A DNA stretch of 64,000 nucleotides from an uncultured Algibacter sp. GTDB taxonomy: Bacteria; Bacteroidota; Bacteroidia; Flavobacteriales; Flavobacteriaceae. The stretch's first letter is position 1. Every line of letters begins with the position of its first letter. Position numbers and translations under genes: made by a program. Location of the stretch: the NCBI RefSeq assembly GCF_947487575.1, contig NZ_CANKXG010000002.1, positions 293,179 to 357,178 of the forward strand, given 5' to 3'. The notes under the pieces were generated by a model, which had not been told where the DNA came from, made no database searches, and worked only from the letters and a program-made list of their open reading frames with translations. Shown piece by piece: positions 1 to 64,000 of this stretch.

Positions 1-282
1 TTCAACAATTGGAATGTATTCATCTAATAAATTAAGCATTAAACGTGCAAGTCTTGTTTTTGCTTGTCCGCGTAATCCTAATAAATTAATATTATGTCTT
101 GATAAAATGGCGCGTTCTAATTCAGGAATTACAGTATTCTCATAACCATGTACACCTTCAAAAGTAGTTTCTTTATTTTTTATTTTTTGAATTAAGTTAT
201 CTCGCAATTCATCTTTAATAGATTTACTTTGATAACCTGCTTTCTTTAAATCTCCTAATGTATTTATATTTTTCACTTTCAT
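1..282 (-). CDS. AAA ATPase, MoxR/magnesium-chelatase I type (N-terminal part)
   Basis: The gene runs off the left edge, so only about the first 94 residues are visible, starting MKVKNINTLGDLKKAG. The segment EGVHGYENTVIPELERAIL followed by LLGLRGQAKTRLARLM is the usual entry to the P-loop of MoxR/ChlI-like AAA ATPases; G-L-R-G-Q-A-K-T-R takes the Walker A place. The rest of the ATPase, including Walker B and sensors, lies outside the window. The gene follows the vWA gene on the same strand after 62 bp, the usual pairing in which the ATPase acts with a metal-binding vWA protein on an unknown target. The family call is fairly safe; the cellular role is not known. Confidence 0.8.
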   Translation of the reverse strand, partial: MKVKNINTLGDLKKAGYQSKSIKDELRDNLIQKIKNKETTFEGVHGYENTVIPELERAILSRHNINLLGLRGQAKTRLARLMLNLLDEYIPIVE

Positions 283-344
283 TTTATAGCTTTTGGCTAT
301 TAGCAAACCTTCAGTAATAAGGCTAAAAGCTAACAGCTAGTTAA

Positions 345-1472
345 TTATCCTCTAATTCTTTTTTTTCTGTTTGTTTCGTAATCTTCAAAAATCATTTCAC
401 CTAAACCTTTCAACCCCGTGTAAAACGCTTTTCCTTGGTTTGCATAGGTAAATTCTCGAACAAATTGCATGAGATAACTATCTTGTGCAATCATAAAAGT
501 TGTAATTGGTATATGTAATCTTCTAGCTTGTTGTGCCATGGCATAACATTTATTTACAATGTGCTTATCTAAACCGTTACTGTTTTTATAATATTCTCCA
601 TCAGGTAAACGCAAACAACTTGGTTTTCCATCAGTAATCATAAAAATCTGTTTGTTTGTATTTCGTTTACGCCTTAGTAAATCCATGGCTAATTGTAAAC
701 CAGCAACTGTATTTGTATGATAAGGTCCAACTTTTAAATACGGTAAATCCTTAATTTCAATTTGCCATGCATCATTACCAAAGACTAAAATATCCAAGGT
801 GTCCTTAGGGTATCGCGTTGTAATTAATTCTGCAAGCGCCATAGCCACTAGTTTCGCTGGTGTAATTCTATCTTCACCATATAATATCATACTGTGACTT
901 ATATCAATCATCAATACCGTGCTCATTTGAGATTTATGAAGTGTTTCTTCTACTACTAAATCATCTTCGGACAAGGTGAAATCTCCAATACCATGATTGA
1001 TTTGGGCATTCTTTAAACTTTCTGTCATAGACACTTTATCTAGAGCATCTCCAAATTGATAGTTTTTAAAATCTCCTGTGTGTTCGTCTCCTATGCCTGG
1101 GCTTTTACTTTTATGATTACCTTGTCCACTACGTTTTATCTTTCCGAAAATTTGGTCTAAAGCTTGTTGACGTATAGCACGTTCCGTTTTTGCAGTTATG
1201 GATAAAGTACCATTTCCATCTAGGTCAATTTCTTCACGCAAATAGCCTTTTTGTTTTAAATCTTCTATAAAATCGTCAATGGTGTATTCGAGAGTAGTAA
1301 GTTTATACTCTTTATCTAATTCACGCAACCAATCAATAGCTTCGTCAAAATCTCCTGAAGTATGTGTAATTAGCTCCTTGAAAACTTCAAAAAGTGTATC
1401 AAAAGGAGATTTTAAAGGTGCTTCGTATTTTTTAAATACAAAACCTTTTCTTGATGTATTATCTTTTTTCAT
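345..1472 (-). CDS. vWA domain protein, partner of MoxR-like ATPase
   Basis: A 375-residue cytosolic protein without signal peptide or membrane helix. A charged N-terminal half (about 1-180) is followed by a von Willebrand A domain. The metal (MIDAS) motif DISHS is seen near residue 190, with ITDGKPS near 280 supplying the later Asp. It is the first gene of a two-gene minus-strand unit with the AAA ATPase that runs off the window start. In known MoxR/vWA pairs the two proteins cooperate in chaperone-like or metal-insertion steps; what this pair works on is not shown by the context. The ATG at 1472 is the only good start. It is a different lineage from the MoxR/DUF58 pair at 55-58 kb. Confidence 0.85.
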   Translation of the reverse strand: MKKDNTSRKGFVFKKYEAPLKSPFDTLFEVFKELITHTSGDFDEAIDWLRELDKEYKLTTLEYTIDDFIEDLKQKGYLREEIDLDGNGTLSITAKTERAIRQQALDQIFGKIKRSGQGNHKSKSPGIGDEHTGDFKNYQFGDALDKVSMTESLKNAQINHGIGDFTLSEDDLVVEETLHKSQMSTVLMIDISHSMILYGEDRITPAKLVAMALAELITTRYPKDTLDILVFGNDAWQIEIKDLPYLKVGPYHTNTVAGLQLAMDLLRRKRNTNKQIFMITDGKPSCLRLPDGEYYKNSNGLDKHIVNKCYAMAQQARRLHIPITTFMIAQDSYLMQFVREFTYANQGKAFYTGLKGLGEMIFEDYETNRKKRIRG

Positions 1473-1560
1473 AGCTCTATAAAAATACTATATTTTTACA
1501 GAAAACAACAACCGCTATAATCAGATTTATCTATACTTTAACATGAATTTCATATATGGG

Positions 1561-2238
1561 CTATTCCATACGTTTTAAACCATTAAGGTTTTCAATTTTA
1601 ACAAATTTCCCTACGGTAGATATCAAACCCTCCTTCTTAAATTGAGAGAGTACTCGAATTGCAGATTCAGTAGCCGTACCAACAATACTCGCATAATCTT
1701 CACGAGATAAAAGTACACTTAATGTTCCGTCTGAGTTTACACCAAAACTATCATGAATATAAATTAAAGTTTCAGCCAAACGTTGTTTTACTGATTTTTG
1801 AGCCATATTTACAATAATATCATCAGATTCTCTTAAATCATGCGCCATATCTTTTAAAACATCAAAAGAAAATTTTGGGTTTTTTTGCAAATCGGCAATA
1901 ATTTCACTTTTTGGTATAAAGCAAACTTCCATATCATTTAAAGCTGAAGCTTGTAAATTAGAGCTTTCATCACTTATTAAAGAACGATGCCCCAATAACT
2001 GGCCTTTTACAACCATTTTTACAATTTGGTCTTTACCATTTTCACTAAGTTTTGATAGTTTGCATATTCCATCCTTAATACAATACACGCCATTTAAAGT
2101 TTCGCCTTCTTCAAAAATGACTTCACCTTTTTTAATAGTCTTAGAAGTCTTGCAAGAAGATATTCTCACTAACTCATCTTTAGTCAAAGACTTAAGTGAA
2201 TTAAATTGTTTAATTATGCATTGTTCACATTTTCCCAT
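1561..2238 (-). CDS. Fnr-like Crp-family transcription regulator
   Basis: The protein begins MGKCEQCIIKQF, with a CxxC pair at residues 4 and 7 and further Cys near 29, 53, 59 and 105, so an oxygen-sensitive iron-sulfur cluster is plausible as in Fnr. A cyclic-nucleotide-like beta barrel (about 30-130), a dimer helix and a C-terminal helix-turn-helix follow; the recognition helix TESAIRVLSQF keeps the Glu and Arg spaced as in Fnr. I use the ATG at 2238; a TTG 45 bp upstream would place the start inside the Fnr box. The gene is divergent from ccoI and next to the cbb3 oxidase locus, the common place for its regulator. Binding to the boxes in this window is inferred. Confidence 0.85.
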   Translation of the reverse strand: MGKCEQCIIKQFNSLKSLTKDELVRISSCKTSKTIKKGEVIFEEGETLNGVYCIKDGICKLSKLSENGKDQIVKMVVKGQLLGHRSLISDESSNLQASALNDMEVCFIPKSEIIADLQKNPKFSFDVLKDMAHDLRESDDIIVNMAQKSVKQRLAETLIYIHDSFGVNSDGTLSVLLSREDYASIVGTATESAIRVLSQFKKEGLISTVGKFVKIENLNGLKRME

Positions 2239-2276
2239 AATGCTAAATTTGATTATACCGTAAAAATAATTAAAAC

Positions 2277-2320
2277 ATGACAAATATCATATTTAAAAAG
2301 CACTTGTTTTAAGACTTTTG
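2277..2320 (+). promoter_or_regulatory. Fnr-type box and promoter of ccoI
   Basis: The 14-bp site ATGACAAATATCAT (2277-2290) is a near-perfect inverted repeat. A -7-like element GACTTTTG (2313-2320; consensus TAnnTTTG) follows, its last base 36.5 bp from the box centre, placing the box near -41.5 of the expected start. No TTG is found at -33, as expected for an activator-dependent promoter. Confidence 0.65.
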
Positions 2321-2345
2321 TGTCAGGTATAAATGAGCAAATATT

Positions 2346-4721
2346 ATGGGGCATAAATCATGTTTCCATTGTGGACTAGATTCTACATCTTCTGAAATTA
2401 TCTATGATGATAAGTCGTTTTGTTGTAACGGTTGTAAAACTGTTTACGAGATTTTTTCTGCAAACGATTTAACGTGTTACTACGACTTACAAAACGCACC
2501 AGGCACTACACCAAAAGAAATTGAAGGCAAGTACAATTTTTTAGATAACACAAAAATTGTAGAAAATCTGCTGGAGTTTAATGATGATAAAACACAAATT
2601 GTCACGCTTTACATTCCACACATTCATTGTAGTTCTTGTATTTGGATTCTAGAGAATTTAAATAAACTTCATCCTTCTGTAAGTTCTTCTATTGTCAATT
2701 TTGGAAAAAAAACAGTTCGTATCAATTATCATATTGATAGTTTTTCTTTGAAGGAATTGGTAAGGCTTTTAAGCAGTATTGGCTATGAACCCTTTATAAG
2801 TTTAGATGATTATTCTGTAGGTAAAAAGGATGTTGATAGGTCACTTATATACAAATTAGGGGTTGCAGGTTTCGCTTTTGGAAACATAATGTTTTTATCG
2901 TTTCCAGAGTATTTCCAATTTAATGGTTATTGGATTGAAAAATATGCACCCCTTTTTAGATGGTTAATGTTTACGTTTTCGCTACCTGTTGTTTTTTATT
3001 GTAGTCAAAATTATTTTATTTCTGCTTATAAAGGTTTAAAAGCAAAACTTTTAAATATTGATGTTCCTATTGCTTTAGGTATTACCGTTTTGTTTTTAAG
3101 AAGTAGTGCCGAAATTATTTTAGATATTGGCACAGGTTTTTTTGATAGTTTATCTGGTCTGGTTTTTTTCTTATTATTGGGGAAGTTTTTTCAACAGAAA
3201 ACTTATAATTTCTTGTCTTTTGAACGCGATTACAAGTCGTATTTCCCAATTGGAATTACAAAGATTTTTTTAGATAAAAAAGAGGAATCAATACAGGTTT
3301 ATGATATTGAAAAAGGCGACAGACTTTTAATTAGAAATGAAGAGTTAATTCCTGTAGATTGTATTTTGATTACTGGCAATGCGCGAATTGATTATAGTTT
3401 TGTTACTGGAGAATCTGAAGCCGTTTCTAAACAATCGGGTGACAAATTATTTGCTGGTGGAAAACAGTTAAACGGTAGTATTGAGGTTGATGTTTTAAAA
3501 ACTGTTGAGCAAAGTTACTTAACGCAATTATGGAGTAACGATGTATTTAATAAAAACAAGGAAGATAGTTTTACAACCTTAACCAATGCCATTAGTAAAA
3601 AATTCACAATTACCATTTTAAGTATAGCGTTTATAGCTACTGCATATTGGTTGTTTATAGACACATCAAAAGCATTGAATGTATTCACTGCCGTACTTAT
3701 AATTGCTTGCCCATGCGCCATTGCTTTGGCCGCTCCTTTTACATTCGGGAACATGCTTCGCATTTTTGGAAAGCTAAAATTTTATGCCAAAAATGCTTCA
3801 GTTATTGAGCAATTAGCTGCTATTGACACCATTATTTTCGATAAAACAGGAACGATTACAGCCAATAAAGAAACATCTATTGAGTATGACGGTTCTGAGC
3901 TTTCGGGAGATGAAGAAACCTTATTAAGAAGTACCTTGCGGAATTCTAATCACCCTTTAAGTCGATCTTTATATTCGCTTCTGGAAGAGCATGATATTGT
4001 GACTTTAGAAGATTATGAAGAATATGTTGGAAAAGGTATCGAAGCTAAGCATAATGATAATTCTATAAAAATTGGCTCTGCTCCTTTTGTGGGATTTTCT
4101 TCTGAAACAGCTACTTTAAATACAGCTGTTCATGTGAGTACTAACAACAAATACAAAGGAAAATTTACATTTTATAACAAGTATAGAAAAGGACTTTCCA
4201 AATTGTTTAATAAACTAAAACCCAATTATGATTTGGTAATTCTTTCTGGAGATAATGCTGGAGAAAAAGAGAACTTAACTAAACTACTTCCTGCTGAAAC
4301 GAAATTGTTTTTTAATCAGAAGCCTGAGGATAAATTGGAGTACATAAAACATCATCAAAATTCAGGCGCTAAAGTTTTAATGATTGGTGATGGTTTAAAT
4401 GATGCTGGGGCTTTGGCACAAAGCAATGTTGGGATTGCTATTTCTGAGAATGTTAATGTGTTTTCGCCAGCTTGTGATGCCATTTTGGATGCTACTAAAT
4501 TCAACCAATTATATAATTTTATAAAAGCCTCAAAATCAGCTATCACAATTATAAAATGGAGTTTTTTACTGTCCTTTATTTACAATAGTATTGGGCTTTA
4601 TTTTGCGGTTACTGGGCAGTTATCACCTGTAGTTGCTGCAATTTTAATGCCTTTAAGTTCTATTAGCATTGTGGTATTTACAACAGTTTGCACGAATATT
4701 TTAGGGCGAAAATTGAAGTAG
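2346..4721 (+). CDS. ccoI: Cu+-transporting P-type ATPase for cbb3 oxidase assembly
   Basis: A 791-residue heavy-metal P1B ATPase of the CcoI/FixI type that supplies copper for the CuB centre of cbb3 oxidase. The N-terminus carries the Cys-rich metal-binding region found in this subgroup (SCFHC at 6-9, CCNGC at 26-30) and an HMA domain with HIHCSSC near residue 94. Eight membrane helices surround the ion motif ACPCAIALA (C455, C457). The phosphorylation site DKTGTIT has Asp499, and GDGLNDAGAL closes the ATP-binding region. It has its own Fnr-type promoter and stands directly before ccoS and the oxidase genes. A repeat element lies 29 bp after its stop codon. Confidence 0.95.
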   Translation: MGHKSCFHCGLDSTSSEIIYDDKSFCCNGCKTVYEIFSANDLTCYYDLQNAPGTTPKEIEGKYNFLDNTKIVENLLEFNDDKTQIVTLYIPHIHCSSCIWILENLNKLHPSVSSSIVNFGKKTVRINYHIDSFSLKELVRLLSSIGYEPFISLDDYSVGKKDVDRSLIYKLGVAGFAFGNIMFLSFPEYFQFNGYWIEKYAPLFRWLMFTFSLPVVFYCSQNYFISAYKGLKAKLLNIDVPIALGITVLFLRSSAEIILDIGTGFFDSLSGLVFFLLLGKFFQQKTYNFLSFERDYKSYFPIGITKIFLDKKEESIQVYDIEKGDRLLIRNEELIPVDCILITGNARIDYSFVTGESEAVSKQSGDKLFAGGKQLNGSIEVDVLKTVEQSYLTQLWSNDVFNKNKEDSFTTLTNAISKKFTITILSIAFIATAYWLFIDTSKALNVFTAVLIIACPCAIALAAPFTFGNMLRIFGKLKFYAKNASVIEQLAAIDTIIFDKTGTITANKETSIEYDGSELSGDEETLLRSTLRNSNHPLSRSLYSLLEEHDIVTLEDYEEYVGKGIEAKHNDNSIKIGSAPFVGFSSETATLNTAVHVSTNNKYKGKFTFYNKYRKGLSKLFNKLKPNYDLVILSGDNAGEKENLTKLLPAETKLFFNQKPEDKLEYIKHHQNSGAKVLMIGDGLNDAGALAQSNVGIAISENVNVFSPACDAILDATKFNQLYNFIKASKSAITIIKWSFLLSFIYNSIGLYFAVTGQLSPVVAAILMPLSSISIVVFTTVCTNILGRKLK

Positions 4722-4750
4722 GAATTGAGGTGATTTTTTTGAGGGTGGAT

Positions 4751-4831
4751 GCGTTAGGGATTGAACGGTATGTTTGAGCTCGCCGACGAAGGAGGAAGCG
4801 AGTAGTGAAAGCCCGACCCTTGTGGTAACGC
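4751..4831 (+). repeat. Intergenic repeat, copy a
   Basis: 81 bp bounded by GCGTTA and TAACGC. It contains TAGGGATTGAA near the left end, GAAAGCCCGACCC near the right end and an inner stem CTCGC/GCGAG around GACGAAGGAGG. It lies 29 bp after the ccoI stop, in the same sense as the gene, and ends 30 bp before the Fnr box of ccoS. Confidence 0.85.
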
Positions 4832-4861
4832 CACAAAAAGAATGATTACAAATAAGAAAAC

Positions 4862-4905
4862 ATGACAAATGTCATCTTTTTAAAATAAGTATAAAAGTAT
4901 TTTTG
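4862..4905 (+). promoter_or_regulatory. Fnr-type box and promoter of ccoS-ccoNOQP
   Basis: ATGACAAATGTCAT (4862-4875) is a perfect inverted repeat. A perfect -7 element TATTTTTG (4898-4905) follows with its last base 36.5 bp from the box centre, the same distance as at ccoI and hemN. The expected start is about 4910, 16 bp before the ccoS ATG. Confidence 0.8.
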
Positions 4906-4925
4906 GGCTGTAACTTCAAGTAGGT

Positions 4926-5096
4926 ATGAGTGTTATATATATTTTATTGACTATAAGCATTATAGTGGCAATTGGCTTTTTTGTAGCCTTTATTATTGCT
5001 GTGAAAAGCGGACAATTTGACGATAGTTATACACCATCGGTACGCATGTTATTTGAGGACGAATTGATTAAAGAAAAACCAAAAAAACGATACTAA
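4926..5096 (+). CDS. ccoS: cbb3 oxidase assembly protein CcoS
   Basis: A 56-residue protein beginning MSVIYILLTISI: one membrane helix (about 3-26) followed by a short charged tail with the family-typical KSGQFDD and a Lys-rich end. CcoS is required for maturation of the cbb3 oxidase, probably for cofactor insertion. The gene sits between ccoI and ccoNO, 25 bp before the latter, and is the first gene after the Fnr-type promoter. It is short enough to be missed by automatic ORF length cut-offs, but size, sequence and place all agree. Confidence 0.93.
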   Translation: MSVIYILLTISIIVAIGFFVAFIIAVKSGQFDDSYTPSVRMLFEDELIKEKPKKRY

Positions 5097-5121
5097 CCAA
5101 AGAAGAATAACAATTACAATT

Positions 5122-7314
5122 ATGGAAATGCAACAATTTCATTACGATAATAAAATCGTTACAAAATTCATTTACGCGACAATAATTTTTGGCGTTGTAG
5201 GTATGGCGGTAGGTTTACTACTTGCTTTTATGTTTCTATTCCCTAATCTTACGGATGGAATTTCGTGGCTTAGTTTTGGGCGTTTAAGACCTTTACATAC
5301 TAACGCTGTGATTTTTGCCTTTGTGGGAAATGCCATGTTTGCAGGAATTTATTATTCGTTACAACGTTTATTAAAAGCTAGAATGGCAAGCGACTTGTTA
5401 AGTAATATAAACTTTTGGGGGTGGCAACTTATTATTGTAGCTGCAGCTATTTCATTACCATTAGGGTATTCTACATCTAAGGAGTATGCCGAATTAGAAT
5501 GGCCAATAGATATTGCCATTGCTTTAATTTGGGTGGTTTTTGGTGTGAACATGATTTGGACTATTCTTAAACGTAGACAACGTCACTTATATGTTGCTAT
5601 TTGGTTTTACATTGCTACGTTTGTTACCGTTGCGGTACTTCATATTTTTAATAGTTTAGAGTTGCCAGTTAGTGCAATGAAAAGTTATTCTGTTTACGCT
5701 GGCGTACAAGATGCGCTTGTACAATGGTGGTACGGACACAACGCAGTAGCTTTCTTTTTAACGACTCCGTTTTTAGGATTGATGTATTACTTTGTTCCAA
5801 AAGCAGCAAACAGACCTGTGTATTCTTATAGATTATCTATTGTACATTTTTGGTCGTTAATTTTTCTATATATCTGGGCTGGACCCCATCACTTATTATA
5901 CACCGCATTACCAGAATGGGCACAAAACTTAGGTGTAGCATTTTCTGTGATGTTATTAATGCCATCTTGGGGTGGTATGATAAACGGACTTTTAACCTTA
6001 CGTGGTGCTTGGGATAAAGTTAGAACCGACCCTGTTTTAAAATTTATGGTAGTTGCTATTACTGGTTATGGTATGGCAACTTTTGAAGGCCCAATGCTTT
6101 CGCTTAAAAATGTAAATGCTATTGCTCACTTTACCGATTGGATTATTGCGCACGTACACGTTGGTGCATTAGCTTGGAACGGTTTTATGGCATTTGGTAT
6201 TATTTATTACCTAATTCCACGATTATTTAAAACAAAATTATACTCTTTAGGTTTGGCCAATTTACACTTTTGGCTCGGTACTTTAGGTATTATTATATAT
6301 GCATTACCCATGTATGTTGCTGGTTTTACACAAGCAAGTATGTGGAAACAATTTAACCCTGACGGCACTTTAGTTTACGGTAACTTTTTAGAAACCGTTA
6401 CTGAAATTATGCCAATGTATTGGATGCGTGCTATTGGTGGTACTTTATACATAGTTGGTATGTTTATTCTAGTTTATAATGTGATTGCTACCGTGAAAAG
6501 CGGAAGCAAAGTACAAGATGAATTAGCTGAAGCTCCTGCTTTAGAACGTGTAACTAACAGACGTACTTCAAGCGAAGGATGGCATACATGGTTAGAAAGA
6601 AGACCAATTCAATTAACCATATTAGCAACTGTAGCTATTTTGATTGGTGGTATTATACAGATTGTACCAACCATTATGGTAAAATCTAATATTCCAACTA
6701 TTGCAAGTGTACAACCTTATACACCTCTTGAATTAGAAGGTAGAGATATATACATCCGTGAGGGTTGTGTAGGTTGCCACTCCCAAATGATTCGTCCGTT
6801 TAGAAGTGAAGTTGAACGCTACGGAGAATACTCAAAAGCGGGAGAGTTTGTTTACGACCATCCATTCCTTTGGGGTAGTAAGCGTACAGGTCCAGATTTA
6901 CACCGTGTTGGTGCTAAGTATTCTGACAACTGGCATTTTAACCACATGTACGATCCGCAGAGTACCTCATCTGGTTCTATTATGCCACGTTACCCTTGGT
7001 TAATTACAGGTAGTAGTAGCGAACTAGATAAATCAATGACCGAAGCAAAAATGGAAGCTATGGTAACGTTAGGAGTTCCTTATACAGAAGAAGACATAGC
7101 CAATGCACAACAAAACATGCTAGAGCAAGGTGCTCAAATTGAGCAAAACCTTTATAGCGACCCTGATTTTGCAAAAACTTATGAAGCCGACAAGAAATAT
7201 GCTTCTGATAATGGCGAAGATTTTATAGAAATGAAAAACAGAGAAATTGTTGCAATGATTGCGTATTTACAACGATTAGGAACTGATATTCATGTAAAAC
7301 CTGAGCAACAATAA
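5122..7314 (+). CDS. ccoNO: cbb3-type cytochrome oxidase subunits I and II, fused (CcoN-CcoO)
   Basis: 730 residues joining the catalytic haem-copper subunit and the membrane-anchored cytochrome c subunit. In the CcoN part (about 1-490, some 12 helices) His59 fits the low-spin haem ligand. His206, His256 and His257 fit the CuB ligands, and His344 and His346 fit the haem ligands of helix X. After a short linker and a new membrane anchor (about 495-520), the CcoO part binds one haem c at CVGCH (549-553), with Met621 in GSIMPRYP as likely sixth ligand. It reduces oxygen to water with high affinity and pumps protons. The fusion is usual in Bacteroidota. A second ATG two codons in is an equally possible start. 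Confidence 0.96.
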   Translation: MEMQQFHYDNKIVTKFIYATIIFGVVGMAVGLLLAFMFLFPNLTDGISWLSFGRLRPLHTNAVIFAFVGNAMFAGIYYSLQRLLKARMASDLLSNINFWGWQLIIVAAAISLPLGYSTSKEYAELEWPIDIAIALIWVVFGVNMIWTILKRRQRHLYVAIWFYIATFVTVAVLHIFNSLELPVSAMKSYSVYAGVQDALVQWWYGHNAVAFFLTTPFLGLMYYFVPKAANRPVYSYRLSIVHFWSLIFLYIWAGPHHLLYTALPEWAQNLGVAFSVMLLMPSWGGMINGLLTLRGAWDKVRTDPVLKFMVVAITGYGMATFEGPMLSLKNVNAIAHFTDWIIAHVHVGALAWNGFMAFGIIYYLIPRLFKTKLYSLGLANLHFWLGTLGIIIYALPMYVAGFTQASMWKQFNPDGTLVYGNFLETVTEIMPMYWMRAIGGTLYIVGMFILVYNVIATVKSGSKVQDELAEAPALERVTNRRTSSEGWHTWLERRPIQLTILATVAILIGGIIQIVPTIMVKSNIPTIASVQPYTPLELEGRDIYIREGCVGCHSQMIRPFRSEVERYGEYSKAGEFVYDHPFLWGSKRTGPDLHRVGAKYSDNWHFNHMYDPQSTSSGSIMPRYPWLITGSSSELDKSMTEAKMEAMVTLGVPYTEEDIANAQQNMLEQGAQIEQNLYSDPDFAKTYEADKKYASDNGEDFIEMKNREIVAMIAYLQRLGTDIHVKPEQQ

Positions 7315-7335
7315 CCATCAAAATTATTTAGAATC

Positions 7336-7521
7336 ATGCTAAAATTTGTAAAAAACCATATGGAGAGCATTACAGGAATAGAGATTTACCCGATGATTTC
7401 TCTACTTATCTTCTTTACTTTTTTTGTACTCCTATTTTGGTGGGTTATAACCGCTAAGAAAGACTATATAAAAAACGTAAGCAACTTACCATTAGACAAC
7501 CAAAACGACAATATATTATGA
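7336..7521 (+). CDS. ccoQ: cbb3 oxidase small subunit CcoQ/FixQ
   Basis: A 61-residue protein with one membrane helix (about 18-40, MISLLIFFTFFVLLFWW) and a short polar tail, as in FixQ/CcoQ, which stabilises the assembled oxidase. It lies 21 bp after ccoNO, and its stop overlaps the ccoP start in an ATGA, indicating translational coupling. Length and position support the call more than sequence, which is weakly conserved in this family. Confidence 0.88.
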   Translation: MLKFVKNHMESITGIEIYPMISLLIFFTFFVLLFWWVITAKKDYIKNVSNLPLDNQNDNIL

Positions 7522-8426
7522 GAAATTTAGTTCCATCCTGGATTCGTGTTCCAGTAGTATTCTTTATTATTTTTGGAGCCGTAGAATTCTTTGTAGATTC
7601 TGGAGAAAAACCTGCATTTATTGAATACCCATCAGTATTACTGTTTCTCCTTTTAGTATTACTAATACTAATTGCTATTGAAGCCATTATTGGTGCATTA
7701 GAAAACGTAATGCTTCATAAATTAGATGAAGACGCTAAAGCACGCTTTTTAGCCGAAAAAGAAAAATCATTTAAGTTTACATGGTTAAAAGAAACATACC
7801 AAAAGCTTCTAGGTTCAAAACCTATTGAAGAGGAAGGTGAAATTGTACTTGACCATAACTATGATGGGATTAAAGAGTTAGACAATAACCTACCACCATG
7901 GTGGGTATATTCATTTTACATTTCTATAGTTTTTGCTGCCGTTTATTTATTAAGATACCATGTATTTGATGGTAACAATCAAGTTGATGAATTAGAAATT
8001 GAGTTAGCTGATGCCAGAATTGCTTTAGAAGAATACAAGAAAACCGCTAAAGATTTGGTAGATTTTAATACAGTAACCTTATTAACAGATACAGGCGATT
8101 TAAGTTCTGGTAAAAACATTTTTGAAACCAATTGTGTAGCCTGTCATATGGCAGACGGTGGTGGTGGTATTGGACCAAATTTAACCGATGAACATTGGAT
8201 ACTTGGAGGTGGTATTAAAAATGTATTTAAAACCATTTCTGAAGGTGGACGTTCAGGAAAAGGTATGATTGCTTGGAAGGCACAGTTAAAACCATCTGAA
8301 ATGGCTCAAGTAGCTAGTTATGTTTTAAGTTTTCAGGGTACAACTCCTGCAAACCCTAAAGCTGCTGAAGGCGATATTTGGGTAAATGAAGATAATACAA
8401 TAACAGATAATTTAGTAACCGATTAA
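7518..8426 (+). CDS. ccoP: cbb3 oxidase subunit III, single-haem CcoP
   Basis: 302 residues. Two N-terminal helices (about 8-55), a charged stretch, the family motif PPWWVYSFYISI leading into another helix (about 130-150), then one cytochrome c domain with CVACH at 206-210. Proteobacterial CcoP usually has two haem c sites; here only one CxxCH is present, which I know as usual for Bacteroidota. The likely sixth ligand is a Met in GKGMIAWK. It passes electrons from the bc-type complex or alternative complex III to CcoO. Translationally coupled to ccoQ. Confidence 0.94.
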   Translation: MRNLVPSWIRVPVVFFIIFGAVEFFVDSGEKPAFIEYPSVLLFLLLVLLILIAIEAIIGALENVMLHKLDEDAKARFLAEKEKSFKFTWLKETYQKLLGSKPIEEEGEIVLDHNYDGIKELDNNLPPWWVYSFYISIVFAAVYLLRYHVFDGNNQVDELEIELADARIALEEYKKTAKDLVDFNTVTLLTDTGDLSSGKNIFETNCVACHMADGGGGIGPNLTDEHWILGGGIKNVFKTISEGGRSGKGMIAWKAQLKPSEMAQVASYVLSFQGTTPANPKAAEGDIWVNEDNTITDNLVTD

Positions 8427-8447
8427 TAGCAAATAACTAAACTATCT

Positions 8448-8489
8448 AATCCTGCCAGGTAAACAAACCATATTGAATCTGGCAGGATT
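8448..8489 (+). terminator. Inverted repeat between ccoP and ccoG
   Basis: AATCCTGCCAG (8448-8458) and CTGGCAGGATT (8479-8489) form a perfect 11-bp stem with a 20-base loop. It is followed by TTTAAAAAA, so it is a weak terminator or attenuator that may lower ccoG expression relative to the oxidase subunits. It resembles other CCTGCC-type hairpins near 10.1 kb. Confidence 0.5.
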
Positions 8490-8505
8490 TTAAAAAACCC
8501 AAGTC

Positions 8506-9930
8506 TTGGAAACTCCAAAAAACGAAACATTTAGAGATTCGATTGGTACGATTACAGAAGATGGTAAACGTGCTTGGGTATTTCCTAAAAAGCCAAGTGG
8601 AAAATTTTATGAATACAGAAAATATGTAAGTTACTTTTTATTGATTTTTTTATTGCTATCGCCTTTTATAAAAATAAACGGCAATCAGTTTTTAATGTTC
8701 AATGTATTGGAACGTCGCTTTAATATTTTTGGATTTCCGTTTTGGCCACAGGATTTTCATTTGTTTGTAATTTCTATGCTAATTGGTGTGGTTTTTATCA
8801 CGCTGTTTACGGTAGTTTTTGGTCGTATTTTTTGTGGTTGGATTTGTCCGCAAACTATTTTTATGGAAATGGTTTTTCGTAGAATTGAATATTGGATTGA
8901 AGGTGATAGAAATAAACAACGAAAACTTGCTAGACAAAAATGGAATGCTGAAAAGATTAGAAAAAAAGGATTAAAACAATTCATTTTTATTATTATTTCA
9001 TTCATTATTGCAAACGTATTTTTAGCTTACTTAATAGGAAGCGACAAACTGATTGAATACATTTTTGAAGGCCCATTAGAAAACATTAGTACTTTAATTT
9101 CCTTATTAATTTTTACAGGTGTTTTCTATTTTGTGTTTGCATGGTTTAGAGAACAGGTGTGCATTATTGCTTGCCCTTACGGAAGGTTACAAGGTGTGTT
9201 ACTAGACACAAAATCTATTGTTGTGGCTTACGACCATAAACGTGGTGAAGCTGAAAATGGTAGAAAGAAATTTAGAAAAAATGAAGATCGCGAAGCTTTA
9301 GGTCATGGTGATTGTATTGATTGTTTACAATGTGTACACGTTTGCCCAACAGGAATTGATATTAGAAATGGCACACAACTAGAATGTGTAAACTGTACCG
9401 CTTGTATTGATGAGTGCGACCATATAATGGAAAGTATCAACTTACCAAAAGGGTTGATTCGTTATGCAAGTGAGGAGGAAATTGAAAAGAAAGCCAAGTT
9501 TAAACTTACACCTAGAATAAAAGGCTATATAGCTGTTCTTTCTATAATGATTGGGTTGTTAATTGGTATGTTGTTTTTGCGACATGATGTGGAAGCTAAT
9601 GTTTTAAGGTTGCCTGGGCAATTGTACGAACATAAAGATGGTAATATTATAAGTAATGTGTTTACTTATAAATTAGTCAACAAAACTTCGGCGGATATTA
9701 ATGATGTGAGTTTTAAACTGATGTCGCATAAAGGCGAATTGAAATTAGTATCAACAAGTAGTGACTTTGTAGTGCCAAGTCAAGGTATTGCCGAAGGAAC
9801 TTTGTTTATCGAGATTAATAATTCGGTATTATCTGGAGATAGAAATAAAATTAAAATTGGTGTTTATAAAGGTGAAAAACTCATTGAAACGACTACGGCT
9901 AATTTTTTAGGACCGCGAAGTTATAAATAA
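8506..9930 (+). CDS. ccoG: cbb3 oxidase accessory protein CcoG (polyferredoxin)
   Basis: 474 residues. A TTG start is chosen because METPKNETFRDSIGTITEDG is the conserved beginning of the family. Five membrane helices are followed by two [4Fe-4S] motifs, CIDCLQCVHVCP (about 270-281) and CVNCTACIDEC (about 302-312). Further Cys sit in the helices at IFCGWICPQ and CIIACPYG. A C-terminal immunoglobulin-like domain lies outside the membrane after the last helix. CcoG reduces Cu2+ to Cu+ for CcoI-linked delivery to the oxidase. A hairpin precedes it, and a dense run of repeats separates it from ccoH. Confidence 0.95.
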   Translation: METPKNETFRDSIGTITEDGKRAWVFPKKPSGKFYEYRKYVSYFLLIFLLLSPFIKINGNQFLMFNVLERRFNIFGFPFWPQDFHLFVISMLIGVVFITLFTVVFGRIFCGWICPQTIFMEMVFRRIEYWIEGDRNKQRKLARQKWNAEKIRKKGLKQFIFIIISFIIANVFLAYLIGSDKLIEYIFEGPLENISTLISLLIFTGVFYFVFAWFREQVCIIACPYGRLQGVLLDTKSIVVAYDHKRGEAENGRKKFRKNEDREALGHGDCIDCLQCVHVCPTGIDIRNGTQLECVNCTACIDECDHIMESINLPKGLIRYASEEEIEKKAKFKLTPRIKGYIAVLSIMIGLLIGMLFLRHDVEANVLRLPGQLYEHKDGNIISNVFTYKLVNKTSADINDVSFKLMSHKGELKLVSTSSDFVVPSQGIAEGTLFIEINNSVLSGDRNKIKIGVYKGEKLIETTTANFLGPRSYK

Positions 9931-9977
9931 GCTAGAAGCCCGAAGACAGAAGTTGGAAGTGACTTTGGCGGATACGT

Positions 9978-10057
9978 GCATTAGGGATTGAAACGGCATC
10001 CTTTTTTGAGGCACGAGAAAAAGATATAGTGGAAAGCCCGACCCGACAGGGTAATGC
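9978..10057 (+). repeat. Intergenic repeat, copy b
   Basis: 80 bp with ends GCATTA and TAATGC: both ends differ from the common GCGTTA/TAACGC and still pair. The inner part is of the second type (GGCATCCTTTTTT ... GAAAAAGATATAG), and the right stem is ACCC-gaca-GGGT. The left flank GGCGGAT is shared with copies c and e. It is sense to ccoG, 47 bp after its stop. Confidence 0.85.
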
Positions 10058-10113
10058 CAAAATAAAAAAAGACGGAAGCTCGAAGACGGGAAAAAAGAAG
10101 TTTGAGCTTGTTT

Positions 10114-10140
10114 CCTGCGAGGTTTTAAAAACCTTGTAGG
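10114..10140 (+). repeat. CCTGCGAGG hairpin
   Basis: CCTGCGAGGTTTT and AAAACCTTGTAGG pair along 13 bp, including two G-U pairs, around a single base. It lies between ccoG and ccoH, flanked by purine-rich GAAG runs (9931-9960 and 10071-10100). It may end or slow transcription, but no T-run follows. Confidence 0.55.
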
Positions 10141-10173
10141 TATAAAATTAAAATTATTATTAACTAAAAATAG

Positions 10174-10193
10174 ATTCCTGCCTTCGCAGGAAT
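10174..10193 (+). repeat. REP-like CCTGC hairpin before ccoH
   Basis: ATTCCTGC - cttc - GCAGGAAT is a perfect 8-bp stem with a 4-base loop, ending 7 bp before the chosen ccoH start. The motif AGATTC...GAATGACA recurs at 18922-18945, suggesting a small REP-like family. Confidence 0.6.
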
Positions 10194-10200
10194 GACAGAT

Positions 10201-10647
10201 ATGAAATTTAATTGGGGTACCGGAATTGTATTAGCGTTTATAGGCTTTATTTCGTTTATAATGTACTTTATTGTCACTATGAATGTGAATAATAAATACG
10301 ATCATGATTTGGTTAGTGAGGATTATTACGCCGACGAATTGAAATACCAAAACGATATAAATAAGCTTAAAAACTCTAAAACTTTAGAGGCTAATATTAG
10401 CTACCAAAAAACAGCTGAAGGTTTGGCTATAAAATTTCCTGAAGCATTCGATTATAAAAATATTACAGGAAAATTGTTCCTATATAGACCATCTAACAAA
10501 CAACTAGACTTTGAGACTGCTATCTCATTGTCTAATCATAATTTGCTCATACCTGACAAACGTTTGGTAGATGGTCGTTGGAACATTAAAATAGATTGGC
10601 AATATAAAGGAAAATCTTATTTATTTAAAGAATCAATAAATTATTAA
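10201..10647 (+). CDS. ccoH: FixH/CcoH family cbb3 oxidase assembly protein
   Basis: 148 residues from the ATG at 10201 (MKFNWGTGIVLAFIGF). An ATG 9 bp upstream lies in the hairpin repeat and is less likely. One N-terminal membrane helix (about 8-30) with the family motif DHDLVSEDYYADELKYQ just after it, then a periplasmic domain of about 90 residues. FixH/CcoH is needed for stable assembly of cbb3 oxidase. It is followed after 1 bp by the TauE/SafE-like gene. The run of repeats upstream suggests it may be transcribed apart from ccoG, though I see no clear promoter. Confidence 0.9.
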   Translation: MKFNWGTGIVLAFIGFISFIMYFIVTMNVNNKYDHDLVSEDYYADELKYQNDINKLKNSKTLEANISYQKTAEGLAIKFPEAFDYKNITGKLFLYRPSNKQLDFETAISLSNHNLLIPDKRLVDGRWNIKIDWQYKGKSYLFKESINY

Positions 10648-10648
10648 T

Positions 10649-11350
10649 ATGCTGTTATCGGCATTCATATTAGGACTATTAGGGAGTTTTCATTGTGTTG
10701 GCATGTGCGGACCAATTGCTTTTATGCTACCTGTAGACCGAACAAATGCGGTTAAAAAAGTATCACAAATTACTGTTTATCATATAGGCAGACTTATTGC
10801 TTACAGCCTGATTGGGTTAGTGTTCGGTCTTATTGGCAAGAGCCTATTTATTTTTGGATTTCAGCAACAGCTTTCTATAATTATTGGGATTTTAATGATT
10901 TTAATAGTTGTGGTTCCTCAAAAAACATTTAATAAATACAACTTTTCAAAACCTATCTACAGGGTTATTTCTAAAGTTAAATCTGCTTTAGGTACAGCGC
11001 TTAAGAAAAAAACTATGGATACCTTTTTAACCATAGGTTTTCTAAACGGTTTCTTGCCTTGCGGCTTGGTATACATGGCTCTTTTTGCAGCTATTGCTGC
11101 TGGAACTGCTGCCAACGGAAGCCTCTATATGGCAGTGTTTGGTTTAGGCACTATTCCACTCATGACAACCGCTATTTATTTCAGTCAGTTTTTAAAAGGA
11201 AAAGCAAGACAGCGCATCCAAAAGGCAATTCCAATTTTTGTAGTTCTTATCGGAGCCTTGTTTATTCTTCGTGGTTTGGGTCTAGGTATCCCTTACCTCT
11301 CGCCTGCACCAGTTTACGATTTGGTTTCTAACGAGATAGATTGTCATTAA
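10649..11350 (+). CDS. Sulfite exporter TauE/SafE-like membrane protein of the cbb3 locus
   Basis: 233 residues with six to seven membrane helices. The start LLGSFHCVGMCGPIAF, with the Cys in HCVGMC, and the repeat of this pattern at FLNGFLPCGLVYMAL are typical of the TauE/SafE (UreH-like) family. Members encoded at cbb3 loci are thought to help copper or haem handling during oxidase assembly; the substrate is not known. It starts 1 bp after ccoH, so the two are translated together. Copy c of the repeat begins 10 bp after its stop codon. Confidence 0.85.
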   Translation: MLLSAFILGLLGSFHCVGMCGPIAFMLPVDRTNAVKKVSQITVYHIGRLIAYSLIGLVFGLIGKSLFIFGFQQQLSIIIGILMILIVVVPQKTFNKYNFSKPIYRVISKVKSALGTALKKKTMDTFLTIGFLNGFLPCGLVYMALFAAIAAGTAANGSLYMAVFGLGTIPLMTTAIYFSQFLKGKARQRIQKAIPIFVVLIGALFILRGLGLGIPYLSPAPVYDLVSNEIDCH

Positions 11351-11360
11351 AATAACTTGG

Positions 11361-11452
11361 GGGTTACCCTCGTGCCTCAGGTCGGGCTTTACGCTACAAG
11401 TCCTCGCACCTCCTACGTCGGGCTGTGGGCTTTACGCTGCAATCCCTAACCC
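11361..11452 (-). repeat. Intergenic repeat, copy c
   Basis: 92 bp read on the minus strand. Its ends are GGGTTA and TAACCC, a two-sided change from GCGTTA/TAACGC that keeps pairing. It carries both inner AAAGCCC motifs (GCGTAAAGCCC twice), plus GAGGTGCGAGGACTTGTA. It begins 10 bp after the stop codon of the TauE/SafE-like gene, antisense to it. Confidence 0.88.
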
Positions 11453-11601
11453 ACACATCCGCTAAAGTCGTTTTATATATAAAAAACACTTTCCACCAAA
11501 ACACACCACTAACAAAATTACTTGTTTTTCAGTTAGTTACACGTATCATAAATTTTATTTATGCATTGTATCAACATATTCAATAGTTTTTTACACATTA
11601 T

Positions 11602-11624
11602 TAATAGTATTACTATTATTTTTG
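11602..11624 (+). promoter_or_regulatory. Palindromic operator overlapping the tetR promoter
   Basis: TAATAGTATTACTATTA (11602-11618) is a perfect 17-bp palindrome that runs into a perfect -7 element TATTTTTG (11617-11624). The start of transcription would be near 11629, 14 bp before the TetR ATG. A palindrome at this place fits self-repression by the TetR protein encoded next. Confidence 0.65.
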
Positions 11625-11642
11625 CAATTAAATAAATTAATT

Positions 11643-12314
11643 ATGGATTCATTACTTTCAAATTTAAAAATTGCGGTTCCAAAAAAAATCTATGTAAAAG
11701 ACCCAGAATCTTCCGATTTAGGAAAACGCATCATACAACACAGTATCACCTTAATTGATGAAATTGGTTTTGATAGTTTTACCTTTAAAAAACTGGGAAA
11801 CATCATAGGCTCTAACGAGAGTTCTATATATCGCTACTTTGAAAGTAAACACAAACTCCTACTCTACCTATCCTCTTGGTATTGGGCTTGGATAGAATAT
11901 CAATTAGTTTTTGAAACGCATAGTTTAAACCCTGAAAATAAACTTGAAAAAGCAATTGAAATTGTTACCAGAACCATTAAAGAAGATTCTAATTTTTCTC
12001 ATATAAACGAAGTTGTTCTAAACAGAATTATCGTTAACGAAAACTCAAAATCTTTTTTAACTAAAGAGGTCGATCAGGAAAACAAGGAAGGCTACTTTGT
12101 TATTTACAAACGTATTGTACACCGCTTACGAGATATGATTATAGCTTTAAACCCCAATTATAAATTCTCATCAAGTCTTGCAAGCACCATTATTGAAGGT
12201 AGTTTGCACCAACATTTTTTAAAAGACCACTTTACATCAATAACCGATTGTAATGCTGGAGTAACTCCAACAAACTTTATTAAAAACCTTGTGCTTAACA
12301 CTTTGAAATCTTAA
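11643..12314 (+). CDS. TetR/AcrR family repressor
   Basis: 223 residues from ATG 11643; an upstream TTG lies within the promoter -7 element and is rejected. The N-terminal DNA-binding domain reads IIQHSITLIDEIGFDSFTFK then IGSNESSIYRYFESKHKLL, typical of TetR. The C-terminal ligand domain is not assignable. It is first in an operon with the ABC, HlyD and TolC genes (2-3 bp gaps), so it probably represses its own export operon through the palindrome in its promoter. The signal it senses is unknown. Confidence 0.85.
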   Translation: MDSLLSNLKIAVPKKIYVKDPESSDLGKRIIQHSITLIDEIGFDSFTFKKLGNIIGSNESSIYRYFESKHKLLLYLSSWYWAWIEYQLVFETHSLNPENKLEKAIEIVTRTIKEDSNFSHINEVVLNRIIVNENSKSFLTKEVDQENKEGYFVIYKRIVHRLRDMIIALNPNYKFSSSLASTIIEGSLHQHFLKDHFTSITDCNAGVTPTNFIKNLVLNTLKS

Positions 12315-12316
12315 TT

Positions 12317-13984
12317 ATGGAACAAAAAATAATGACGCCCTGGCAACGTTTAGTTGGTTTACTACAATTAGAAAAAAGAGATATTCTACAAATATTTTAT
12401 TATGCAATTTTTGCAGGTATAGTAGCACTTTCTTTACCATTGGGGATTCAAGCTATTATCAACTTAATACAAGGTGCTCAAATTTCAACATCTTGGGTTG
12501 TATTGGTAATTATAGTAACATTAGGCGTGGCTTTTTCTGGCGCTTTGCAACTCATGCAACTAAGAATTATTGAAACCATACAACAGCGTATATTTACAAG
12601 GTCTTCTTTTGAATTGGCATATCGTTTTCCAAAAATAAAGATGTCTGAATTACGCAACTATTATCCCCCAGAATTAGCAAATCGTTTTTTTGACACCTTA
12701 ACAATTCAAAAAAGTTTATCAAAAATATTAATTGATGTACCAACGGCAGTTTTGCAAATTTTATTTGCATTAATCCTACTATCGTTTTACCATCCATTCT
12801 TTATCATTTTCGGATTACTACTTTTAATATTAATCTTTATCGTTTTTAAATTCACAGCCATTAAAGGTCTTGAAACAAGTTTAAAAGAGTCTAAAAACAA
12901 ATATAAAGTTGCGCATTGGATCCAAGAAATTGCACGTTCTGTAATTAGTTTCAAGCTATCAGGAAGTACCAGTTTGGGTATTAACAAAAATGATGAATTA
13001 GTAAACGATTATTTAAAGGCTAGAGAAAGTCACTTTAAAGTATTGATGCTTCAGTTTATTCAAATGATAAGTTTTAAAGTAATTGTTACCGCAAGTTTAT
13101 TACTTATTGGTGGTGCTTTAGTGCTGAATCAAGAAATGAATATCGGGCAGTTTGTTGCCGCAGAAATTATCATCATTTTAGTAATTGCTTCGGTTGAAAA
13201 GCTCATTCTTGGTCTAGAATCATTTTATGATACATTAACGTCCCTAGAAAAAATAGGTCAAATAGTTGATAAAGATTTAGAAAGTCAAACTGGAGATTCT
13301 TCCCAATTCAGTAAAGGCATTCATATAGAATTAGAACAAGTGACCTATAAAGTTGACAACCGAGATAAGCATATACTAAAAAACATTTCATTAACTATTA
13401 AGCCAGAAAGCAGAATTTTGATAAAAGGAGAAAGTGGCTCTGGAAAATCTACATTATTACGATTAATTGCAGGAGTAATTCAAGCCACATCTGGTTATGT
13501 TTATGTCAACGACATGTCCATAAACAGCTTGCATTTAAACTTTTATAGATCACAACTTGGGCTATCCCTATCTGACGAAAACCCTTTTGAAGGTACTATT
13601 CGTGAGAATTTAACTTTTGGAAATCAAAACGTCCCTGATGAAAAAATTTATGAAGTACTTGATATTGTAGGTCTTAAAACCTTTTTAAAAGAACAACCTG
13701 ATGGCCTAAATACTGTGCTTTATCCTGATGGTAGACAAATGTCTTACTCATTGTCTAAAAAAATTGTTTTAGCTCGCGCCATTTTAAAAGCACCTAAAAT
13801 CCTTATTCTTGAAGATGCGCTGGATAGATTTAATAGAACAGAAACAAAAGCTATTGTAGATTATTTATCGCACCAAGACAGGCCATGGGCACTTATTGTA
13901 GTAAGTTTTAGTAGTGTTTGGGCAGATAAATGCACAGAAATTATCACTTTAGAAAAAGGTGAAATTAAATCTAAAAACAATTAA
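12317..13984 (+). CDS. ABC exporter, fused membrane and ATP-binding domains, degenerate ATP site
   Basis: 555 residues: an exporter-type six-helix membrane domain (about 20-295) and a C-terminal ATP-binding domain. Walker A GESGSGKST (about 371-379) is intact. Three other motifs are altered: the signature LSGGQ reads MSYSL (about 475), the Walker B end DE reads ED in ILILEDAL, and the switch His is replaced in VVSFSSVW. It is followed at once by HlyD and TolC genes, so it is the inner-membrane part of a tripartite export system (type I secretion or drug/lipid efflux). It has no peptidase domain and no nearby peptide substrate. ATP hydrolysis may be weak or need a partner. Confidence 0.88.
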   Translation: MEQKIMTPWQRLVGLLQLEKRDILQIFYYAIFAGIVALSLPLGIQAIINLIQGAQISTSWVVLVIIVTLGVAFSGALQLMQLRIIETIQQRIFTRSSFELAYRFPKIKMSELRNYYPPELANRFFDTLTIQKSLSKILIDVPTAVLQILFALILLSFYHPFFIIFGLLLLILIFIVFKFTAIKGLETSLKESKNKYKVAHWIQEIARSVISFKLSGSTSLGINKNDELVNDYLKARESHFKVLMLQFIQMISFKVIVTASLLLIGGALVLNQEMNIGQFVAAEIIIILVIASVEKLILGLESFYDTLTSLEKIGQIVDKDLESQTGDSSQFSKGIHIELEQVTYKVDNRDKHILKNISLTIKPESRILIKGESGSGKSTLLRLIAGVIQATSGYVYVNDMSINSLHLNFYRSQLGLSLSDENPFEGTIRENLTFGNQNVPDEKIYEVLDIVGLKTFLKEQPDGLNTVLYPDGRQMSYSLSKKIVLARAILKAPKILILEDALDRFNRTETKAIVDYLSHQDRPWALIVVSFSSVWADKCTEIITLEKGEIKSKNN

Positions 13985-13987
13985 GTT

Positions 13988-15346
13988 ATGCTCAATATAT
14001 CTCATAACCAGTTAAATAAAAAAATAGACTTATCCACTTATAAGTCTGGAAAAAACATCATGAATGTTAAGTATTACAAATACTTTAACAGGTTTTTACT
14101 AGCTGCCGCAATTATAGGTTTTATTGTATTATTTTTACCATGGACCCAAAACATAACAGGGCAAGGTATTGTAACAACTTTAAAACCTAATCAGCGTCCT
14201 CAACACATTCAATCTCAAATCCCAGGACGTATTGAAGAATGGTATGTGCAAGAAGGTGATGAAGTCAAAAAAGGCGACACCATTTTAAGAATTTCTGAAG
14301 TAAAAAGTGATTATTTTGATGATAAATTAGTTGAAAGAACTAACGATCAGATCCAAGCAAAATCATCTTCTGTTACTGCTTATGTAGGTAAAGTTGATGC
14401 TTTAAATAGGCAGATTTCCGCATTACGAAATGAACAGAAATTGAAGATGGAGCAAACCAGAAACAAATTAATGCAATCGCGATTAAAAGTAAAAAGTGAT
14501 AGTATAGATTTACAAGCTGCAAAAACAAATTCAAAAATTGCAGAAACGCAGTTTAATCGTATTCAAACATTACAAGAAGAAGGTTTAAAAGCAGTAAAAG
14601 ATGTTGAGGAAAAACGCTTAAAATTACAAGAAACTCAGGCTAAACTTATTTCGCAAGAAAACAAATATTTAGTCAGTCAGAATGAAGTTATAAATGCTCA
14701 GCTAGAATTATCAAGAACTAATGCAGTTTTTGTCGATAAAATTTCAAAAGCTCAAAGTGATATGTTTACAGCACAATCTAGTAGCTATGATACACAAGCT
14801 CAAGTCTCGAAACTAGAAAATGCATCTACAAATTATAAACGACGTAGTGACTTATTATATGTTAAAGCACCACAAAGTGGGTTTATAAATAAAGTATTAA
14901 CTGGTGGTATTGGCGTAACCTTTAAAGAGGGTGCAGAATTAGTAGGTATTATGCCCACAAAATATGATTTGGCTGTTGAAACTTTTGTGCGTCCAATTGA
15001 TTTACCATTATTACATATTGGAGAAGAAGTGCGAGTACAATTTGATGGATGGCCAGCTATTGTATTTAGCGGATGGCCAAATGTATCTTACGGAACTTAC
15101 GGTGCAAAAGTAGTTGCTATTGAGCGCTTCATTAGCGATAATGGTAAGTATAGAGTATTACTAGCACCAGATGAAACAGACCATGAATGGCCAGAAGCCA
15201 TACGTGTGGGTTCTGGTGCAAAAACTATTGCCCTGCTAGAAGACGTACCAATTTGGTTTGAATTATGGCGACAAATTAACAGTTTTCCTCCTAACTATTA
15301 TCAACCTGAGGGCAGTAAAACGGCCTTAAAAAAAGATAAAAAATGA
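13988..15346 (+). CDS. HlyD family periplasmic adaptor
   Basis: 452 residues. One N-terminal membrane helix (about 33-52) is followed by a lipoyl-like half-domain (PGRIEEWYVQEGDEVKKGD), a long coiled coil (about 110-285, rich in Lys, Gln and Glu), the second lipoyl half (LLYVKAPQSGFINKV) and a beta-barrel domain. It bridges the ABC exporter and the TolC channel. The gene starts 3 bp after the ABC gene and overlaps the TolC gene by ATGA. The first residues are rich in polar and Asn/Lys residues and are cytoplasmic. Confidence 0.92.
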   Translation: MLNISHNQLNKKIDLSTYKSGKNIMNVKYYKYFNRFLLAAAIIGFIVLFLPWTQNITGQGIVTTLKPNQRPQHIQSQIPGRIEEWYVQEGDEVKKGDTILRISEVKSDYFDDKLVERTNDQIQAKSSSVTAYVGKVDALNRQISALRNEQKLKMEQTRNKLMQSRLKVKSDSIDLQAAKTNSKIAETQFNRIQTLQEEGLKAVKDVEEKRLKLQETQAKLISQENKYLVSQNEVINAQLELSRTNAVFVDKISKAQSDMFTAQSSSYDTQAQVSKLENASTNYKRRSDLLYVKAPQSGFINKVLTGGIGVTFKEGAELVGIMPTKYDLAVETFVRPIDLPLLHIGEEVRVQFDGWPAIVFSGWPNVSYGTYGAKVVAIERFISDNGKYRVLLAPDETDHEWPEAIRVGSGAKTIALLEDVPIWFELWRQINSFPPNYYQPEGSKTALKKDKK

Positions 15347-16746
15347 GAATCATTTTAGTAAACATAGCACTATTAATTAGTGGTTTAGTTTCTGCTCAAG
15401 ATTCAACCTCGGTTATTACACTTTCAGAATACTTAGGGTATGTAAAGTCTTTTCATCCTATTGTTAAGCAAGCTAATTTGGTTATTAAAGAAAGTGAAGC
15501 TAAACTCATGAAAGCTCGTGGTGCTTTTGACCCTAAATTGGAAGTTGATTATGACAGAAAAAAATTTAAAAACACAGAATATTACGACAGACTTAATGCT
15601 TCATTCAAAATACCAACTTGGTTTGGCTTAGAGATAAAAGGAAATTTTGAAGAGAATACAGGCGACTTTTTAAACCCACAAGCCATAGTTCCAGAAGATG
15701 GATTGTATAGTGTAGGCGTATCTGTTCCTGTTGCCCGAGGATTACTAACCAACAAGCGCATGGCTACCTTAAGGCAATCAAGATTATATGTAAAACAAGC
15801 CCAAGTTGACAGGCAATTACTAATCAACAATATTTTGTATGATGCCACAGTAACCTATTTTAATTGGCTTAAAACATATAATGAAAAGCGCGTTTACGAA
15901 GATTTTTTAACCAATGTTAAAGTACGTTTTAATGGTATAAAAAAGAGTTATGAAGTTGGCGACAAACCAGCCATTGATACGCTTGAAGCTAGAATAGCTT
16001 TAAATAACAGACGCTTAAATTTAGAAAAATCTAGAATCAAATTTGTAAAATCGTCATTGGAACTTTCCAATTATTTATGGTTAAATAATAACACACCCAT
16101 TGAAATTCAAACTGGTGTCATTCCAGATATAAATACTTTTGATACTATCGATTTAATATTAAATACCTCCGGATTAGATATCGAAAACTTTAGTATTGAA
16201 AATCATCCAAAATTGCAATCTTTAGATTATAAATTTAAGAGCCTGGATATTGAAAAACGTTTAAAACTGAATAATTTATTACCCCAAATTGATTTGCAAT
16301 ACAACTTTTTATCGCAAACACCAGAAATAGCACGTTCGTTTAGCACATCGGCATATAAAAGTGGTGTAAATATTAGTTTTCCTTTGTTTTTAAGAAAAGA
16401 GCGTGGCGATTTGAAATTGGCAAAACTAAAGCTACAAGACATCAAATTTGACATTCAAAACACAAAAGTAAGTCTTAAAAATAAGATTGCTGCTATTAGC
16501 CAAGAATTGGATTCATATATTTTGCAAAACGATTATACAGATACAATAGTAAATGATTATTCAAAAATGTTATCTGCGGAAGAGCGCAAATTCTTTTTAG
16601 GCGAAAGTTCTCTATTTTTAGTAAACTCTCGAGAATCAAAACTTATAGATGCTAAATTAAAAGCTATTGATATTGAGAATAGTTTTTTTAAAACCAAAGC
16701 TAATTTGTTTAATATATTGGCTCTTTCGGAAATCCAATTAAACTAG
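15343..16746 (+). CDS. TolC family outer-membrane channel protein
   Basis: 467 residues with an N-terminal signal peptide (MRIILVNIALLISGLVSAQ, cleaved near residue 19) and two repeated halves rich in long helices, as in the outer membrane efflux protein family. Last gene of the tetR-ABC-HlyD-TolC operon, with start and upstream stop overlapping. It forms the outer-membrane exit duct for the exporter. No terminator hairpin is evident after its stop. Confidence 0.92.
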   Translation: MRIILVNIALLISGLVSAQDSTSVITLSEYLGYVKSFHPIVKQANLVIKESEAKLMKARGAFDPKLEVDYDRKKFKNTEYYDRLNASFKIPTWFGLEIKGNFEENTGDFLNPQAIVPEDGLYSVGVSVPVARGLLTNKRMATLRQSRLYVKQAQVDRQLLINNILYDATVTYFNWLKTYNEKRVYEDFLTNVKVRFNGIKKSYEVGDKPAIDTLEARIALNNRRLNLEKSRIKFVKSSLELSNYLWLNNNTPIEIQTGVIPDINTFDTIDLILNTSGLDIENFSIENHPKLQSLDYKFKSLDIEKRLKLNNLLPQIDLQYNFLSQTPEIARSFSTSAYKSGVNISFPLFLRKERGDLKLAKLKLQDIKFDIQNTKVSLKNKIAAISQELDSYILQNDYTDTIVNDYSKMLSAEERKFFLGESSLFLVNSRESKLIDAKLKAIDIENSFFKTKANLFNILALSEIQLN

Positions 16747-16766
16747 CCATCAATATATTAGATTAC

Positions 16767-16797
16767 TTGACATTGTAAAAAGTTTCTGCTAATTTTG
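16767..16797 (+). promoter_or_regulatory. Predicted promoter of the alpha/beta hydrolase gene
   Basis: TTG (16767-16769), 20 bp, then TAATTTTG (16790-16797), a full match to the Bacteroidota promoter pattern. The transcript would have a leader of about 88 bases before the ATG at 16890, in which I see no clear structure. Confidence 0.5.
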
Positions 16798-16889
16798 TTT
16801 AACGTTGGATATAAAACTCCCTGTACTGAACTTGTTTCAGTATTAAAACAATTTCATATCCGTGAAACATTGCTAGTCATTAGAAAAAA

Positions 16890-17723
16890 ATGAACAAAAT
16901 TGAGATAAAATATAATTCTGAAACATTATCAGCAACTTTATTTGATGATAATAGCAGCGAGACTGTTTTAATTATTGCTTCAGCAACAGGTGTAAAGCAG
17001 GAGTACTACAGTGAATTCTCTAAATTCGTTGAAAACAATGGAATAACAGTTATCACATTTGACTATAATGGTATAGGTCATTCTTTAAAAAAACCCATCA
17101 AAGAGTTAAAAACTGATGCTGCAGATTGGGGCAGTAATGATTTAGAGAGTATAATACAATATGTAATAAATAACTATCCAAAATCAAAGAAGGTAATTAT
17201 AGGACATAGTATTGGAGGACAACTAATTGGTCTTGCAAAATCATCTAATAAATTAGACAAAATAGTTTTAATCGCAGCACAATCAGGTTACTGGAAATAC
17301 TGGAAAGGAATTGAAAGAATAAAAATGTGGTTGAATTGGTATATTCTTTTTCCATTTCTTGTTTTGACTTTTGGTTATCTTAAATCTAAGAAAATTAGTG
17401 GCATGGAAAATTTGCCAAAAAATGTAGCTAACCAATGGAAGAATTGGGGAAAGAATAGAGATTATATTTTTAGTGATAAGTCTATTAGTGAAACTTTCTA
17501 TGAAACAATAGAGACAAATATAACGGCTTATAGTATAGATGATGATGACTTTGCCCCGAAAGAGGCAGTTAAATGGATGACCGAGAAATATAAGAATGCA
17601 AAAATAAAATCAGTACATTTAAATCCAATTGATTTTCAAACCAATAAAATTGGACATTTTGGAATATTTAAAGACCGCTTTAAAAATACAATTTGGACTC
17701 AAATTTTGAACGAAATAAAATAA
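16890..17723 (+). CDS. Alpha/beta hydrolase (COG4757-like)
   Basis: 277 residues, no signal peptide. The nucleophile elbow GHSIGGQ (near residue 109) holds the catalytic Ser. YSIDDDDFAPKEA supplies a likely acidic residue, and KIGHFGIFK near the end the His. The layout matches the predicted hydrolases of COG4757, which have no firm substrate. It is a single gene with its own promoter. Esterase or thioesterase activity is possible but not shown. Confidence 0.75.
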   Translation: MNKIEIKYNSETLSATLFDDNSSETVLIIASATGVKQEYYSEFSKFVENNGITVITFDYNGIGHSLKKPIKELKTDAADWGSNDLESIIQYVINNYPKSKKVIIGHSIGGQLIGLAKSSNKLDKIVLIAAQSGYWKYWKGIERIKMWLNWYILFPFLVLTFGYLKSKKISGMENLPKNVANQWKNWGKNRDYIFSDKSISETFYETIETNITAYSIDDDDFAPKEAVKWMTEKYKNAKIKSVHLNPIDFQTNKIGHFGIFKDRFKNTIWTQILNEIK

Positions 17724-17917
17724 CGAACTGCCAAAAATGTATATAAAAATAGGCGAGTTAGTGCAATAATCAAAACTTTCAGTTCATATCAAATTTTTTG
17801 TTTAACTAAAAAATTAGTGCTCCGAAATCGCTTACTTTTCATATACTAAACGTTAAACGAACTCCTCCAAAAACAAAGCAACTTTCAATTAAAAAAATTA
17901 AGCCAGCTAATATGCCC

Positions 17918-18012
17918 ACGTTAACAGTAGTAATGAAAAGCCCAAAACCTGACTTAAAAAGTGTGAGAACTTGTAACGAATCGTCTACCCCCCCCACTTT
18001 TTTGGGTAACGC
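17918..18012 (+). repeat. Intergenic repeat, copy j (diverged)
   Basis: 95 bp from ACGTTA to TAACGC (terminal base mismatched). It keeps AAAAGCCCA, ACCTGAC, GAGAACTTGTAACGAA and a right stem CCC...GGG around a C8 tract. The left flank GCTAATATGCCC matches those of copies i and k. It lies 60 bp beyond the uspA stop codon, antisense to that gene. The rest of 17724-18072 holds no gene that I can support. Confidence 0.7.
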
Positions 18013-18072
18013 ACAAATAATTTAAAATTCTTATTAGTTTTTTAAATAAATTTATACCTGTGAGATGACAAA

Positions 18073-18906
18073 TTAAATTTTAAAAGTCATAACCGGTAAT
18101 GTGGAATGGTTTGCCACGTCTTCGCCAATACTGCCTTCAAAGAAATGGGCCAACCCTTTTCTACCATGTGTTGGCACAATTACCAAATCTGCACCTATTT
18201 TATTAGCACAGCTTAAAACACCTTCCTCAACGCTATAATCGGACACGTAATGCACATCTTCCATTTTATCTAAACTACGTTCGGCTTTTGTAAAAAAGTT
18301 AACCACACGTTTTTCTATTTCTAAAGAGCTCTTAAATCGTTCATTAGGTAAGTTTACATGTACTAAATACAGTTTTGCTTCTGTTTTGCTGAACATATTC
18401 ATTGCTTTTAAATAGGACTCAATCGTTTCTTCTGAGAAATCGCAGGCAAAAGCAACAACATCAAAATTTACGTTTGGCATATCATTTTTTACAACTAATA
18501 CAGGAATATTGGCATGACGCACCACACGCTCGGTATTTGAACCGATAAAAAATTCTGCAATACCAGTTGTGCCTTGAGAACCCATAACTATTAAATCTGC
18601 ATTGTGCTTTTCGGCTACATCATTAACTTCACTAAACACCTTAAAATGTTTAATGATTGGGGTTATTTTTATATCATTTAGAAAATCTCTTTTTAAGAAA
18701 TTTTTAAATTTTTGCTCTGCCAATTGAAGGAAGAATGCTGCTTTTTGATTCTGAAGTCCATCGGATGCCGTCAACATAATGTCGGACATTTCTAGCATGT
18801 GTAATGCAATTAGCTCGGCATCATATTTTTGGGCAAGTTTTGCAGCTGTTTTTAATGCATATCCTGAGTGCTCAGAAAAATCTATAGGTACAATGATTTT
18901 TTTCAT
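18073..18906 (-). CDS. Universal stress protein, two UspA domains
   Basis: 277 residues, two UspA domains in tandem (about 1-140 and 145-277). Both end with the ATP-binding type loop: GSQGTTGIAEFFIGSNTE in the first and PTHGRKGLAHFFEGSIGE in the second. Such proteins bind ATP and aid survival of stress and low oxygen. It lies 87 bp after hemN on the same strand and may be read from the Fnr-controlled hemN promoter, though two palindromes fill the gap and could stop or regulate transcription. Confidence 0.9.
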   Translation of the reverse strand: MKKIIVPIDFSEHSGYALKTAAKLAQKYDAELIALHMLEMSDIMLTASDGLQNQKAAFFLQLAEQKFKNFLKRDFLNDIKITPIIKHFKVFSEVNDVAEKHNADLIVMGSQGTTGIAEFFIGSNTERVVRHANIPVLVVKNDMPNVNFDVVAFACDFSEETIESYLKAMNMFSKTEAKLYLVHVNLPNERFKSSLEIEKRVVNFFTKAERSLDKMEDVHYVSDYSVEEGVLSCANKIGADLVIVPTHGRKGLAHFFEGSIGEDVANHSTLPVMTFKI

Positions 18907-18921
18907 GATTTCTTTTTTTTA

Positions 18922-18945
18922 GATTCTCAATTTCTCGAGAATGAC
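18922..18945. repeat. REP-like palindrome with XhoI-type core
   Basis: AGATTC and GAATGACA flank TTCTCGAGAA, a perfect 10-bp palindrome (18932-18941). The flanks match the hairpin at 10173-10198. It lies in the leader of uspA, just upstream of its start. Confidence 0.45.
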
Positions 18946-18959
18946 AATTTTAAAGGTAA

Positions 18960-18980
18960 CATCGATTTTAAAAATCGATG
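18960..18980. other. Perfect palindrome between hemN and uspA
   Basis: CATCGATTTT - a - AAAATCGATG, arms of 10 bp around one base. It lies 12 bp past the hemN stop codon. It could act as a weak terminator, a processing site or a protein-binding site; no T-run follows on either strand. Confidence 0.55.
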
Positions 18981-18992
18981 AATTTATTTTTA

Positions 18993-20357
18993 TTAAACAG
19001 TCATTGAAAACAATTGCGTATCTGGCAGCTTTCTTTGCAATAACAAATCAAACGCCATACATATATTTCTAACGAATGGCTGACCCTTTTTGGTTACTTC
19101 TATTTTATTAAAATGCATTAGTAGTAACCCATCTTTTTCCATTTCTTTTAACCGAATTAAAACGTCTGGCAACTCCTCAAAATAGAGAGTATCTATGGTC
19201 CAAGAAGTTTCAAACTGACACATTAGGTTGAGTATATGCTTCCTAATTACTAAATCTTCATTATTTAAAACATGCCCTCTATAAACAGGAATAACATTAT
19301 CGTTTAACAAATTATAATAACTTTCTATGTCTTTTACATTTTGAGAAAAACCATACCAACTATCGCTTATTGAAGACACTCCTAACCCAATCATAGCTTG
19401 TGTTTTTGATGCCGTATATCCCATAAAATTCCTGTGTAATTCACCATTATTCATAGATTCATAAAGCGAATCTGTTGTTAAAGCAAAATGATCCATCCCT
19501 ATTTCCTTATAACCAACCTGAGCAAGTAATTGCTTTCCTAATTCATACTGGTTTCTTTTTAATGCTGCAGATGGTAAATCGGCATCATCAAAACCACGTT
19601 GCCCATTTCCTTTTATCCAAGGTACATGAGCGTAACTGTAAAATGCCAACCTATCTGGCAATAATTCTTTTGTCTTCAAAATGGTTTCTTCAACATGCTT
19701 TAATGTTTGAAATGGTAACCCGAAAATAATATCGTGCCCTATAGAAGTATATCCTATTTCTCTTGCCAATTCTGTAGCTTTCTTAACATTCTCAAAAGGC
19801 TGAATTCTATGTATTGCTTTTTGAACAGTTTCATTATAGTCTTGTACACCATAGCTTACTCGTCTAAAACCAACATCATAAAGGGCTTGTAGATGTTCGC
19901 GAGTCGTATTATTTGGATGACCTTCAAAACTAAATTCGTAATTCTCAGCTCGTGTTGCTTGCCCGAAAATTCCATTAATTAACAATTTCAAATTTTCTGG
20001 ACTAAAAAAAGTAGGTGTACCGCCACCAAGATGTAACTCTTTTATAATTGGCTTTTCATCAAACAGTGCTAAATATAAGCGCCATTCTTTCAATACCGCA
20101 TTTATATAGGGCGATTCTACACCATGTTGCTTGGTAATTCGTTTATTGCATCCACAGAATGTACATAGACTTTCGCAAAACGGTAAATGAATGTAAAGAC
20201 TTATGCCTTCTTCCGAATTGCTTTCTTTAAAAGATTGTATTAAAGAAGATTTCCAGTTTTTTAAAGAAAATGTTTCGTTGTTCCAATACGGAACCGTTGG
20301 ATAACTCGTATAACGAGGTCCTGCAATATTATATTTATTGACTAATGATCCTAACAT
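18993..20357 (-). CDS. hemN: Oxygen-independent coproporphyrinogen III dehydrogenase
   Basis: 454 residues. Radical-SAM motif CESLCTFCGC gives C61, C65 and C68, with C70 just after, as in HemN proper. The protein starts NKYNIAGPRYTSYPTVPYW, also typical of HemN rather than of HemW, and the C-terminal HemN domain is present. It makes protoporphyrinogen under low oxygen and so supplies haem for the cbb3 oxidase. A perfect promoter with an Fnr-type box lies just upstream; the leader would be only about 13 bases. Confidence 0.96.
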   Translation of the reverse strand: MLGSLVNKYNIAGPRYTSYPTVPYWNNETFSLKNWKSSLIQSFKESNSEEGISLYIHLPFCESLCTFCGCNKRITKQHGVESPYINAVLKEWRLYLALFDEKPIIKELHLGGGTPTFFSPENLKLLINGIFGQATRAENYEFSFEGHPNNTTREHLQALYDVGFRRVSYGVQDYNETVQKAIHRIQPFENVKKATELAREIGYTSIGHDIIFGLPFQTLKHVEETILKTKELLPDRLAFYSYAHVPWIKGNGQRGFDDADLPSAALKRNQYELGKQLLAQVGYKEIGMDHFALTTDSLYESMNNGELHRNFMGYTASKTQAMIGLGVSSISDSWYGFSQNVKDIESYYNLLNDNVIPVYRGHVLNNEDLVIRKHILNLMCQFETSWTIDTLYFEELPDVLIRLKEMEKDGLLLMHFNKIEVTKKGQPFVRNICMAFDLLLQRKLPDTQLFSMTV

Positions 20358-20374
20358 ACCTGACTATTATTATT

Positions 20375-20418
20375 CAAAATTATACCAATAGATTAAATTA
20401 AAATATGACATATATCAT
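20375..20418 (-). promoter_or_regulatory. Fnr-type box and promoter of hemN
   Basis: The box ATGACATATATCAT (20405-20418) and, read on the minus strand, a perfect -7 element TAATTTTG (20375-20382). The distance from box centre to the end of the -7 element is 36.5 bp, identical to ccoI and ccoS. No -33 TTG is needed or seen. Confidence 0.8.
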
Positions 20419-20480
20419 GCCCATTCTTGCAATTCATTTATTAATCCCTTAACTTTCGAATAAATAAAAACTCCTGAAAA

Positions 20481-21050
20481 ATGAAAAAATTAAGCTTCGT
20501 ATTAATAGCCCTAATCATAAGTACAACGTCTTGTAAAAAAGAAAAGAAAGAAATAAAAACCGTTGAAACTGAGGTTATCGAAACGGCAGTTGTTGCTCCT
20601 AAAAAGGTAAAAATCTCTTTAAGCGCCAAAAGCGATAGTAATGTAAGCGGTAATGTGGTTTTTAAAGACGTAGAAAACGGCGTTAGTATGACTGCTATAA
20701 TGAGTGGATTAACACCAGGTCAGCACGCTATTCATATACATGCGTCTTCTGATTGTTCTTCTCCTGACGGGAAATCTGCTGGCGGTCATTGGAACCCAAC
20801 AGCTCAACCACATGGTAAATGGGGTGCAGAAACTGGTTACCATAAAGGCGATATAGGTAATTTTACTGCTGATGAAAATGGCCATGGTACAATTTCTTTC
20901 ACTACAGACGAATGGTGCATTGGTTGTGGCGACGAAACAAAAGACATACTTGGTAAAGGTGTTATCGTTCACGCTGGTACTGATGACTTAACATCGCAGC
21001 CTTCTGGAGCTGCTGGAGCTCGTGTAAGCTGTGCTGGTATTATTCAGTAA
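20481..21050 (+). CDS. sodC: Cu/Zn superoxide dismutase, lipoprotein
   Basis: 189 residues. A lipoprotein signal ends TTSC, with the lipid-bearing Cys at 18, then a charged linker. The SOD domain shows the metal ligands HIHASSDCSSPDGKSAGGHW, VHAGTDD and the GARVSCAG end whose Cys forms the disulfide. It detoxifies superoxide at the cell envelope. It is divergent from hemN; a -7-like TAACTTTC lies at 20450-20457. The Fnr-type box between the two genes is not at the right distance to activate sodC, but could affect it. Confidence 0.93.
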   Translation: MKKLSFVLIALIISTTSCKKEKKEIKTVETEVIETAVVAPKKVKISLSAKSDSNVSGNVVFKDVENGVSMTAIMSGLTPGQHAIHIHASSDCSSPDGKSAGGHWNPTAQPHGKWGAETGYHKGDIGNFTADENGHGTISFTTDEWCIGCGDETKDILGKGVIVHAGTDDLTSQPSGAAGARVSCAGIIQ

Positions 21051-21177
21051 TATAATCTTATTTTTATGGTTTTTCTTTTTATCTATTGCTAGAACACGAA
21101 AGTGTTTGCTTGAAATGTGGTTTGAAATATAGAATTTCACAATTCTAAAATACAAGAATTTTCTTTCGTTTTTTTAA

Positions 21178-21185
21178 TATATTTG
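21178..21185 (+). promoter_or_regulatory. Predicted -7 element of the barrel gene
   Basis: TATATTTG, a full match to TAnnTTTG, 28 bp before the ATG at 21214. No convincing -33 TTG is seen. Confidence 0.4.
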
Positions 21186-21213
21186 TAATACAAAAATCTA
21201 TCTTTTTACTTAT

Positions 21214-22461
21214 ATGAAGAAAAAACTATTACTGCTGATAACAACCTTAATAACTATTAATTCTTATTCTCAAATTACTTTTGAAAAAGGATATTTCATA
21301 TATGACTCTGGTTTGAAGGTTGAATGTTTAATTAAAAATATTGATTGGTCAAACAATCCTTCTGAATTTGAATACAAACTATCTGAAGATTCAGACCAAA
21401 AAAAAGTTACAATTAAAACCATTAAAGAGTTTGGCATTTATAATGCTTCACGATATCAAAAAAGTAAAGTAAAAATTGATAGATCTAGTGAAAAAATAGG
21501 CGATTTAACCTATAACAGAAAACCAATACTAAAAGAAGAAGTTCTTTTTTTAAAAGTATTAATTGAAGGTAAAGCCAATTTGTACGCTTATAAAGACGGC
21601 AATTTAAATCGTTTTTTTTACAATATTGAAGCTTCTAATATTGAACAATTAATTTTCAAAAAATACAAAAACAACGAAAACGACATAAAGAAAAACTCTA
21701 GGTATAAACAACAACTATGGACTGATTTGCAATGTACTAATCTTAAAATGAGTGATATTGAAAGTTTAAAATATAAACAAAATAGTTTAATTGATTTTTT
21801 TTCTAAATATAATGAATGCGAAAACGCTACTTTTAAAAGCTATGAAAAAAACAAAGAAAAAGATTTATTTAATTTAACTCTAAGACCGCGTTTAAATAGT
21901 TCCTCTTTAAGCATCACTAAAAACTAGTAGTTTTGGTTTTCCAAGTAATAGTTCTGTATTTACAGACTTTGAAAATCAGTCGAGCTTTGGATTTGGGATT
22001 GAAGCAGAATATATTTTACCAATTAATAAAAACAAATGGGCTGTAGCAATTGAAACAACTTATCAAAATTTTAATGCTGAAACAACAACAATTAATGAGA
22101 ATTTTCTAGGAGGGAAAACAATAACAATATCGAAAATAGAATACAGCTCTATAGAAGTTCCAGTAAGCTTAAGGCATTATTTTTTTCTCAATAACAATTC
22201 AAAAATTTTCGCAAATGCTTCTTATGTTATAGATTTTACTTCCAATTCATTTATAGAAACTAGACGAGCTAATGATGCAATTATAAACAATTTAGAAATT
22301 ATTAGTGATTTCAATTTAGCAATTGGTTTGGGCTACAAACATTATGACAAATACAGCATTGAAATAAGATACCAAACAGATAGAGCTCTTTTAGTAGATT
22401 ACCTTTTTTATAGTTCTAAATATAAGTCTCTCTCTTTAATATTTGGATATTCCCTATTTTA
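21214..22461 (+). pseudogene. Outer-membrane beta-barrel protein, interrupted by a frameshift
   Basis: The first frame (21214-21927) gives a signal peptide (MKKKLLLLITTLITINSYSQ) and 237 residues of unknown N-terminal domain, ending in a stop. From about 21926 another frame stays open to TAA 22461 and encodes about 178 residues of barrel-like sequence (SSFGFGIEAEYILP ... SLSLIFGYSLF). Removing one A from the A5 tract at 21919-21923 joins the two frames cleanly, giving about 415 residues. This may be a real mutation, phase-variable slippage or a sequencing error. The barrel resembles PorT-like proteins of Bacteroidota. Function unknown. Confidence 0.75.
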
Positions 22462-22463
22462 AA

Positions 22464-22565
22464 TTAGAAAATCATGAAGTATTCTTAAATGAATATTTTA
22501 GTTTAATAAATAATATTCCACATTATTATATTGCGAATTATTTAGGAATAACACTACAGCTTTGA
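22464..22565 (+). pseudogene. Remnant of a Crp/Fnr-family regulator (C-terminal piece)
   Basis: A 33-residue open stretch reads ENHEVFLNEYFSLINNIPHY then YIANYLGITLQ. This is the linker and first helix of the helix-turn-helix of Bacteroidota Crp-family regulators, in which YIASYLGIT is followed by the recognition helix. The recognition helix and everything before are missing. The rest of 22566-22645 holds nothing recognisable. Confidence 0.5.
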
Positions 22566-22645
22566 TATATTTAATTTTGATGAATCAAAAACAAAATTTT
22601 TAGAACCCGATTTAGTTACGTTTTATTAAATATTAGTGATTTATA

Positions 22646-24004
22646 CTATAACGCACTAATAATATCATACTTAGTGATAATTTGGTAATTACCATCTTCT
22701 AGCTTTACCATTACCGCATTATTTTCTTTATTAAATAATTTGGATATGGCTTCAATTGGTGTGTTTTTATCAACTATTGGGAATGGTTTATGCATCACCT
22801 CTTTAATTGGTAAATCTGAAATATCCTTGTTTTCGATATACTTTCTTAATAAATCTGCTTCGTCAATGGCACCAACAAACCCTGTAGAATCTTCAACTGG
22901 TATTTGAGATATTTTATGCGCTTTCATGCGCTCGATAGCATGAGACACTAATTCTTCAGTTTTTACTGTAACTAATGTTTTTTCTGAATGGCTTGCCACA
23001 AGATCTGCAGCTGAAGTAACCTCATCTTCTATAAACCCACGTTCTCGCATCCACTCATCATTAAACATTTTACCTACATAACGACTGCCGTGGTCATGAA
23101 AAAGTACAACAACAACATCATCTTTAGTAAAATGTTCTTTAAGTTGAAGAATGCCTTTTATAGCTGCCCCTGCAGAATTACCTAGAAACATACCTTCTTC
23201 TTTGGCTAATTTTTGAGTATAAATTGCTGCATCTTTATCGGTTACTTTTGTGAAGCCATCAATAATGCTGAAATCGACATTTTTTGGAAGAATATCTTCG
23301 CCTATACCTTCGGTTATGTATGGATAAATTTCGTTTTCATCAAACTCACCAGTTTCATGGTATTTTTTAAATACAGAACCATACGTATCAATACCCCATA
23401 TTTTAACGTTTGGGTTTTGTTCTTTTAAATATTTACCAACACCTGAAATGGTGCCACCTGTGCCGACACCTACCACGAAATGTGTTATTTTACCATCCGT
23501 TTGTTTCCAAATTTCTGGGCCTGTACTTTCGTAATGCGCCAAGGCATTACTTGGATTGTCATACTGGTTTACATACCATGAATTAGGAGTTTCTTCGGCA
23601 AGTCTTTTGGATGTTGAGTAATATGATTTTGGGTCTTCTGGCTCTACATTTGTTGGGCAAACAATTACTTTGCTGCCTACTGCACGCAGGATATCCATTT
23701 TTTCTTTGCTTTGCTTATCGCTAATTACACAAATCATTTTATAGCCTTTTACTATGGCTGCTAAGGCTAATCCCATTCCTGTATTTCCTGAGGTGCCTTC
23801 TATTATAGTTCCGCCTAGCTTTAAACTTCCATTGGCTTCTGCATCTTCTATCATTTTAACAGCCATTCTATCTTTTGTGGAGTTTCCTGGGTTGAAGGTT
23901 TCGTATTTTGATAACACTAAACAAGGTAAATTTTTTGTTAGTTTATTAAGTTTTACCAAAGGTGTATTACCAATGGTTTCTAGTATGTTTTTTGCGTAAT
24001 CCAT
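22646..24004 (-). CDS. PLP-dependent cysteine/cystathionine beta-synthase with CBS pair
   Basis: 452 residues from the ATG at 24004; a TTG 21 bp upstream is less likely because it lies within the expected leader. The fold type II PLP domain (about 1-325) has the Schiff-base Lys in NPGNSTKDR and the phosphate loop GTGGTISGVGK. Two CBS domains follow (about 335-452). The domain layout is that of cystathionine beta-synthase; in Bacteroidota such proteins are also annotated as cysteine synthase, and the two reactions cannot be told apart here. A perfect -7 element TATTTTTG on the minus strand is at 24023-24030. Confidence 0.9.
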   Translation of the reverse strand: MDYAKNILETIGNTPLVKLNKLTKNLPCLVLSKYETFNPGNSTKDRMAVKMIEDAEANGSLKLGGTIIEGTSGNTGMGLALAAIVKGYKMICVISDKQSKEKMDILRAVGSKVIVCPTNVEPEDPKSYYSTSKRLAEETPNSWYVNQYDNPSNALAHYESTGPEIWKQTDGKITHFVVGVGTGGTISGVGKYLKEQNPNVKIWGIDTYGSVFKKYHETGEFDENEIYPYITEGIGEDILPKNVDFSIIDGFTKVTDKDAAIYTQKLAKEEGMFLGNSAGAAIKGILQLKEHFTKDDVVVVLFHDHGSRYVGKMFNDEWMRERGFIEDEVTSAADLVASHSEKTLVTVKTEELVSHAIERMKAHKISQIPVEDSTGFVGAIDEADLLRKYIENKDISDLPIKEVMHKPFPIVDKNTPIEAISKLFNKENNAVMVKLEDGNYQIITKYDIISAL

Positions 24005-24072
24005 AGTATATCTGTATGTAACCAAAAATACTAAAAAGCTAGTTGGTATATGTTAAAAGTTAGTTATTATAT

Positions 24073-24153
24073 GCGTTAGGGATTACAGTGAAAAGCCCAC
24101 AGTAAGTTACGAACGAGGACTTGTAACGGAAAGCCAGACCCTTGTGGTAACGC
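24073..24153 (+). repeat. Intergenic repeat, copy d
   Basis: 81 bp, GCGTTA to TAACGC. Both inner motifs are present (GTGAAAAGCCCAC and AACGGAAAGCC), and the right stem is ACC-cttgt-GGT. It ends 12 bp from the stop codon of the LolC-like gene, antisense to it. The flank CCCAAAAAATAAATTA up to the stop codon is shared with copy g. Confidence 0.88.
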
Positions 24154-24165
24154 CCAAAAAATAAA

Positions 24166-25401
24166 TTAATCGAACCTAATGGCTTTTACTGGTGATATTT
24201 TTGTTATGATGTACGATGGTACTAATAGCATGAGTAAACACAAGATTAACGTACCAATATTTAAGGCTAAAATATACCCAAAACTGATGTAAACTGGTGC
24301 TTCGGTTACATAATACACACTTGGATCTAGTGGAAATAGCTTGAAGTACTTTTGGGCAAATAACAGACCTAAACCTGAAATATTACCCCATAATAAACCT
24401 AGTAGTATAAGATATGATGCGTTGTATAAAAAGAGTTTACGGATGCTCCAATTGCTACTTCCTAGGGTTTTTAAAACGCCTATCATTCTGGTGCGCTCTA
24501 GTATTAAAACAAGTAAGGCGGTTATCATGTTAATGCCTGCTACGAGTATCATGATGCCAATAATTCCGTAAATATTTTTATCGAAAATTTTAATCCATTC
24601 GAATATGGAATAATATCGGTTTGTGATGGTTTGAGAATCTAATAAAGAGGAAATATTTTGATGTATTTCTACTCCCTTTTCATCAAGTTCATCATAATCA
24701 TTAATGAAAACCTCAAAGTTGCCCACTTGGTCTTTTTTCCATCTATTGATACGTTGTAAGTGACGAATATCACCAATAAGATATTGCTTATCTAATTCTT
24801 GAAACCCTGAATTATAAACTCCAACAACGTTATACGTGATGATATTAGGTAGTTTTTCTGGGTCGTCTTTAGGAAATACCATTTGAAAATTATCGCCTAT
24901 ATTAAAGTTTAACCGATTTGCTAGGTATTTAGAAATCAAAACATCTTCATTTCGTTTTTGCGAATAATCTGGTAGCTTGCCTTCAACAAGAAATTCTTTA
25001 AAATATTTCCAGTTATAATCTGCGCCTACGCCTTTTAAATAAATGCCTTCAAAATCGCTTTCGGTTCGGATAACCCCAAATTTTGAAGCGACACCTTGTA
25101 CATGTTTTACACCTTCAACTGTTTTAAATTCTGGATAGAAATCTTGACTTTTAGAAATGGGAAATACACTTTCTTGCGAGTTGTTACTATCATAATTTGT
25201 TATGGTAACATGCCCATTAAACGCCACTACTTTATCGCGGATTTTTTGTTGTAAACCAATACCTGTAGCTATGGCAATCATCATTACCACAATTCCAATA
25301 GCAATTGCAGCGATACCAATTTTTATTATTGGTGCCGATATACTACTTTTATACGCTTTACTACCAATAATGCGTTTAGCTATAAAAAACTCGTAATTCA
25401 A
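24166..25401 (-). CDS. LolC/FtsX-type ABC transporter permease
   Basis: 411 residues with one N-terminal helix (about 24-50), a large periplasmic domain (about 55-270) and three C-terminal helices, as in LolC/LolE and other FtsX-like permeases. The start MNYEFFIAKRIIG is the usual family beginning and is read from a TTG codon. It probably moves lipoproteins or another outer-membrane substrate with a separately encoded ATPase, which is not in this window. Its start codon is 8 bp from the divergent namZ start, so promoters of each must lie within the other gene. Confidence 0.85.
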   Translation of the reverse strand: MNYEFFIAKRIIGSKAYKSSISAPIIKIGIAAIAIGIVVMMIAIATGIGLQQKIRDKVVAFNGHVTITNYDSNNSQESVFPISKSQDFYPEFKTVEGVKHVQGVASKFGVIRTESDFEGIYLKGVGADYNWKYFKEFLVEGKLPDYSQKRNEDVLISKYLANRLNFNIGDNFQMVFPKDDPEKLPNIITYNVVGVYNSGFQELDKQYLIGDIRHLQRINRWKKDQVGNFEVFINDYDELDEKGVEIHQNISSLLDSQTITNRYYSIFEWIKIFDKNIYGIIGIMILVAGINMITALLVLILERTRMIGVLKTLGSSNWSIRKLFLYNASYLILLGLLWGNISGLGLLFAQKYFKLFPLDPSVYYVTEAPVYISFGYILALNIGTLILCLLMLLVPSYIITKISPVKAIRFD

Positions 25402-25409
25402 AGTATACT

Positions 25410-26663
25410 ATGCCGTTTAATGTTTTCAAAAATACAGTTTTATTATTTGTTTTAGTCATGATTTCTTGTGGAAGTAAAGGGAAGTCTGAAGCTAGAAGTG
25501 CGAAGCTTGAAGCAGAAGATGTTTTGAAACAAGGTGTGATTGATAGTTCCTTGATTGTTGGCGCTAATAGAACTAAAATGTATTTGCCTTTATTAAAAGG
25601 AAAACGGGTTGGTATAGTCACTAATCAAACATCAGTGATTTTTAAACTGAAGACGGATAGTAAAAACTTCACACACTTAGTGGATTCTTTAATTGCTTTG
25701 AATGTTGATATAAAAAAAGTTTTTTCTCCCGAACATGGGTTTCGTGGAAAAGCTGATGCAGGTGAACTAGTTAAAGATGGTATTGATACAAAAACTAATT
25801 TACCAATATTTTCTCTTCATGGGAGCAGCAAAAAACCATCAAAAGAACAGCTAGAAGGTTTGGATATTATAATTTTTGATATTCAAGATGTAGGTGTTCG
25901 ATTTTACACTTACATTTCTACATTACATTATATTATGGAAGCTTGTGCTGAACAAGATATACCAGTTTTAATACTAGACAGACCAAATCCTAACGGGCAT
26001 TATGTTGATGGCCCTACTTTAAAGATTGAAAATAAGAGTTTTTTAGGAATGCACCCTATACCTCTGGTGCATGGCATGACTATTGGTGAATATGCACACA
26101 TGATTAATGGGGAAAAATGGTTAAACAATGCTCTAACATGTGAAATAACTATTATCCCTATTAAAAATTACACCCATAAAACACCTTATAGTTTGGCAAT
26201 TAGACCTTCACCTAACTTACCAAACGATCAATCCATAAAATTATACCCTAGTCTTGGACTTTTTGAAGGCACCAATATAAATGCTGGTCGTGGAACAGAA
26301 TTTCAATTTCAAAGATATGGTGCACCATTTTTAAATAAAGATGCTTATAAATTCAACTACACACCTGTGGCAAATTTTGGAGCCAAACATCCTAAACATA
26401 AAAATAACATTTGCTATGGTAAAGACTTAAAAGATGAAGTTATAAATGGTGTTATGACACTTAAATGGGTCATTGATGCCTATCAAAACGCAACAGATAA
26501 ATCATTATTTTTTAATACTAAAAACTTCACAACTCATGCCGGAACAGATAAGTTACAGCAACAAATTGAAGTCGGTTTATCTGAAACTGATATTAAAACT
26601 ACTTGGGAAAATGATTTAAAAAAGTTTAAAAAAACAAGAAAAAAATATTTACTATATCCGTGA
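25410..26663 (+). CDS. namZ: Exo-beta-N-acetylmuramidase NamZ family (DUF1343) lipoprotein
   Basis: 417 residues. A lipoprotein signal ends MISC (Cys20). The DUF1343 domain shows RVGIVTNQTSV, FSPEHGFRGKADAGE, IFDIQDVGVRFYTYISTLH and LDRPNPNG, all hallmark motifs. NamZ removes terminal N-acetylmuramic acid from peptidoglycan fragments. After the lipid anchor the linker SKGKSEARSAKLEAED is encoded by GAAG-rich DNA resembling intergenic repeats near 9.9 kb. The next gene overlaps by GTGA, so the two are coupled. Confidence 0.88.
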   Translation: MPFNVFKNTVLLFVLVMISCGSKGKSEARSAKLEAEDVLKQGVIDSSLIVGANRTKMYLPLLKGKRVGIVTNQTSVIFKLKTDSKNFTHLVDSLIALNVDIKKVFSPEHGFRGKADAGELVKDGIDTKTNLPIFSLHGSSKKPSKEQLEGLDIIIFDIQDVGVRFYTYISTLHYIMEACAEQDIPVLILDRPNPNGHYVDGPTLKIENKSFLGMHPIPLVHGMTIGEYAHMINGEKWLNNALTCEITIIPIKNYTHKTPYSLAIRPSPNLPNDQSIKLYPSLGLFEGTNINAGRGTEFQFQRYGAPFLNKDAYKFNYTPVANFGAKHPKHKNNICYGKDLKDEVINGVMTLKWVIDAYQNATDKSLFFNTKNFTTHAGTDKLQQQIEVGLSETDIKTTWENDLKKFKKTRKKYLLYP

Positions 26664-27727
26664 AACATATCTTAGCATCATTAATTATATTTTTAACTTC
26701 TGTTGGTTTTAATTTTAGCTCGGATATAACATCTACCGATTATAAAATTAAAACGGTTAAGAAAAAAGCCAAAAAGTTTTTACGACAACAAAAGATTCCT
26801 GGAATGTCTATTTCCATATCGCAAAATGGTGAACTAATTTTCTCAGAAGGGTTTGGTTATTCTAATAGAAAGCCCAGAACAAAAGTAAATCCAAGCAAAA
26901 CACTTTTTAGAATTGCTAGTATATCAAAATCTATTACCGCTTTAACACTAGCAAAATTAATCGATAATAAAATTATTAATTTAGGTGAAAGTATTTATAA
27001 TTACCTTCCAGATTACCCAAAAAACAATTATGATTTTACTGTTAAAGAATTGGGCGGACACCTAGCTGGAATAAGGCATTACAAAGGCAACGAGTTTACC
27101 TTAAACAAAAAAATATCAATCTCTGAAGGTATAGACTTATTCAAAAACGACTCGTTATTATTTGAGCCATCAACACAATTCTCATATAATACTTTTGGAT
27201 ATGTTCTTTTGAGTGAAATTATGCAAAAAGCTTCTAAAACAGAATTTAACTCTTTGGTTAAAAATTCTATTTTTAAACCTTTAGAAATGACTCATACTTT
27301 TTTAGATGATTCTGAATTAGACTCTCCAAACAAGACTATGTTTTACAAAAACAAACGCACACTTTCAACACCTGTTGCCAATGAATATAAAGTGGCCGGT
27401 GGTGGTTTCTTATCAACTTCTGAAGATTTAATAAAGTTTGGAGAAGAAATTATCTCGCCAAAAATAGTCTCGAAAAAAGCTTTGTCAGAAATGATAACTT
27501 CTCAGAAGTTAAAATCGGGAAAAATAACAGGTTACGGTATTGGTTTTTCTGTAGAATGCACAAAAAACAATACACACAAATATTATCATACTGGTGGCGG
27601 TGTTGGTGCTTCTACTATTCTTCTAATTTATCCTAAAGAATCTATTGTTATTTCTGTTTTAACAAATCGCTCTGGTGTTAATATGGAGGTATTTGGGAAT
27701 ATACTCGAATCCATTTTTATTAATTAA
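26660..27727 (+). CDS. Beta-lactamase-fold serine hydrolase, LACTB/AmiE-like
   Basis: 355 residues with a GTG start overlapping the namZ stop and an N-terminal signal peptide. The class C beta-lactamase fold is shown by SISK (Ser87, Lys90), SYNTFGY as the second motif and HTGGG near the C-terminus. The second motif Y-N-T differs from the usual Y-x-N. In Bacillus the NamZ operon contains AmiE, a beta-lactamase-fold muramyl-alanine amidase, so this enzyme may cut peptides from muropeptides. Other serine peptidases or esterases have the same fold. The substrate is inferred from the neighbour only. Confidence 0.82.
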   Translation: MKHILASLIIFLTSVGFNFSSDITSTDYKIKTVKKKAKKFLRQQKIPGMSISISQNGELIFSEGFGYSNRKPRTKVNPSKTLFRIASISKSITALTLAKLIDNKIINLGESIYNYLPDYPKNNYDFTVKELGGHLAGIRHYKGNEFTLNKKISISEGIDLFKNDSLLFEPSTQFSYNTFGYVLLSEIMQKASKTEFNSLVKNSIFKPLEMTHTFLDDSELDSPNKTMFYKNKRTLSTPVANEYKVAGGGFLSTSEDLIKFGEEIISPKIVSKKALSEMITSQKLKSGKITGYGIGFSVECTKNNTHKYYHTGGGVGASTILLIYPKESIVISVLTNRSGVNMEVFGNILESIFIN

Positions 27728-27816
27728 AAGAGTTCGCTTATAACTTTGTTAAAGAAAAACTAACCTAATTATTCAGCTAAAAGTTTACTTTTACAATCTA
27801 TTATTACAATTGAATT

Positions 27817-28992
27817 ATGAACCCATCATCATCAGGTTGGATAAAAAAGTTACTTAAAGAGACAGAAAACAATAATCTCTTTTTAAAACATGATGAAGAC
27901 ATCTTTTATGATAATCTAAGGTCTTGTGGGTTTGTGTATGGTAGTAATCTGGATGTAGTAAATCAAGTTATACTAAAAAAGGACTTAACCGAAGAAGAGC
28001 TATGTAAAACCAATTTATGTTTAGCACTATTTTACACTCATACAAATTCTAAATGTAAAATTCCTTTCATTGAAAGCGTAATTAGTTTTTATGAAAACAT
28101 AGATTCTAGTAAAACTTCTTTTCTTCAAGATTTATTAGGAGGAAAAAAATCTGATGAGCAATTAGAAAAGATTATACATAAGCGTATTCAAATAGATGCC
28201 AATGTACTTACCAAAAACTTTAATTACTTTATTATTAATGCCCTTTTATTTGTAGATATTTTAGCTTACAAAGCCTTTATTGAAAATATAAACATTTCTA
28301 CTATTGATTATTTAAAAAATATTGAGGCTTCCATTACTTCAATTTCTCTGGATGTTTTAAACTCTAAAGAAACTAAAAACCAATATGACGAGAGTTTAAT
28401 TAAGTTATTTGAATCTTCATTAAGATATCAAGAAAACTCTCATGTAAACTACAAAAAGGCTATTGCAAATGTCACTACCGAATTAGAGAAATATTACATA
28501 CTTGATATCGCTTGCATGGCAACATGGAGCGACCAAATGATTGATATTGAAGAACAACATTTTATAGAAAAACTAGGTAGAGATTTAAACTTAAGCACCT
28601 CTAAAACCAACCTATCTATTAAAACAGTTAACAAGTTTTATACCGTTAATAAAAATAACATTGCGCTATTAAGCACAAAAAATGTAGTACAAAGCTTTTA
28701 TAACAATTCTAGTAAAATGGTTAATAAATTAATTACTAGAAATAGTAAGCGTTTGTATCAAGAATTGAAAGACAGTAAAGAACTTATGGTTTTACTTACT
28801 CAATCTACCTTTAGAGACTTGAATAAAAACGAACAAAAAAAAGTACAAGAACAACTACTTGATATTTTTAAATCCATACCAAGCCTTGCAATATTTTTAC
28901 TGCCAGGTGGCGCTTTATTATTACCATTAGTAGTAAAATTTATTCCAAAAATACTACCCTCTGCATTTGATGAAAATAGGATTGAAGAGTAA
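27817..28992 (+). CDS. LETM1-related protein
   Basis: 391 residues, mainly helical, without signal peptide. A TerB-like helical stretch lies in the middle (IACMATWSDQMIDIEEQHFI, about 227-246). The C-terminus carries the LETM1-like motif SIPSLAIFLLPGGALLLPLV followed by KFIPKILPSAF, which is hydrophobic enough for a membrane segment. Bacteroidota homologues are sometimes named biofilm-associated, without a known mechanism. A possible -7 element TAACTTTG is at 27741-27748. Confidence 0.72.
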   Translation: MNPSSSGWIKKLLKETENNNLFLKHDEDIFYDNLRSCGFVYGSNLDVVNQVILKKDLTEEELCKTNLCLALFYTHTNSKCKIPFIESVISFYENIDSSKTSFLQDLLGGKKSDEQLEKIIHKRIQIDANVLTKNFNYFIINALLFVDILAYKAFIENINISTIDYLKNIEASITSISLDVLNSKETKNQYDESLIKLFESSLRYQENSHVNYKKAIANVTTELEKYYILDIACMATWSDQMIDIEEQHFIEKLGRDLNLSTSKTNLSIKTVNKFYTVNKNNIALLSTKNVVQSFYNNSSKMVNKLITRNSKRLYQELKDSKELMVLLTQSTFRDLNKNEQKKVQEQLLDIFKSIPSLAIFLLPGGALLLPLVVKFIPKILPSAFDENRIEE

Positions 28993-29052
28993 AAATTATA
29001 ATTTCTGTTTTTTTTCTATTAGATTTACAAATACACAAAATAAAACAACCAC

Positions 29053-30045
29053 ATGGCATCATACTCTATTCAGGAGATTAATAACTTATTAAAAGGAAAA
29101 TTAATAGGTAATACAACAAACATTATTGAAGGCCCAGAACAACTTCAAAACGCTAAAAAAAATCACATCACATTTATTGGAAGTAGTAAATACTTGAAAT
29201 ATTGGGGTGATTCTAAAGCTTCTGCTGTTTTAGTAAACGACAATTTAACTATAGAACCTGGAGACAATCGTGCTGTTATTAAGGTGAAAAATGCTGATTT
29301 GGCTATGGCTAAAGTATTAGAATTATTTAATCCGCCAGTGCCAGAATTTGAAACCGATATTCATCCAACTGCAGTAATTCATGAAACCGCTAAAATTGGA
29401 AATGGCTGTAAAATTGGTGCCAATTGTTATGTTGGAAAAGATGTTGTTTTAGGGAGTGGCGTAATTCTTTATCCAAATGTATGTGTCTTTGATGAAACCA
29501 CTATAGGCGATAATACCATGGCGTGGTCTGGAACCGTAATTAGAGAACGTTGTATTATTGGTAGCCATTGCATTTTTCATACTAATGTAAGTATTGGTGC
29601 AGATGGTTTTGGATATAGACCGAGTGATGATGGTAAAGGTTTAACTAAAATACCACAGATTGGAAATGTTATTATTGGACATTATGTTGAAATAGGCTCA
29701 AATTCTTGTGTGGATCGTGCTAAGTTTAGTAGTACCATAGTTGGTGATGGCTGTAAAATTGACAACCTCGTGCAAATAGCACATAATAGTGTTATGGGAC
29801 GTTCGTGTATTATGGCAGGACATAGTGGGCTTGCAGGCTCTGTAACTTTAGGTGATGGTGTTATTATTGGTGGAAGTGCCTCAATTAAAGATCATACTAC
29901 TATAGAATCTGGTGCAACTGTTGGTGCTGGTTCTGGGGTTATGAATAATGTAAAAGCTGGTGAAACAGTTTTAGGGTATCCTGCACAAGATGCCAAAGCG
30001 ATGCTGAAGCAATGGGTGGCGATGCGTAGATTAGTTAAGAAATAA
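29053..30045 (+). CDS. lpxD: UDP-3-O-acylglucosamine N-acyltransferase
   Basis: 330 residues: an N-terminal uridine-binding domain (about 1-95), a left-handed beta-helix of hexapeptide repeats (about 100-300) and a C-terminal helix. IAHNSVMGRSCIMAGHSGLAG holds the catalytic His region of LpxD. It adds a hydroxyacyl chain in lipid A synthesis. It stands alone here, not with lpxA or fabZ, so it may be a second lpxD copy. Gene ends 25 bp from the convergent MocR gene. Confidence 0.9.
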   Translation: MASYSIQEINNLLKGKLIGNTTNIIEGPEQLQNAKKNHITFIGSSKYLKYWGDSKASAVLVNDNLTIEPGDNRAVIKVKNADLAMAKVLELFNPPVPEFETDIHPTAVIHETAKIGNGCKIGANCYVGKDVVLGSGVILYPNVCVFDETTIGDNTMAWSGTVIRERCIIGSHCIFHTNVSIGADGFGYRPSDDGKGLTKIPQIGNVIIGHYVEIGSNSCVDRAKFSSTIVGDGCKIDNLVQIAHNSVMGRSCIMAGHSGLAGSVTLGDGVIIGGSASIKDHTTIESGATVGAGSGVMNNVKAGETVLGYPAQDAKAMLKQWVAMRRLVKK

Positions 30046-30070
30046 AAAACTTAATTTTGTTTAAAGGTTA

Positions 30071-31549
30071 TCAGTTTTTAATCTCTATAATTGTTTTCTT
30101 TAATCTGTTTATTAATTCATAAATTTCATTTTCATTATAAGCTGCAAAACCAATTCTTATACAATTATGGCTTGATTTAGCCCTATCATAACGTTGCCAA
30201 TTCCCAATTTCTAATTTATACTTTTTAGCAACTTCAGCAATAGTAAACCAAGAATACTCTGGATGTAACTTTACCCAAACTGCCATACCACCAATAGGAA
30301 TTTCAAATTGGAAAAAATCACCTATTTCATCTTTTAAAAGCTTACAAAACAAGTAACGTCTTTGTTTGTAAATTTTCATCACTTTACGAATATGCCTATC
30401 TAGATCCCCAGATTTTATAAAATCTGCAAATGTTAATTCTAATAATGCATCGCCCTGTCTATCTATAAAACCTCTCAATTTAGCTGCTTCATCTACAAAC
30501 GCTTTTGAAGCAATTAAATAACCAATTCTATAAACTGGAGCAACAGTTTTACAAACCGAACCTATATAAATAACATGTCCATTAGTATCGTGGCTTGCTA
30601 ATGGTAAAATTGGAGCATGATTATAATTAAAATCATAATCGTAATCATCTTCAATAATTGCAAAACCATATTGCTTTGAAAGATTTAAAAGATGAATTCT
30701 TCTTTTTGCAGAAAGCGTTACTGTTGTTGGATGGTGGTGGTGAGTCGTTACATAAACCGCTTTAATTTGTTGTTTCTTACATAACTTTTCAATTTCATCA
30801 GTTACTATTCCGTTTTCATCTACCAAAACTGTTTCAAGTTTTGCTTGTTGATATAAAAAAGTACAATCTGCAGACTCATAATTAGTATTTCCAACTACAA
30901 TAATATCGTCTTTTTTAAGTAATAATTGCGATGATAACCAAATTCCCATTTGACTACCGCGAGTAAGCAGCACATTGTCTTTATTAATATTTAACCCTCT
31001 TGTTGTATTTAAATAGCTTACTAAAACTTCACGTAAAGTATCATTCCCGTAAACAGAGCCATAAGACAAATGTTTGAACACAGATTTTTTTGCAGAAATT
31101 CTTCTGTATGTTCTAGCAATTTCATCTATTGGTGTTAATCTGCCATCCGAAATTCCATCATTTAAATACATAAAATCTTCATCTCTCTTAACAGGCTTTT
31201 CGGGTAAATCGCTGTTTTTATAAAAAGAAAAACCACTATTTTTTTTCAAATTAACATCACCAAAATCACTTAACTTATGTTGTTTTAATACAGGTAAATT
31301 ACTTAATACAAAAGTTCCCTTTTTAGGAATACTTTCTACCCAACCTTGCAACAAAAGCTCATCATAGCAAGCAACAATAGTTTTTCTATGAACATTTAAC
31401 TGTTCTGCTAGAGTTCTACTACCAGGAAGTTTTGTATTAGCACCTAAAGTTTGGTTTTTAATCAATTGAATAATTTGATTTGACAATTGTAAATACAATG
31501 CTTGATTACTTTTTCTATCAAATTGAATACTGGTTTTATACGGAAACAT
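30071..31549 (-). CDS. MocR/PdxR-type regulator (GntR domain plus aminotransferase domain)
   Basis: 492 residues. An N-terminal winged helix of the GntR family (LYLQLSNQIIQLIKNQTLG ... NVHRKTIVACYDELLLQGW, about 15-85) is joined to a fold type I aminotransferase domain (about 120-490), with PLP motifs IIEDDYDYDF and IGSVCKTVAP, whose Lys binds PLP. Such proteins sense PLP or amino compounds and control divergent genes. Here the divergent genes are a GNAT acetyltransferase and a PNPOx-like flavoprotein, and repeated TGGAC sites lie between them. Confidence 0.9.
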   Translation of the reverse strand: MFPYKTSIQFDRKSNQALYLQLSNQIIQLIKNQTLGANTKLPGSRTLAEQLNVHRKTIVACYDELLLQGWVESIPKKGTFVLSNLPVLKQHKLSDFGDVNLKKNSGFSFYKNSDLPEKPVKRDEDFMYLNDGISDGRLTPIDEIARTYRRISAKKSVFKHLSYGSVYGNDTLREVLVSYLNTTRGLNINKDNVLLTRGSQMGIWLSSQLLLKKDDIIVVGNTNYESADCTFLYQQAKLETVLVDENGIVTDEIEKLCKKQQIKAVYVTTHHHHPTTVTLSAKRRIHLLNLSKQYGFAIIEDDYDYDFNYNHAPILPLASHDTNGHVIYIGSVCKTVAPVYRIGYLIASKAFVDEAAKLRGFIDRQGDALLELTFADFIKSGDLDRHIRKVMKIYKQRRYLFCKLLKDEIGDFFQFEIPIGGMAVWVKLHPEYSWFTIAEVAKKYKLEIGNWQRYDRAKSSHNCIRIGFAAYNENEIYELINRLKKTIIEIKN

Positions 31550-31610
31550 CTGGACTATTAATTATATTTATTCTGGACGATTATAAGAGTCCATAAAACT
31601 AGTAATTTTG
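31549..31610. promoter_or_regulatory. Likely MocR operator and promoter
   Basis: TCTGGACTAT (31549-31558) and TCTGGACGAT (31572-31581) are direct repeats 23 bp apart, and GTCCA at 31589-31593 makes an inverted copy of TGGAC. A perfect -7 element TAATTTTG (31603-31610) follows for the GNAT gene. Paired direct repeats about two helix turns apart fit known MocR sites. Confidence 0.6.
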
Positions 31611-31651
31611 AAATAGTCAAACAAACAGATATATAAATAAATAAGTTGAAA

Positions 31652-32167
31652 ATGATTGAAATACGAAGAGCCATATCATCTGATGCTATTCATATTGCCC
31701 TACTAGGAAGGGTAACCTACACAGAATCTCATGGAGATTATATAGAAAACAAAAACGATTTACTTGAATTTTACAATGAACATTATGCAGTTTCTAGGAT
31801 TAAAGAAGAATTAAATGATGATGACATTCTATATTGGATTGTTTTTTCTAATGAATTACCAGTTGGTTTTGCTAAACTAGCATTAAACATAAAACACCCT
31901 ACAAAACCAGAAATTAATTCTTGTAAACTACAAAGACTATACGTTTTAAACGATTTTATTGGGCTAAAAATAGGTTCTCAATTACAAGAAATTATACTGC
32001 AAAAAGCGATTGATTTAAAATTTAAAAAGATATGGCTGACTGCATATTATAAAAACAAAAAAGGAATTAATTTTTATAAAAAATACGGCTTCAAAAAAAT
32101 TGGAAATATTGATTTTTTTGTTGGAAATAGTAATTATCCAAATTTAATTTTCGGTAAAGATTTATAA
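31652..32167 (+). CDS. GNAT family N-acetyltransferase
   Basis: 171 residues from ATG 31652, preferred to a TTG 6 bp upstream. The GNAT core is complete: beta strands with VGFAKLALNI, then the acetyl-CoA loop KLQRLYVLNDFIGLKIGSQL (Q/R-x-x-G/A-like region) and the C-terminal INFYKKYGFKKIG. The substrate cannot be read. It is the first gene of a pair with the flavoprotein (2-bp gap), both probably under the MocR regulator. Confidence 0.85.
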   Translation: MIEIRRAISSDAIHIALLGRVTYTESHGDYIENKNDLLEFYNEHYAVSRIKEELNDDDILYWIVFSNELPVGFAKLALNIKHPTKPEINSCKLQRLYVLNDFIGLKIGSQLQEIILQKAIDLKFKKIWLTAYYKNKKGINFYKKYGFKKIGNIDFFVGNSNYPNLIFGKDL

Positions 32168-32169
32168 GC

Positions 32170-32832
32170 ATGAAAACATACGAAAAAACAAAATTGAACC
32201 GAGTAAAACGTGGACAAAAAAGGGCTACTTATGATGTTGAAAAAATAAATACCATTTTAGATAGCGGTTTTATTGGCTATGTAAGTTATGTATATAAAAA
32301 TAGAGCCATTACTTTACCCATGGCTTACGGAAGAAAAGACAATAAAATTTATTTGCACGGATCTCAAGCCAACAGAATGTTATTAGCCTTATTGGAAGCT
32401 AAAGAAATGAGTATGACTGTTATGCACTTAGACGCCTTAGTTTTAGCGCGTTCTGGACTGCACCATTCTGTTAACTATCGTTCTGTTACTTTATTTGGTT
32501 CAGTTAAAAAGATTGAAGCTCCTAAAGAGAAAGATAAAGCGCTTTTTTACTTTATGGAACACATGATGAAAGGGCGTTGGGATGGCATTAGACCCATGCA
32601 CAAAAAAGAATTAGATAGAACACTAGTTGTGGAAATGACTATTAATACCGCTTCTGCTAAAATAAGAGATGTTGGTGTTGGTGATGAACCTGAGGATTAC
32701 GATTTAAATGTTTGGGCTGGCTTAGTCCCTTTAAAGCTGGTTGCCGAATACCCAATTGCAGATGAAGGTATACCAACTAAAATGGACATCCCTAATCATG
32801 TTTTAGAGTATTATGAGCAAAACAAGGGGTAA
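32170..32832 (+). CDS. Pyridoxamine 5'-phosphate oxidase-like flavoprotein (NimA-like)
   Basis: 220 residues of the split-barrel FMN-binding fold, with GFIGYVSYVYKNRAITLPMA near the start and HGSQANRML in the binding strand, as in the NimA/COG3467 group. These proteins bind FMN or haem; some reduce nitro compounds, most have no known reaction. Control by a PLP-type MocR regulator suggests a link to amine or vitamin B6 metabolism, but that is inference. Its stop is 10 bp from the convergent LytTR gene. Confidence 0.85.
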   Translation: MKTYEKTKLNRVKRGQKRATYDVEKINTILDSGFIGYVSYVYKNRAITLPMAYGRKDNKIYLHGSQANRMLLALLEAKEMSMTVMHLDALVLARSGLHHSVNYRSVTLFGSVKKIEAPKEKDKALFYFMEHMMKGRWDGIRPMHKKELDRTLVVEMTINTASAKIRDVGVGDEPEDYDLNVWAGLVPLKLVAEYPIADEGIPTKMDIPNHVLEYYEQNKG

Positions 32833-32842
32833 ATAAACTAGC

Positions 32843-33598
32843 CTACTCTAACCACCCCTTAAAATCCTTAACACGTTCTCGGGCTACGATAACCTCTTGC
32901 TCGTTATAAGAATGGAGTTTTATTTGTAAACGTGAGTTGGTATAGCTTACCATATCTTTAATGGCATTTATATTTACAAAAAACTTACGGTTAATACGAA
33001 AAAAGGTTTGAGGTTCTAGCTCATCTTCAAGATGTTCTAGCGTGGTATCTAACAGGTAGTTTCTGCCTTCTGTAGTATGTAGATAGGTGCCTTTATTTTC
33101 ACTATAAAAACATTCAATCTCATCTATGTTTATAAGTTTTAGGTGCTGCCCTACTTTTACTGAAAAGCGCTTTTTGTATTCTCTATCAATTGGGTTTACT
33201 AGTAGTTTTTTAATATCATTAAAATCTAAGGTTACAGCTTGTTTTTGAGGTGCTCGTTCTTGGTATTTTTTTACTGCGCTTTCTAAATCGTCTTCGTCAA
33301 TAGGTTTTAGCAAATAATCGATACTGTTTAGTTTGAAAGCTTTAAGTGCATATTCATCATAGGCTGTGGTGAATATTATAGCTGATTTTATTTCTATAGC
33401 TTCAAAGATTTCAAAAGATAAACCATCGCTTAATTGGATGTCTAAGAATATTAAATCTGGATGCGTGTTATTTTGAAACCAATTAATAGATTCTTCTACG
33501 GAATGTAGCATAACATCTGTTGATAAATCTAGTTTTTGCAGCATACGTTGTAGCCGTCTTGCAGATGGTTTTTCGTCTTCTATAATTATGATATTCAT
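32843..33598 (-). CDS. LytTR-type response regulator
   Basis: 251 residues. Receiver domain (about 1-118) with acidic residues IEDE at the start, phosphorylation Asp in LIFLDIQLSDG, and Lys in LLKPID. The LytTR DNA-binding domain is at about 145-250 (FSVKVGQHLKLINIDEIECF). It is the output of the LytS-like kinase encoded upstream in the same operon. Repeat copy e lies between it and the preceding 2TM gene, so its expression may be separated from the kinase. Confidence 0.93.
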   Translation of the reverse strand: MNIIIIEDEKPSARRLQRMLQKLDLSTDVMLHSVEESINWFQNNTHPDLIFLDIQLSDGLSFEIFEAIEIKSAIIFTTAYDEYALKAFKLNSIDYLLKPIDEDDLESAVKKYQERAPQKQAVTLDFNDIKKLLVNPIDREYKKRFSVKVGQHLKLINIDEIECFYSENKGTYLHTTEGRNYLLDTTLEHLEDELEPQTFFRINRKFFVNINAIKDMVSYTNSRLQIKLHSYNEQEVIVARERVKDFKGWLE

Positions 33599-33642
33599 TG
33601 ATTGGTTTGTTTTTGATGGTTAACTTTTTGTTGGCGGATGGT

Positions 33643-33736
33643 GCGTTAGGGATTGAAGTGGATAGCCCACAGGTTTGCCAATTTTTATTGGCGGACCGAG
33701 GACTTGTAACGAAAAGCCCGACCCTTGTGGTAACGC
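33643..33736 (+). repeat. Intergenic repeat, copy e
   Basis: 94 bp, GCGTTA to TAACGC. The inner block is replaced by a strong hairpin: GGTTTGCCAAT pairs with ATTGGCGGACC over 11 bp if G-U pairs are allowed. Left flank GGCGGAT as in copies b and c. It ends 10 bp from the stop of the 2TM gene, antisense to it. Confidence 0.88.
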
Positions 33737-33746
33737 CCAACTTATT

Positions 33747-34076
33747 TTATTTCCATTGTTTTTTATCTTTATCCATGTATTGTTTAATCTTTTTTTCTTC
33801 CCATGATTTGCTAAAAACAAGGTTTCTACCAAAAACTACTAGTGCATGAAAGCCTAAGCCCATAGCCCAGAAAAGGGGTGTTGAAAAGGTTCCGAAATGT
33901 AACAGTTTACCGCCGTTAGAAACAATGATAAAAACTATAAAAACATTAACGACTACATACCATAATGCATGCCAATAAAAGCCTTTAATTTCTTTTACAC
34001 GTTTTTTTGCACGTATATAAGCTTGCTCCTTTTGATGATTTTTATTTTGGTATGGTACTAATTTAGAATCTTCCAT
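33747..34076 (-). CDS. 2TM domain protein
   Basis: 109 residues: a charged N-terminus, the domain start AKKRVKEIKGFYWHALWYVV, two membrane helices (about 38-58 and 70-88) and a basic tail WEEKKIKQYMDKDKKQW. The 2TM domain (PF13239 type) is common beside LytS/LytTR pairs in Flavobacteria; its role is unknown. It is the third of three tandem 2TM modules here and the most diverged. Confidence 0.82.
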   Translation of the reverse strand: MEDSKLVPYQNKNHQKEQAYIRAKKRVKEIKGFYWHALWYVVVNVFIVFIIVSNGGKLLHFGTFSTPLFWAMGLGFHALVVFGRNLVFSKSWEEKKIKQYMDKDKKQWK

Positions 34077-34088
34077 AATCTTAATTTT

Positions 34089-34391
34089 TTAATTCCATTT
34101 GTTTTCGTCTTTACGCATTAATTCTTCAATTTTGCGTTCTTCCCAATTACGTCCCAAGGTGCCTTTGTGAACAAAAACTACAAATGCATGAATGGTTACT
34201 CCTATACCCCAACCTAAAATTGGGAACCAAAACCATTTATAATCCCAATAGGTTTTATAATTGATAAAAATCATGAACGGTGAAAATAAACAGTAAGCAA
34301 AGAGGTGCTGATAAAACGCTTTTATATCTTCGATATGCTTACGGGCTCTTATCTCTTTTTTATTAGTTTCTGTATCTTGCATTTGTTCCAT
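34089..34391 (-). CDS. 2TM domain protein
   Basis: 100 residues from ATG 34391 (MEQMQDTETNKKEIRARKH). A longer frame to 34481 would overlap the kinase gene and has no support. Two membrane helices follow FYQHLFAYCLFSPFMIFIN, with the conserved WFWFPILGWGIG and the tail WEERKIEELM. Closely related to the C-terminal part of the kinase encoded just upstream, indicating tandem duplication. Confidence 0.82.
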   Translation of the reverse strand: MEQMQDTETNKKEIRARKHIEDIKAFYQHLFAYCLFSPFMIFINYKTYWDYKWFWFPILGWGIGVTIHAFVVFVHKGTLGRNWEERKIEELMRKDENKWN

Positions 34392-34404
34392 TTTATTTAA
34401 TTTT

Positions 34405-35745
34405 TTAATCCCAATTTTTATCTTCGTTACGCATAAATTCTTCCATTTTGCGTTTTTCCCATTTTCTTCCAAATGCACCATCGTTTACAAAAACCTTAAA
34501 AGCTTGAATAGCTAAACCAATACCCCAACCAAACATTGGGAACCAAAACCATTGGAAATTCCATGAAGTTCTGTAATTGATAAATATTAACAATGGAATA
34601 ACTAAGCAATACGATATAACACTGTAATAAAACCCTTTAAGTTCGTCTACATGGTTTAATGCGCGCATGTAACTGTCATCTAATTGTGATGTTGATTGTT
34701 CTGTTCTCATGACTGATATTTTTTTAGTAAGCATAGGTATTGCTACTGCAAAACGATTTGCTTCTTTGTGTATATTTACTTTTTTGTTGGTTAATAAATC
34801 GTAGCGTTGTTTGATGTTACTTAAACCTACACCACTACTCTTTTTGACTATTTGTTTGGGTTGTAAATTATTTTCAACTACCAAATCTCCTTGGTCTTCA
34901 TAAATTCTAATATGCAAAGGTTTACTTGATGTTACCATATTATGCTTTACCGCATTTTCTAATAACAATTGTAATGATAATGGCACCACTTTACTTTCTG
35001 GGTTTGATGCAGTTTCGGGCATGGTAAAAACAATACTATCTTCAAAACGCATTTTAAGTAAAGACATATAGGTTTTAGCAAACTGCAACTCCTCATCTAC
35101 CGTTACTAATTCTTTATTTTTTTGCTCTAAAACATAGCGATATACTTTTGATAATGATGTTGTAAACTTTTGTGCATTATCTGGATTCTCTTCAATTAAA
35201 CTGGTTAACACATTTAAACTATTGAATAGAAAATGTGGATCTAGCTGGTTTTTTAAAGCATCAAACTTAGCACTTGCTGTACCTGCAATTACTTTTTGTT
35301 CTTTTATTCTATTTTGCTGATACTTATTATAAAAATAGATAACATGAAAAATGATAACAATGGTTAGCGTTATCCATAAACCAAATTGATAACTTTTAAA
35401 CGTTTCTCTAGATAAAAAATCATTAAACGAAACCCCTCCATATACCATATAGGTTGAAACTCTGAGTATAAACAGACCAATTAAGGTTATAATTGTTGCC
35501 CCTAGAATACCAATTACGATACGCTTAATGTTATCATTCTTTTTCCAGTTGCGGCGTTCCATGTAATCAAAAAAATACATATTGGAATAGCCTAACACAA
35601 AAGAATACAGTTGATAAAATCCAAAATCGATTAAAAACTCATTAGTTGTTTCAAAATCAAATCCGCCAGATAACAGGTTGCCAATTACAAAAATGACACA
35701 TCCTATAATGAAAGTGGTAATGATATTTTTAGTCGATTTCGTCAT
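34405..35745 (-). CDS. LytS-type histidine kinase fused to a C-terminal 2TM domain
   Basis: 446 residues. Four N-terminal membrane helices (about 8-140), a short coiled stretch, the His_kinase domain with LDPHFLFNSLNVL (His near 171), and an ATPase domain with LLLENAVKHN and GVGLSNIKQRYDLL. The kinase would normally end near residue 345. Here it continues in frame through VMRTEQSTSQLDDSY into a full 2TM domain (WFWFPMFGWGIG ... WEKRKMEEFM). A free-standing 2TM gene seems to have been joined by loss of the stop codon; an internal Met could still start it separately. Partner of the LytTR regulator. Confidence 0.9.
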   Translation of the reverse strand: MTKSTKNIITTFIIGCVIFVIGNLLSGGFDFETTNEFLIDFGFYQLYSFVLGYSNMYFFDYMERRNWKKNDNIKRIVIGILGATIITLIGLFILRVSTYMVYGGVSFNDFLSRETFKSYQFGLWITLTIVIIFHVIYFYNKYQQNRIKEQKVIAGTASAKFDALKNQLDPHFLFNSLNVLTSLIEENPDNAQKFTTSLSKVYRYVLEQKNKELVTVDEELQFAKTYMSLLKMRFEDSIVFTMPETASNPESKVVPLSLQLLLENAVKHNMVTSSKPLHIRIYEDQGDLVVENNLQPKQIVKKSSGVGLSNIKQRYDLLTNKKVNIHKEANRFAVAIPMLTKKISVMRTEQSTSQLDDSYMRALNHVDELKGFYYSVISYCLVIPLLIFINYRTSWNFQWFWFPMFGWGIGLAIQAFKVFVNDGAFGRKWEKRKMEEFMRNEDKNWD

Positions 35746-35765
35746 AATTATTTATCTAGTATTTT

Positions 35766-36389
35766 TTACTTACCACAAGACTCTAATAGCATTTTTGCTC
35801 GGTCTGCGCCCCAATTTGGGTAAAATGGTGTTTCTGGTTTAAAGTTAGCAAAAAGTTCTGTGGCACGTTCTAAATCTTTACAAAATGGTGTAACATCTTG
35901 TCCAAAATATTTAGCCCCTCCAATATCCCACTCTGCCTTGCAGTATACTACTCTTGGGTTTTCTGGAGCTAGCATATTTGCTTTCGTGTAAAGCTCTATT
36001 ACTTTTCCTGATAAGGTCATACCATACGTAGCGCCATCATAAGCCACCCAAGCAGTATGCAATAAAGCTTGTAGAACTAATATCTCAGGGTTTTCTTTTG
36101 AGATGGCTGTGGCATCATTTATTAAATCTTGTGCTTTTTTTAGTTTTGCAGTAAGCTTCTCTTCATCCCGTTCTCCAAAACTGTAAATGATATTGATTTG
36201 AGCTGCATAATAGGGCGGTAACCAATTATCTGTTTCTGCTTTTGCTATACGCTCAAATAAATTTGCTGCTTCTATGGGTTTATTTTCTTCCCAAAGACCA
36301 AAGGCTTTTTGCATCCCTTTTTCATAATTAGTTTGTGCATTTATAAACCCAGAAACTAAAAGTGTTGCGATAATAATTATTTTTTTCAT
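35766..36389 (-). CDS. Exported TPR-like protein
   Basis: 207 residues with signal peptide MKKIIIIATLLVSGFINAQ. The rest is helical with tetratricopeptide character (GMQKAFGLWEENKPIEAANL, then AQDLINDATAISKENPEILV). No catalytic residues are evident. It is the first gene of the minus-strand operon with the histidine kinase (20-bp gap), so it may be the periplasmic input or a target of this signalling system. That is inferred from order only. Confidence 0.75.
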   Translation of the reverse strand: MKKIIIIATLLVSGFINAQTNYEKGMQKAFGLWEENKPIEAANLFERIAKAETDNWLPPYYAAQINIIYSFGERDEEKLTAKLKKAQDLINDATAISKENPEILVLQALLHTAWVAYDGATYGMTLSGKVIELYTKANMLAPENPRVVYCKAEWDIGGAKYFGQDVTPFCKDLERATELFANFKPETPFYPNWGADRAKMLLESCGK

Positions 36390-36543
36390 AATGGTTGTTT
36401 TTTAATGATGAGACAAATATCCAACAGAAGTCCATGTTTTTAAAAACCAACTTACCGAACTGTTATTTTTTGTAGCTGAAATGTTAAATCTTTATAATTT
36501 GACTATCAAATTACCTATTTTCCTTTGCTTAAAATTTTAAATT

Positions 36544-36945
36544 ATGAAAAGAATAATCACATTTTTTATTAGCTATAATTGTCTCATGGAGTTATGCTCA
36601 GACTGAAAAAATATCGATGATTGACTATGTGCAGGTTTTAAATAATAACAAAGCCGAAGTGCTATTTTATTATCAAAACAATTGAGAGCAATTACGTATT
36701 AAAGCTATTGAAATAGGATATATATAGATAGTTATCAATTACTAGAAACGTAACCAACAGCAGAAATGCCATATAGATTTATATTGATTACTACATACAA
36801 AAGTAAATTACAACACCATGCTAGTGAAGCTAATTTTAATATGTTAATTGAGGCTAGTGATGGTTTAAAACTAATGAATGAAAAGAAACCAAATGATTTT
36901 AGAAAAGCGATATTTCACAATGATAAGGTGAAACATTTAAATTAA
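36544..36945 (+). pseudogene. Decayed gene for a small exported protein
   Basis: Pieces in different frames join to one protein of about 130 residues: MKRIITFF, a signal-like stretch ending SWSYAQ, EKISMIDYVQVLNNNKAEV, EQLRIKAIEIGYI, EMPYRFILITTYKSKLQ and DFRKAIFHNDKVKHLN before TAA 36945. At least two frameshifts (near 36570 and 36725) and two internal stop codons break it. A good terminator follows directly, supporting that this was once an expressed gene. The family is unknown. Confidence 0.65.
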
Positions 36946-36981
36946 AAGGCAGTCGGAATATATTTTCAAACTGCCTTTTTT
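36945..36981 (+). terminator. Rho-independent terminator
   Basis: AAAGGCAGT (36945-36953) pairs with ACTGCCTTT (36970-36978) and is followed by more T. The stem also reads with an A-run on the other side, so it could serve the minus-strand tonB gene, whose stop is at 37009. Confidence 0.75.
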
Positions 36982-37008
36982 ACATTGACATAAAACCCTT
37001 TACTAATC

Positions 37009-37737
37009 TTAACCTTCTTGAAACTTGAAAAATATAGGTACAGCATAAGATACTTTTACAGGTTTACCTCGCTGTTTTCCGGGTTTCATTTTTGGTAATT
37101 TATTTATAATACGCTCTGCTTCTTTTTGTAGAATAGCATCGGGCCCTCTAGAGCGAACACCTGTAATATTTCCGGTTTTATCAATTACAAAAATTACTGA
37201 AACACGTCCTTGAATTCCTAATTCTAAAGCGGTTTCTGGATACCTAAAATTATTAGCCACGTGCTTTTGTATTTTATTTTGAAAACACTCTTTTGTTGCT
37301 TGTTTAGATAAGTTTTCACAACCTGGGAATACTGGTACATCTTCAATTATGGAGAAAGCTACTTGCACATCTTCATCTATTTCCTCGACTTGAATATCAC
37401 TTACATCTACAATACGCTCCTCGATTGCATCATCTTGACCTATTTCTGTGCTTTCAATTACGGTTTCTTCAATTTCCTCAACATCTTCTACAATTTGAAT
37501 AGTTTCTTGAACTACAGCTGGCGGCGGTGGTGGTGGCGGTGTATTAGCATTCAGAATAGGAATTTCTTCCTCAAATTCACTTTGCATTTCAACAAAATCT
37601 AGAACTAAATCGTCTTTTTCATAAGTTCTATACTCTAAAGCTTGCCAAGATAAAAACAACATTAAATTTAACCCTATAGCAAAATAAATACTGCTATTTC
37701 TACCTATTTCTACGTTTGGATTTTTTTTAGCTTTCAT
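37009..37737 (-). CDS. TonB family energy transducer
   Basis: 242 residues. One N-terminal membrane anchor (about 16-34), a Pro run (TPPPPPPPAVV) and a very acidic Glu/Val-rich spacer across the periplasm (about 65-130). The C-terminal TonB domain is recognised by FRYPETALELGIQGRVSVIF and GPDAILQKEAERI. VFPGCENL is the pre-domain motif common in Bacteroidota TonB proteins. It transmits proton-motive energy to outer-membrane receptors; exbB and exbD are not here. An Fnr-type box lies about 90 bp upstream. Confidence 0.92.
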   Translation of the reverse strand: MKAKKNPNVEIGRNSSIYFAIGLNLMLFLSWQALEYRTYEKDDLVLDFVEMQSEFEEEIPILNANTPPPPPPPAVVQETIQIVEDVEEIEETVIESTEIGQDDAIEERIVDVSDIQVEEIDEDVQVAFSIIEDVPVFPGCENLSKQATKECFQNKIQKHVANNFRYPETALELGIQGRVSVIFVIDKTGNITGVRSRGPDAILQKEAERIINKLPKMKPGKQRGKPVKVSYAVPIFFKFQEG

Positions 37738-37798
37738 GACACTTCGTTTTAACTGATGAGATTATCATCACATAAACTCATCATAATTTCACTACTTT

Positions 37799-37841
37799 AA
37801 AGTTATGATTTACAAAGGCTAACAACTATGACTTTTGTCAT
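37799..37841 (-). promoter_or_regulatory. Fnr-type box upstream of tonB
   Basis: ATGACTTTTGTCAT (37828-37841) is a perfect inverted repeat. On the minus strand a -7-like TAACTTTA (37799-37806) follows, 35.5 bp from the box centre to its end, one base less than at the other three sites. The expected leader is about 55 bases. Confidence 0.6.
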
Positions 37842-38009
37842 ATCTAGAAATTCAAGATTTTGATGTTTTTTAGTTTTTTGAAGTTTGTTTTCTTTATTTA
37901 GTTTTGAATAACATTGCTTTTGACTTTATCAGAAAAAAAATACAACTTCGTTTACCCTCAGATATAAATCATTAAAACGACGCATATCCATAAAAACATT
38001 AGCAACAAT

Positions 38010-38689
38010 ATGAAAAAATCGATAGTGACACTTATTATTGTCTTTGGTCTAAATTCTATTGTAGCTCAAATCAAAGAAAATATCCACGAATTGAACTCAA
38101 TGGAAAATCTTTTAACCGAAGATGTTAAAAATATTTTAGAAACAAACTTGACTGACAAAAAGGTTGCCTTTTTAGGAGAAGCTGAACATCATATAGCATC
38201 CGATTTTAAAGCCAAAACAGAATTTGTTAAATATCTGGTTTTAAAACATGGTTATAAAGACATTGCTTTTGAAAGCGATTTTTTCGGTTTATATTTTGAC
38301 CATAACAAAAGAAATATCTTTGGAATGTGATCTAACTCCTATAAATGTCTAGATTTATTCAGTTTTTAGAAAAAAACAATGTTACTCTTTGGGGTTTTGA
38401 TAATCAATATGAAGGGACTTATTCTTATTACAATCTTTCAAAAAGCATAAAAAACTTTTTAGAAGAAAATAAAATAGATTTCGATAATAAATTTATTGAG
38501 TTTATTGACGTTGTAAGACGTAAGAAGTTTAAGGCTAGAAATCATCTAACAGAAAAGGATATTAATTATTTGATAAGTACGTTAGATAAATTGCTTAACG
38601 ATAAAACAGTTGAATCAAACCCAATTTGGAAACAAATTATAGAAAGCTTTAAACTTGCTTCTAAAAATTTAATTGTTTTCTTGTTATGA
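38010..38689 (+). pseudogene. Erythromycin esterase-like protein, truncated and broken
   Basis: A signal peptide (MKKSIVTLIIVFGLNSIVAQ) is followed by KKVAFLGEAEHHIASDFKAK and YKDIAFESDFFGLYF, the start of the erythromycin-esterase-like fold with its metal or catalytic Glu and His. A stop at 38328-38330 and a frameshift near 38355 break it. The second frame continues with NNVTLWGFDNQYEG, also of the family, up to about 38689, where sequence of an IS110 transposase takes over. The C-terminal half is missing. The wild-type role was probably an exported hydrolase, not antibiotic resistance. Confidence 0.7.
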
Positions 38690-39203
38690 GCCTCTACTGT
38701 TTTATAGACATATGAAGGAGCAAAGTTTTGGTTCTCCTTAGTTGATTTGAATATTAAAAGTGATTTCTTAATTTTTTATCGTTCACTATAAAGCAACTTT
38801 AATTGCTGGATTTCTTTCTCTGGAACACTTGAGATCTGGAGTTTATCTATGTTACGAATACTATAAAATGCAATATCCTTAGCATCGGTCTTGTCACTCT
38901 TTCCTCTTGAGATACCTTTGGACCTCTTAATCTCTACTGCGGGTACAATCCAATAATCATAATCGTTCTCATAACAAAAACAGCTTAAAGGAAACGTGTA
39001 AACACCTGTATTCTTAAAACAAAATAGGGTCTGTTAAAATCAATGCCTTGTTTTTTTAGAAGGTTAAACATGCGTTTTAATCCTTTGGTGGTATTGGTAA
39101 CCACAAAGTGTGTGTTTAAGGCGGTACCCCTCTTGTCTATCAAAACAACATCTAGTTTTAATTTTGAGATGTCAATACCAATATGAAATAAATAATTTTT
39201 CAT
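38690..39203 (-). mobile_element. IS110-family transposase remnant
   Basis: The minus strand encodes MKNYLFHIGIDISKLKLDVV, the N-terminal DEDD catalytic start of IS110 transposases, with FVVTNTTKGLKRM. After a frameshift near 39005 it continues FCFKNTGVYTFPLSCFCYEN, then IKRSKGISRGKSDKTDAKDI and EKEIQQLKLLYSER. A stop follows, and the C-terminal Transposase_20 half is missing. The exact left end (38660-38690) cannot be fixed from the sequence alone. It has cut off the esterase-like gene. Inactive. Confidence 0.8.
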
Positions 39204-39304
39204 AATTTTAGGCTTAAGTAAATAAAATGTTAAAACTCTTTAGAACCTTTATCATATCTACTATTCTATTTGAAGCTATAAATTTATATTGAATACAAAC
39301 TAAA

Positions 39305-39501
39305 GGTTAGGGATTGTAGCGGCATCCTTTTTTGAAAAAAACAGATATACCTTTACTTTAGAAATGAAATTTAACAGATAGCCACGTCGCCCGCTCCTCG
39401 CTATGACGTAAAAAAAAATATAGCGAAACATTTATGTTCATGAATTCAAAAATTTAAAATAGAAATGCATAAATAAAAGCCCGACCCTTTTCGGGTAACG
39501 C
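39305..39501 (+). repeat. Intergenic repeat, copy f (expanded)
   Basis: 197 bp. Left end GGTTAGGGATTGTAG with GGCATCCTTTTTT (second type, as in b and h). Right end AAAGCCCGACCC-ttttc-GGGTAACGC with a 4-bp stem. The middle is expanded and shares GCTATGACGT with copy h. Left terminal pairing is lost. It lies between the IS110 remnant and the TRIC pseudogene, not next to a live gene. Confidence 0.75.
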
Positions 39502-39549
39502 CCAAAAAATATTAATAAATAGAAACAAAATTTTAAGACCCAAAAAAAG

Positions 39550-39983
39550 TCATATTCTATACCATAGATATTTTAGGAGCCGCTGTATTCGCAATACTTT
39601 TTAAAAGTAAAATCAATTATTTAAAAACCTCACTGTTTTTATTCGATACTATCGGTATTGGGCTCTAAACACTAGTTGGTATAGAGAAAGGACTAAATGC
39701 AGAATTGCATCCTGTAATTTGCATCACCTTAGGAACAATTACTGCATCCTTTGGAGGTGTTATTAGGGGTATTTCATGTAATGAAATCCCTGTTATTTTC
39801 AGAAAATAAATTTATGCTATAGCTTGCATTTAAGGTGGTGTTACCTATTTTGTTTTGCGAGAATTTCCAATACAATACAACTATGTGTTTATAATTACAG
39901 GAATAGTAGTTATTGTAACGAGGTTATTAGCAGTAAAGTTTAAAATTGCGCTACCAACAACTTATTCAGGAAAAGAGGAGTAA
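39550..39983 (+). pseudogene. TRIC-type cation channel protein, dead
   Basis: One frame reads GAAVFAILFKSKINYLKTSL, LFDTIGIGL, then after a stop TLVGIEKGLNAELHPVICIT, LGTITASFGGVIRGI and CNEIPVIFRK. After further stops come GGVTYFVLREFPIQYNYVF and LLAVKFKIALPTTYSGKEE before TAA 39983. These are signature motifs of the YadS/TRIC trimeric cation channel family. At least three in-frame stops are present, and about 80 N-terminal residues are missing. No gene can be supported in 39984-40129. Confidence 0.75.
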
Positions 39984-40129
39984 TGTTCAGCAATTTTATG
40001 ACGTCAACACCTTTGCGTCTTATCTCCTTTACTCGACAAAAAAAGTATTCAGTCGCAGTACTCAGTTAAAAGATGTATCCAGCTTTATGTCTTCTTGTCT
40101 TAGCGAGACACCCGTCTCCTGTCATTTTC

Positions 40130-40834
40130 TTAATCAATAATCTCCACATTACGGATAAAAATATTCTTATCTGGCCAATCACCATCATCAGTTTCAACGG
40201 CAGCAATTTTATCAATAACACTCATTCCCCGAGTTACATGACCAAAAATGGTGTAGTCACCATCCAAAAAGTGAGCGCCACCTTTTTGGCAAACAATAAA
40301 AAACTCAAAAGGAGATGCTAATTTATGTGGGTTTCTAATTTCGCTACTAGGCATAGAAATAACACCACGGTCATGTTTGTAGCCGCGTTTAGTGTCTGGA
40401 GGTAATAAGTATTTACCAATGTATGAGCGCTTTCTAGCTGTTTTTACATCATCACTATTTCCTGCTTGAACCATAAAATTATCAATAACTCTATAGAATT
40501 GGGTGTCATTAAAATAACCTTGTTTAGTTAACCAGATAAAGTTAGAACGATGAAACTTGGTTTCATTATAAAGTAAAATATCAATGGTGCCAAGATCAGT
40601 AGTTATTCGTACTTTATTTTCCTTATGGTGTTTGTCGTACTCCAAGAAAAACTCCATGGCGCTTTTAGAATTTAACTTAGGGAACTCACGCTCTGGTTCT
40701 TGACTAGTAACTTTTTCAATGTCTTTTTTAGCGGGTGTTTCAACTTCTGTTTTAGGTGTGTTTTTCTTTTTAGTTTGTTTATCTTCACAATTCAGAAGTA
40801 AAAGAAAAAAACAGAAAAACAATACGGTTCGCAT
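40130..40834 (-). CDS. Peptidyl-prolyl cis-trans isomerase (cyclophilin), lipoprotein
   Basis: 234 residues. Lipoprotein signal ending LLNC (Cys16), a Lys/Glu/Thr-rich linker to about 75, and a cyclophilin domain with VRITTDLGTIDILLYNE, GYFNDTQFYRVIDNFMVQAG, ISMPSS and SPFEFFIVCQKG. The active-site Arg is in FYRVI; the usual Phe-Met-x-Gln is FMVQ. It assists folding at the periplasmic side. Divergent from the NUDIX gene with only 5 bp between start codons. Confidence 0.9.
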   Translation of the reverse strand: MRTVLFFCFFLLLLNCEDKQTKKKNTPKTEVETPAKKDIEKVTSQEPEREFPKLNSKSAMEFFLEYDKHHKENKVRITTDLGTIDILLYNETKFHRSNFIWLTKQGYFNDTQFYRVIDNFMVQAGNSDDVKTARKRSYIGKYLLPPDTKRGYKHDRGVISMPSSEIRNPHKLASPFEFFIVCQKGGAHFLDGDYTIFGHVTRGMSVIDKIAAVETDDGDWPDKNIFIRNVEIID

Positions 40835-40839
40835 AGACT

Positions 40840-41481
40840 ATGAAGTTTGAAAAATTTTTAAAATCCGTTTCAAAAATAAAAAATATCCAGTTACCAGCCG
40901 AAGCTTCTCAATTTAAAATGGTGCCACCGTTTCGTCAAGAGTTATTAAAAAAGCAAGAAAAAGCCATTAGAAAAGCAAAACAGGCTGGGGTTTTGGCGTT
41001 GTTTTATCCAGATAAAGATTATCAAACCAAGTTTGTTCTGATACTTAGAAATACTTATAAAGGTGTACACTCTGCACAAGTGGCTTTTCCAGGAGGGAAG
41101 CTAGAAGACCAAGATGCATCAATACAAGATACGGCGTTAAGAGAAACTTTTGAAGAGATAGGAGTGCCAATTGATACCGTGCAAATTGTTAAAAAAATAT
41201 CTCAAGTTTACATTCCACCAAGCAATTTTTATGTGCAACCTTTTATTGGAATTACAGAAAAATCGCCTAAATTTAAAAAACAAGATGATGAAGTTGAAGC
41301 CATTATTGAAGTAGATTTAGAACAATTTTTGGACAACCAATCATTAATTACCAGAAAAGTAAAAACATCATATAGTATTGAAGTTGAGGTGCCTGCATTC
41401 AAATTGAATGATTATGTGGTTTGGGGCGCAACTGCAATGATGTTAAGTGAAATTAAAGACTTGTTAAAACAACTTTTGTAG
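40840..41481 (+). CDS. NUDIX hydrolase, CoA pyrophosphatase (NudL-like)
   Basis: 213 residues. The Nudix box GGKLEDQDASIQDTALRETF followed by EEIG is complete (G-x5-E-x7-R-E-x-x-E-E-x-G). The preceding LFYPDKDYQTKFVLILRNT then GVHSAQVAFPGGK matches the CoA-specific (NUDIX_4/NudL) group, which cleaves CoA to phosphopantetheine and 3',5'-ADP. It may form a unit with the acyltransferase gene downstream, but that has its own promoter. Confidence 0.88.
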   Translation: MKFEKFLKSVSKIKNIQLPAEASQFKMVPPFRQELLKKQEKAIRKAKQAGVLALFYPDKDYQTKFVLILRNTYKGVHSAQVAFPGGKLEDQDASIQDTALRETFEEIGVPIDTVQIVKKISQVYIPPSNFYVQPFIGITEKSPKFKKQDDEVEAIIEVDLEQFLDNQSLITRKVKTSYSIEVEVPAFKLNDYVVWGATAMMLSEIKDLLKQLL

Positions 41482-41503
41482 TCTATTACTTTTGTTACAT
41501 TTG
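41475..41503 (+). promoter_or_regulatory. Predicted promoter of the acyltransferase gene
   Basis: TTTG (41475-41478), 17 bp, TACATTTG (41496-41503): a complete -33/-7 pair within and just after the end of the NUDIX gene, with start expected near 41508. Confidence 0.55.
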
Positions 41504-41537
41504 CATTCTTAGTTTAACTAAAATTGACGTGTGATTT

Positions 41538-42335
41538 ATGGGATTGTTTAAAAAAAATCCATTTGGACATATATTATTTGTAAAAAAATGGCTTATCAGA
41601 ATCTTTGGAGCTCTTACACATAGACGCTTTAGAGGTTTTAACGAGTTGCAAATAGAAGGTTCTGAAATCATCAAAGACTTACCAGATACCAATGTGCTTT
41701 TCATATCTAATCATCAAACGTATTTTGCCGATGTGGTATCTATGTTTCATGTATTTAATGCTAGTTTAAGTGGTCGTACAGATTCAATAAAAAACATAGG
41801 TTACCTATGGAGGCCTAAGTTAAATATTTATTATGTAGCTGCTAAAGAAACTATGAAAGCCGGTTTATTGCCTAAAATTTTAGCTTACATGGGTTCAATT
41901 AGTATAGAGCGCACATGGAGATCTGAAGGAAAAGATGTAAACAGACAGGTTAAAATGAGTGATATTTCTAGTATAGGTACGGCCTTAAATGATGGTTGGG
42001 TTATTACCTTTCCTCAAGGTACAACAACACCTTTTAAGCCTATAAGAAAAGGGACGGCACACATTATTAAACGTTATAAGCCTGTAGTTGTGCCAATTGT
42101 AATTGATGGATTTAGACGCTCTTTTGATAAAAAAGGATTGCGTATTAAGAAGAAAAATATTCTTCAATCTATGGAAATAAAAGCACCTTTAGAAATTGAT
42201 TACGAGAATGAATCTACGGAAGATATTGTGAAAAGAATTGAGTATGCCATCGAGCAACACCCATCGTTTTTAAAGGTGATTTCCAAAGCAGAATTAAAAG
42301 CGCAAGAAGATCTTAATACGAAGCGAAAGTGGTAG
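41538..42335 (+). CDS. 1-acyl-sn-glycerol-3-phosphate acyltransferase-like protein
   Basis: 265 residues of the PlsC family. The acceptor-binding His-Asp motif reads SNHQTYFADVV (one residue longer than the usual H-x4-D, as I know from Bacteroidota members). The substrate motif is TFPQGTTTPFKPIRKG, replacing the usual EGTR, and VVPIVIDGFRR is the last motif. It probably acylates lysophosphatidate or a related lipid at the inner membrane. It is a single gene with its own promoter. Confidence 0.85.
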   Translation: MGLFKKNPFGHILFVKKWLIRIFGALTHRRFRGFNELQIEGSEIIKDLPDTNVLFISNHQTYFADVVSMFHVFNASLSGRTDSIKNIGYLWRPKLNIYYVAAKETMKAGLLPKILAYMGSISIERTWRSEGKDVNRQVKMSDISSIGTALNDGWVITFPQGTTTPFKPIRKGTAHIIKRYKPVVVPIVIDGFRRSFDKKGLRIKKKNILQSMEIKAPLEIDYENESTEDIVKRIEYAIEQHPSFLKVISKAELKAQEDLNTKRKW

Positions 42336-42549
42336 TGTAATTATTTTTAGAAAATGCACTTTTTGGTTGATTATTAAAAGTCTTTTACTTAATAACCAAA
42401 TCTGTGCTTTACCTTTATTGACTTGTTCTTCTTTATACAATCTTATTCAGAGTTTATTTAATCGATTTTTTTGAATTCAATAAACTAGAATAAGTATTTT
42501 GCCATTCATAAAAACTAATTTAAAAAAACATTAATAAATTTAATTCTTT

Positions 42550-43416
42550 ATGGTTAATGATTTAATAATAAACTTTACCCCAACAGGTATGATTCCTACT
42601 AAGGATATGACGCCTCATGTTCCAGTTAGTGTTTCAGAAATTGTGGAAGATGTACATGCTGCTAACGAGATTGGTATAACTATGGTGCATTTGCATGCAA
42701 GAGATGCAATAACAGGGGTGCCTACTTATGAAAAGGAGGTGTATGCAGAAATTATAGGAGGGATAAGAAAATATGCCCCTGAACTTGTTATTTGTGTCTC
42801 ATTAAGCGGAAGAGATTATGGGGAGCTAGAAAAACGTAGTGATCCTTTATTATTAGAAGGTGATTTAAAACCAGATATGGGAAGTTTAACTTTAAGCTCC
42901 TTAAATTTTAATAAAACGGCTAGTATTAATGCTCCTGAAATGGTAGTTAATCTTGCTAGGATGATGAAAGAACGAGGTATTGTTCCTGAACTTGAAGCTT
43001 TTGATATTGGTATGATTAATTATGCGAAATATTTAGAACGAAAAAAATTACTTGAAGCACCATACTATTACAATCTTTTGTTTGGTAATATAGCTTGTTC
43101 TCAGGCTAATCTTTTACATTCTGGGGTTATGATTAATGATCTTCCTGAGTATTCTCATTGGAGTCTAGCAGGTATCGGAAATGAACAATTAAAAATGAAT
43201 TCGCTAGCCATAGCTGTAGGTGGAGGTGTGCGTGTGGGAATTGAAGATAATATTTGGTATGACACTGCTAGAACAAAATTAGCTACGAATTCGGATTTAC
43301 TAAAACGAGTTCATTTAATAGCCAATGCAAATGAAAGAAAGGTAATGTCGCCTAAGGATTTTAGAGTAAAAATGAATTTGCAAGCAGGAAATGGTTTGTA
43401 TGGCAGAGCCGTTTAG
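42550..43416 (+). CDS. Beta-keto acid cleavage enzyme family (BKACE, DUF849)
   Basis: 288 residues of a TIM barrel. Zn-binding HxH in MVHLHARDAITG, SLSGRDYGELEKRSD as the next active-site loop, PELEAFDIGMINYAKYL, and late VGGGVRVGIEDNIWYD with its Arg and Glu. The family condenses a beta-keto acid with acetyl-CoA; the best-known member is 3-keto-5-aminohexanoate cleavage enzyme of lysine fermentation. The other lysine-fermentation genes are absent, so the substrate is open. A possible operon partner is the sugar-acetyltransferase-like gene 24 bp downstream. Confidence 0.88.
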   Translation: MVNDLIINFTPTGMIPTKDMTPHVPVSVSEIVEDVHAANEIGITMVHLHARDAITGVPTYEKEVYAEIIGGIRKYAPELVICVSLSGRDYGELEKRSDPLLLEGDLKPDMGSLTLSSLNFNKTASINAPEMVVNLARMMKERGIVPELEAFDIGMINYAKYLERKKLLEAPYYYNLLFGNIACSQANLLHSGVMINDLPEYSHWSLAGIGNEQLKMNSLAIAVGGGVRVGIEDNIWYDTARTKLATNSDLLKRVHLIANANERKVMSPKDFRVKMNLQAGNGLYGRAV

Positions 43417-43440
43417 TTAACTAAGATTATAAAGTTTAAT

Positions 43441-44112
43441 ATGAAAAATAATAAGAGTTTGAATGTTTTAGGATGTGTACCTATGACACTTAATACATTG
43501 CTAGAATTGGCTGAGGAGTCTCAATCTTTTTTTTCTTTTAATATTTTAAAAAATATACCTGTTGAAATTAACGAATTGTTTGCACCTAATAAGAATTGGA
43601 ATATTACCAATTTAAATGCGTATGAACTGAGTTTGCAGTTTAAAAAGAAAGACGAGTTCGCTTTTTCTGTTGTAGGTGTAAATTCAAAAGAAAGTGTTTT
43701 TAATTGGTTTAAAGCAAAATCTGAAATCACTAAAGGTCAGTTTATAAATTTAATACATCCTACATCTTATGTGTCCCCTTCTGTGATTTTAAGTAATGGT
43801 ATACAATTAGAAAGTTTAAGTACTATAGCGGCGCGCTCGTCTATAGGGTTTGGTGTAAATATTAAAAGAAACTGTAGTTTAGGACATCATTGTGAGATTG
43901 GTGATTATGTGACAATAAACCCTGGAGTTACGTTAAGTAGTTTTGTTAAAGTAGGGGTAAATACCATGATTGGTTCTGGTGTTTCTGTGAAGAACGATAT
44001 TTCTATTGGAAAAAACTGCATCATTGGTGTCGGGAGTGTTGTTGTGAAAAACATACCAGATAATTCTGTGGCTTATGGTAATCCTTGTGTTGTTAAAGCA
44101 AATAATGTTTAA
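43441..44112 (+). CDS. NeuD/PglD-like hexapeptide acetyltransferase
   Basis: 223 residues. An N-terminal Rossmann-like domain (about 1-100) typical of NeuD/PglD. A left-handed beta helix follows (about 105-215) with IHPTSYVSPSVILSNGIQ, the catalytic His region LGHHCEIGDYVTINPG, and IGVGSVVVKNIPDNSVAYGN. Known relatives acetylate amino sugars such as sialic or bacillosamine precursors. No glycan genes are near. It is co-transcribed with the BKACE gene, an unusual partner that suggests an acyl-CoA-linked modification. Confidence 0.85.
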   Translation: MKNNKSLNVLGCVPMTLNTLLELAEESQSFFSFNILKNIPVEINELFAPNKNWNITNLNAYELSLQFKKKDEFAFSVVGVNSKESVFNWFKAKSEITKGQFINLIHPTSYVSPSVILSNGIQLESLSTIAARSSIGFGVNIKRNCSLGHHCEIGDYVTINPGVTLSSFVKVGVNTMIGSGVSVKNDISIGKNCIIGVGSVVVKNIPDNSVAYGNPCVVKANNV

Positions 44113-44192
44113 GTTGGTTAATAACTCATAATAACTCCCTTTCTGCAAACGCTTCAAAATTTCTATTTTGCATATCTATTCAAGAAGGAAAA

Positions 44193-46487
44193 ATGAAAGT
44201 CTGTATTGCCGAAAAACCAAGTGTTGCCCGAGAGATTGCTGCTGTATTAGGAGCAAGTGCAAAGCGTGATGGCTATTTTGAAGGTAACGGTTATGCAGTA
44301 ACTTACACCTTTGGACATTTATGCACTTTAAAAGAACCTGTTGATTATAAACCGTATTGGAAAAGTTGGGATTTAAATAACTTACCAATGCTTCCCGAAA
44401 AGTTTGAAGTAAAAGTGTCTTCAAATTCAGGTATTAAAAAGCAATTCAACATTGTAAAGAGTTTATTTGATAAAGCTGATTTGGTAATAAACTGCGGGGA
44501 TGCCGGTCAAGAAGGAGAGCTTATCCAGCGTTGGGTAATGAGCGAAGCCAAATATAAAGGTGAGGTAAAACGTCTATGGATTTCATCTTTAACAACTGAG
44601 GCTATTAAAGAAGGCTTTCTTAATTTAAAATCTTCAAAAGATTATGACAACCTTTATTATGCTGGTTTTTCCAGATCTATTGGTGATTGGTTGTTAGGTA
44701 TAAATGCAACCAGATTGTATACTGTAAAGCACGGTGGTTACAAACAGGTTTTATCGGTTGGTCGTGTGCAAACGCCTACTTTAGCAATGGTTGTTAATCG
44801 ATTTAAAGAAATAGAAAATTTTAAGCCGCAACCATATTGGGAGCTGCAAACACTTTACCGAGAAACGCTATTTAGTTATGAAGACGGGCGCTTTCTAAAA
44901 AAAGAAGATGGAGAAACTTTAGCTAATAAAGTTAAAGAAAGTGATTTTGAAATTGAATCGATAACCAAAAAGAAAGGTAAAGAATATGCGCCAAAACTTT
45001 TTGATTTAACAGGATTGCAAGTGTATTGTAATACCAAGTTTGGGTTTTCGGCAGATGAAACCTTAAAAATAGTTCAAGCGCTATATGAACGTAAAGTGGT
45101 AACATACCCAAGAGTTGATACCACATTTTTACCTAATGATGTACATCCTAAAGTATCTGGAATTCTTCAAAAGCTAACCAATTATTTAAAATTAACGCAA
45201 CCACTTTTAGGTAAAAAAATAAAAAAATCTACTAGAGTTTTTAACGATAAAAAAGTAACAGACCACCATGCAATTATTCCAACGGGCATGCAAACCAATT
45301 TGCAGTACAACCAGCAACAGGTTTATGATATAATAGTAAAACGATTTATTGCTGTGTTTTATGACGATTGTATAGTTTCTAACACTACGGTTTTAGGACA
45401 TGCAGCAAAGGTGGTTTTTAAAACCACAGGAAAAGAAATTTTAGATAAAGGCTGGCGTGTTGTTTTTGAAAATCCAAACACTAAAGAAAAAGAATCTGGT
45501 ATTTTGCCAACATTTCAAAAAGGCGAAAAAGGCCCGCATGAACCTTCATTTTTAGAAAAAGAAACAAAACCACCAAATCAGTTTACAGAAGCTTCGTTGT
45601 TGCGTGCTATGGAAACTGCAGGAAAGCAAGTTGACGATGAAGAGTTACGGGATTTGATGAAGGAGAATGGTATTGGAAGGCCATCAACACGTGCTAATAT
45701 TATTGAAACGCTTTTTAGAAGGAAATACATTAAACGAAATAAGAAGCAGGTTTTACCAACGGTAACTGGAATTCAGTTGATTGATACGATTCAAAACGAT
45801 TTATTAAAATCGGCAGAATTAACAGGTTCTTGGGAAAAGCAGTTGAAAGATATTGAGAAAGGTGAATATACCGCTGGAGCGTTTATAAAAAACATGAAAC
45901 GCATGGTAGATGCTTTGGTTTATGAGGTTAGAAGTGAAAAGCGCGCCAATATTTCGCATGCTGCTACAGTAAAAAAGCGTACTGTAAAGGGAGAGGCTAA
46001 AAAGGGAGCAGGTATAACTGCTGAAAAATGCCCAAAGTGTAAGCAAGGGCAAATTATAAAAGGAAAATCGGCTTATGGCTGTAGTGGGTATAAAACGGGT
46101 TGCCATTTTGTAATGCCGTTTAAATATGGAGAAAAAAAGATTTCGGAAAAACAGTTTATAAGACTGCTTCAAAAAGGGTCTACTGTTAATTTAAAAGGCT
46201 TTAAAACCAATTCTGGAACGGTTGAAGGTTTGTTGCGTTTTGATGAAAGTTTTAAGCTGAAACTAGAACCTAAACAAGCTAAGACAAAAGAAAAACCAAA
46301 ATCAAACGAATTAACGTGTCCTAAATGCAAAAAGGGGACCGTAATAAAAGGGAAAACCGCTTATGGGTGTAGTACTTACAAATCGGGTTGTGATTTTAAA
46401 GTAACGTTTGATGCCGTTAGAGAAAAAATAAATGGGCAAACACCAACTAGAGAGCTTGTGCATAATATCTTGAATGGAAGCATCTAA
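44193..46487 (+). CDS. topB: DNA topoisomerase III
   Basis: 764 residues, type IA topoisomerase. TOPRIM start MKVCIAEKPSVAREIAAVLG and acidic INCGDAGQEGELI. The catalytic Tyr305 is in VVTYPRVDTTFLP, followed by the gate-domain motif VTDHHAIIPTG. Two C-terminal zinc-ribbon-like repeats: CPKCKQGQIIKGKSAYGCS and CPKCKKGTVIKGKTAYGCS. It decatenates DNA and resolves recombination intermediates. TopB genes also occur on conjugative elements, but no transfer gene is near and the repeats around it are the same as elsewhere in the window, so I read it as chromosomal. Confidence 0.95.
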   Translation: MKVCIAEKPSVAREIAAVLGASAKRDGYFEGNGYAVTYTFGHLCTLKEPVDYKPYWKSWDLNNLPMLPEKFEVKVSSNSGIKKQFNIVKSLFDKADLVINCGDAGQEGELIQRWVMSEAKYKGEVKRLWISSLTTEAIKEGFLNLKSSKDYDNLYYAGFSRSIGDWLLGINATRLYTVKHGGYKQVLSVGRVQTPTLAMVVNRFKEIENFKPQPYWELQTLYRETLFSYEDGRFLKKEDGETLANKVKESDFEIESITKKKGKEYAPKLFDLTGLQVYCNTKFGFSADETLKIVQALYERKVVTYPRVDTTFLPNDVHPKVSGILQKLTNYLKLTQPLLGKKIKKSTRVFNDKKVTDHHAIIPTGMQTNLQYNQQQVYDIIVKRFIAVFYDDCIVSNTTVLGHAAKVVFKTTGKEILDKGWRVVFENPNTKEKESGILPTFQKGEKGPHEPSFLEKETKPPNQFTEASLLRAMETAGKQVDDEELRDLMKENGIGRPSTRANIIETLFRRKYIKRNKKQVLPTVTGIQLIDTIQNDLLKSAELTGSWEKQLKDIEKGEYTAGAFIKNMKRMVDALVYEVRSEKRANISHAATVKKRTVKGEAKKGAGITAEKCPKCKQGQIIKGKSAYGCSGYKTGCHFVMPFKYGEKKISEKQFIRLLQKGSTVNLKGFKTNSGTVEGLLRFDESFKLKLEPKQAKTKEKPKSNELTCPKCKKGTVIKGKTAYGCSTYKSGCDFKVTFDAVREKINGQTPTRELVHNILNGSI

Positions 46488-47076
46488 AACAAACCATAAG
46501 CATTTTATAATTTTTAAACCTTATGGGTATTTGAGTCAGTTTTCAAGTAACGACTCCAAGCAACAATCGAAAAAGTTTCTGGGTAGTTTATACGATTTCC
46601 CTGAAGGCATAATGGCTATTGGTAGATTAGATGAAGCTTCAGAAGGTTTGTTATTACTTACTACAAATGGTAAAATGAGTGCTCGTATAAACAGCCAAAA
46701 AGTTAAAAAAGAGTATTACGCACAAGTGGATGGTCTTGTTTCTGATGAGGCTATTGAACAATTAAAAACAGGTGTTGAGATTACTGTTGAAGGTGCTGTT
46801 TTCAAAACGAAACCTTGCACGGTATTTAAGCTGGATGCTATTCCAGATTTACCTAAGCGTGCTAAAAAGATTAGAGACGATAGGCATGGGCCAACAAGTT
46901 GGTTGTCTATAACTTTAAAAGAAGGTAAGTTTAGGCAGGTTAGAAAAATGACTTCAGCAGTTGGGTTTCCAACGTTGCGTTTGGTTCGTGTTAGAGTAGG
47001 AGGTATTTCTGTAAATACTATGCAGGCTGGTGATGTTGTTGAGGTTGATGTGTTTGAGGTTTCTAGGAGCAACTAA
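46474..47076 (+). CDS. RNA pseudouridine synthase, RluE/RsuA family
   Basis: 200 residues, no S4 domain. HFIIFKPYGYLSQF opens the catalytic domain; the active Asp is in GRLDEASEGLLLLTTNG. KKEYYAQVDG, LKEGKFRQVRKM and RLVRVRVGGI are the later motifs. Lack of an S4 domain and length point to an RluE-like enzyme, which modifies 23S rRNA. It overlaps the end of topB by 14 bp, so the two are in one unit. Confidence 0.9.
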   Translation: MEASKTNHKHFIIFKPYGYLSQFSSNDSKQQSKKFLGSLYDFPEGIMAIGRLDEASEGLLLLTTNGKMSARINSQKVKKEYYAQVDGLVSDEAIEQLKTGVEITVEGAVFKTKPCTVFKLDAIPDLPKRAKKIRDDRHGPTSWLSITLKEGKFRQVRKMTSAVGFPTLRLVRVRVGGISVNTMQAGDVVEVDVFEVSRSN

Positions 47077-47194
47077 GTGTTTTAAGCTAATTTCTCTACT
47101 AACTTTGTTAGAAAAAAATGTTAATTTTGTTTAGCATACCTCTTCAAAAATAACCCAAATTTAAGTTTAAAACTCTAAGTTAGAAAATAAACCC

Positions 47195-47293
47195 GCGTTA
47201 GGAATTGAAGTGTATAGCCCACAGCCTGACGAAGGAGGTGCGAGGACTTGTAACAGAAAGCCCTCCCGATAGCTATCGGGATTGTGGTAACGC
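47195..47293 (+). repeat. Intergenic repeat, copy g
   Basis: 99 bp, GCGTTA to TAACGC. It has GTGTATAGCCCACAGCC, GACGAAGGAGGTGCGAGG and ACTTGTAACAGAAAGCCC. The right stem is enlarged by CCCGATAGCTATCGGG, a perfect 16-bp palindrome. It ends 12 bp from the stop codon of the membrane protein gene, antisense to it; the flank up to that stop is shared with copy d. Confidence 0.9.
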
Positions 47294-47305
47294 CCAAATA
47301 ATAAA

Positions 47306-47932
47306 TTAGACTTCTAGTTTTTCTAGTTCTTTATAATTTCTGTTTAAGCGCTTTAGTAAAAAGCCATAAATAAGCTTGTAAAATAGCCAAATAATAAGCA
47401 TAAATGCTCCAATTATTAAGATGGATACTATGGTGAAGATAGCTAGTTGTTTGTCTGTGAATTTTGAAATGTTTTCTAGATTAGGGTCGTGATTTATGGA
47501 GTAAACCAAGGCTAGAGCAGAGGATATGAATATCATGACTAGGTTATAGATAACGTAGTATCTGATTATTTTTCGGGTGTTTATAATGCTTTTCATTAGT
47601 TTTTTAGCATTATCGGTTACAGAAACTGTTTTATAAGATTTGTAGAGGAGGTATATAAAAAGTAGTATTATAGCATAACTAAAAATAGTTAATGCGGTAA
47701 CCATTTGCTCGCTTAAAATAAAGTTTAAGCGCTCTTTGTATTGTGGGGATGTTACATAGGGAATGGTGTTGATTAAAATCCAGAATACAAGTTCTGCGAT
47801 ACTAATGTAAAAAAGCGTCTTAACTATGGAAGACGATTTTTTATGCAGCATGGGGTAGATATCTTTTATGGATAACTTTTTTTCGTCTGGTTGCTTGTTC
47901 CAGTCTTTTTTTAATAGATCTAATTCATCCAT
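47306..47932 (-). CDS. Membrane protein encoded with ECF sigma factor
   Basis: 208 residues. A cytoplasmic start MDELDLLKKDWNKQ, common to flavobacterial proteins encoded next to ECF sigma factors, then four membrane helices (about 38-60, 77-97, 120-142, 160-185). No known anti-sigma motif (such as a ZAS zinc site) is visible. The gene starts 4 bp after the sigma gene, so an anti-sigma or signal-relay role is likely but unproved. Confidence 0.65.
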   Translation of the reverse strand: MDELDLLKKDWNKQPDEKKLSIKDIYPMLHKKSSSIVKTLFYISIAELVFWILINTIPYVTSPQYKERLNFILSEQMVTALTIFSYAIILLFIYLLYKSYKTVSVTDNAKKLMKSIINTRKIIRYYVIYNLVMIFISSALALVYSINHDPNLENISKFTDKQLAIFTIVSILIIGAFMLIIWLFYKLIYGFLLKRLNRNYKELEKLEV

Positions 47933-47936
47933 AACG

Positions 47937-48431
47937 TTACGGATTTAAAATGGTTCTGAGTTTGTTTTTTATCCTGTTCATTTTCACGCGGGCATTTACT
48001 TCACTTATCCCCAATGTTTCACTAATTTCTCTATAATCTTTGTCTTCTAAATACAAAAATACTAGAGCTTTTTCAATATCATTTAATTGATGTACAGCTT
48101 TGTAGAGTACTTTTAATTGTTGCTCTTCGGTATCATCATAATCTTCTGCTTTTATTTTAAACTGTACATTTTCAAAATCTTGAGTTTTTATGCTGCGTTT
48201 TGATTTTCTGTAAAGTGTAATTGCAGTATTTAAACCAACACGATACATCCAAGTACTGAACTTTGCATCGCCTCTAAATTTGGGATATGCTTTCCAGAGT
48301 TGAATGGTTATTTCTTGAAATAAATCGTTATGCGCATCATAATTATTAGTGTACAAACGGCAAACTTTGTGCACAATATTTTGGTGCTTTTCTAGCAATT
48401 CAACAAAACTATGTTCTAGTTCTCTATTCAA
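47937..48431 (-). CDS. ECF RNA polymerase sigma factor
   Basis: 164 residues. Region 2 with YDAHNDLFQEITIQLWKAYP and KFSTWMYRVGLNTAI; region 4 with KALVFLYLEDKDYREISETL and the recognition helix of a sigma-70 type. The first gene of a two-gene unit with the membrane protein. Its likely targets and signal are not evident. The divergent TonB-dependent receptor is 614 bp away. Confidence 0.92.
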   Translation of the reverse strand: MNRELEHSFVELLEKHQNIVHKVCRLYTNNYDAHNDLFQEITIQLWKAYPKFRGDAKFSTWMYRVGLNTAITLYRKSKRSIKTQDFENVQFKIKAEDYDDTEEQQLKVLYKAVHQLNDIEKALVFLYLEDKDYREISETLGISEVNARVKMNRIKNKLRTILNP

Positions 48432-49045
48432 TGGTTTGGTTTAGTTACTATGTAAGTAGCTTAATGTTTTAAAACGTTACATGCCAGTGAAAATAAAATT
48501 GGAAACCCTTGGTTTTCATTTTATTTAATATGTGATATTTTTTAATGAATTTTAGTTTTGGTATTTGATATTTTGTTTAAAAACAAGAAACTAATACATT
48601 CTTAAACTTTTTGTTTATATAATCTTTATTTTAAACTGAATTTCAATTAGTTGAATATGTATTATAGATAAAAACTATAATGCTTTTTTAGTTAGTAATT
48701 AGCGTTTCATTACCTTGCTGTATAGCTAATATATAAAAAAAATAAACTAGTGTTATAAGGGTTGATTTTTTTAAATTAATATTTGTGTTTTTGCGTGTTT
48801 ATATTATAAATATATGTTTTTTTTAAATTTAAAAATTGATTTTCGTTACTGATTTTGAAATCTATTTTGCGATTTTTTTTCTCAATATTTCAATTCATCC
48901 TGCAAATTTTACAGTTCGGTAATTAAGAGTTTTTGTAACTGCTTTTGTGTTGCATTTTTGCCTCATCAAAATGCGCTAAATAAATAACACTTTATGCTGA
49001 AATAAATTCAGCACAAGAAAAACGAACAGTAAAAATTAATCCATC
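48432..49045. other. Long A+T-rich intergenic region
   Basis: 614 bp between the divergent sigma factor and TonB-dependent receptor genes, very rich in T and A runs, with no open frame, repeat or structured element that I can support. A -7-like GCATTTTTG at about 48952-48960 is the best promoter candidate for the receptor, leaving a leader of about 80 bases. The length suggests regulatory content. Confidence 0.4.
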
Positions 49046-51199
49046 ATGAAAAAATTAACCATCATTTTAATCACTTTTTTGAGCTTTCAAATTTCTGCTC
49101 AAGATATAATAAGCGGAAAAATTATTAATACAAAAAATGAACCAATTGCGGGCGCCAATATTTATTTGGAAGGCACTTATGATGGAAGTACATCTATGGA
49201 AGATGGAAGCTTCTCTTTTAAAACTTCAGAAACTGGAACACAAACTTTAGTGGCTTCTTTTTTGTCTTATGAAACCTATTTGATGATTGGCGATATTTCT
49301 TTTATGAAAGATGTTACTATAAAACTTAAAGAAGATGTAAATACCTTAGATGCTGTGGTATTATCGGCAGGAACGTTTTCGGCAGGCGATAATAGTAAAG
49401 TAAATGTTTTAAAACCATTGGATGTAGTAACCACTGCAAGTGCATTGGGTGATTTTGTTGGTGCTTTGCAAACCTTACCAGGAACAACAACCGTTGCTGA
49501 AGATGGCAGATTATTTGTGCGTGGTGGTGATGCCAATGAAACCCAGATTTTTATTGATGGTATTCGTGTATTTACACCATATTCACCAACAACCAATAAT
49601 GCACCAACTCGAGGAAGGTATTCGCCATTTTTATTTGATGGTATTACATTTTCTACAGGTGGATATTCAGCAGAGTATGGTCAAGCCTTATCAAGTGTTT
49701 TACTTTTAAATACTATTGATGAACCTGATCAAGAAAAAACAGATATTGGTATTATGAGCCTTGGAGCAACTCTTGGCAATACACAAAAATGGGATAAAAG
49801 TTCATTGAGTGTTAATGCCTCTTACATAAACTTAGCGCCATATAACGCTATATTTAAAAACAGAAACGATTGGATTAAACCTTTTGAAACTGCATCAGGA
49901 GAAACAGTTTACAGAAAGAAAACCAATTCGGGCTTATTTAAACTTTACGGTGCTTTTGATGCTACTAATTTTGAGCTTACTCAAGAAGATATCAACAGAC
50001 CAGAAGGCGCATATTTTAAATTAAACAACAATAACTTTTATTTAAACGGATCGTATCAAGGCGTTTTAAACGATACTTGGTCGCTTTTTGGTGGTGTAAG
50101 TTATACCAAAGCTAAAAACGACTTTACCTTTATAGAAAGTGATATTAATGACACTGAAAACTCGCTACACGCTAAACTGAAGTTTAAAAACAGAGTCAGT
50201 AACCGATTTAAACTTTATTTTGGAGCAGAGTATTTTGCAACCGATTTTGAAGAAACCTATGAAGATAAAACCATCGATAAGCTAAATTACGGTTATAATA
50301 ACAATATTATGGCTGCTTATGCTGAAGCCGATATCTTTATGTCTAAAAAACTAGCATTTAAAACAGGGCTTCGCGGAGAATACTCAGAGCTGTTCAAAGA
50401 TTTCACCTTAGCTCCAAGAGTATCATTAGCCTACAAAACTACTAATAAAAGTCAGGTATCTTTGGCCTATGGTAATTTTTATCAAAACCCATCAAGTAAT
50501 ATACTAAAGTTTAATCAAGATTTAAAAGCCGAAAACACATCGCATTACATTTTTAACTACCAATACAATGCCGATAGAAAAATCTTTAGAGCTGAAGCTT
50601 ATTATAAAACCTATGATAATTTAGTTAAATACGATACCGAATTCACAAACTTTAACACAAATTACAACAGCAATGGAAACGGTTTTGCACGCGGCATAGA
50701 CTTATTTTGGAGAGATAGTAAAACCATCAAAAATTTCGATTATTGGTTAAGTTATTCATTTTTGGATACTAAGCGTGATTATAAAAACTACATAACTTTG
50801 GCTCAGCCTAATTTTGCAAATACACATAACTTATCTGTAGTTGGAAAATACTGGATTGATAAATGGCGTAGTCAAGTAGGGATGAGTTATTCTTATGCTT
50901 CGGGGCGACCATACACAAACCCTAACCAACTAGGTTTTTTAAATAAAAAAACCAAAGCTTTTAATAGTTTGAGCTTAAATTGGGCGTATTTAATAAGTCC
51001 TCAAAAAATATTATACGCATCTGTTAATAATGTGTTAGGCTTTAAAAATATAAATGGCTACCAATATGCAAATACACCAAATGCAAATGGTAATTTTAAT
51101 AGAAGAGCTTTGAAGCCTGCTACAGATCAGTTCTTTTTTGTTGGATTATTTTGGACCATCAGTGAAGATAAGAAGAGTAATCAGTTAAATAACCTTTAG
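49046..51199 (+). CDS. TonB-dependent outer-membrane receptor
   Basis: 717 residues. Signal peptide MKKLTIILITFLSFQISAQ, a carboxypeptidase-regulatory-like domain (about 20-100, ISGKIINTKNEPIAGANIYL), a plug domain (about 120-230, RLFVRGGDANETQIFIDGI) and a 22-strand barrel (STGGYSAEYGQALSS to the end). No SusD-like partner follows, so uptake of a siderophore, cofactor or peptide is more likely than a polysaccharide. The last residues are hydrophilic, with no clear Phe end. Repeat copy h starts 1 bp after the stop codon. Confidence 0.92.
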   Translation: MKKLTIILITFLSFQISAQDIISGKIINTKNEPIAGANIYLEGTYDGSTSMEDGSFSFKTSETGTQTLVASFLSYETYLMIGDISFMKDVTIKLKEDVNTLDAVVLSAGTFSAGDNSKVNVLKPLDVVTTASALGDFVGALQTLPGTTTVAEDGRLFVRGGDANETQIFIDGIRVFTPYSPTTNNAPTRGRYSPFLFDGITFSTGGYSAEYGQALSSVLLLNTIDEPDQEKTDIGIMSLGATLGNTQKWDKSSLSVNASYINLAPYNAIFKNRNDWIKPFETASGETVYRKKTNSGLFKLYGAFDATNFELTQEDINRPEGAYFKLNNNNFYLNGSYQGVLNDTWSLFGGVSYTKAKNDFTFIESDINDTENSLHAKLKFKNRVSNRFKLYFGAEYFATDFEETYEDKTIDKLNYGYNNNIMAAYAEADIFMSKKLAFKTGLRGEYSELFKDFTLAPRVSLAYKTTNKSQVSLAYGNFYQNPSSNILKFNQDLKAENTSHYIFNYQYNADRKIFRAEAYYKTYDNLVKYDTEFTNFNTNYNSNGNGFARGIDLFWRDSKTIKNFDYWLSYSFLDTKRDYKNYITLAQPNFANTHNLSVVGKYWIDKWRSQVGMSYSYASGRPYTNPNQLGFLNKKTKAFNSLSLNWAYLISPQKILYASVNNVLGFKNINGYQYANTPNANGNFNRRALKPATDQFFFVGLFWTISEDKKSNQLNNL

Positions 51200-51200
51200 G

Positions 51201-51348
51201 GCGTTACCCAAAAAAGGGTCGGGCTATCCGTTATATCTTTTTAAAACGTCATAGCGAGAACGATAAGACCTAGCTATCTACTTAATACAACTTCTATCAA
51301 TTTTTTACATGTCAATTTTAAAAAGGATGCCACTACTATCCCTTACGC
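51201..51348 (-). repeat. Intergenic repeat, copy h (expanded)
   Basis: 148 bp on the minus strand. Left end GCGTAAGGGATAGTAG (one terminal mismatch), GTGGCATCCTTTTT, a middle with GCTATGACGT as in f, AAAAAGATATAACGGATAGCCC, and right stem ACCC-tttttt-GGGTAACGC. It begins 1 bp after the receptor stop codon, antisense to it. Confidence 0.85.
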
Positions 51349-51441
51349 GAACAGTAACTTTAATTAATATTTTTTTAACAGATTGTTATTAAAAATTCTT
51401 TCTAAACAGATCTCGATAAAAAATCGGGATAAGTAATTCAC

Positions 51442-51469
51442 TCACTTTTTCTAAAAAGAAAAAAAGTGA
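51442..51469. terminator. Bidirectional terminator
   Basis: TCACTTTTT (51442-51450) and AAAAAGTGA (51461-51469) pair around a 10-base loop. It lies between the convergent receptor and RDD genes, 8 bp past the RDD stop. A second, imperfect palindrome (ATCTCGAT ... ATCGGGAT) lies just before, at 51412-51431. Confidence 0.6.
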
Positions 51470-51477
51470 TTCTCTGC

Positions 51478-52197
51478 TTACATACTCTGTGTATAAAAAT
51501 TATAATCTTTTAATACAACATCAATAAACTCCATATCTGTACTATGCTTAACGGTTTTTATGCCAACAACTTCAATTATTTTTTGTCGCAGTTTAATTAA
51601 AGTTTGATAGTCTTTTGTTTGTCTTGCGGCTGAAAATGTTTCTTTGATAATTCTGGCATCGTTATCAGATAGCTTAATAACATTTGGATATGTTGGCTTA
51701 TAATTTTCTTGTAGATTTTCCAAGATAGTATGACTAATATTTACATGGTTTTTGAGGCCTATAACTGCAGTTCCCGCTGCCATATCACCAAGTCGCTGTG
51801 TTTTTTTATTAAAAAGCATTACAAAAAAACCAAGACCAAAAATGTAAACATCTACAATTCTGAAAAACCAGCGCACCACATAATCAGAAAACGAGGCTTG
51901 ATAACCATCAATTTTCACTACTCTAATATTTAAAACTCGCTTACCAATGGTTTGACCTTGCAAAACAGATTCCAAAACCAAAGTATAAAACATAACAGGA
52001 AAACTAAGCACGGTGTTTATGGCTATTTGCGACCACTGATCCATATTATCAAACGCACCGAAGGTCCAATTTAAAACCAAGATATACCCAATCTTTATAG
52101 CCATATCAATAAAAAAGGCTAATAAACGTTCCCCTCCTCCTGCGGCATTGAAGGAAATTTTTACATTTTGGGTCGTGTTAATTTGTAACTCTGACAT
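51478..52197 (-). CDS. RDD family membrane protein
   Basis: 239 residues. RDD domain with three membrane helices (about 28-48, 58-78, 105-130), the starting Arg-x-x-A in GGGERLLAFFIDMAI, and the late KKTQRLGDMAAGTAV. The C-terminal 90 residues are soluble and helical. It is divergent from the SpoIIM gene of the MoxR/DUF58 cluster, where such proteins commonly occur. The function of the cluster is unknown; a stress or membrane role is proposed for related clusters. Confidence 0.85.
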   Translation of the reverse strand: MSELQINTTQNVKISFNAAGGGERLLAFFIDMAIKIGYILVLNWTFGAFDNMDQWSQIAINTVLSFPVMFYTLVLESVLQGQTIGKRVLNIRVVKIDGYQASFSDYVVRWFFRIVDVYIFGLGFFVMLFNKKTQRLGDMAAGTAVIGLKNHVNISHTILENLQENYKPTYPNVIKLSDNDARIIKETFSAARQTKDYQTLIKLRQKIIEVVGIKTVKHSTDMEFIDVVLKDYNFYTQSM

Positions 52198-52384
52198 TTA
52201 TTATTTTAATTTATCAAATATAAGAACTCATTTAATCTTTTTGGATTTAAGCGAAAATCAATCATTTTTGCAACCAGTTGAAGGCTTTTTAGAGTTGCAT
52301 AGCATCATTACAGAACGAAAAAAGACAAGAAATGGATGCAAAAGGATTATTTTTTAGCAAATTTAAAAGGTTTAAACGAGTTCT

Positions 52385-53374
52385 ATGAGGGAAGTTGCAT
52401 TTATCAAGCAAAATAAAGAAAAATGGTTGAGTTTTGAAAAAGCAATCGTTAATAATGATTTTGATAATCCTGATGAACTAGCTTCTCAATACATTCATGT
52501 TATAAACGATTTAGCTTATGCGCAAACCTACTACCCTAAAAGTAAGGTAATTGCATATTTAAATCAGTTATCTGCAAACGCTTACCAAAAGATTTACAAA
52601 ACTAAGAGTACAGATACCAATAGAATTATTTCGTTTTGGAAAACAGAAGTCCCTTTAATTTGTTATCAATATCGAAAATTTATTTACATAGCGTTTATTA
52701 TTTTTTCGGGGTTTACTTTTATTGGTGCTATTTCTGCTGCTAATGATGGTGAATTTGTACGCTCAGTTTTAGGAGATGATTATGTAAATATGTCTCTTGA
52801 AAATATTGAAGCTGGTGATCCGGTAGCTGTTTACAAAAGTGGTAGTAATTGGGGGAGCTTTATTGGTATAACTATTAACAATTTACGCGTTGGTATTATT
52901 GCTTTTGTCCTTGGTGTATTTCTTGGCATTGGCACACTTTATATTATGTTTAACAACTGTATTATGCTAGGTTCTTTCCAGTATTTCTTCTATGACAAAG
53001 GCGTGTTTTGGGAGAGTGTTCGTGGTATTTGGATACACGGCGCCATGGAAATTTTCGCCATTGTTATAGAGTGTGCTGCTGGTTTAATTTTAGGTGCTAG
53101 TATTTTGTTTCCTGCCACACATTCTAGATATACCTCTTTTAAAATGGGAGCCAAAACAGGTATTAAAATTTTAATAAGTACGTTTCCATTTACATTTGCT
53201 GCTGGCTTTTTAGAGGGTTTCATTACACGCTATTCTAACATTATGCCTCATTGGTTATCAGTTGGTATTATTCTTATTACCCTTAGTATTATTAGTTATT
53301 ATTATTTAATCTATCCTTTTAAAGTTCAAAAACAAATTACTCAACCTCAACGTTTAAGTCCGTCTCATACTTGA
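52385..53374 (+). CDS. SpoIIM (DUF95) family membrane protein
   Basis: 329 residues. Soluble N-terminus (about 1-95) and a membrane part with five or six helices. GVFLGIGTLYIMFNNCIMLG and GIWIHGAMEIFAIVIECAAG are the family motifs. The family was named for a Bacillus sporulation protein but is widespread; here it belongs to the MoxR/DUF58 cluster, and no sporulation is implied. Its stop overlaps the TTG start of the next gene (TTGA). No gene is supported between 52198 and 52384. Confidence 0.88.
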   Translation: MREVAFIKQNKEKWLSFEKAIVNNDFDNPDELASQYIHVINDLAYAQTYYPKSKVIAYLNQLSANAYQKIYKTKSTDTNRIISFWKTEVPLICYQYRKFIYIAFIIFSGFTFIGAISAANDGEFVRSVLGDDYVNMSLENIEAGDPVAVYKSGSNWGSFIGITINNLRVGIIAFVLGVFLGIGTLYIMFNNCIMLGSFQYFFYDKGVFWESVRGIWIHGAMEIFAIVIECAAGLILGASILFPATHSRYTSFKMGAKTGIKILISTFPFTFAAGFLEGFITRYSNIMPHWLSVGIILITLSIISYYYLIYPFKVQKQITQPQRLSPSHT

Positions 53375-54096
53375 AAATAAAACAACTACAAATATTCGTT
53401 TTCCTAGTCATAGTGATTAGCAATTTCCAAACCACATTTGGAAGAACTGCATTACAAACACCTGAAAATATCAGAACATTTGATGCGGATTTTAAAGACC
53501 GATACGATAGTAATAAATACAATTATGAAGGCACAGACATAATAACCAAAACACAACCAGGTTCTGGTAATTATGAAGATTATAAAAAGGAAGAACTTGA
53601 ACAAGAGGAACGAAACAATTCAGACGGTTTAAGTATAAATTTAGGTCCTTTTACGTGGTTATTTTACATCGCTATTGCACTTGCAGTTATCTTTTTAGTT
53701 TATGTATTATTAAATGAAGGTGGCACAGGTTTATTTACTATAAACAAGAATAAATCGATTAACACTTATCAGGAAATTACAGCTGAAAACATTGAAAATG
53801 CAGATATTCATGCTTTAATAAAAAACGCTGAAAACAATAATGATTACAGGCTTGCTATTCGTTATTACTACCTTCTTGTTTTAAAAACACTAAGCTTAAA
53901 AAATCACATCAAATTTGAAGATGACAAAACTAATAATGAGTATTTAGATGAAGTAAGTAGCAAACCATTCAGTAAAGATTTTGCATATACCTCTTACCTT
54001 TATAATTATATATGGTATGGCGAGTTTCCGTTAAATACAGATAAGTACAACAAAGCGAAAAGTAATTTTTCAAGCTTTTTAAATCAGGTTAAGTAA
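53371..54096 (+). CDS. DUF4129 domain protein
   Basis: 241 residues from a TTG start that overlaps the SpoIIM stop. A signal peptide (about 1-24), a charged periplasmic stretch, one membrane helix (about 90-112) and a cytoplasmic DUF4129 domain with YRLAIRYYYLLVLKTLSLK and SYLYNYIWYGEF. DUF4129 often sits at the end of transglutaminase-like proteins or beside MoxR and DUF58. It overlaps the next gene by one base. Confidence 0.82.
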   Translation: MKIKQLQIFVFLVIVISNFQTTFGRTALQTPENIRTFDADFKDRYDSNKYNYEGTDIITKTQPGSGNYEDYKKEELEQEERNNSDGLSINLGPFTWLFYIAIALAVIFLVYVLLNEGGTGLFTINKNKSINTYQEITAENIENADIHALIKNAENNNDYRLAIRYYYLLVLKTLSLKNHIKFEDDKTNNEYLDEVSSKPFSKDFAYTSYLYNYIWYGEFPLNTDKYNKAKSNFSSFLNQVK

Positions 54097-55301
54097 TGAA
54101 AAAAATTTTACCTGTACTTATTATACTTGTAGTGCTTGTAATTACTGCATCCGTTGTTATTGGTGTAAAGCGTACCAAAACTGTTGACTGGGAACAATCT
54201 TTTGATGAAAAAAGTAACAAACCTTACGGGGTAAGTGTACTTTATAAAGAATTACCAAAGCTATTTAAAGATTATAAAATTAGAACCGTTTATCATCAAC
54301 CAGCTAGTTATTTAAAAGCTAATTCTGAAGATGGTTATGGTGAACATGTTGCAGAGGGGACTTATATCATCATTGGAAATTCTGATTATTTAGAAGATGA
54401 TTCTATTGATGAGTTATTAAATTTTGTGGATGCTGGCAACACCTTATTGCTCTCTGATTATTATTTCCCTCAGAAATTCCATGATACACTTGATGTGAGT
54501 GTTAACTTTGTTGAAAACAAAAAAGACAGTATTTCATATCTATCACTAAAACATGTAAATATTGAAGAAATTATACTCGATAGAAACGCAAGTGATCAAT
54601 ATTTTTCAGAGTTTGACTCCATTAATCACACCGTTTTAGGACATTCAAAAATTGATTACAAACACGTTAATTTCTTAAAAGTTCCGTTTGGAAAAGGTTA
54701 TGTTTTTCTTCACACTGAACCTAAAGCATTTACCAATTATCATCTTTTAAAAGAAAAGCGTTATAAATATGCAGAAGGTGTTTTATCATACTTACCAGAT
54801 AATCATGTCTATTTCGATTCGTACACCAAAATTCAAACAGGTTATGATGGCGATGTAGAAAAAGAATCTAATCTAGGGTGGTTTCTAGAACAGTTATCAT
54901 TTAAATGGGCGTGGTTTACAGCCATTGTATTTGGAATCTTATTTATGATTTTTAATGCAAAACGCAGACAACGTATTATCAGAATTATTAAACCACTACA
55001 AAACACCACCATTGCTTTTGTTAAAACAGTATCTAATTTATATTTTGATACCAAAGACCACAAAAACTTAGTTGATAAAAAAATAACGTATTTTTTAGAA
55101 AAAATAAGACGCGATTTAAACTTAAACACCGATGTTTTAGATGAAGAGTTCACAGAAAAATTAGCCTCTAAAACAGGAAAGAAAAAAGACGATGTCAAAA
55201 AACTAGTCAATTATATTAATTTAATGAGATCAAAAAATGAGTTTTTTGAAGAAAATTTGATAAAACTCAACAAACATATAGAAGCATTTTACACCAAATA
55301 A
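54096..55301 (+). CDS. DUF4350 domain protein
   Basis: 401 residues. One N-terminal helix (about 5-23), a periplasmic DUF4350 domain (about 45-240) with KPYGVSVLYKELPKLF and LLNFVDAGNTLLLSDYY, a second membrane helix (about 272-292) and a helical cytoplasmic tail. The DUF4350 fold resembles a glutamine amidotransferase-like or ThuA-like domain, but no catalytic residue is evident. Within the MoxR operon, TAATG-coupled to the DUF4129 gene. Confidence 0.82.
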   Translation: MKKILPVLIILVVLVITASVVIGVKRTKTVDWEQSFDEKSNKPYGVSVLYKELPKLFKDYKIRTVYHQPASYLKANSEDGYGEHVAEGTYIIIGNSDYLEDDSIDELLNFVDAGNTLLLSDYYFPQKFHDTLDVSVNFVENKKDSISYLSLKHVNIEEIILDRNASDQYFSEFDSINHTVLGHSKIDYKHVNFLKVPFGKGYVFLHTEPKAFTNYHLLKEKRYKYAEGVLSYLPDNHVYFDSYTKIQTGYDGDVEKESNLGWFLEQLSFKWAWFTAIVFGILFMIFNAKRRQRIIRIIKPLQNTTIAFVKTVSNLYFDTKDHKNLVDKKITYFLEKIRRDLNLNTDVLDEEFTEKLASKTGKKKDDVKKLVNYINLMRSKNEFFEENLIKLNKHIEAFYTK

Positions 55302-55303
55302 TT

Positions 55304-56380
55304 ATGGACGAGAATAAAGAAGATAAAACACCTAAAGCGGAGGTGCCAAAACCAGAACAAGATGTTGTATCATCAATTGATGATAGCGCTTTACAAGAAG
55401 ATTCTAAAGGTATAGAGTTTAAAAATAGACTTGATTTATCTGAGCTTCAACAAAGCGTCACTAAAATACGTGCAGAAGTTGGTAAGGTTATCGTAGGACA
55501 AAAAGACATGGTAGATATGTTAATTGCATCGCTTTTAGCCAAAGGGCATTCGCTTATTGAGGGTGTTCCTGGAGTTGCAAAAACAATTACCGCAAAACTT
55601 TTAGCCAAATCGTTGAGTGTTGATTTTAGTAGAATTCAATTCACACCAGATTTAATGCCTAGTGATATTTTAGGAACTTCAGTTTTCAATCTTAAAGACT
55701 CTGAATTCGAATTTAAAAAAGGCCCAATTTTCTCAAACATGATTCTTATCGACGAGATTAACAGAGCACCAGCCAAAACCCAAGCTTCTTTATTTGAGGT
55801 AATGGAAGAACAGCAAATTACTATTGATGGCAATAAGTTTAAATTGGATTCGCCTTTTATGGTTTTAGCCACTCAAAATCCTGTGGAACAAGAAGGCACA
55901 TACAGATTACCAGAAGCTCAATTAGATAGATTCTTGTTTAAAATTGATGTTGGCTATCCCAATTTAGAGGAAGAAGTAGAAATATTATCCAGAGAGCATG
56001 AGTTAAAAGACAAACTTAAAACTGATGAAATAGAATCTTTTTTAACAGCAAAACAAATTACTGAGTATCAAAATTTAGTATCTCAGGTTTTAGTTGAAGC
56101 ACACTTACTAAAGTATATTGCGCAACTTATTGTAGCTACTAGAAGCAATCAGTTCTTATATTTAGGAGCGTCACCAAGAGCATCAATAGCTATATTAAAA
56201 TCGAGTAAAGCGTTTGCTGCCATGAGCGGAAGAGATTTTGTTACACCCGAAGATATTAAACGAGCAGCTATTCCAGTTTTACACCACAGAGTTATTGTTA
56301 CTCCAGAGCGCGAAATGGAAGGTGTAAATAGCAAACAAATTATAACGCAAATTATTGAAACGGTTGAGATACCACGTTAG
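55304..56380 (+). CDS. MoxR-type AAA+ ATPase
   Basis: 358 residues. An N-terminal acidic tail (about 1-50). The ATPase core has Walker A EGVPGVAKT, Walker B ILIDEINRAPAKTQ, sensor 1 LATQNPVEQEGTY, Arg finger region LPEAQLDRFLFK and the small C-terminal lid with GASPRASIAILKSSK. It probably works as a chaperone on the DUF58 protein or on a shared partner. It follows the DUF4350 gene after 2 bp. Confidence 0.93.
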   Translation: MDENKEDKTPKAEVPKPEQDVVSSIDDSALQEDSKGIEFKNRLDLSELQQSVTKIRAEVGKVIVGQKDMVDMLIASLLAKGHSLIEGVPGVAKTITAKLLAKSLSVDFSRIQFTPDLMPSDILGTSVFNLKDSEFEFKKGPIFSNMILIDEINRAPAKTQASLFEVMEEQQITIDGNKFKLDSPFMVLATQNPVEQEGTYRLPEAQLDRFLFKIDVGYPNLEEEVEILSREHELKDKLKTDEIESFLTAKQITEYQNLVSQVLVEAHLLKYIAQLIVATRSNQFLYLGASPRASIAILKSSKAFAAMSGRDFVTPEDIKRAAIPVLHHRVIVTPEREMEGVNSKQIITQIIETVEIPR

Positions 56381-56454
56381 CAGTTTCAGTAACAGTCGCA
56401 ATATTCAGTATCAAACGGATAAACCTTTAAACAAATCTACATACAAACAACACT

Positions 56455-57786
56455 TTGAAATTCTTTAAACCCTTCTACATACAACCCCGATTTTTCTATG
56501 TTGGTATTGGCATTGTGGTGTTGTTTGCTTTAAGTTATTTCATTCCAGTATTGTTCAATGTTGCACAACTATCCATTTTAGTTTTAATACTGCTTTTCTT
56601 TTTAGATTTTCTAATCGTTTTCATAGGTAAAAACAAAATAGAAGCGACTAGAATTTTACCCGATAAATTTTCAAATGGCGATAAAAATCAAATAAAACTT
56701 GAGATAAGAAACAATTATTCTTTTACCATTCACTTAGAAATTATTGATGAAATCCCAGAACAGTTTCAAGTCCGCGATTTCAAAATAAAAGATGTCGTCT
56801 CATCACGAAAATCAAAAACCATTCAATACAATTTAAAACCCACCGAACGTGGCGAATATTACTTTGGCAGTTTAAATGTTTACGCAGCATCTATATTAAA
56901 TATTGTTGCCAAACGATTCACATTTCAAAGTGGCGCCATGGTACCCACCTACCCGAGTTTTAAACAATTAAAAAAGTTTGAGCTACTAAACATCAACCAA
57001 AACTCACTAGAATACGGCCTTAAAAAAGTACGCAGACTGGGGCATTCCATGGAATTCGAACAAATAAAAGACTATGTATTAGGAGACGATTTACGCACCA
57101 TAAACTGGAAAGCCACCGCAAAGAAAAACCAGCTAATGGTTAATCAATTTCAAGACGAAAAATCACAACCAGTATATTCTATAATCGATAAAGGACGTAT
57201 CATGAAAATGCCTTTCAACGGTTTAAGTCTTTTAGATTACGCCATAAATGCATCTCTTGTTATCAGTAATGTAGTTTTAAAAAAGCACGATAAAGCAGGC
57301 ATGCTTTCATTTTCAAAACGTATAGAGAATGTTGTTGTTGCCGAAAGACGCAGCTCTCAAATGCAGCTTATTCTAGAAGCGCTCCACAACGTAAAAACAG
57401 ATTTTTTTGAGAGCGATTTCAGCAGACTTTACAGCAGTATAAAAAGGCACATTACCCACCGAAGCCTCATTTTAATGTACACTAATTTTGAAACATTAGA
57501 TGGCTTAGAGCGCCAACTCCCCTACCTAAAAGCCATTGCAAAAAGTCATTTACTGGTTATTATCTTCTTTAAAAACACAGAGTTAAATAGCTTAATAGAA
57601 AACAAAGCAGAAACCATCGAACAGGTTTACGACAAAGTTATTGCAGAAAAATTCGCCTTCGAAAAACGCCTCATTGTCAACGAGCTCAAAAAATATGGCA
57701 TCCACTCCATCCTCACAACTCCAGAAAACTTAACTATAGACACCATAAATAAGTATCTCGAAATAAAAGCCAGAGGCTTATTATAA
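56455..57786 (+). CDS. DUF58 domain protein
   Basis: 443 residues from a TTG start (MKFFKPFYIQPRFF). Two membrane helices near the N-terminus (about 15-60), a beta-rich region, then the DUF58 motif GDDLRTINWKATAKKNQLMV and a vWA-like C-terminal part (PVYSIIDKGR, where the MIDAS DxSxS is replaced, so metal binding is doubtful). The usual partner of MoxR. It is the last gene of the cluster; repeat copy i begins 6 bp after its stop codon. Confidence 0.9.
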   Translation: MKFFKPFYIQPRFFYVGIGIVVLFALSYFIPVLFNVAQLSILVLILLFFLDFLIVFIGKNKIEATRILPDKFSNGDKNQIKLEIRNNYSFTIHLEIIDEIPEQFQVRDFKIKDVVSSRKSKTIQYNLKPTERGEYYFGSLNVYAASILNIVAKRFTFQSGAMVPTYPSFKQLKKFELLNINQNSLEYGLKKVRRLGHSMEFEQIKDYVLGDDLRTINWKATAKKNQLMVNQFQDEKSQPVYSIIDKGRIMKMPFNGLSLLDYAINASLVISNVVLKKHDKAGMLSFSKRIENVVVAERRSSQMQLILEALHNVKTDFFESDFSRLYSSIKRHITHRSLILMYTNFETLDGLERQLPYLKAIAKSHLLVIIFFKNTELNSLIENKAETIEQVYDKVIAEKFAFEKRLIVNELKKYGIHSILTTPENLTIDTINKYLEIKARGLL

Positions 57787-57792
57787 TTTAGG

Positions 57793-57878
57793 GCGTTACC
57801 ACAAGGGTCGGGCTATCCGTTACAAGTCCTCGCACTTCCTTCGTCAGGCTGTGGGCTATCCACTACTATCCCTAACGC
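57793..57878 (-). repeat. Intergenic repeat, copy i
   Basis: 86 bp on the minus strand and close to the consensus: GCGTTAGGGATAGTAG, GTGGATAGCCCACAGCC, GACGAAGGAAGTGCGAGG, ACTTGTAACGGATAGCCC, GACCCTTGTGGTAACGC. It begins 6 bp after the DUF58 stop codon, antisense to it. The left flank AGCAAATAAGCC is shared with copy k. Confidence 0.92.
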
Positions 57879-57995
57879 AGGCTTATTTGCTGGCTGTTTT
57901 ATTTTTTTAGAGGCTTGTTTAACTGGTTGTGTATGTTGGAACTATTAGCCCACTGGGCAGTCATACAATATACACATTGTTGTGTTTTCGTTTTG

Positions 57996-59438
57996 TTAAT
58001 TACTAATTTTCATTTTAAGTGTAATCTCCCCAATATTGTAGGCGTAAACTGAGACAGGAAGATATGTAAATTTCAATCCTTTCACTTCTTTTGTTCCAAT
58101 TTGATTAATTGAAGTTACAACAGCGGATTCAAGTTTATTTGCATCACAAAATTTAATTAAGCTTTTCAATTCTTGAGGCTTATCAAAATATCGGTTACTC
58201 CATTTAATTTCTACTCCCCAAACTGGTTTATAATTCTTTTCATCAACCAAAACCAAATCTACTTCCCCTTCTTGTCTTCCGTCTTTCCATCTTGCATATG
58301 TTAAATCCAATTGTTCTCTATGCATCCATTGCGAAAGAATTGCTGTTTCTACCATGTTTCCCATTTCTTGGTCAGTTTCACTTATTGGTGAAAATAGAGC
58401 AGTACGAAGTGACGGGTTGGTAAGATACACCTTGAAACTTGTTATTCTTTTTAATCTTTTAGCATTGACTCCAACCTTATTCAACACCTTAATTAGGAAA
58501 GCTGCTTCTAAATATTCCAAATATTTTTTTAGCGTATCTTTTATAATACCACTTTCCCTTGACATAGTTTCATAGGAAAATTCATTTCCAGTATTATAAG
58601 CTATGTATGTAAAAAATCTATTTAACTCTTGAACATCTTTGATTCCATAAAGACTAGGCAAATCACGAAGAAGAACTTTGTCTACAATATCGTTTTTAAC
58701 ATACCTACCCATATCACTCTGAATTCTTTCAGATAATACAACCTCCGGATAGCCTCCAAAATTTAAATAATGAATAAATTCTTTATTTAATGCTTTGGCG
58801 TCATGAGTTAGACAATATGATATGTCCATACCTCCATATTGAATATCGCCTTGAAAAATTAAATGGTCTAACTTTTTCAAATGGATATACTCTTGAAATG
58901 TTAACGGAGGTAGCAAGAAATCAGTAAATCTGCCTGCACCACTTTCCGTACTATGCCATTTCAATGCTGCGGCTGCTGAGCCAGAGACAATGAACTTAGT
59001 TTCGGGATAAGAGTCAACTAATACTTTTAAATGTCTTTCCCAATCTTTCAAATATTGTATCTCATCAAAAAAAACATAACAACCATTAAGATTCTCAAGG
59101 TTCAAGGACTCTTTGCAAAGAGTTAATATATCTTCTAGACTTAAATTGACATAAATAGGATTATCAATTCCAATAAAAAATAGTTTGTGAGGATTTGTTT
59201 TTTCTTTCAGTAAACTTTCAATGCAATGAAATAACATCACTGTTTTGCCAACTCTTCTAGGTCCCATTAGAACTACCGCTCTTTTAATTTTTCTTTCAAT
59301 TACGAACGGATAAAATAGGTCAAAATATAACCTCTTAGACATAGAACTATAAGTGTTCGGAATCTCTTTGGTGATCCACCATGGGTTTTCATAGCGAAGA
59401 CGTTCAATAATTTTATCTGTTGGAATAAGGTTTAGCAT
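57996..59438 (-). CDS. ATP-binding protein with DUF4143 domain
   Basis: 480 residues. An AAA_14-type ATPase (about 40-190) with Walker A MGPRRVGKT and Walker B CYVFFDEIQYLKDW, then VSGSAAAAL as sensor. A winged-helix stretch follows (SRESGIIKDTLKKYLEYLEA), and then the DUF4143 part. The end, GEVDLVLVDEKNY then WGVEIKWS, has the D...E-x-K order of PD-(D/E)xK nucleases. The family is widespread, often mobile, and without a firm function. It is a single gene; the A+T content and codons look like those of its neighbours. Confidence 0.88.
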   Translation of the reverse strand: MLNLIPTDKIIERLRYENPWWITKEIPNTYSSMSKRLYFDLFYPFVIERKIKRAVVLMGPRRVGKTVMLFHCIESLLKEKTNPHKLFFIGIDNPIYVNLSLEDILTLCKESLNLENLNGCYVFFDEIQYLKDWERHLKVLVDSYPETKFIVSGSAAAALKWHSTESGAGRFTDFLLPPLTFQEYIHLKKLDHLIFQGDIQYGGMDISYCLTHDAKALNKEFIHYLNFGGYPEVVLSERIQSDMGRYVKNDIVDKVLLRDLPSLYGIKDVQELNRFFTYIAYNTGNEFSYETMSRESGIIKDTLKKYLEYLEAAFLIKVLNKVGVNAKRLKRITSFKVYLTNPSLRTALFSPISETDQEMGNMVETAILSQWMHREQLDLTYARWKDGRQEGEVDLVLVDEKNYKPVWGVEIKWSNRYFDKPQELKSLIKFCDANKLESAVVTSINQIGTKEVKGLKFTYLPVSVYAYNIGEITLKMKISN

Positions 59439-59785
59439 TGTTATTATTTATCTTAATACAACAAATATACACAAAATAAGTTGATTAAAAACTACTTATT
59501 ATTACAAAAAACACAGTTTTAAGAAGATACCGACAGATATAAACTATTAATTCAACAATTCTAATTTACATTCAATAAAACACAATATTTCGTGGATATG
59601 AAATCGTTTTAATACTGCAACTCTTTACAAAATCATGTAATACTATTATCAATTTGTAACAGATTAAAACAATAAATACTTTCAATACAATTCATCATTA
59701 AAAAACCACAACTCAGTAACTACAATTATAAAAATGGCTGTTAGTGTTAGATATTTGAAGTGTCAAACACATAAAACCATATATC
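59439..59785. other. Intergenic region before the DUF2141 gene
   Basis: 347 bp without a gene. The best promoter candidate is GATATTTG near 59748-59755, one base off TAnnTTTG, about 30 bp before the DUF2141 ATG. TTGTAACAG and several A/T runs occur, but no repeat or hairpin that I can support. Confidence 0.35.
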
Positions 59786-60208
59786 ATGAAGACATTAACA
59801 TTAATCATCGCACTAGTAGTATCCGTAAATTTTAGTAACGCACAAGAAACCAAAACCGGTAAAACAATTACCGTAACCATAGAAAACATAACCAATAATA
59901 ACGGTAGTGTTATTTTAGGACTTCACACCAAAGACACCTTTATGAAAGGACAAGGCGTCAAGAGTGCCGAAAGCAAAATTGTTGATGGAAAAATTACAGT
60001 AACTTTTAAAAACGTAAAAGCTGGGAGTTACGCTATTATGGCATTACACGACGAAAACGAAAATAAAAGAATGGATTTTCAAGAAAACGGTATGCCTAAA
60101 GAATCTTACGGTATGTCTAACAACCCAATGAGTTATGGACCACCTCAATATTCAGCAGCAAAATTCGAATTAAAGAATGAGGATTTAGATTTAAAAATAG
60201 TATTCTAA
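59786..60208 (+). CDS. DUF2141 family exported protein
   Basis: 140 residues. Signal peptide MKTLTLIIALVVSVNFSNAQ, then a single DUF2141 beta-sandwich with the conserved GSYAIMALHDENENKRMDF and GMPKESYGMSNN. The DENENxxxDF stretch looks like a calcium-type acidic loop. The function is unknown; carotenoid operons often carry relatives, but none of those genes is here. A good terminator follows the gene. Confidence 0.88.
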   Translation: MKTLTLIIALVVSVNFSNAQETKTGKTITVTIENITNNNGSVILGLHTKDTFMKGQGVKSAESKIVDGKITVTFKNVKAGSYAIMALHDENENKRMDFQENGMPKESYGMSNNPMSYGPPQYSAAKFELKNEDLDLKIVF

Positions 60209-60225
60209 AAACTAAAAACATAATA

Positions 60226-60259
60226 AAAAAAGCAACCTCTTAATGATGGTCGCTTTTTT
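60226..60259 (+). terminator. Terminator of the DUF2141 gene
   Basis: AAAAAAGCAACC (60226-60237) and GGTCGCTTTTTT (60248-60259) pair with one mismatch around 10 bases. The sequence is closely related to the arms of the inverted repeat at 61381-61605. Confidence 0.8.
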
Positions 60260-60433
60260 TTAAACTAATTCCAACTATTCAAACTAAACTATTTTTTTAG
60301 ACGCTTGTTTATGTCAAAACTTACATCTTCCAAAAATTATTTACTCCTAACTACAATTTTAATTTATAATTAACAGCTACTTCAATAAGTTTTATTGATA
60401 GTTTTTATATTTTTATAGCCTAAAGAGATATCA

Positions 60434-61372
60434 ATGACTATTACACAATTATATTACGTTTTGGCTGTAGCCGAAAACCAAAATTTCACGAAAGCTGCTG
60501 AAAAATGCTTTGTAACTCAACCCACATTGAGTATGCAAATTCAAAAGCTTGAAGACCAACTGGATGTTCTAATTTTTGATAGAAGCAAAAAGCCTATTGA
60601 ACTTACCGAAGTTGGAAAAAAAATTGTGACACAAGCAAGAAATATTGTAAACGAATCTTACCGTATTCAAGATATTGTAGACCAACAAAAAGGATTTATT
60701 GGCGGCGAATTCAAACTTGGTATTATACCAACAGTAATGCCAACTTTACTCCCTATGTTTTTGAAGAATTTTATAAAAAAACATCCAAAAGTAAAATTAA
60801 AAATTGAAGAGCTTACTACAGAAGAAATTATAACTAGAATAAAAGATGGTCATTTAGATGCGGCAATTGCTGCTACACCTTTAGAAGATGAAAACATTAA
60901 GGAACGTGTTTTATATTTCGAGCCTTTTGTAAGCTATATACCTAAGGAACACCGATTACATTCTAATAAAAAAATTGATGTAGCAGATTTAGATATCGAT
61001 GATATGCTACTCCTTGAAGACGGACATTGTTTTAGAGATGGAGTTATTAATTTGTGTAAGGTTTTTAAAGACCATTCTGATGATCAATTCCAATTAGAAA
61101 GTGGAAGTATTGAAACTTTAATAAAACTATCAAATGAAGGTTTAGGCATGACACTTCTACCCTACTTACATACTTTGGATATTAACGAGAAAGAAAAAGC
61201 CAATTTACATTATTTTAACGAGCCTTCGCCAGCTAGAGAAGTTAGCATCATCTATCATAAAAGTGAATTAAAGATGCAGATTATAGAAGCTTTACAAGAT
61301 GTTATTTCTGGAATAATACGTGGTGCTATTGCTTTTCAAAATGTGAAAATTATTAGTCCACTATCAAAATAA
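60434..61372 (+). CDS. oxyR: OxyR, peroxide-sensing LysR-type regulator
   Basis: 312 residues. LysR helix-turn-helix at the N-terminus (NFTKAAEKCFVTQPTLSMQI) and a substrate domain with LLLEDGHCFRDGVINLC. This places Cys at 199 and 208, the same numbers and nine-residue spacing as the redox disulfide of E. coli OxyR. It therefore senses hydrogen peroxide and activates defence genes. None of its usual targets (katA, ahpC, dps) is in the window; sodC lies far away. A strong terminator follows. Confidence 0.94.
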   Translation: MTITQLYYVLAVAENQNFTKAAEKCFVTQPTLSMQIQKLEDQLDVLIFDRSKKPIELTEVGKKIVTQARNIVNESYRIQDIVDQQKGFIGGEFKLGIIPTVMPTLLPMFLKNFIKKHPKVKLKIEELTTEEIITRIKDGHLDAAIAATPLEDENIKERVLYFEPFVSYIPKEHRLHSNKKIDVADLDIDDMLLLEDGHCFRDGVINLCKVFKDHSDDQFQLESGSIETLIKLSNEGLGMTLLPYLHTLDINEKEKANLHYFNEPSPAREVSIIYHKSELKMQIIEALQDVISGIIRGAIAFQNVKIISPLSK

Positions 61373-61402
61373 AAATACTAAAAAAGCAACCTAGGTCTAG
61401 TC

Positions 61403-61433
61403 ATGGTCGGAAGAAATTCCGACCATTTTTTTT
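61403..61433 (+). terminator. Terminator of oxyR
   Basis: ATGGTCGGAA - gaaa - TTCCGACCAT, a perfect 10-bp stem with a GAAA tetraloop, followed by eight T. It lies 30 bp after the oxyR stop codon. Confidence 0.9.
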
Positions 61434-61550
61434 AAGTCTCAAAATGGTCTAAGTTTCCTTTGCAGTCTACAACAATCATAGCATAACTTCTATTCCATTT
61501 TTATTCAATGAGACTAGATGACTTACATTGAGTTCTTGTTTTATAAAACA

Positions 61551-61576
61551 AAAAAGCCGGAAGAATAAATCTTCCG
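61551..61576 (-). terminator. Terminator of the small minus-strand gene
   Basis: Read on the minus strand: CGGAAGA - tttat - TCTTCCG followed by GCTTTTTTG. Preceded by the shared arm of the inverted repeat. Confidence 0.8.
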
Positions 61577-61603
61577 ACCATGACTAGACCTAGGTCGCTT
61601 TTT

Positions 61604-61798
61604 TTATTTTAAATAAATTAAACATTGATTTAATTCTGGGTTTTGCTGTACCATTGATTGAATAAAAATTTTAAGCTCTTCAATCTCATAAGGCAGTAAT
61701 CTTTGTAGTGCCTTTTGTACTTCTTTGCAAAACAACGTTGTATCAAAACTAACTTTATTAAGCACAGTTTTAGTATACTCTAGCATTGCTCTCGCCAT
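61604..61798 (-). CDS. Small conserved protein, unknown function
   Basis: 64 residues, MARAMLEYTKTVLNKVSFDT then FCKEVQKALQRLLPYEIEEL. Soluble, helical, no membrane segment or known domain. I have a sense of close relatives in other Flavobacteriaceae with the same start and the motif RLLPYE, but could not search. It has its own terminator, which shares its sequence with that of oxyR. A regulatory or ribosome-associated role cannot be read. Confidence 0.65.
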   Translation of the reverse strand: MARAMLEYTKTVLNKVSFDTTLFCKEVQKALQRLLPYEIEELKIFIQSMVQQNPELNQCLIYLK

Positions 61799-61919
61799 GT
61801 TCTTGTTAAGGTTTTAGGTTTAAATTAATAGTAGATTTTTTTTATGGGCTCTTTTATTTAGAACTCTAAATTTAATAAAAAATTACATTAGTCCACTATT
61901 TTAATAGGACTTTAACACA

Positions 61920-62720
61920 TTAAAACCTGTTATCGCCGTCCAATAAATCGCCCAAACCACCTAAAATGCTTCCTTCTCCTTTGTCTTTACCACCAACTCG
62001 CGGAGCTGATGCCAATACTCTTCCTGCAAGTCTGCTAAATGGCAAAGACTGCACAAAAACAGTTCCTGGACCTTGCAACTTAGCAAAGAATAAGCCTTCG
62101 CCGCCAAATACAGTATTTTTAATACCGCCAACAAACTCAATATCATAATCTACAGTTTGATCGAACCCTACAATACATCCAGTATCAACTCTTAAAGTTT
62201 CTCCTGCTGCTAATTCCTTTTTAGCCATCGTTCCCCCAGCATGAACAAATGCCATACCATCACCTTCTAATTTTTGCATGATAAAACCTTCGCCTCCAAA
62301 AAGTCCGCGACCTAATTTTTTAGAAAATTCTATACCCACGCTTACACCTTTTGCTGCACATAAAAAGGCATCTTTTTGACAAATAAACTTACCTCCAAAT
62401 GTTGTTAAATCTATTGGGATAATTTTACCAGGGTATGGTGATGCAAAGGATACATTACGTTTTCCAACAAGATCATTATAAAAGGCTGTCATGAATAAAC
62501 TTTCTCCTGTTAAGATACGTTTTCCTGCTCCTAGAATTTTCCCTAAAAAGCCTGTATCTTTTTGTGAGCCATCTCCAAAAATGGTTTCCATTTTAATACC
62601 GTCATCCATCATCATAAAGCTTCCTGCTTCGGCTACTACGCCTTCTTGTGGGTCTAGTTCTATTTCTACGTATTGCATTTCTTCCCCGTAGATGCGATAA
62701 TCTATTTCGTGTGATGTCAT
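61920..62720 (-). CDS. TIGR00266/AIM24 family protein
   Basis: 266 residues of a three-fold beta-prism. Repeated blocks include [40 protein letters not shown] and [16 protein letters not shown], then [20 protein letters not shown]. The C-terminus is Gly-rich ([13 protein letters not shown]). The family is widespread and lacks a known enzymatic role; mitochondrial AIM24 relatives affect membrane organisation. It stands alone on the minus strand. Confidence 0.9.
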
Positions 62721-62865
62721 TTTTTATTGTTTTTTGTTGATTCGTTTATATGTTGATTTGTTTTGAGTTTTGTTACAAGTTTTTTTAAAATTCCAAACTG
62801 AGAATAAATTTATTTTCTCACAAAGGGCAATAAGTCGCAAAGAATTAAGAGACTTATTGACTACC

Positions 62866-62889
62866 GAGACTGAGACTGATACTGAGACT
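62866..62889. repeat. Short tandem GAGACTGA repeat
   Basis: GAGACT GAGACT GATACT GAGACT: four imperfect hexamers just after the stop codon of the DUF4442 gene on the minus strand. Confidence 0.6.
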
Positions 62890-62894
62890 TTAAA

Positions 62895-63350
62895 CTAGCT
62901 TTTAACTTTAACACTCCACTCAAAATTGAATGTTGACACTACACCCCCATCTTCATTTACCCCAACGGATTGCATCCATAAGGTTTGCCCTTCTCCTGTT
63001 TCTATGGCTTTTTTAAGTACTTCATCAATCGCTTTTCCATCATTGCAGGTAAATTTAATTTTTCCTGTGGCCTTTTTGGTAAATGTGGCATTGTTTGATA
63101 TTACTAACATAGAGATACGTTTACCAGATTCTTGTATCTTACTTATCATTAATGCACCCGTTGAAAACTCTGCTGCCATACCCTGTACTGCCCAAAACAT
63201 AGACTTAAAAGGATTTTGGTTTATCCATTTAAATGTAACACCTACCACACATTTCTCGTTATCGATATGTTTTGTTCTAACACCGCACAGATATGCTGCT
63301 GGCAGTTTAAACATAGTGTATGTATTTAATTTTCTTGGTGTTAACGTCAT
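62895..63350 (-). CDS. DUF4442 hotdog-fold protein
   Basis: 151 residues. The domain spans the length: KLPAAYLCGVRTKHIDNEK, VTFKWINQNPFKSMFWAVQG and ATFTKKATGKIKFTC. DUF4442 proteins have the hotdog fold of acyl-CoA thioesterases; the usual catalytic acid of such enzymes would be near FWAVQGMAAEF, where a Glu is seen. Activity is not certain. Confidence 0.85.
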   Translation of the reverse strand: MTLTPRKLNTYTMFKLPAAYLCGVRTKHIDNEKCVVGVTFKWINQNPFKSMFWAVQGMAAEFSTGALMISKIQESGKRISMLVISNNATFTKKATGKIKFTCNDGKAIDEVLKKAIETGEGQTLWMQSVGVNEDGGVVSTFNFEWSVKVKS

Positions 63351-63459
63351 TATATTTTTTTTAATTCTCTACTAAGTTATGAAATTATAAGCTATTGATA
63401 AATGTTAAATTTATGTTAATTTTTAGTACTATGCGTAACAAAGTACCTTCTTTTAGACA

Positions 63460-63467
63460 TATATTTG
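63460..63467 (+). promoter_or_regulatory. Predicted -7 element of the DUF4870 gene
   Basis: TATATTTG, full match to TAnnTTTG, 42 bp before the ATG at 63509. No clear -33 TTG. Confidence 0.4.
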
Positions 63468-63508
63468 CATAGGAAACTATTATATGTTTTAATCAATCAT
63501 CAAAAATC

Positions 63509-63955
63509 ATGTTAGACAATCATCAAAAAAACATTGCCACTTTTATTCATTTATCTACCTTTAGTAGATTCTTTATTCCGTTTGGAAATTTTATTGGCCC
63601 AATAATATTATGGAGTGCCAATAAAGAAAAATCTGAATTTATAGATACGCATGGAAAACAGGCTATTAATTTTCAGATTAGTGTTTTTCTGTATGCCATA
63701 ATTTTAGGAACGTTGACGATTCCGCTTTTTATTTTTAAAATTTTTAATGGCATTGACTTTATAGATTTTCATGGTTTTGAGAGTTTCCATATTAATATTG
63801 GAAAGCCTTCTCCGCTACTTTATATAGGTGGTGTTTTAGGTGCTTTTGCCGTAATTGGTTTTATTATTGAACTAGCCTTAATTGTTGTTGCGAGTTTAAA
63901 AGCTAGAGATGGTCAGGTTTATAAATATCCGTTAACTATTAACTTTTTAAAATGA
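63509..63955 (+). CDS. DUF4870 membrane protein
   Basis: 148 residues with three membrane helices (about 17-37, 54-75, 108-130). The family start NIATFIHLSTFSRFFIPFGN and the motif DTHGKQAINFQIS are clear. The function is unknown; relatives often sit beside PspC or regulatory genes. It is the last complete gene of the window. Confidence 0.88.
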   Translation: MLDNHQKNIATFIHLSTFSRFFIPFGNFIGPIILWSANKEKSEFIDTHGKQAINFQISVFLYAIILGTLTIPLFIFKIFNGIDFIDFHGFESFHINIGKPSPLLYIGGVLGAFAVIGFIIELALIVVASLKARDGQVYKYPLTINFLK

Positions 63956-63994
63956 CACTATGCTTAGGCACACGTTTAGTTAGCAAATATGCCC

Positions 63995-64000
63995 GCGTTA
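63995..64000 (+). repeat. Intergenic repeat, copy k (cut by window end)
   Basis: Only GCGTTA is visible, but the flank AGCAAATATGCCC before it matches the left flanks of copies i and j, so a further copy very likely starts here, 39 bp after the DUF4870 stop codon. Confidence 0.55.

What the first reader, a model, noticed from the sequence alone, without database searches (positions are those of the whole stretch)
4751..64000. An interspersed intergenic repeat family with GCGTTA/TAACGC ends, ten full copies and one cut copy in 64 kb
Copies lie at 4751-4831, 9978-10057, 11361-11452(-), 17918-18012, 24073-24153, 33643-33736, 39305-39501, 47195-47293, 51201-51348(-), 57793-57878(-) and 63995-end. 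Shared blocks in order: GCGTTAGGGATTGAAG, GTGGATAGCCCACAG, GACGAAGGAGGTGCGAGG, ACTTGTAACGGAAAGCCC, GACCCTTGTGGTAACGC. All are outside genes. They are far more conserved than the surrounding A+T-rich spacers and much richer in G+C. No transposase is linked. One copy per about 6 kb would mean hundreds in a genome if the density holds. I know no name for it.
Basis: seen in the sequence. Interest (0 to 1): 0.85.

Follow-up and report, generated by a model that had tools for sequence, protein, structure and literature searches.

The report
Mosaic Flavo-1 repeats with swapping cores
The repeats are a known but unexplained family filed as a small RNA (Flavo-1), and they look like dispersed DNA elements whose outer frame stays at the same chromosomal spot across species while the middle piece is repeatedly swapped for another type.

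Summary
The copies belong to Rfam RF01705, Flavo-1 (Weinberg 2010): a named family of unknown function, of which Rfam models one form. In this genome (near Algibacter) a model built here finds 132 copies, a lower bound; one contiguous 200 kb suggests about 200. New here: (1) a copy is a constant frame, with outer stem GCGTTA/TAACGC and a three-way junction, around one of at least five core types; Rfam's is type C. (2) In three well-covered species most orthologous sites are occupied and keep locus-specific frame variants, while the core type differs in 16 of 32 orthologous pairs (10 of 18 sites). (3) A second frame does the same: at sufD-sufS all nine readable genomes of the genus have it, with three core types and at least four switches. 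(4) Stems covary with few wobble pairs (G-T 11, A-C 14 in 14 strong pairs; 19 and 15 in all 16), which favours pairing in DNA. (5) No Y1 transposase is linked; genomes without one carry many copies. Best reading: a REP/BIME-like mosaic DNA element at gene ends whose hairpin core is exchanged between dispersed copies, perhaps by replication template switching. The mechanism is inferred.

The parts
4751..4831 (+). Flavo-1 element, frame 1, core type B
   Evidence: R1 69.6 bits; core type by motif; orthologous site filled with other cores in other species
9978..10057 (+). Flavo-1 element, frame 1 with outer stem GCATTA/TAATGC, core type C; between a ccoG-like gene (Fer4_18, FixG_C) and a FixH gene
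   Evidence: RF01705 49.9 bits, over the gathering score; R1 74.3 bits; neighbouring genes by Pfam
11361..11452 (-). Flavo-1 element, frame 1 with outer stem GGGTTA/TAACCC, core type A
   Evidence: R1 79.2 bits; same stem variant at the site in five genomes, cores A, B and C
17918..18012 (+). Degenerate Flavo-1 element, frame 1, core nearest to type A
   Evidence: R1 21.8 bits, E 0.0023; typed (an earlier rule had called it B by a chance motif)
24073..24153 (+). Flavo-1 element, frame 1, core type A (short apical part)
   Evidence: R1 74.7 bits
33643..33736 (+). Flavo-1 element, frame 1, core type A with a long apical hairpin; core C at the same site in G002
   Evidence: R1 76.9 bits; orthologue
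39305..39501 (+). Decayed long Flavo-1 element, core like type C, with a CGTC-like palindrome in its loop
   Evidence: ends and core seen in sequence; only the 3' half matches R1, 14.5 bits
47195..47293 (+). Flavo-1 element, frame 1, core type A, palindrome CCCGATAGCTATCGGG in helix 3
   Evidence: R1 66.7 bits
51201..51348 (-). Flavo-1 element, frame 1, long core type C
   Evidence: RF01705 49.3 bits, over the gathering score; R1 53.2 bits
57793..57878 (-). Flavo-1 element, frame 1, core type A; core B in G002 at a place with the same flanks next to the same DUF58 gene
   Evidence: R1 85.6 bits; rows L031 10339 and L032 10339, gene positions (the anchors did not link this site)
63993..64000 (+). 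First bases of a Flavo-1 element, core type A, cut by the window end
   Evidence: complete in L041 193-283, R1 83.5 bits

Best explanation
These are members of the Flavo-1 family acting as a mosaic, REP/BIME-like intergenic DNA repeat. Shown by comparison: a constant frame (outer 6-bp stem, a second stem GGG-A-TT / AA-G-CCC, a small third hairpin, an A+T-rich tail) holds one of several core types; frames stay at their loci across species and keep locus-specific stem variants; cores at those loci are replaced by other types. Inferred: the folded form is a DNA hairpin or cruciform; cores are exchanged, and stem arms kept complementary, when a polymerase stalled in the hairpin switches template to the other arm or to another copy (or by short-homology gene conversion). 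Inferred and weaker: copies are kept at gene ends because a structured DNA spacer there is tolerated or mildly useful (as hypothesised for REPs), not because each encodes an sRNA.
For: Identity with RF01705. Covariation: 12 of 16 pairs with double changes against 6.6 in shuffles and 115 double-change cells against 20.4 in 99 distinct copies (alignment fitted to the model; slid controls 2-6 pairs, 2-40 cells); in the MAFFT alignment of 25 copies, from which I named the structure, 10 pairs against 3.5. Outer stem read straight off the ends: 557 Watson-Crick cells, 7 G-T, 30 other. G-T 11 against A-C 14 in the 14 strong pairs; ten distinct tRNAs in the loci held have 22 G-T of 226 pairs. Site occupancy: G000 to G002 10 of 13, G000 to G007 9 of 11, G002 to G007 11 of 12. 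Core swap: 16 of 32 orthologous pairs among G000, G002, G007 differ in core type, at 10 of 18 sites, with flank identity 0.58 up and 0.76 down against 0.44 and 0.38 for non-orthologous pairs; outer-arm variant agrees in 65 of 86 orthologous pairs against 41.1 by shuffling, core type in 36 of 86 against 24.1. Second frame at sufD-sufS: 9 of 9 readable genomes of the genus, cores C, D and F, at least 4 changes on a tree of the flanking genes. Template switching as a way to keep stems paired is published (PMC8794818, abstract and start of introduction seen).
Against: No exchange was caught in the act: donors were not identified, and nearest cores are not preferentially in the same genome (35 type-A, 9 type-B, 11 type-C copies: p 0.32, 0.38, 0.64), which fits old exchanges or exchange between species as well. 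Core type still agrees at orthologous sites more than chance (36 of 86 against 24.1, 48 of 5000 shuffles). The G-T/A-C test rests on 25 cells; with the two weak pairs that I set aside it is 19 against 15, and one of those pairs alone has 5 against 0. Computed DNA folds are unremarkable: z of nine copies between -1.3 and 0.4 for eight, -2.5 for one. Persistence of sites across genera (sufD-sufS) hints at a locus function that this reading leaves open. Some switches may be allele transfers between species.
Confidence: 0.58

Rival explanations
1. It is a structured RNA, as filed in Rfam: a cis-acting element or sRNA transcribed from the strand modelled, with cores giving different specificities.
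For: Strong covariation; internal loops GAA/GGA and A.G are conserved on the modelled strand and could make sheared pairs (sequence; the pairing type is recalled knowledge); sites persist across genera; counting all 16 pairs G-T 19 exceeds A-C 15 slightly.
Against: In the 14 strong pairs G-T (11) is no more common than A-C (14), against 22 G-T of 226 pairs in tRNA stems. Orientation is mixed: in codirectional gaps 9 sense and 13 antisense. In F. psychrophilum Flavo-1 hits lie indistinctly sense or antisense to transcribed regions and many are in none (PMC9723704, section 19 read; it also says that several coincide with 5' transcribed regions). RNA folds of seven copies: z between -1.03 and -0.13 for six, -3.24 for one.
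Confidence: 0.22
2. It is a non-autonomous transposon mobilised by a RAYT-type (Y1) or other transposase, and cores change by re-insertion.
For: Terminal inverted repeats, high copy number and empty sites; one site (G001 against G003) differs by the element with about 67 bases upstream and 20 downstream between ATTAA repeats. Genomes with Y1_Tnp more often have RF01705: 39 of 48 against 38 of 72, tallied by hand from the lists, p 0.002.
Against: G002 and G005 have no Y1_Tnp match but 70 and 31 RF01705 matches; G079 has 36 (all that were scored) and no Y1 match. Only 2 of 13 Y1 loci of the genus (42 kb) hold a copy, 0.8 kb or more from the domain, about what the general density gives. No pair of orphan halves 0.26-8 kb apart in 1.18 Mb. 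Swapped sites keep their own frame variant. Transposases other than Y1 were not searched.
Confidence: 0.13
3. Certain gene ends are hot spots; elements are lost and different ones inserted again at the same spot.
For: Copies lie just after stop codons: the 3' end is within 15 bp of an opposing stop in 14 of 40, the 5' end in 1 of 40. Absence and presence alternate at some sites. At two of the ten differing sites (window 47193; G007 82895) the flanks agree poorly, so re-insertion there is possible.
Against: Locus-specific frames stay while cores change, e.g. GGGTTA/TAACCC with cores A, B and C in five genomes, and GCGTTAACG...CGTGTTAAAACGC with cores C and B in three.
Confidence: 0.07

Closest known systems
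Flavo-1 RNA, Rfam RF01705 (Weinberg et al. 2010, PMC2864571, passages seen)
   Same: Same family: core C, the flanking GATWG...GAWAGC and helix 2 are the Rfam model; Flavobacteria; scattered hits
   Different: Rfam models 76 positions with one core, types it as sRNA gene, and leaves out the frame-1 outer stem and third hairpin, the other cores and the exchange of cores
REP / BIME repeats (PMC3733652 and PMC6006769, passages seen; mosaic make-up partly recalled)
   Same: Around 200 intergenic palindromic copies, excess between convergent genes, deficit between divergent ones, mosaic composition
   Different: No RAYT gene flanked by copies found; 80-150 nt with a junction; different cores alternate inside one fixed frame at one locus
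CGTC-tagged palindromic repeats (PMC3733652, abstract and passages seen)
   Same: Short structured intergenic repeats, also in Bacteroidetes, without a dedicated transposase
   Different: Different sequence; CGTC-like palindromes appear, by eye, inside the loops of long core-C copies
MITEs (recalled definition)
   Same: Short, inverted terminal repeats, no coding capacity
   Different: No parent transposon found in the stretches searched, possible target duplication at one site only, old shared sites with changing interiors

Membership tests
Flavo-1, RF01705 | Covariance-model score over the gathering cut-off | tested here: met
   2 of 11 window copies over 42 bits, 6 of 11 at E<=1; own genome 61 matches at E<=0.001, 22 over the cut-off. 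The other copies fall below it.
Structured RNA | Covariation of a secondary structure | tested here: met
   pairing in DNA would give the same
Structured RNA | Wobble pairs favoured over A-C on the folded strand | tested here: not met
   G-T 11 against A-C 14 in 14 strong pairs, 19 against 15 in all 16; small numbers; tRNA 22 G-T of 226 pairs
Structured RNA | Transcript of the modelled strand | not testable with these tools
   only the published remark on F. psychrophilum
REP with RAYT | Copies flank a Y1 (RAYT) gene in the genome | tested here: not met
   2 of 13 Y1 loci of the genus hold a copy, 0.8 kb or more away; G002 and G005 have no Y1 match
REP with RAYT | GTAG-type tag at the foot of the palindrome | not tested
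   none noticed at the frame ends; no systematic test
MITE | Terminal inverted repeats | tested here: met
   GCGTTA/TAACGC and compensated variants
MITE | Target site duplication | tested here: inconclusive
   ATTAA at one site, G001 against G003, where a deletion between repeats explains it equally; the other empty sites printed are too diverged
MITE | Autonomous relative with the same ends | tested here: inconclusive
   no orphan half pairs 0.26-8 kb apart in 1.18 Mb; whole genomes not searched for this

The most novel reading that the evidence does not exclude
Flavobacteriaceae carry a genome-wide set of fixed landing frames between genes, whose hairpin cassettes are exchanged by a dedicated process acting on folded single-stranded DNA (an enzyme or a replication pathway not yet known), so that each locus switches among a small shared repertoire of cores over evolutionary time while the frame is kept by selection.
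Probability: 0.17. Interest if true: 0.85.

Novelty: new variant of a known kind. Interest (0 to 1): 0.62.

Why it matters
A family that Rfam types as an sRNA gene, and that a 2022 review names in its section on the most abundant sRNAs (PMC9029176, passages seen), looks like a DNA element, which would change how it is annotated in Flavobacteriaceae genomes. The exchange of cores inside frames that stay at orthologous loci gives a natural record of sequence transfer between dispersed hairpins, and makes testable whether compensatory changes in stems can arise by template switching rather than by selection on an RNA.

Tried and rejected
Local duplication in the window: rejected. RAYT mobilisation: see rivals; the only Y1 gene of this genome is fused to a coproporphyrinogen oxidase domain, with one weak copy cut by the edge of the locus 1.4 kb away. 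Integron attC-like site: considered from memory only and dropped because the polarity GTTA...TAAC is the reverse of attC as I recall it; no call tested this. Orientation bias along the replichore: I looked over the strand order of hits and saw none; no statistic. Intrinsic terminator: no T-run seen after the stem on either strand; the terminator scanner was not run. Pairing of 5' bases (TTTRGC) with the 3' tail (CCAAA): seen in some copies, not consistent, not counted. Donor search by nearest cores: negative. Pattern for frame 2 over all loci: too loose, mostly chance hits (84); only the 18 rows CCTG/CAGG, CCCG/CGGG and CCAG/CTGG look real, and those are Watson-Crick. The first tRNA control gave 0 through a parsing error, repeated. 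Core typing miscalled at least two copies through a chance AGTAGTA; types by position instead, and the totals 36 of 86 and 16 of 32 came out the same.

Caveats on counts: the 84 elements are hits in syntenic stretches; L030, L041 and the own C7 and C11 copies were not used there. Of the 400 kb of own stretches the C7 ones were picked knowing that they held hits; C2:1-200000 was taken whole. The 225 element-by-genome comparisons (162 filled, 63 empty) count one site several times. Of the 16 differing pairs two involve an untyped copy of 43 nt, and a third a deleted copy of 44 nt typed A; two sites (window 47193, G007 82895) have poorly agreeing flanks. One group (G000/G002/G008 with G001/G003) probably joins two sites, and the G006 member of another may be a separate insertion. 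G005 was not readable at the suf site; presence there was judged by eye, in 30 genomes from about 214 bases before sufS only. score 36 and 150 candidates per genome. Literature searches: of open-licence papers only.
Full report
What was found. Rfam's Flavo-1 model RF01705 matches two of them over its gathering score and six at E<=1. In the paper that defined it I saw one table line: RNA y, cis-regulatory n, Bacteroidetes (PMC2864571, passages). I searched the held library for Flavo-1 with RNA (3 papers) and RF01705 (4 papers; two of them seen only as listings); nothing I saw describes frames, cores or exchange.

Anatomy. I aligned 25 copies from this genome and relatives, named a structure from them, counted it and built model R1: outer stem GCGTTA/TAACGC, then GGG-A-TT (or TA)-GAA-G(C/T) against (A/G)C-GGA-AA (or TA)-G-CCC, then a small hairpin ACCC...GGGT, so a three-way junction, then a tail near CCCAAATAATTTAA (information profile). 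Upstream conservation is weak. Between GATWG and GAWAGC lies a core. By motif: A (GTGGATAGCCCACAG...GAGGACTTGTAACGG), B (ACGGCATGTTTGA...GAGTAGTG), C (GCGGCATCCTTTTTT...AAAAAAGATATAGCGG, the Rfam form), D (AGGCATTTGTTGAAGCTC...AGCGACTGCC), E (TAGCTTTTGGCGAGGC...GCCAAAACTA). Of 84 copies in syntenic stretches: A 38, C 18, B 17, E 5, D 4, untyped 2.

Copy number. R1 finds 132 matches at E<=0.01 in the own genome, with the best 150 of 1032 candidates scored, against 61 at E<=0.001 for RF01705. Twelve lie in C2:1-200000, which scales to about 210. The ten genus genomes searched all have RF01705 matches, 31 to 77 each. In the family 77 of 120 genomes have one. R1, the frame-1 form, is rarer outside the genus: 7 matches in 80 loci of up to 13.4 kb around ccoG, four of them in three Algibacter loci.

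Frames stay, cores change. With anchors on both sides I mapped 84 elements between nine genomes of the genus. In the three best-covered ones most sites are filled: G000 to G002 10 of 13, G000 to G007 9 of 11, G002 to G007 11 of 12. At such sites the frame keeps its own variant while the core differs. Examples: GGGTTA/TAACCC in five genomes with cores A, A, A, C, B; GCGTTAACGATTG...AAAGCGTGTTAAAACGC in three with cores C, B, B; GCATTA with TAATGC or GAATGC in four with C, C, C, B. Of 32 orthologous pairs in the trio 16 differ in core type, at 10 of 18 sites (two pairs involve an untyped deleted copy). In the differing pairs the flanks are still 0.58 (up) and 0.76 (down) identical, against 0.44 and 0.38 for non-orthologous pairs. 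The outer-arm variant agrees in 65 of 86 orthologous pairs (41.1 expected, 0 of 5000 shuffles), core type in 36 of 86 (24.1 expected, 48 of 5000): cores are reshuffled, but not completely. Empty sites also exist (63 of 225 redundant comparisons).

A second frame. Of 28 best RF01705 loci printed, one per genome, 21 have another frame, TAGCCYNG-ATWG-core-AWAGC-NRGG-AAATAGCTTC or close to it, six begin with GCGTTA or GTGTTA, and one (L177) has a GGG/CCC stem without an outer stem that I recognise (this search favours core C and the Rfam flanks). Its helix changes as CCCG/CGGG, CCTG/CAGG, CCAG/CTGG. Several lie, by their flanks, at the same places in different genera; one is between sufD and sufS, antisense to the operon (own copy in L001). 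Among 60 family genomes it is there in 9, one of them degenerate; in the genus in 9 of 9 readable genomes, with core C in four, D in three and a further type F in two. On a tree of sufS plus most of sufD (element left out) these need at least 4 changes within the genus and 6 over 16 genomes (4 of 13 inner branches strongly supported, 6 drawn open). So core exchange is not a property of one frame.

DNA or RNA. Covariation is strong: 12 of 16 pairs with double changes against 6.6 in shuffles (alignment fitted to the model), and the outer stem read straight from the ends shows GCGTTA, GGGTTA, GCATTA, GCGCTA, GCGTGA, GCGTAA and GCGCAA with their complements. But the exceptions are not mainly wobble pairs: G-T 11, A-C 14 in the 14 strong pairs of 99 copies (p 0.69), or 19 and 15 if the two weak pairs are kept, one of which has G-T 5 and A-C 0. 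An RNA under selection should favour G-U on its strand. Orientation to codirectional genes is 9 sense and 13 antisense, and the F. psychrophilum transcriptome paper says that several 5' transcribed regions coincide with Flavo-1 but that hits are indistinctly sense or antisense and many are in no transcribed region. I take this as favouring pairing in DNA, on small numbers. That arms can be kept complementary by replication template switching is a published idea (PMC8794818); that the same process moves cores between copies is my inference.

Context. Of 36 placed own copies 22 lie in codirectional, 12 in convergent and 2 in divergent gaps; gaps of 20 bases or more are 178, 45 and 56 (convergent p 0.019, divergent p 0.038; genes called by a simple longest-ORF rule). 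Of 40 own copies 3 were at stretch edges and 1 fell in a called ORF. In 14 of 40 the element's 3' end lies within 15 bp of the stop codon of an opposing gene; in 1 of 40 the 5' end lies so close to a stop. Part of that asymmetry may come from 5' bases that belong to the element but are not in R1.

Mobiliser. The own genome has one Y1_Tnp match, in a frame fused to a coproporphyrinogen oxidase domain. G002 and G005 have none yet 70 and 31 RF01705 matches. Over 120 genomes the two go together more than by chance (39 both, 9 Y1 only, 38 Flavo-1 only, 34 neither, tallied by hand; p 0.002), which may be kinship or genome size, or an old role; this is the main result against a reading without RAYT. 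No orphan halves in pairs 0.26-8 kb apart in 1.18 Mb. Other transposases were not searched. One near-identical pair of genomes differs by the element with about 67 upstream and 20 downstream bases between ATTAA repeats, an insertion or a deletion.

Verdict. Ordinary in that the family is known and abundant; new in that it is modular, that its frames are fixed while its cores are exchanged, and that it behaves more like DNA than RNA. The exchange is shown by comparison; its mechanism and any benefit to the cell are inferred. On checking I lowered the best explanation slightly (0.60 to 0.58) because the wobble test is weaker with all pairs counted.

Noticed in passing
L009 340-1863 (G000:C10, minus strand): The genome's only Y1 transposase-like domain is fused in frame to a full coproporphyrinogen III oxidase domain (PF01218 449.6 bits; Y1_Tnp 20.2 bits for this frame). 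Open frames of 493-542 aa with an NHxH-type motif and the same oxidase motif occur in L015, L018 and L021 (by motif only).
   Followed up: partly
window 39305-39501 and 51201-51348; L125 12479, L126 5723: Long core-C copies carry a CGTC-like palindrome (as CACGTCGC...CTCGCTATGACG) in the apical loop, as if other repeats settle in the loops (by eye).
   Followed up: no
window 47195-47293; L133 8204, L023 7723, L131 1598: The third hairpin often holds other short palindromes: CCCGATAGCTATCGGG, CTGCAAGGTTTT...AAAACCTT, or one with GGGCGCAGTCGAA (by eye).
   Followed up: no
window 34081-34611: Two direct copies of 215 nt at 76% identity, 316 apart; they fall in two neighbouring ORFs that both carry a 2TM domain, one of them with a histidine kinase domain.
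   Followed up: partly
own copies with the 3' end facing a gene: The tail CCAAATAATTTA reads TAAATTATTTGG on the other strand and so offers a TAA; stops of opposing genes often lie in or next to it.
   Followed up: no
L024 19742-19822: Group II intron match (RF00029, 41.4 bits) near a contig end in G004.
   Followed up: no
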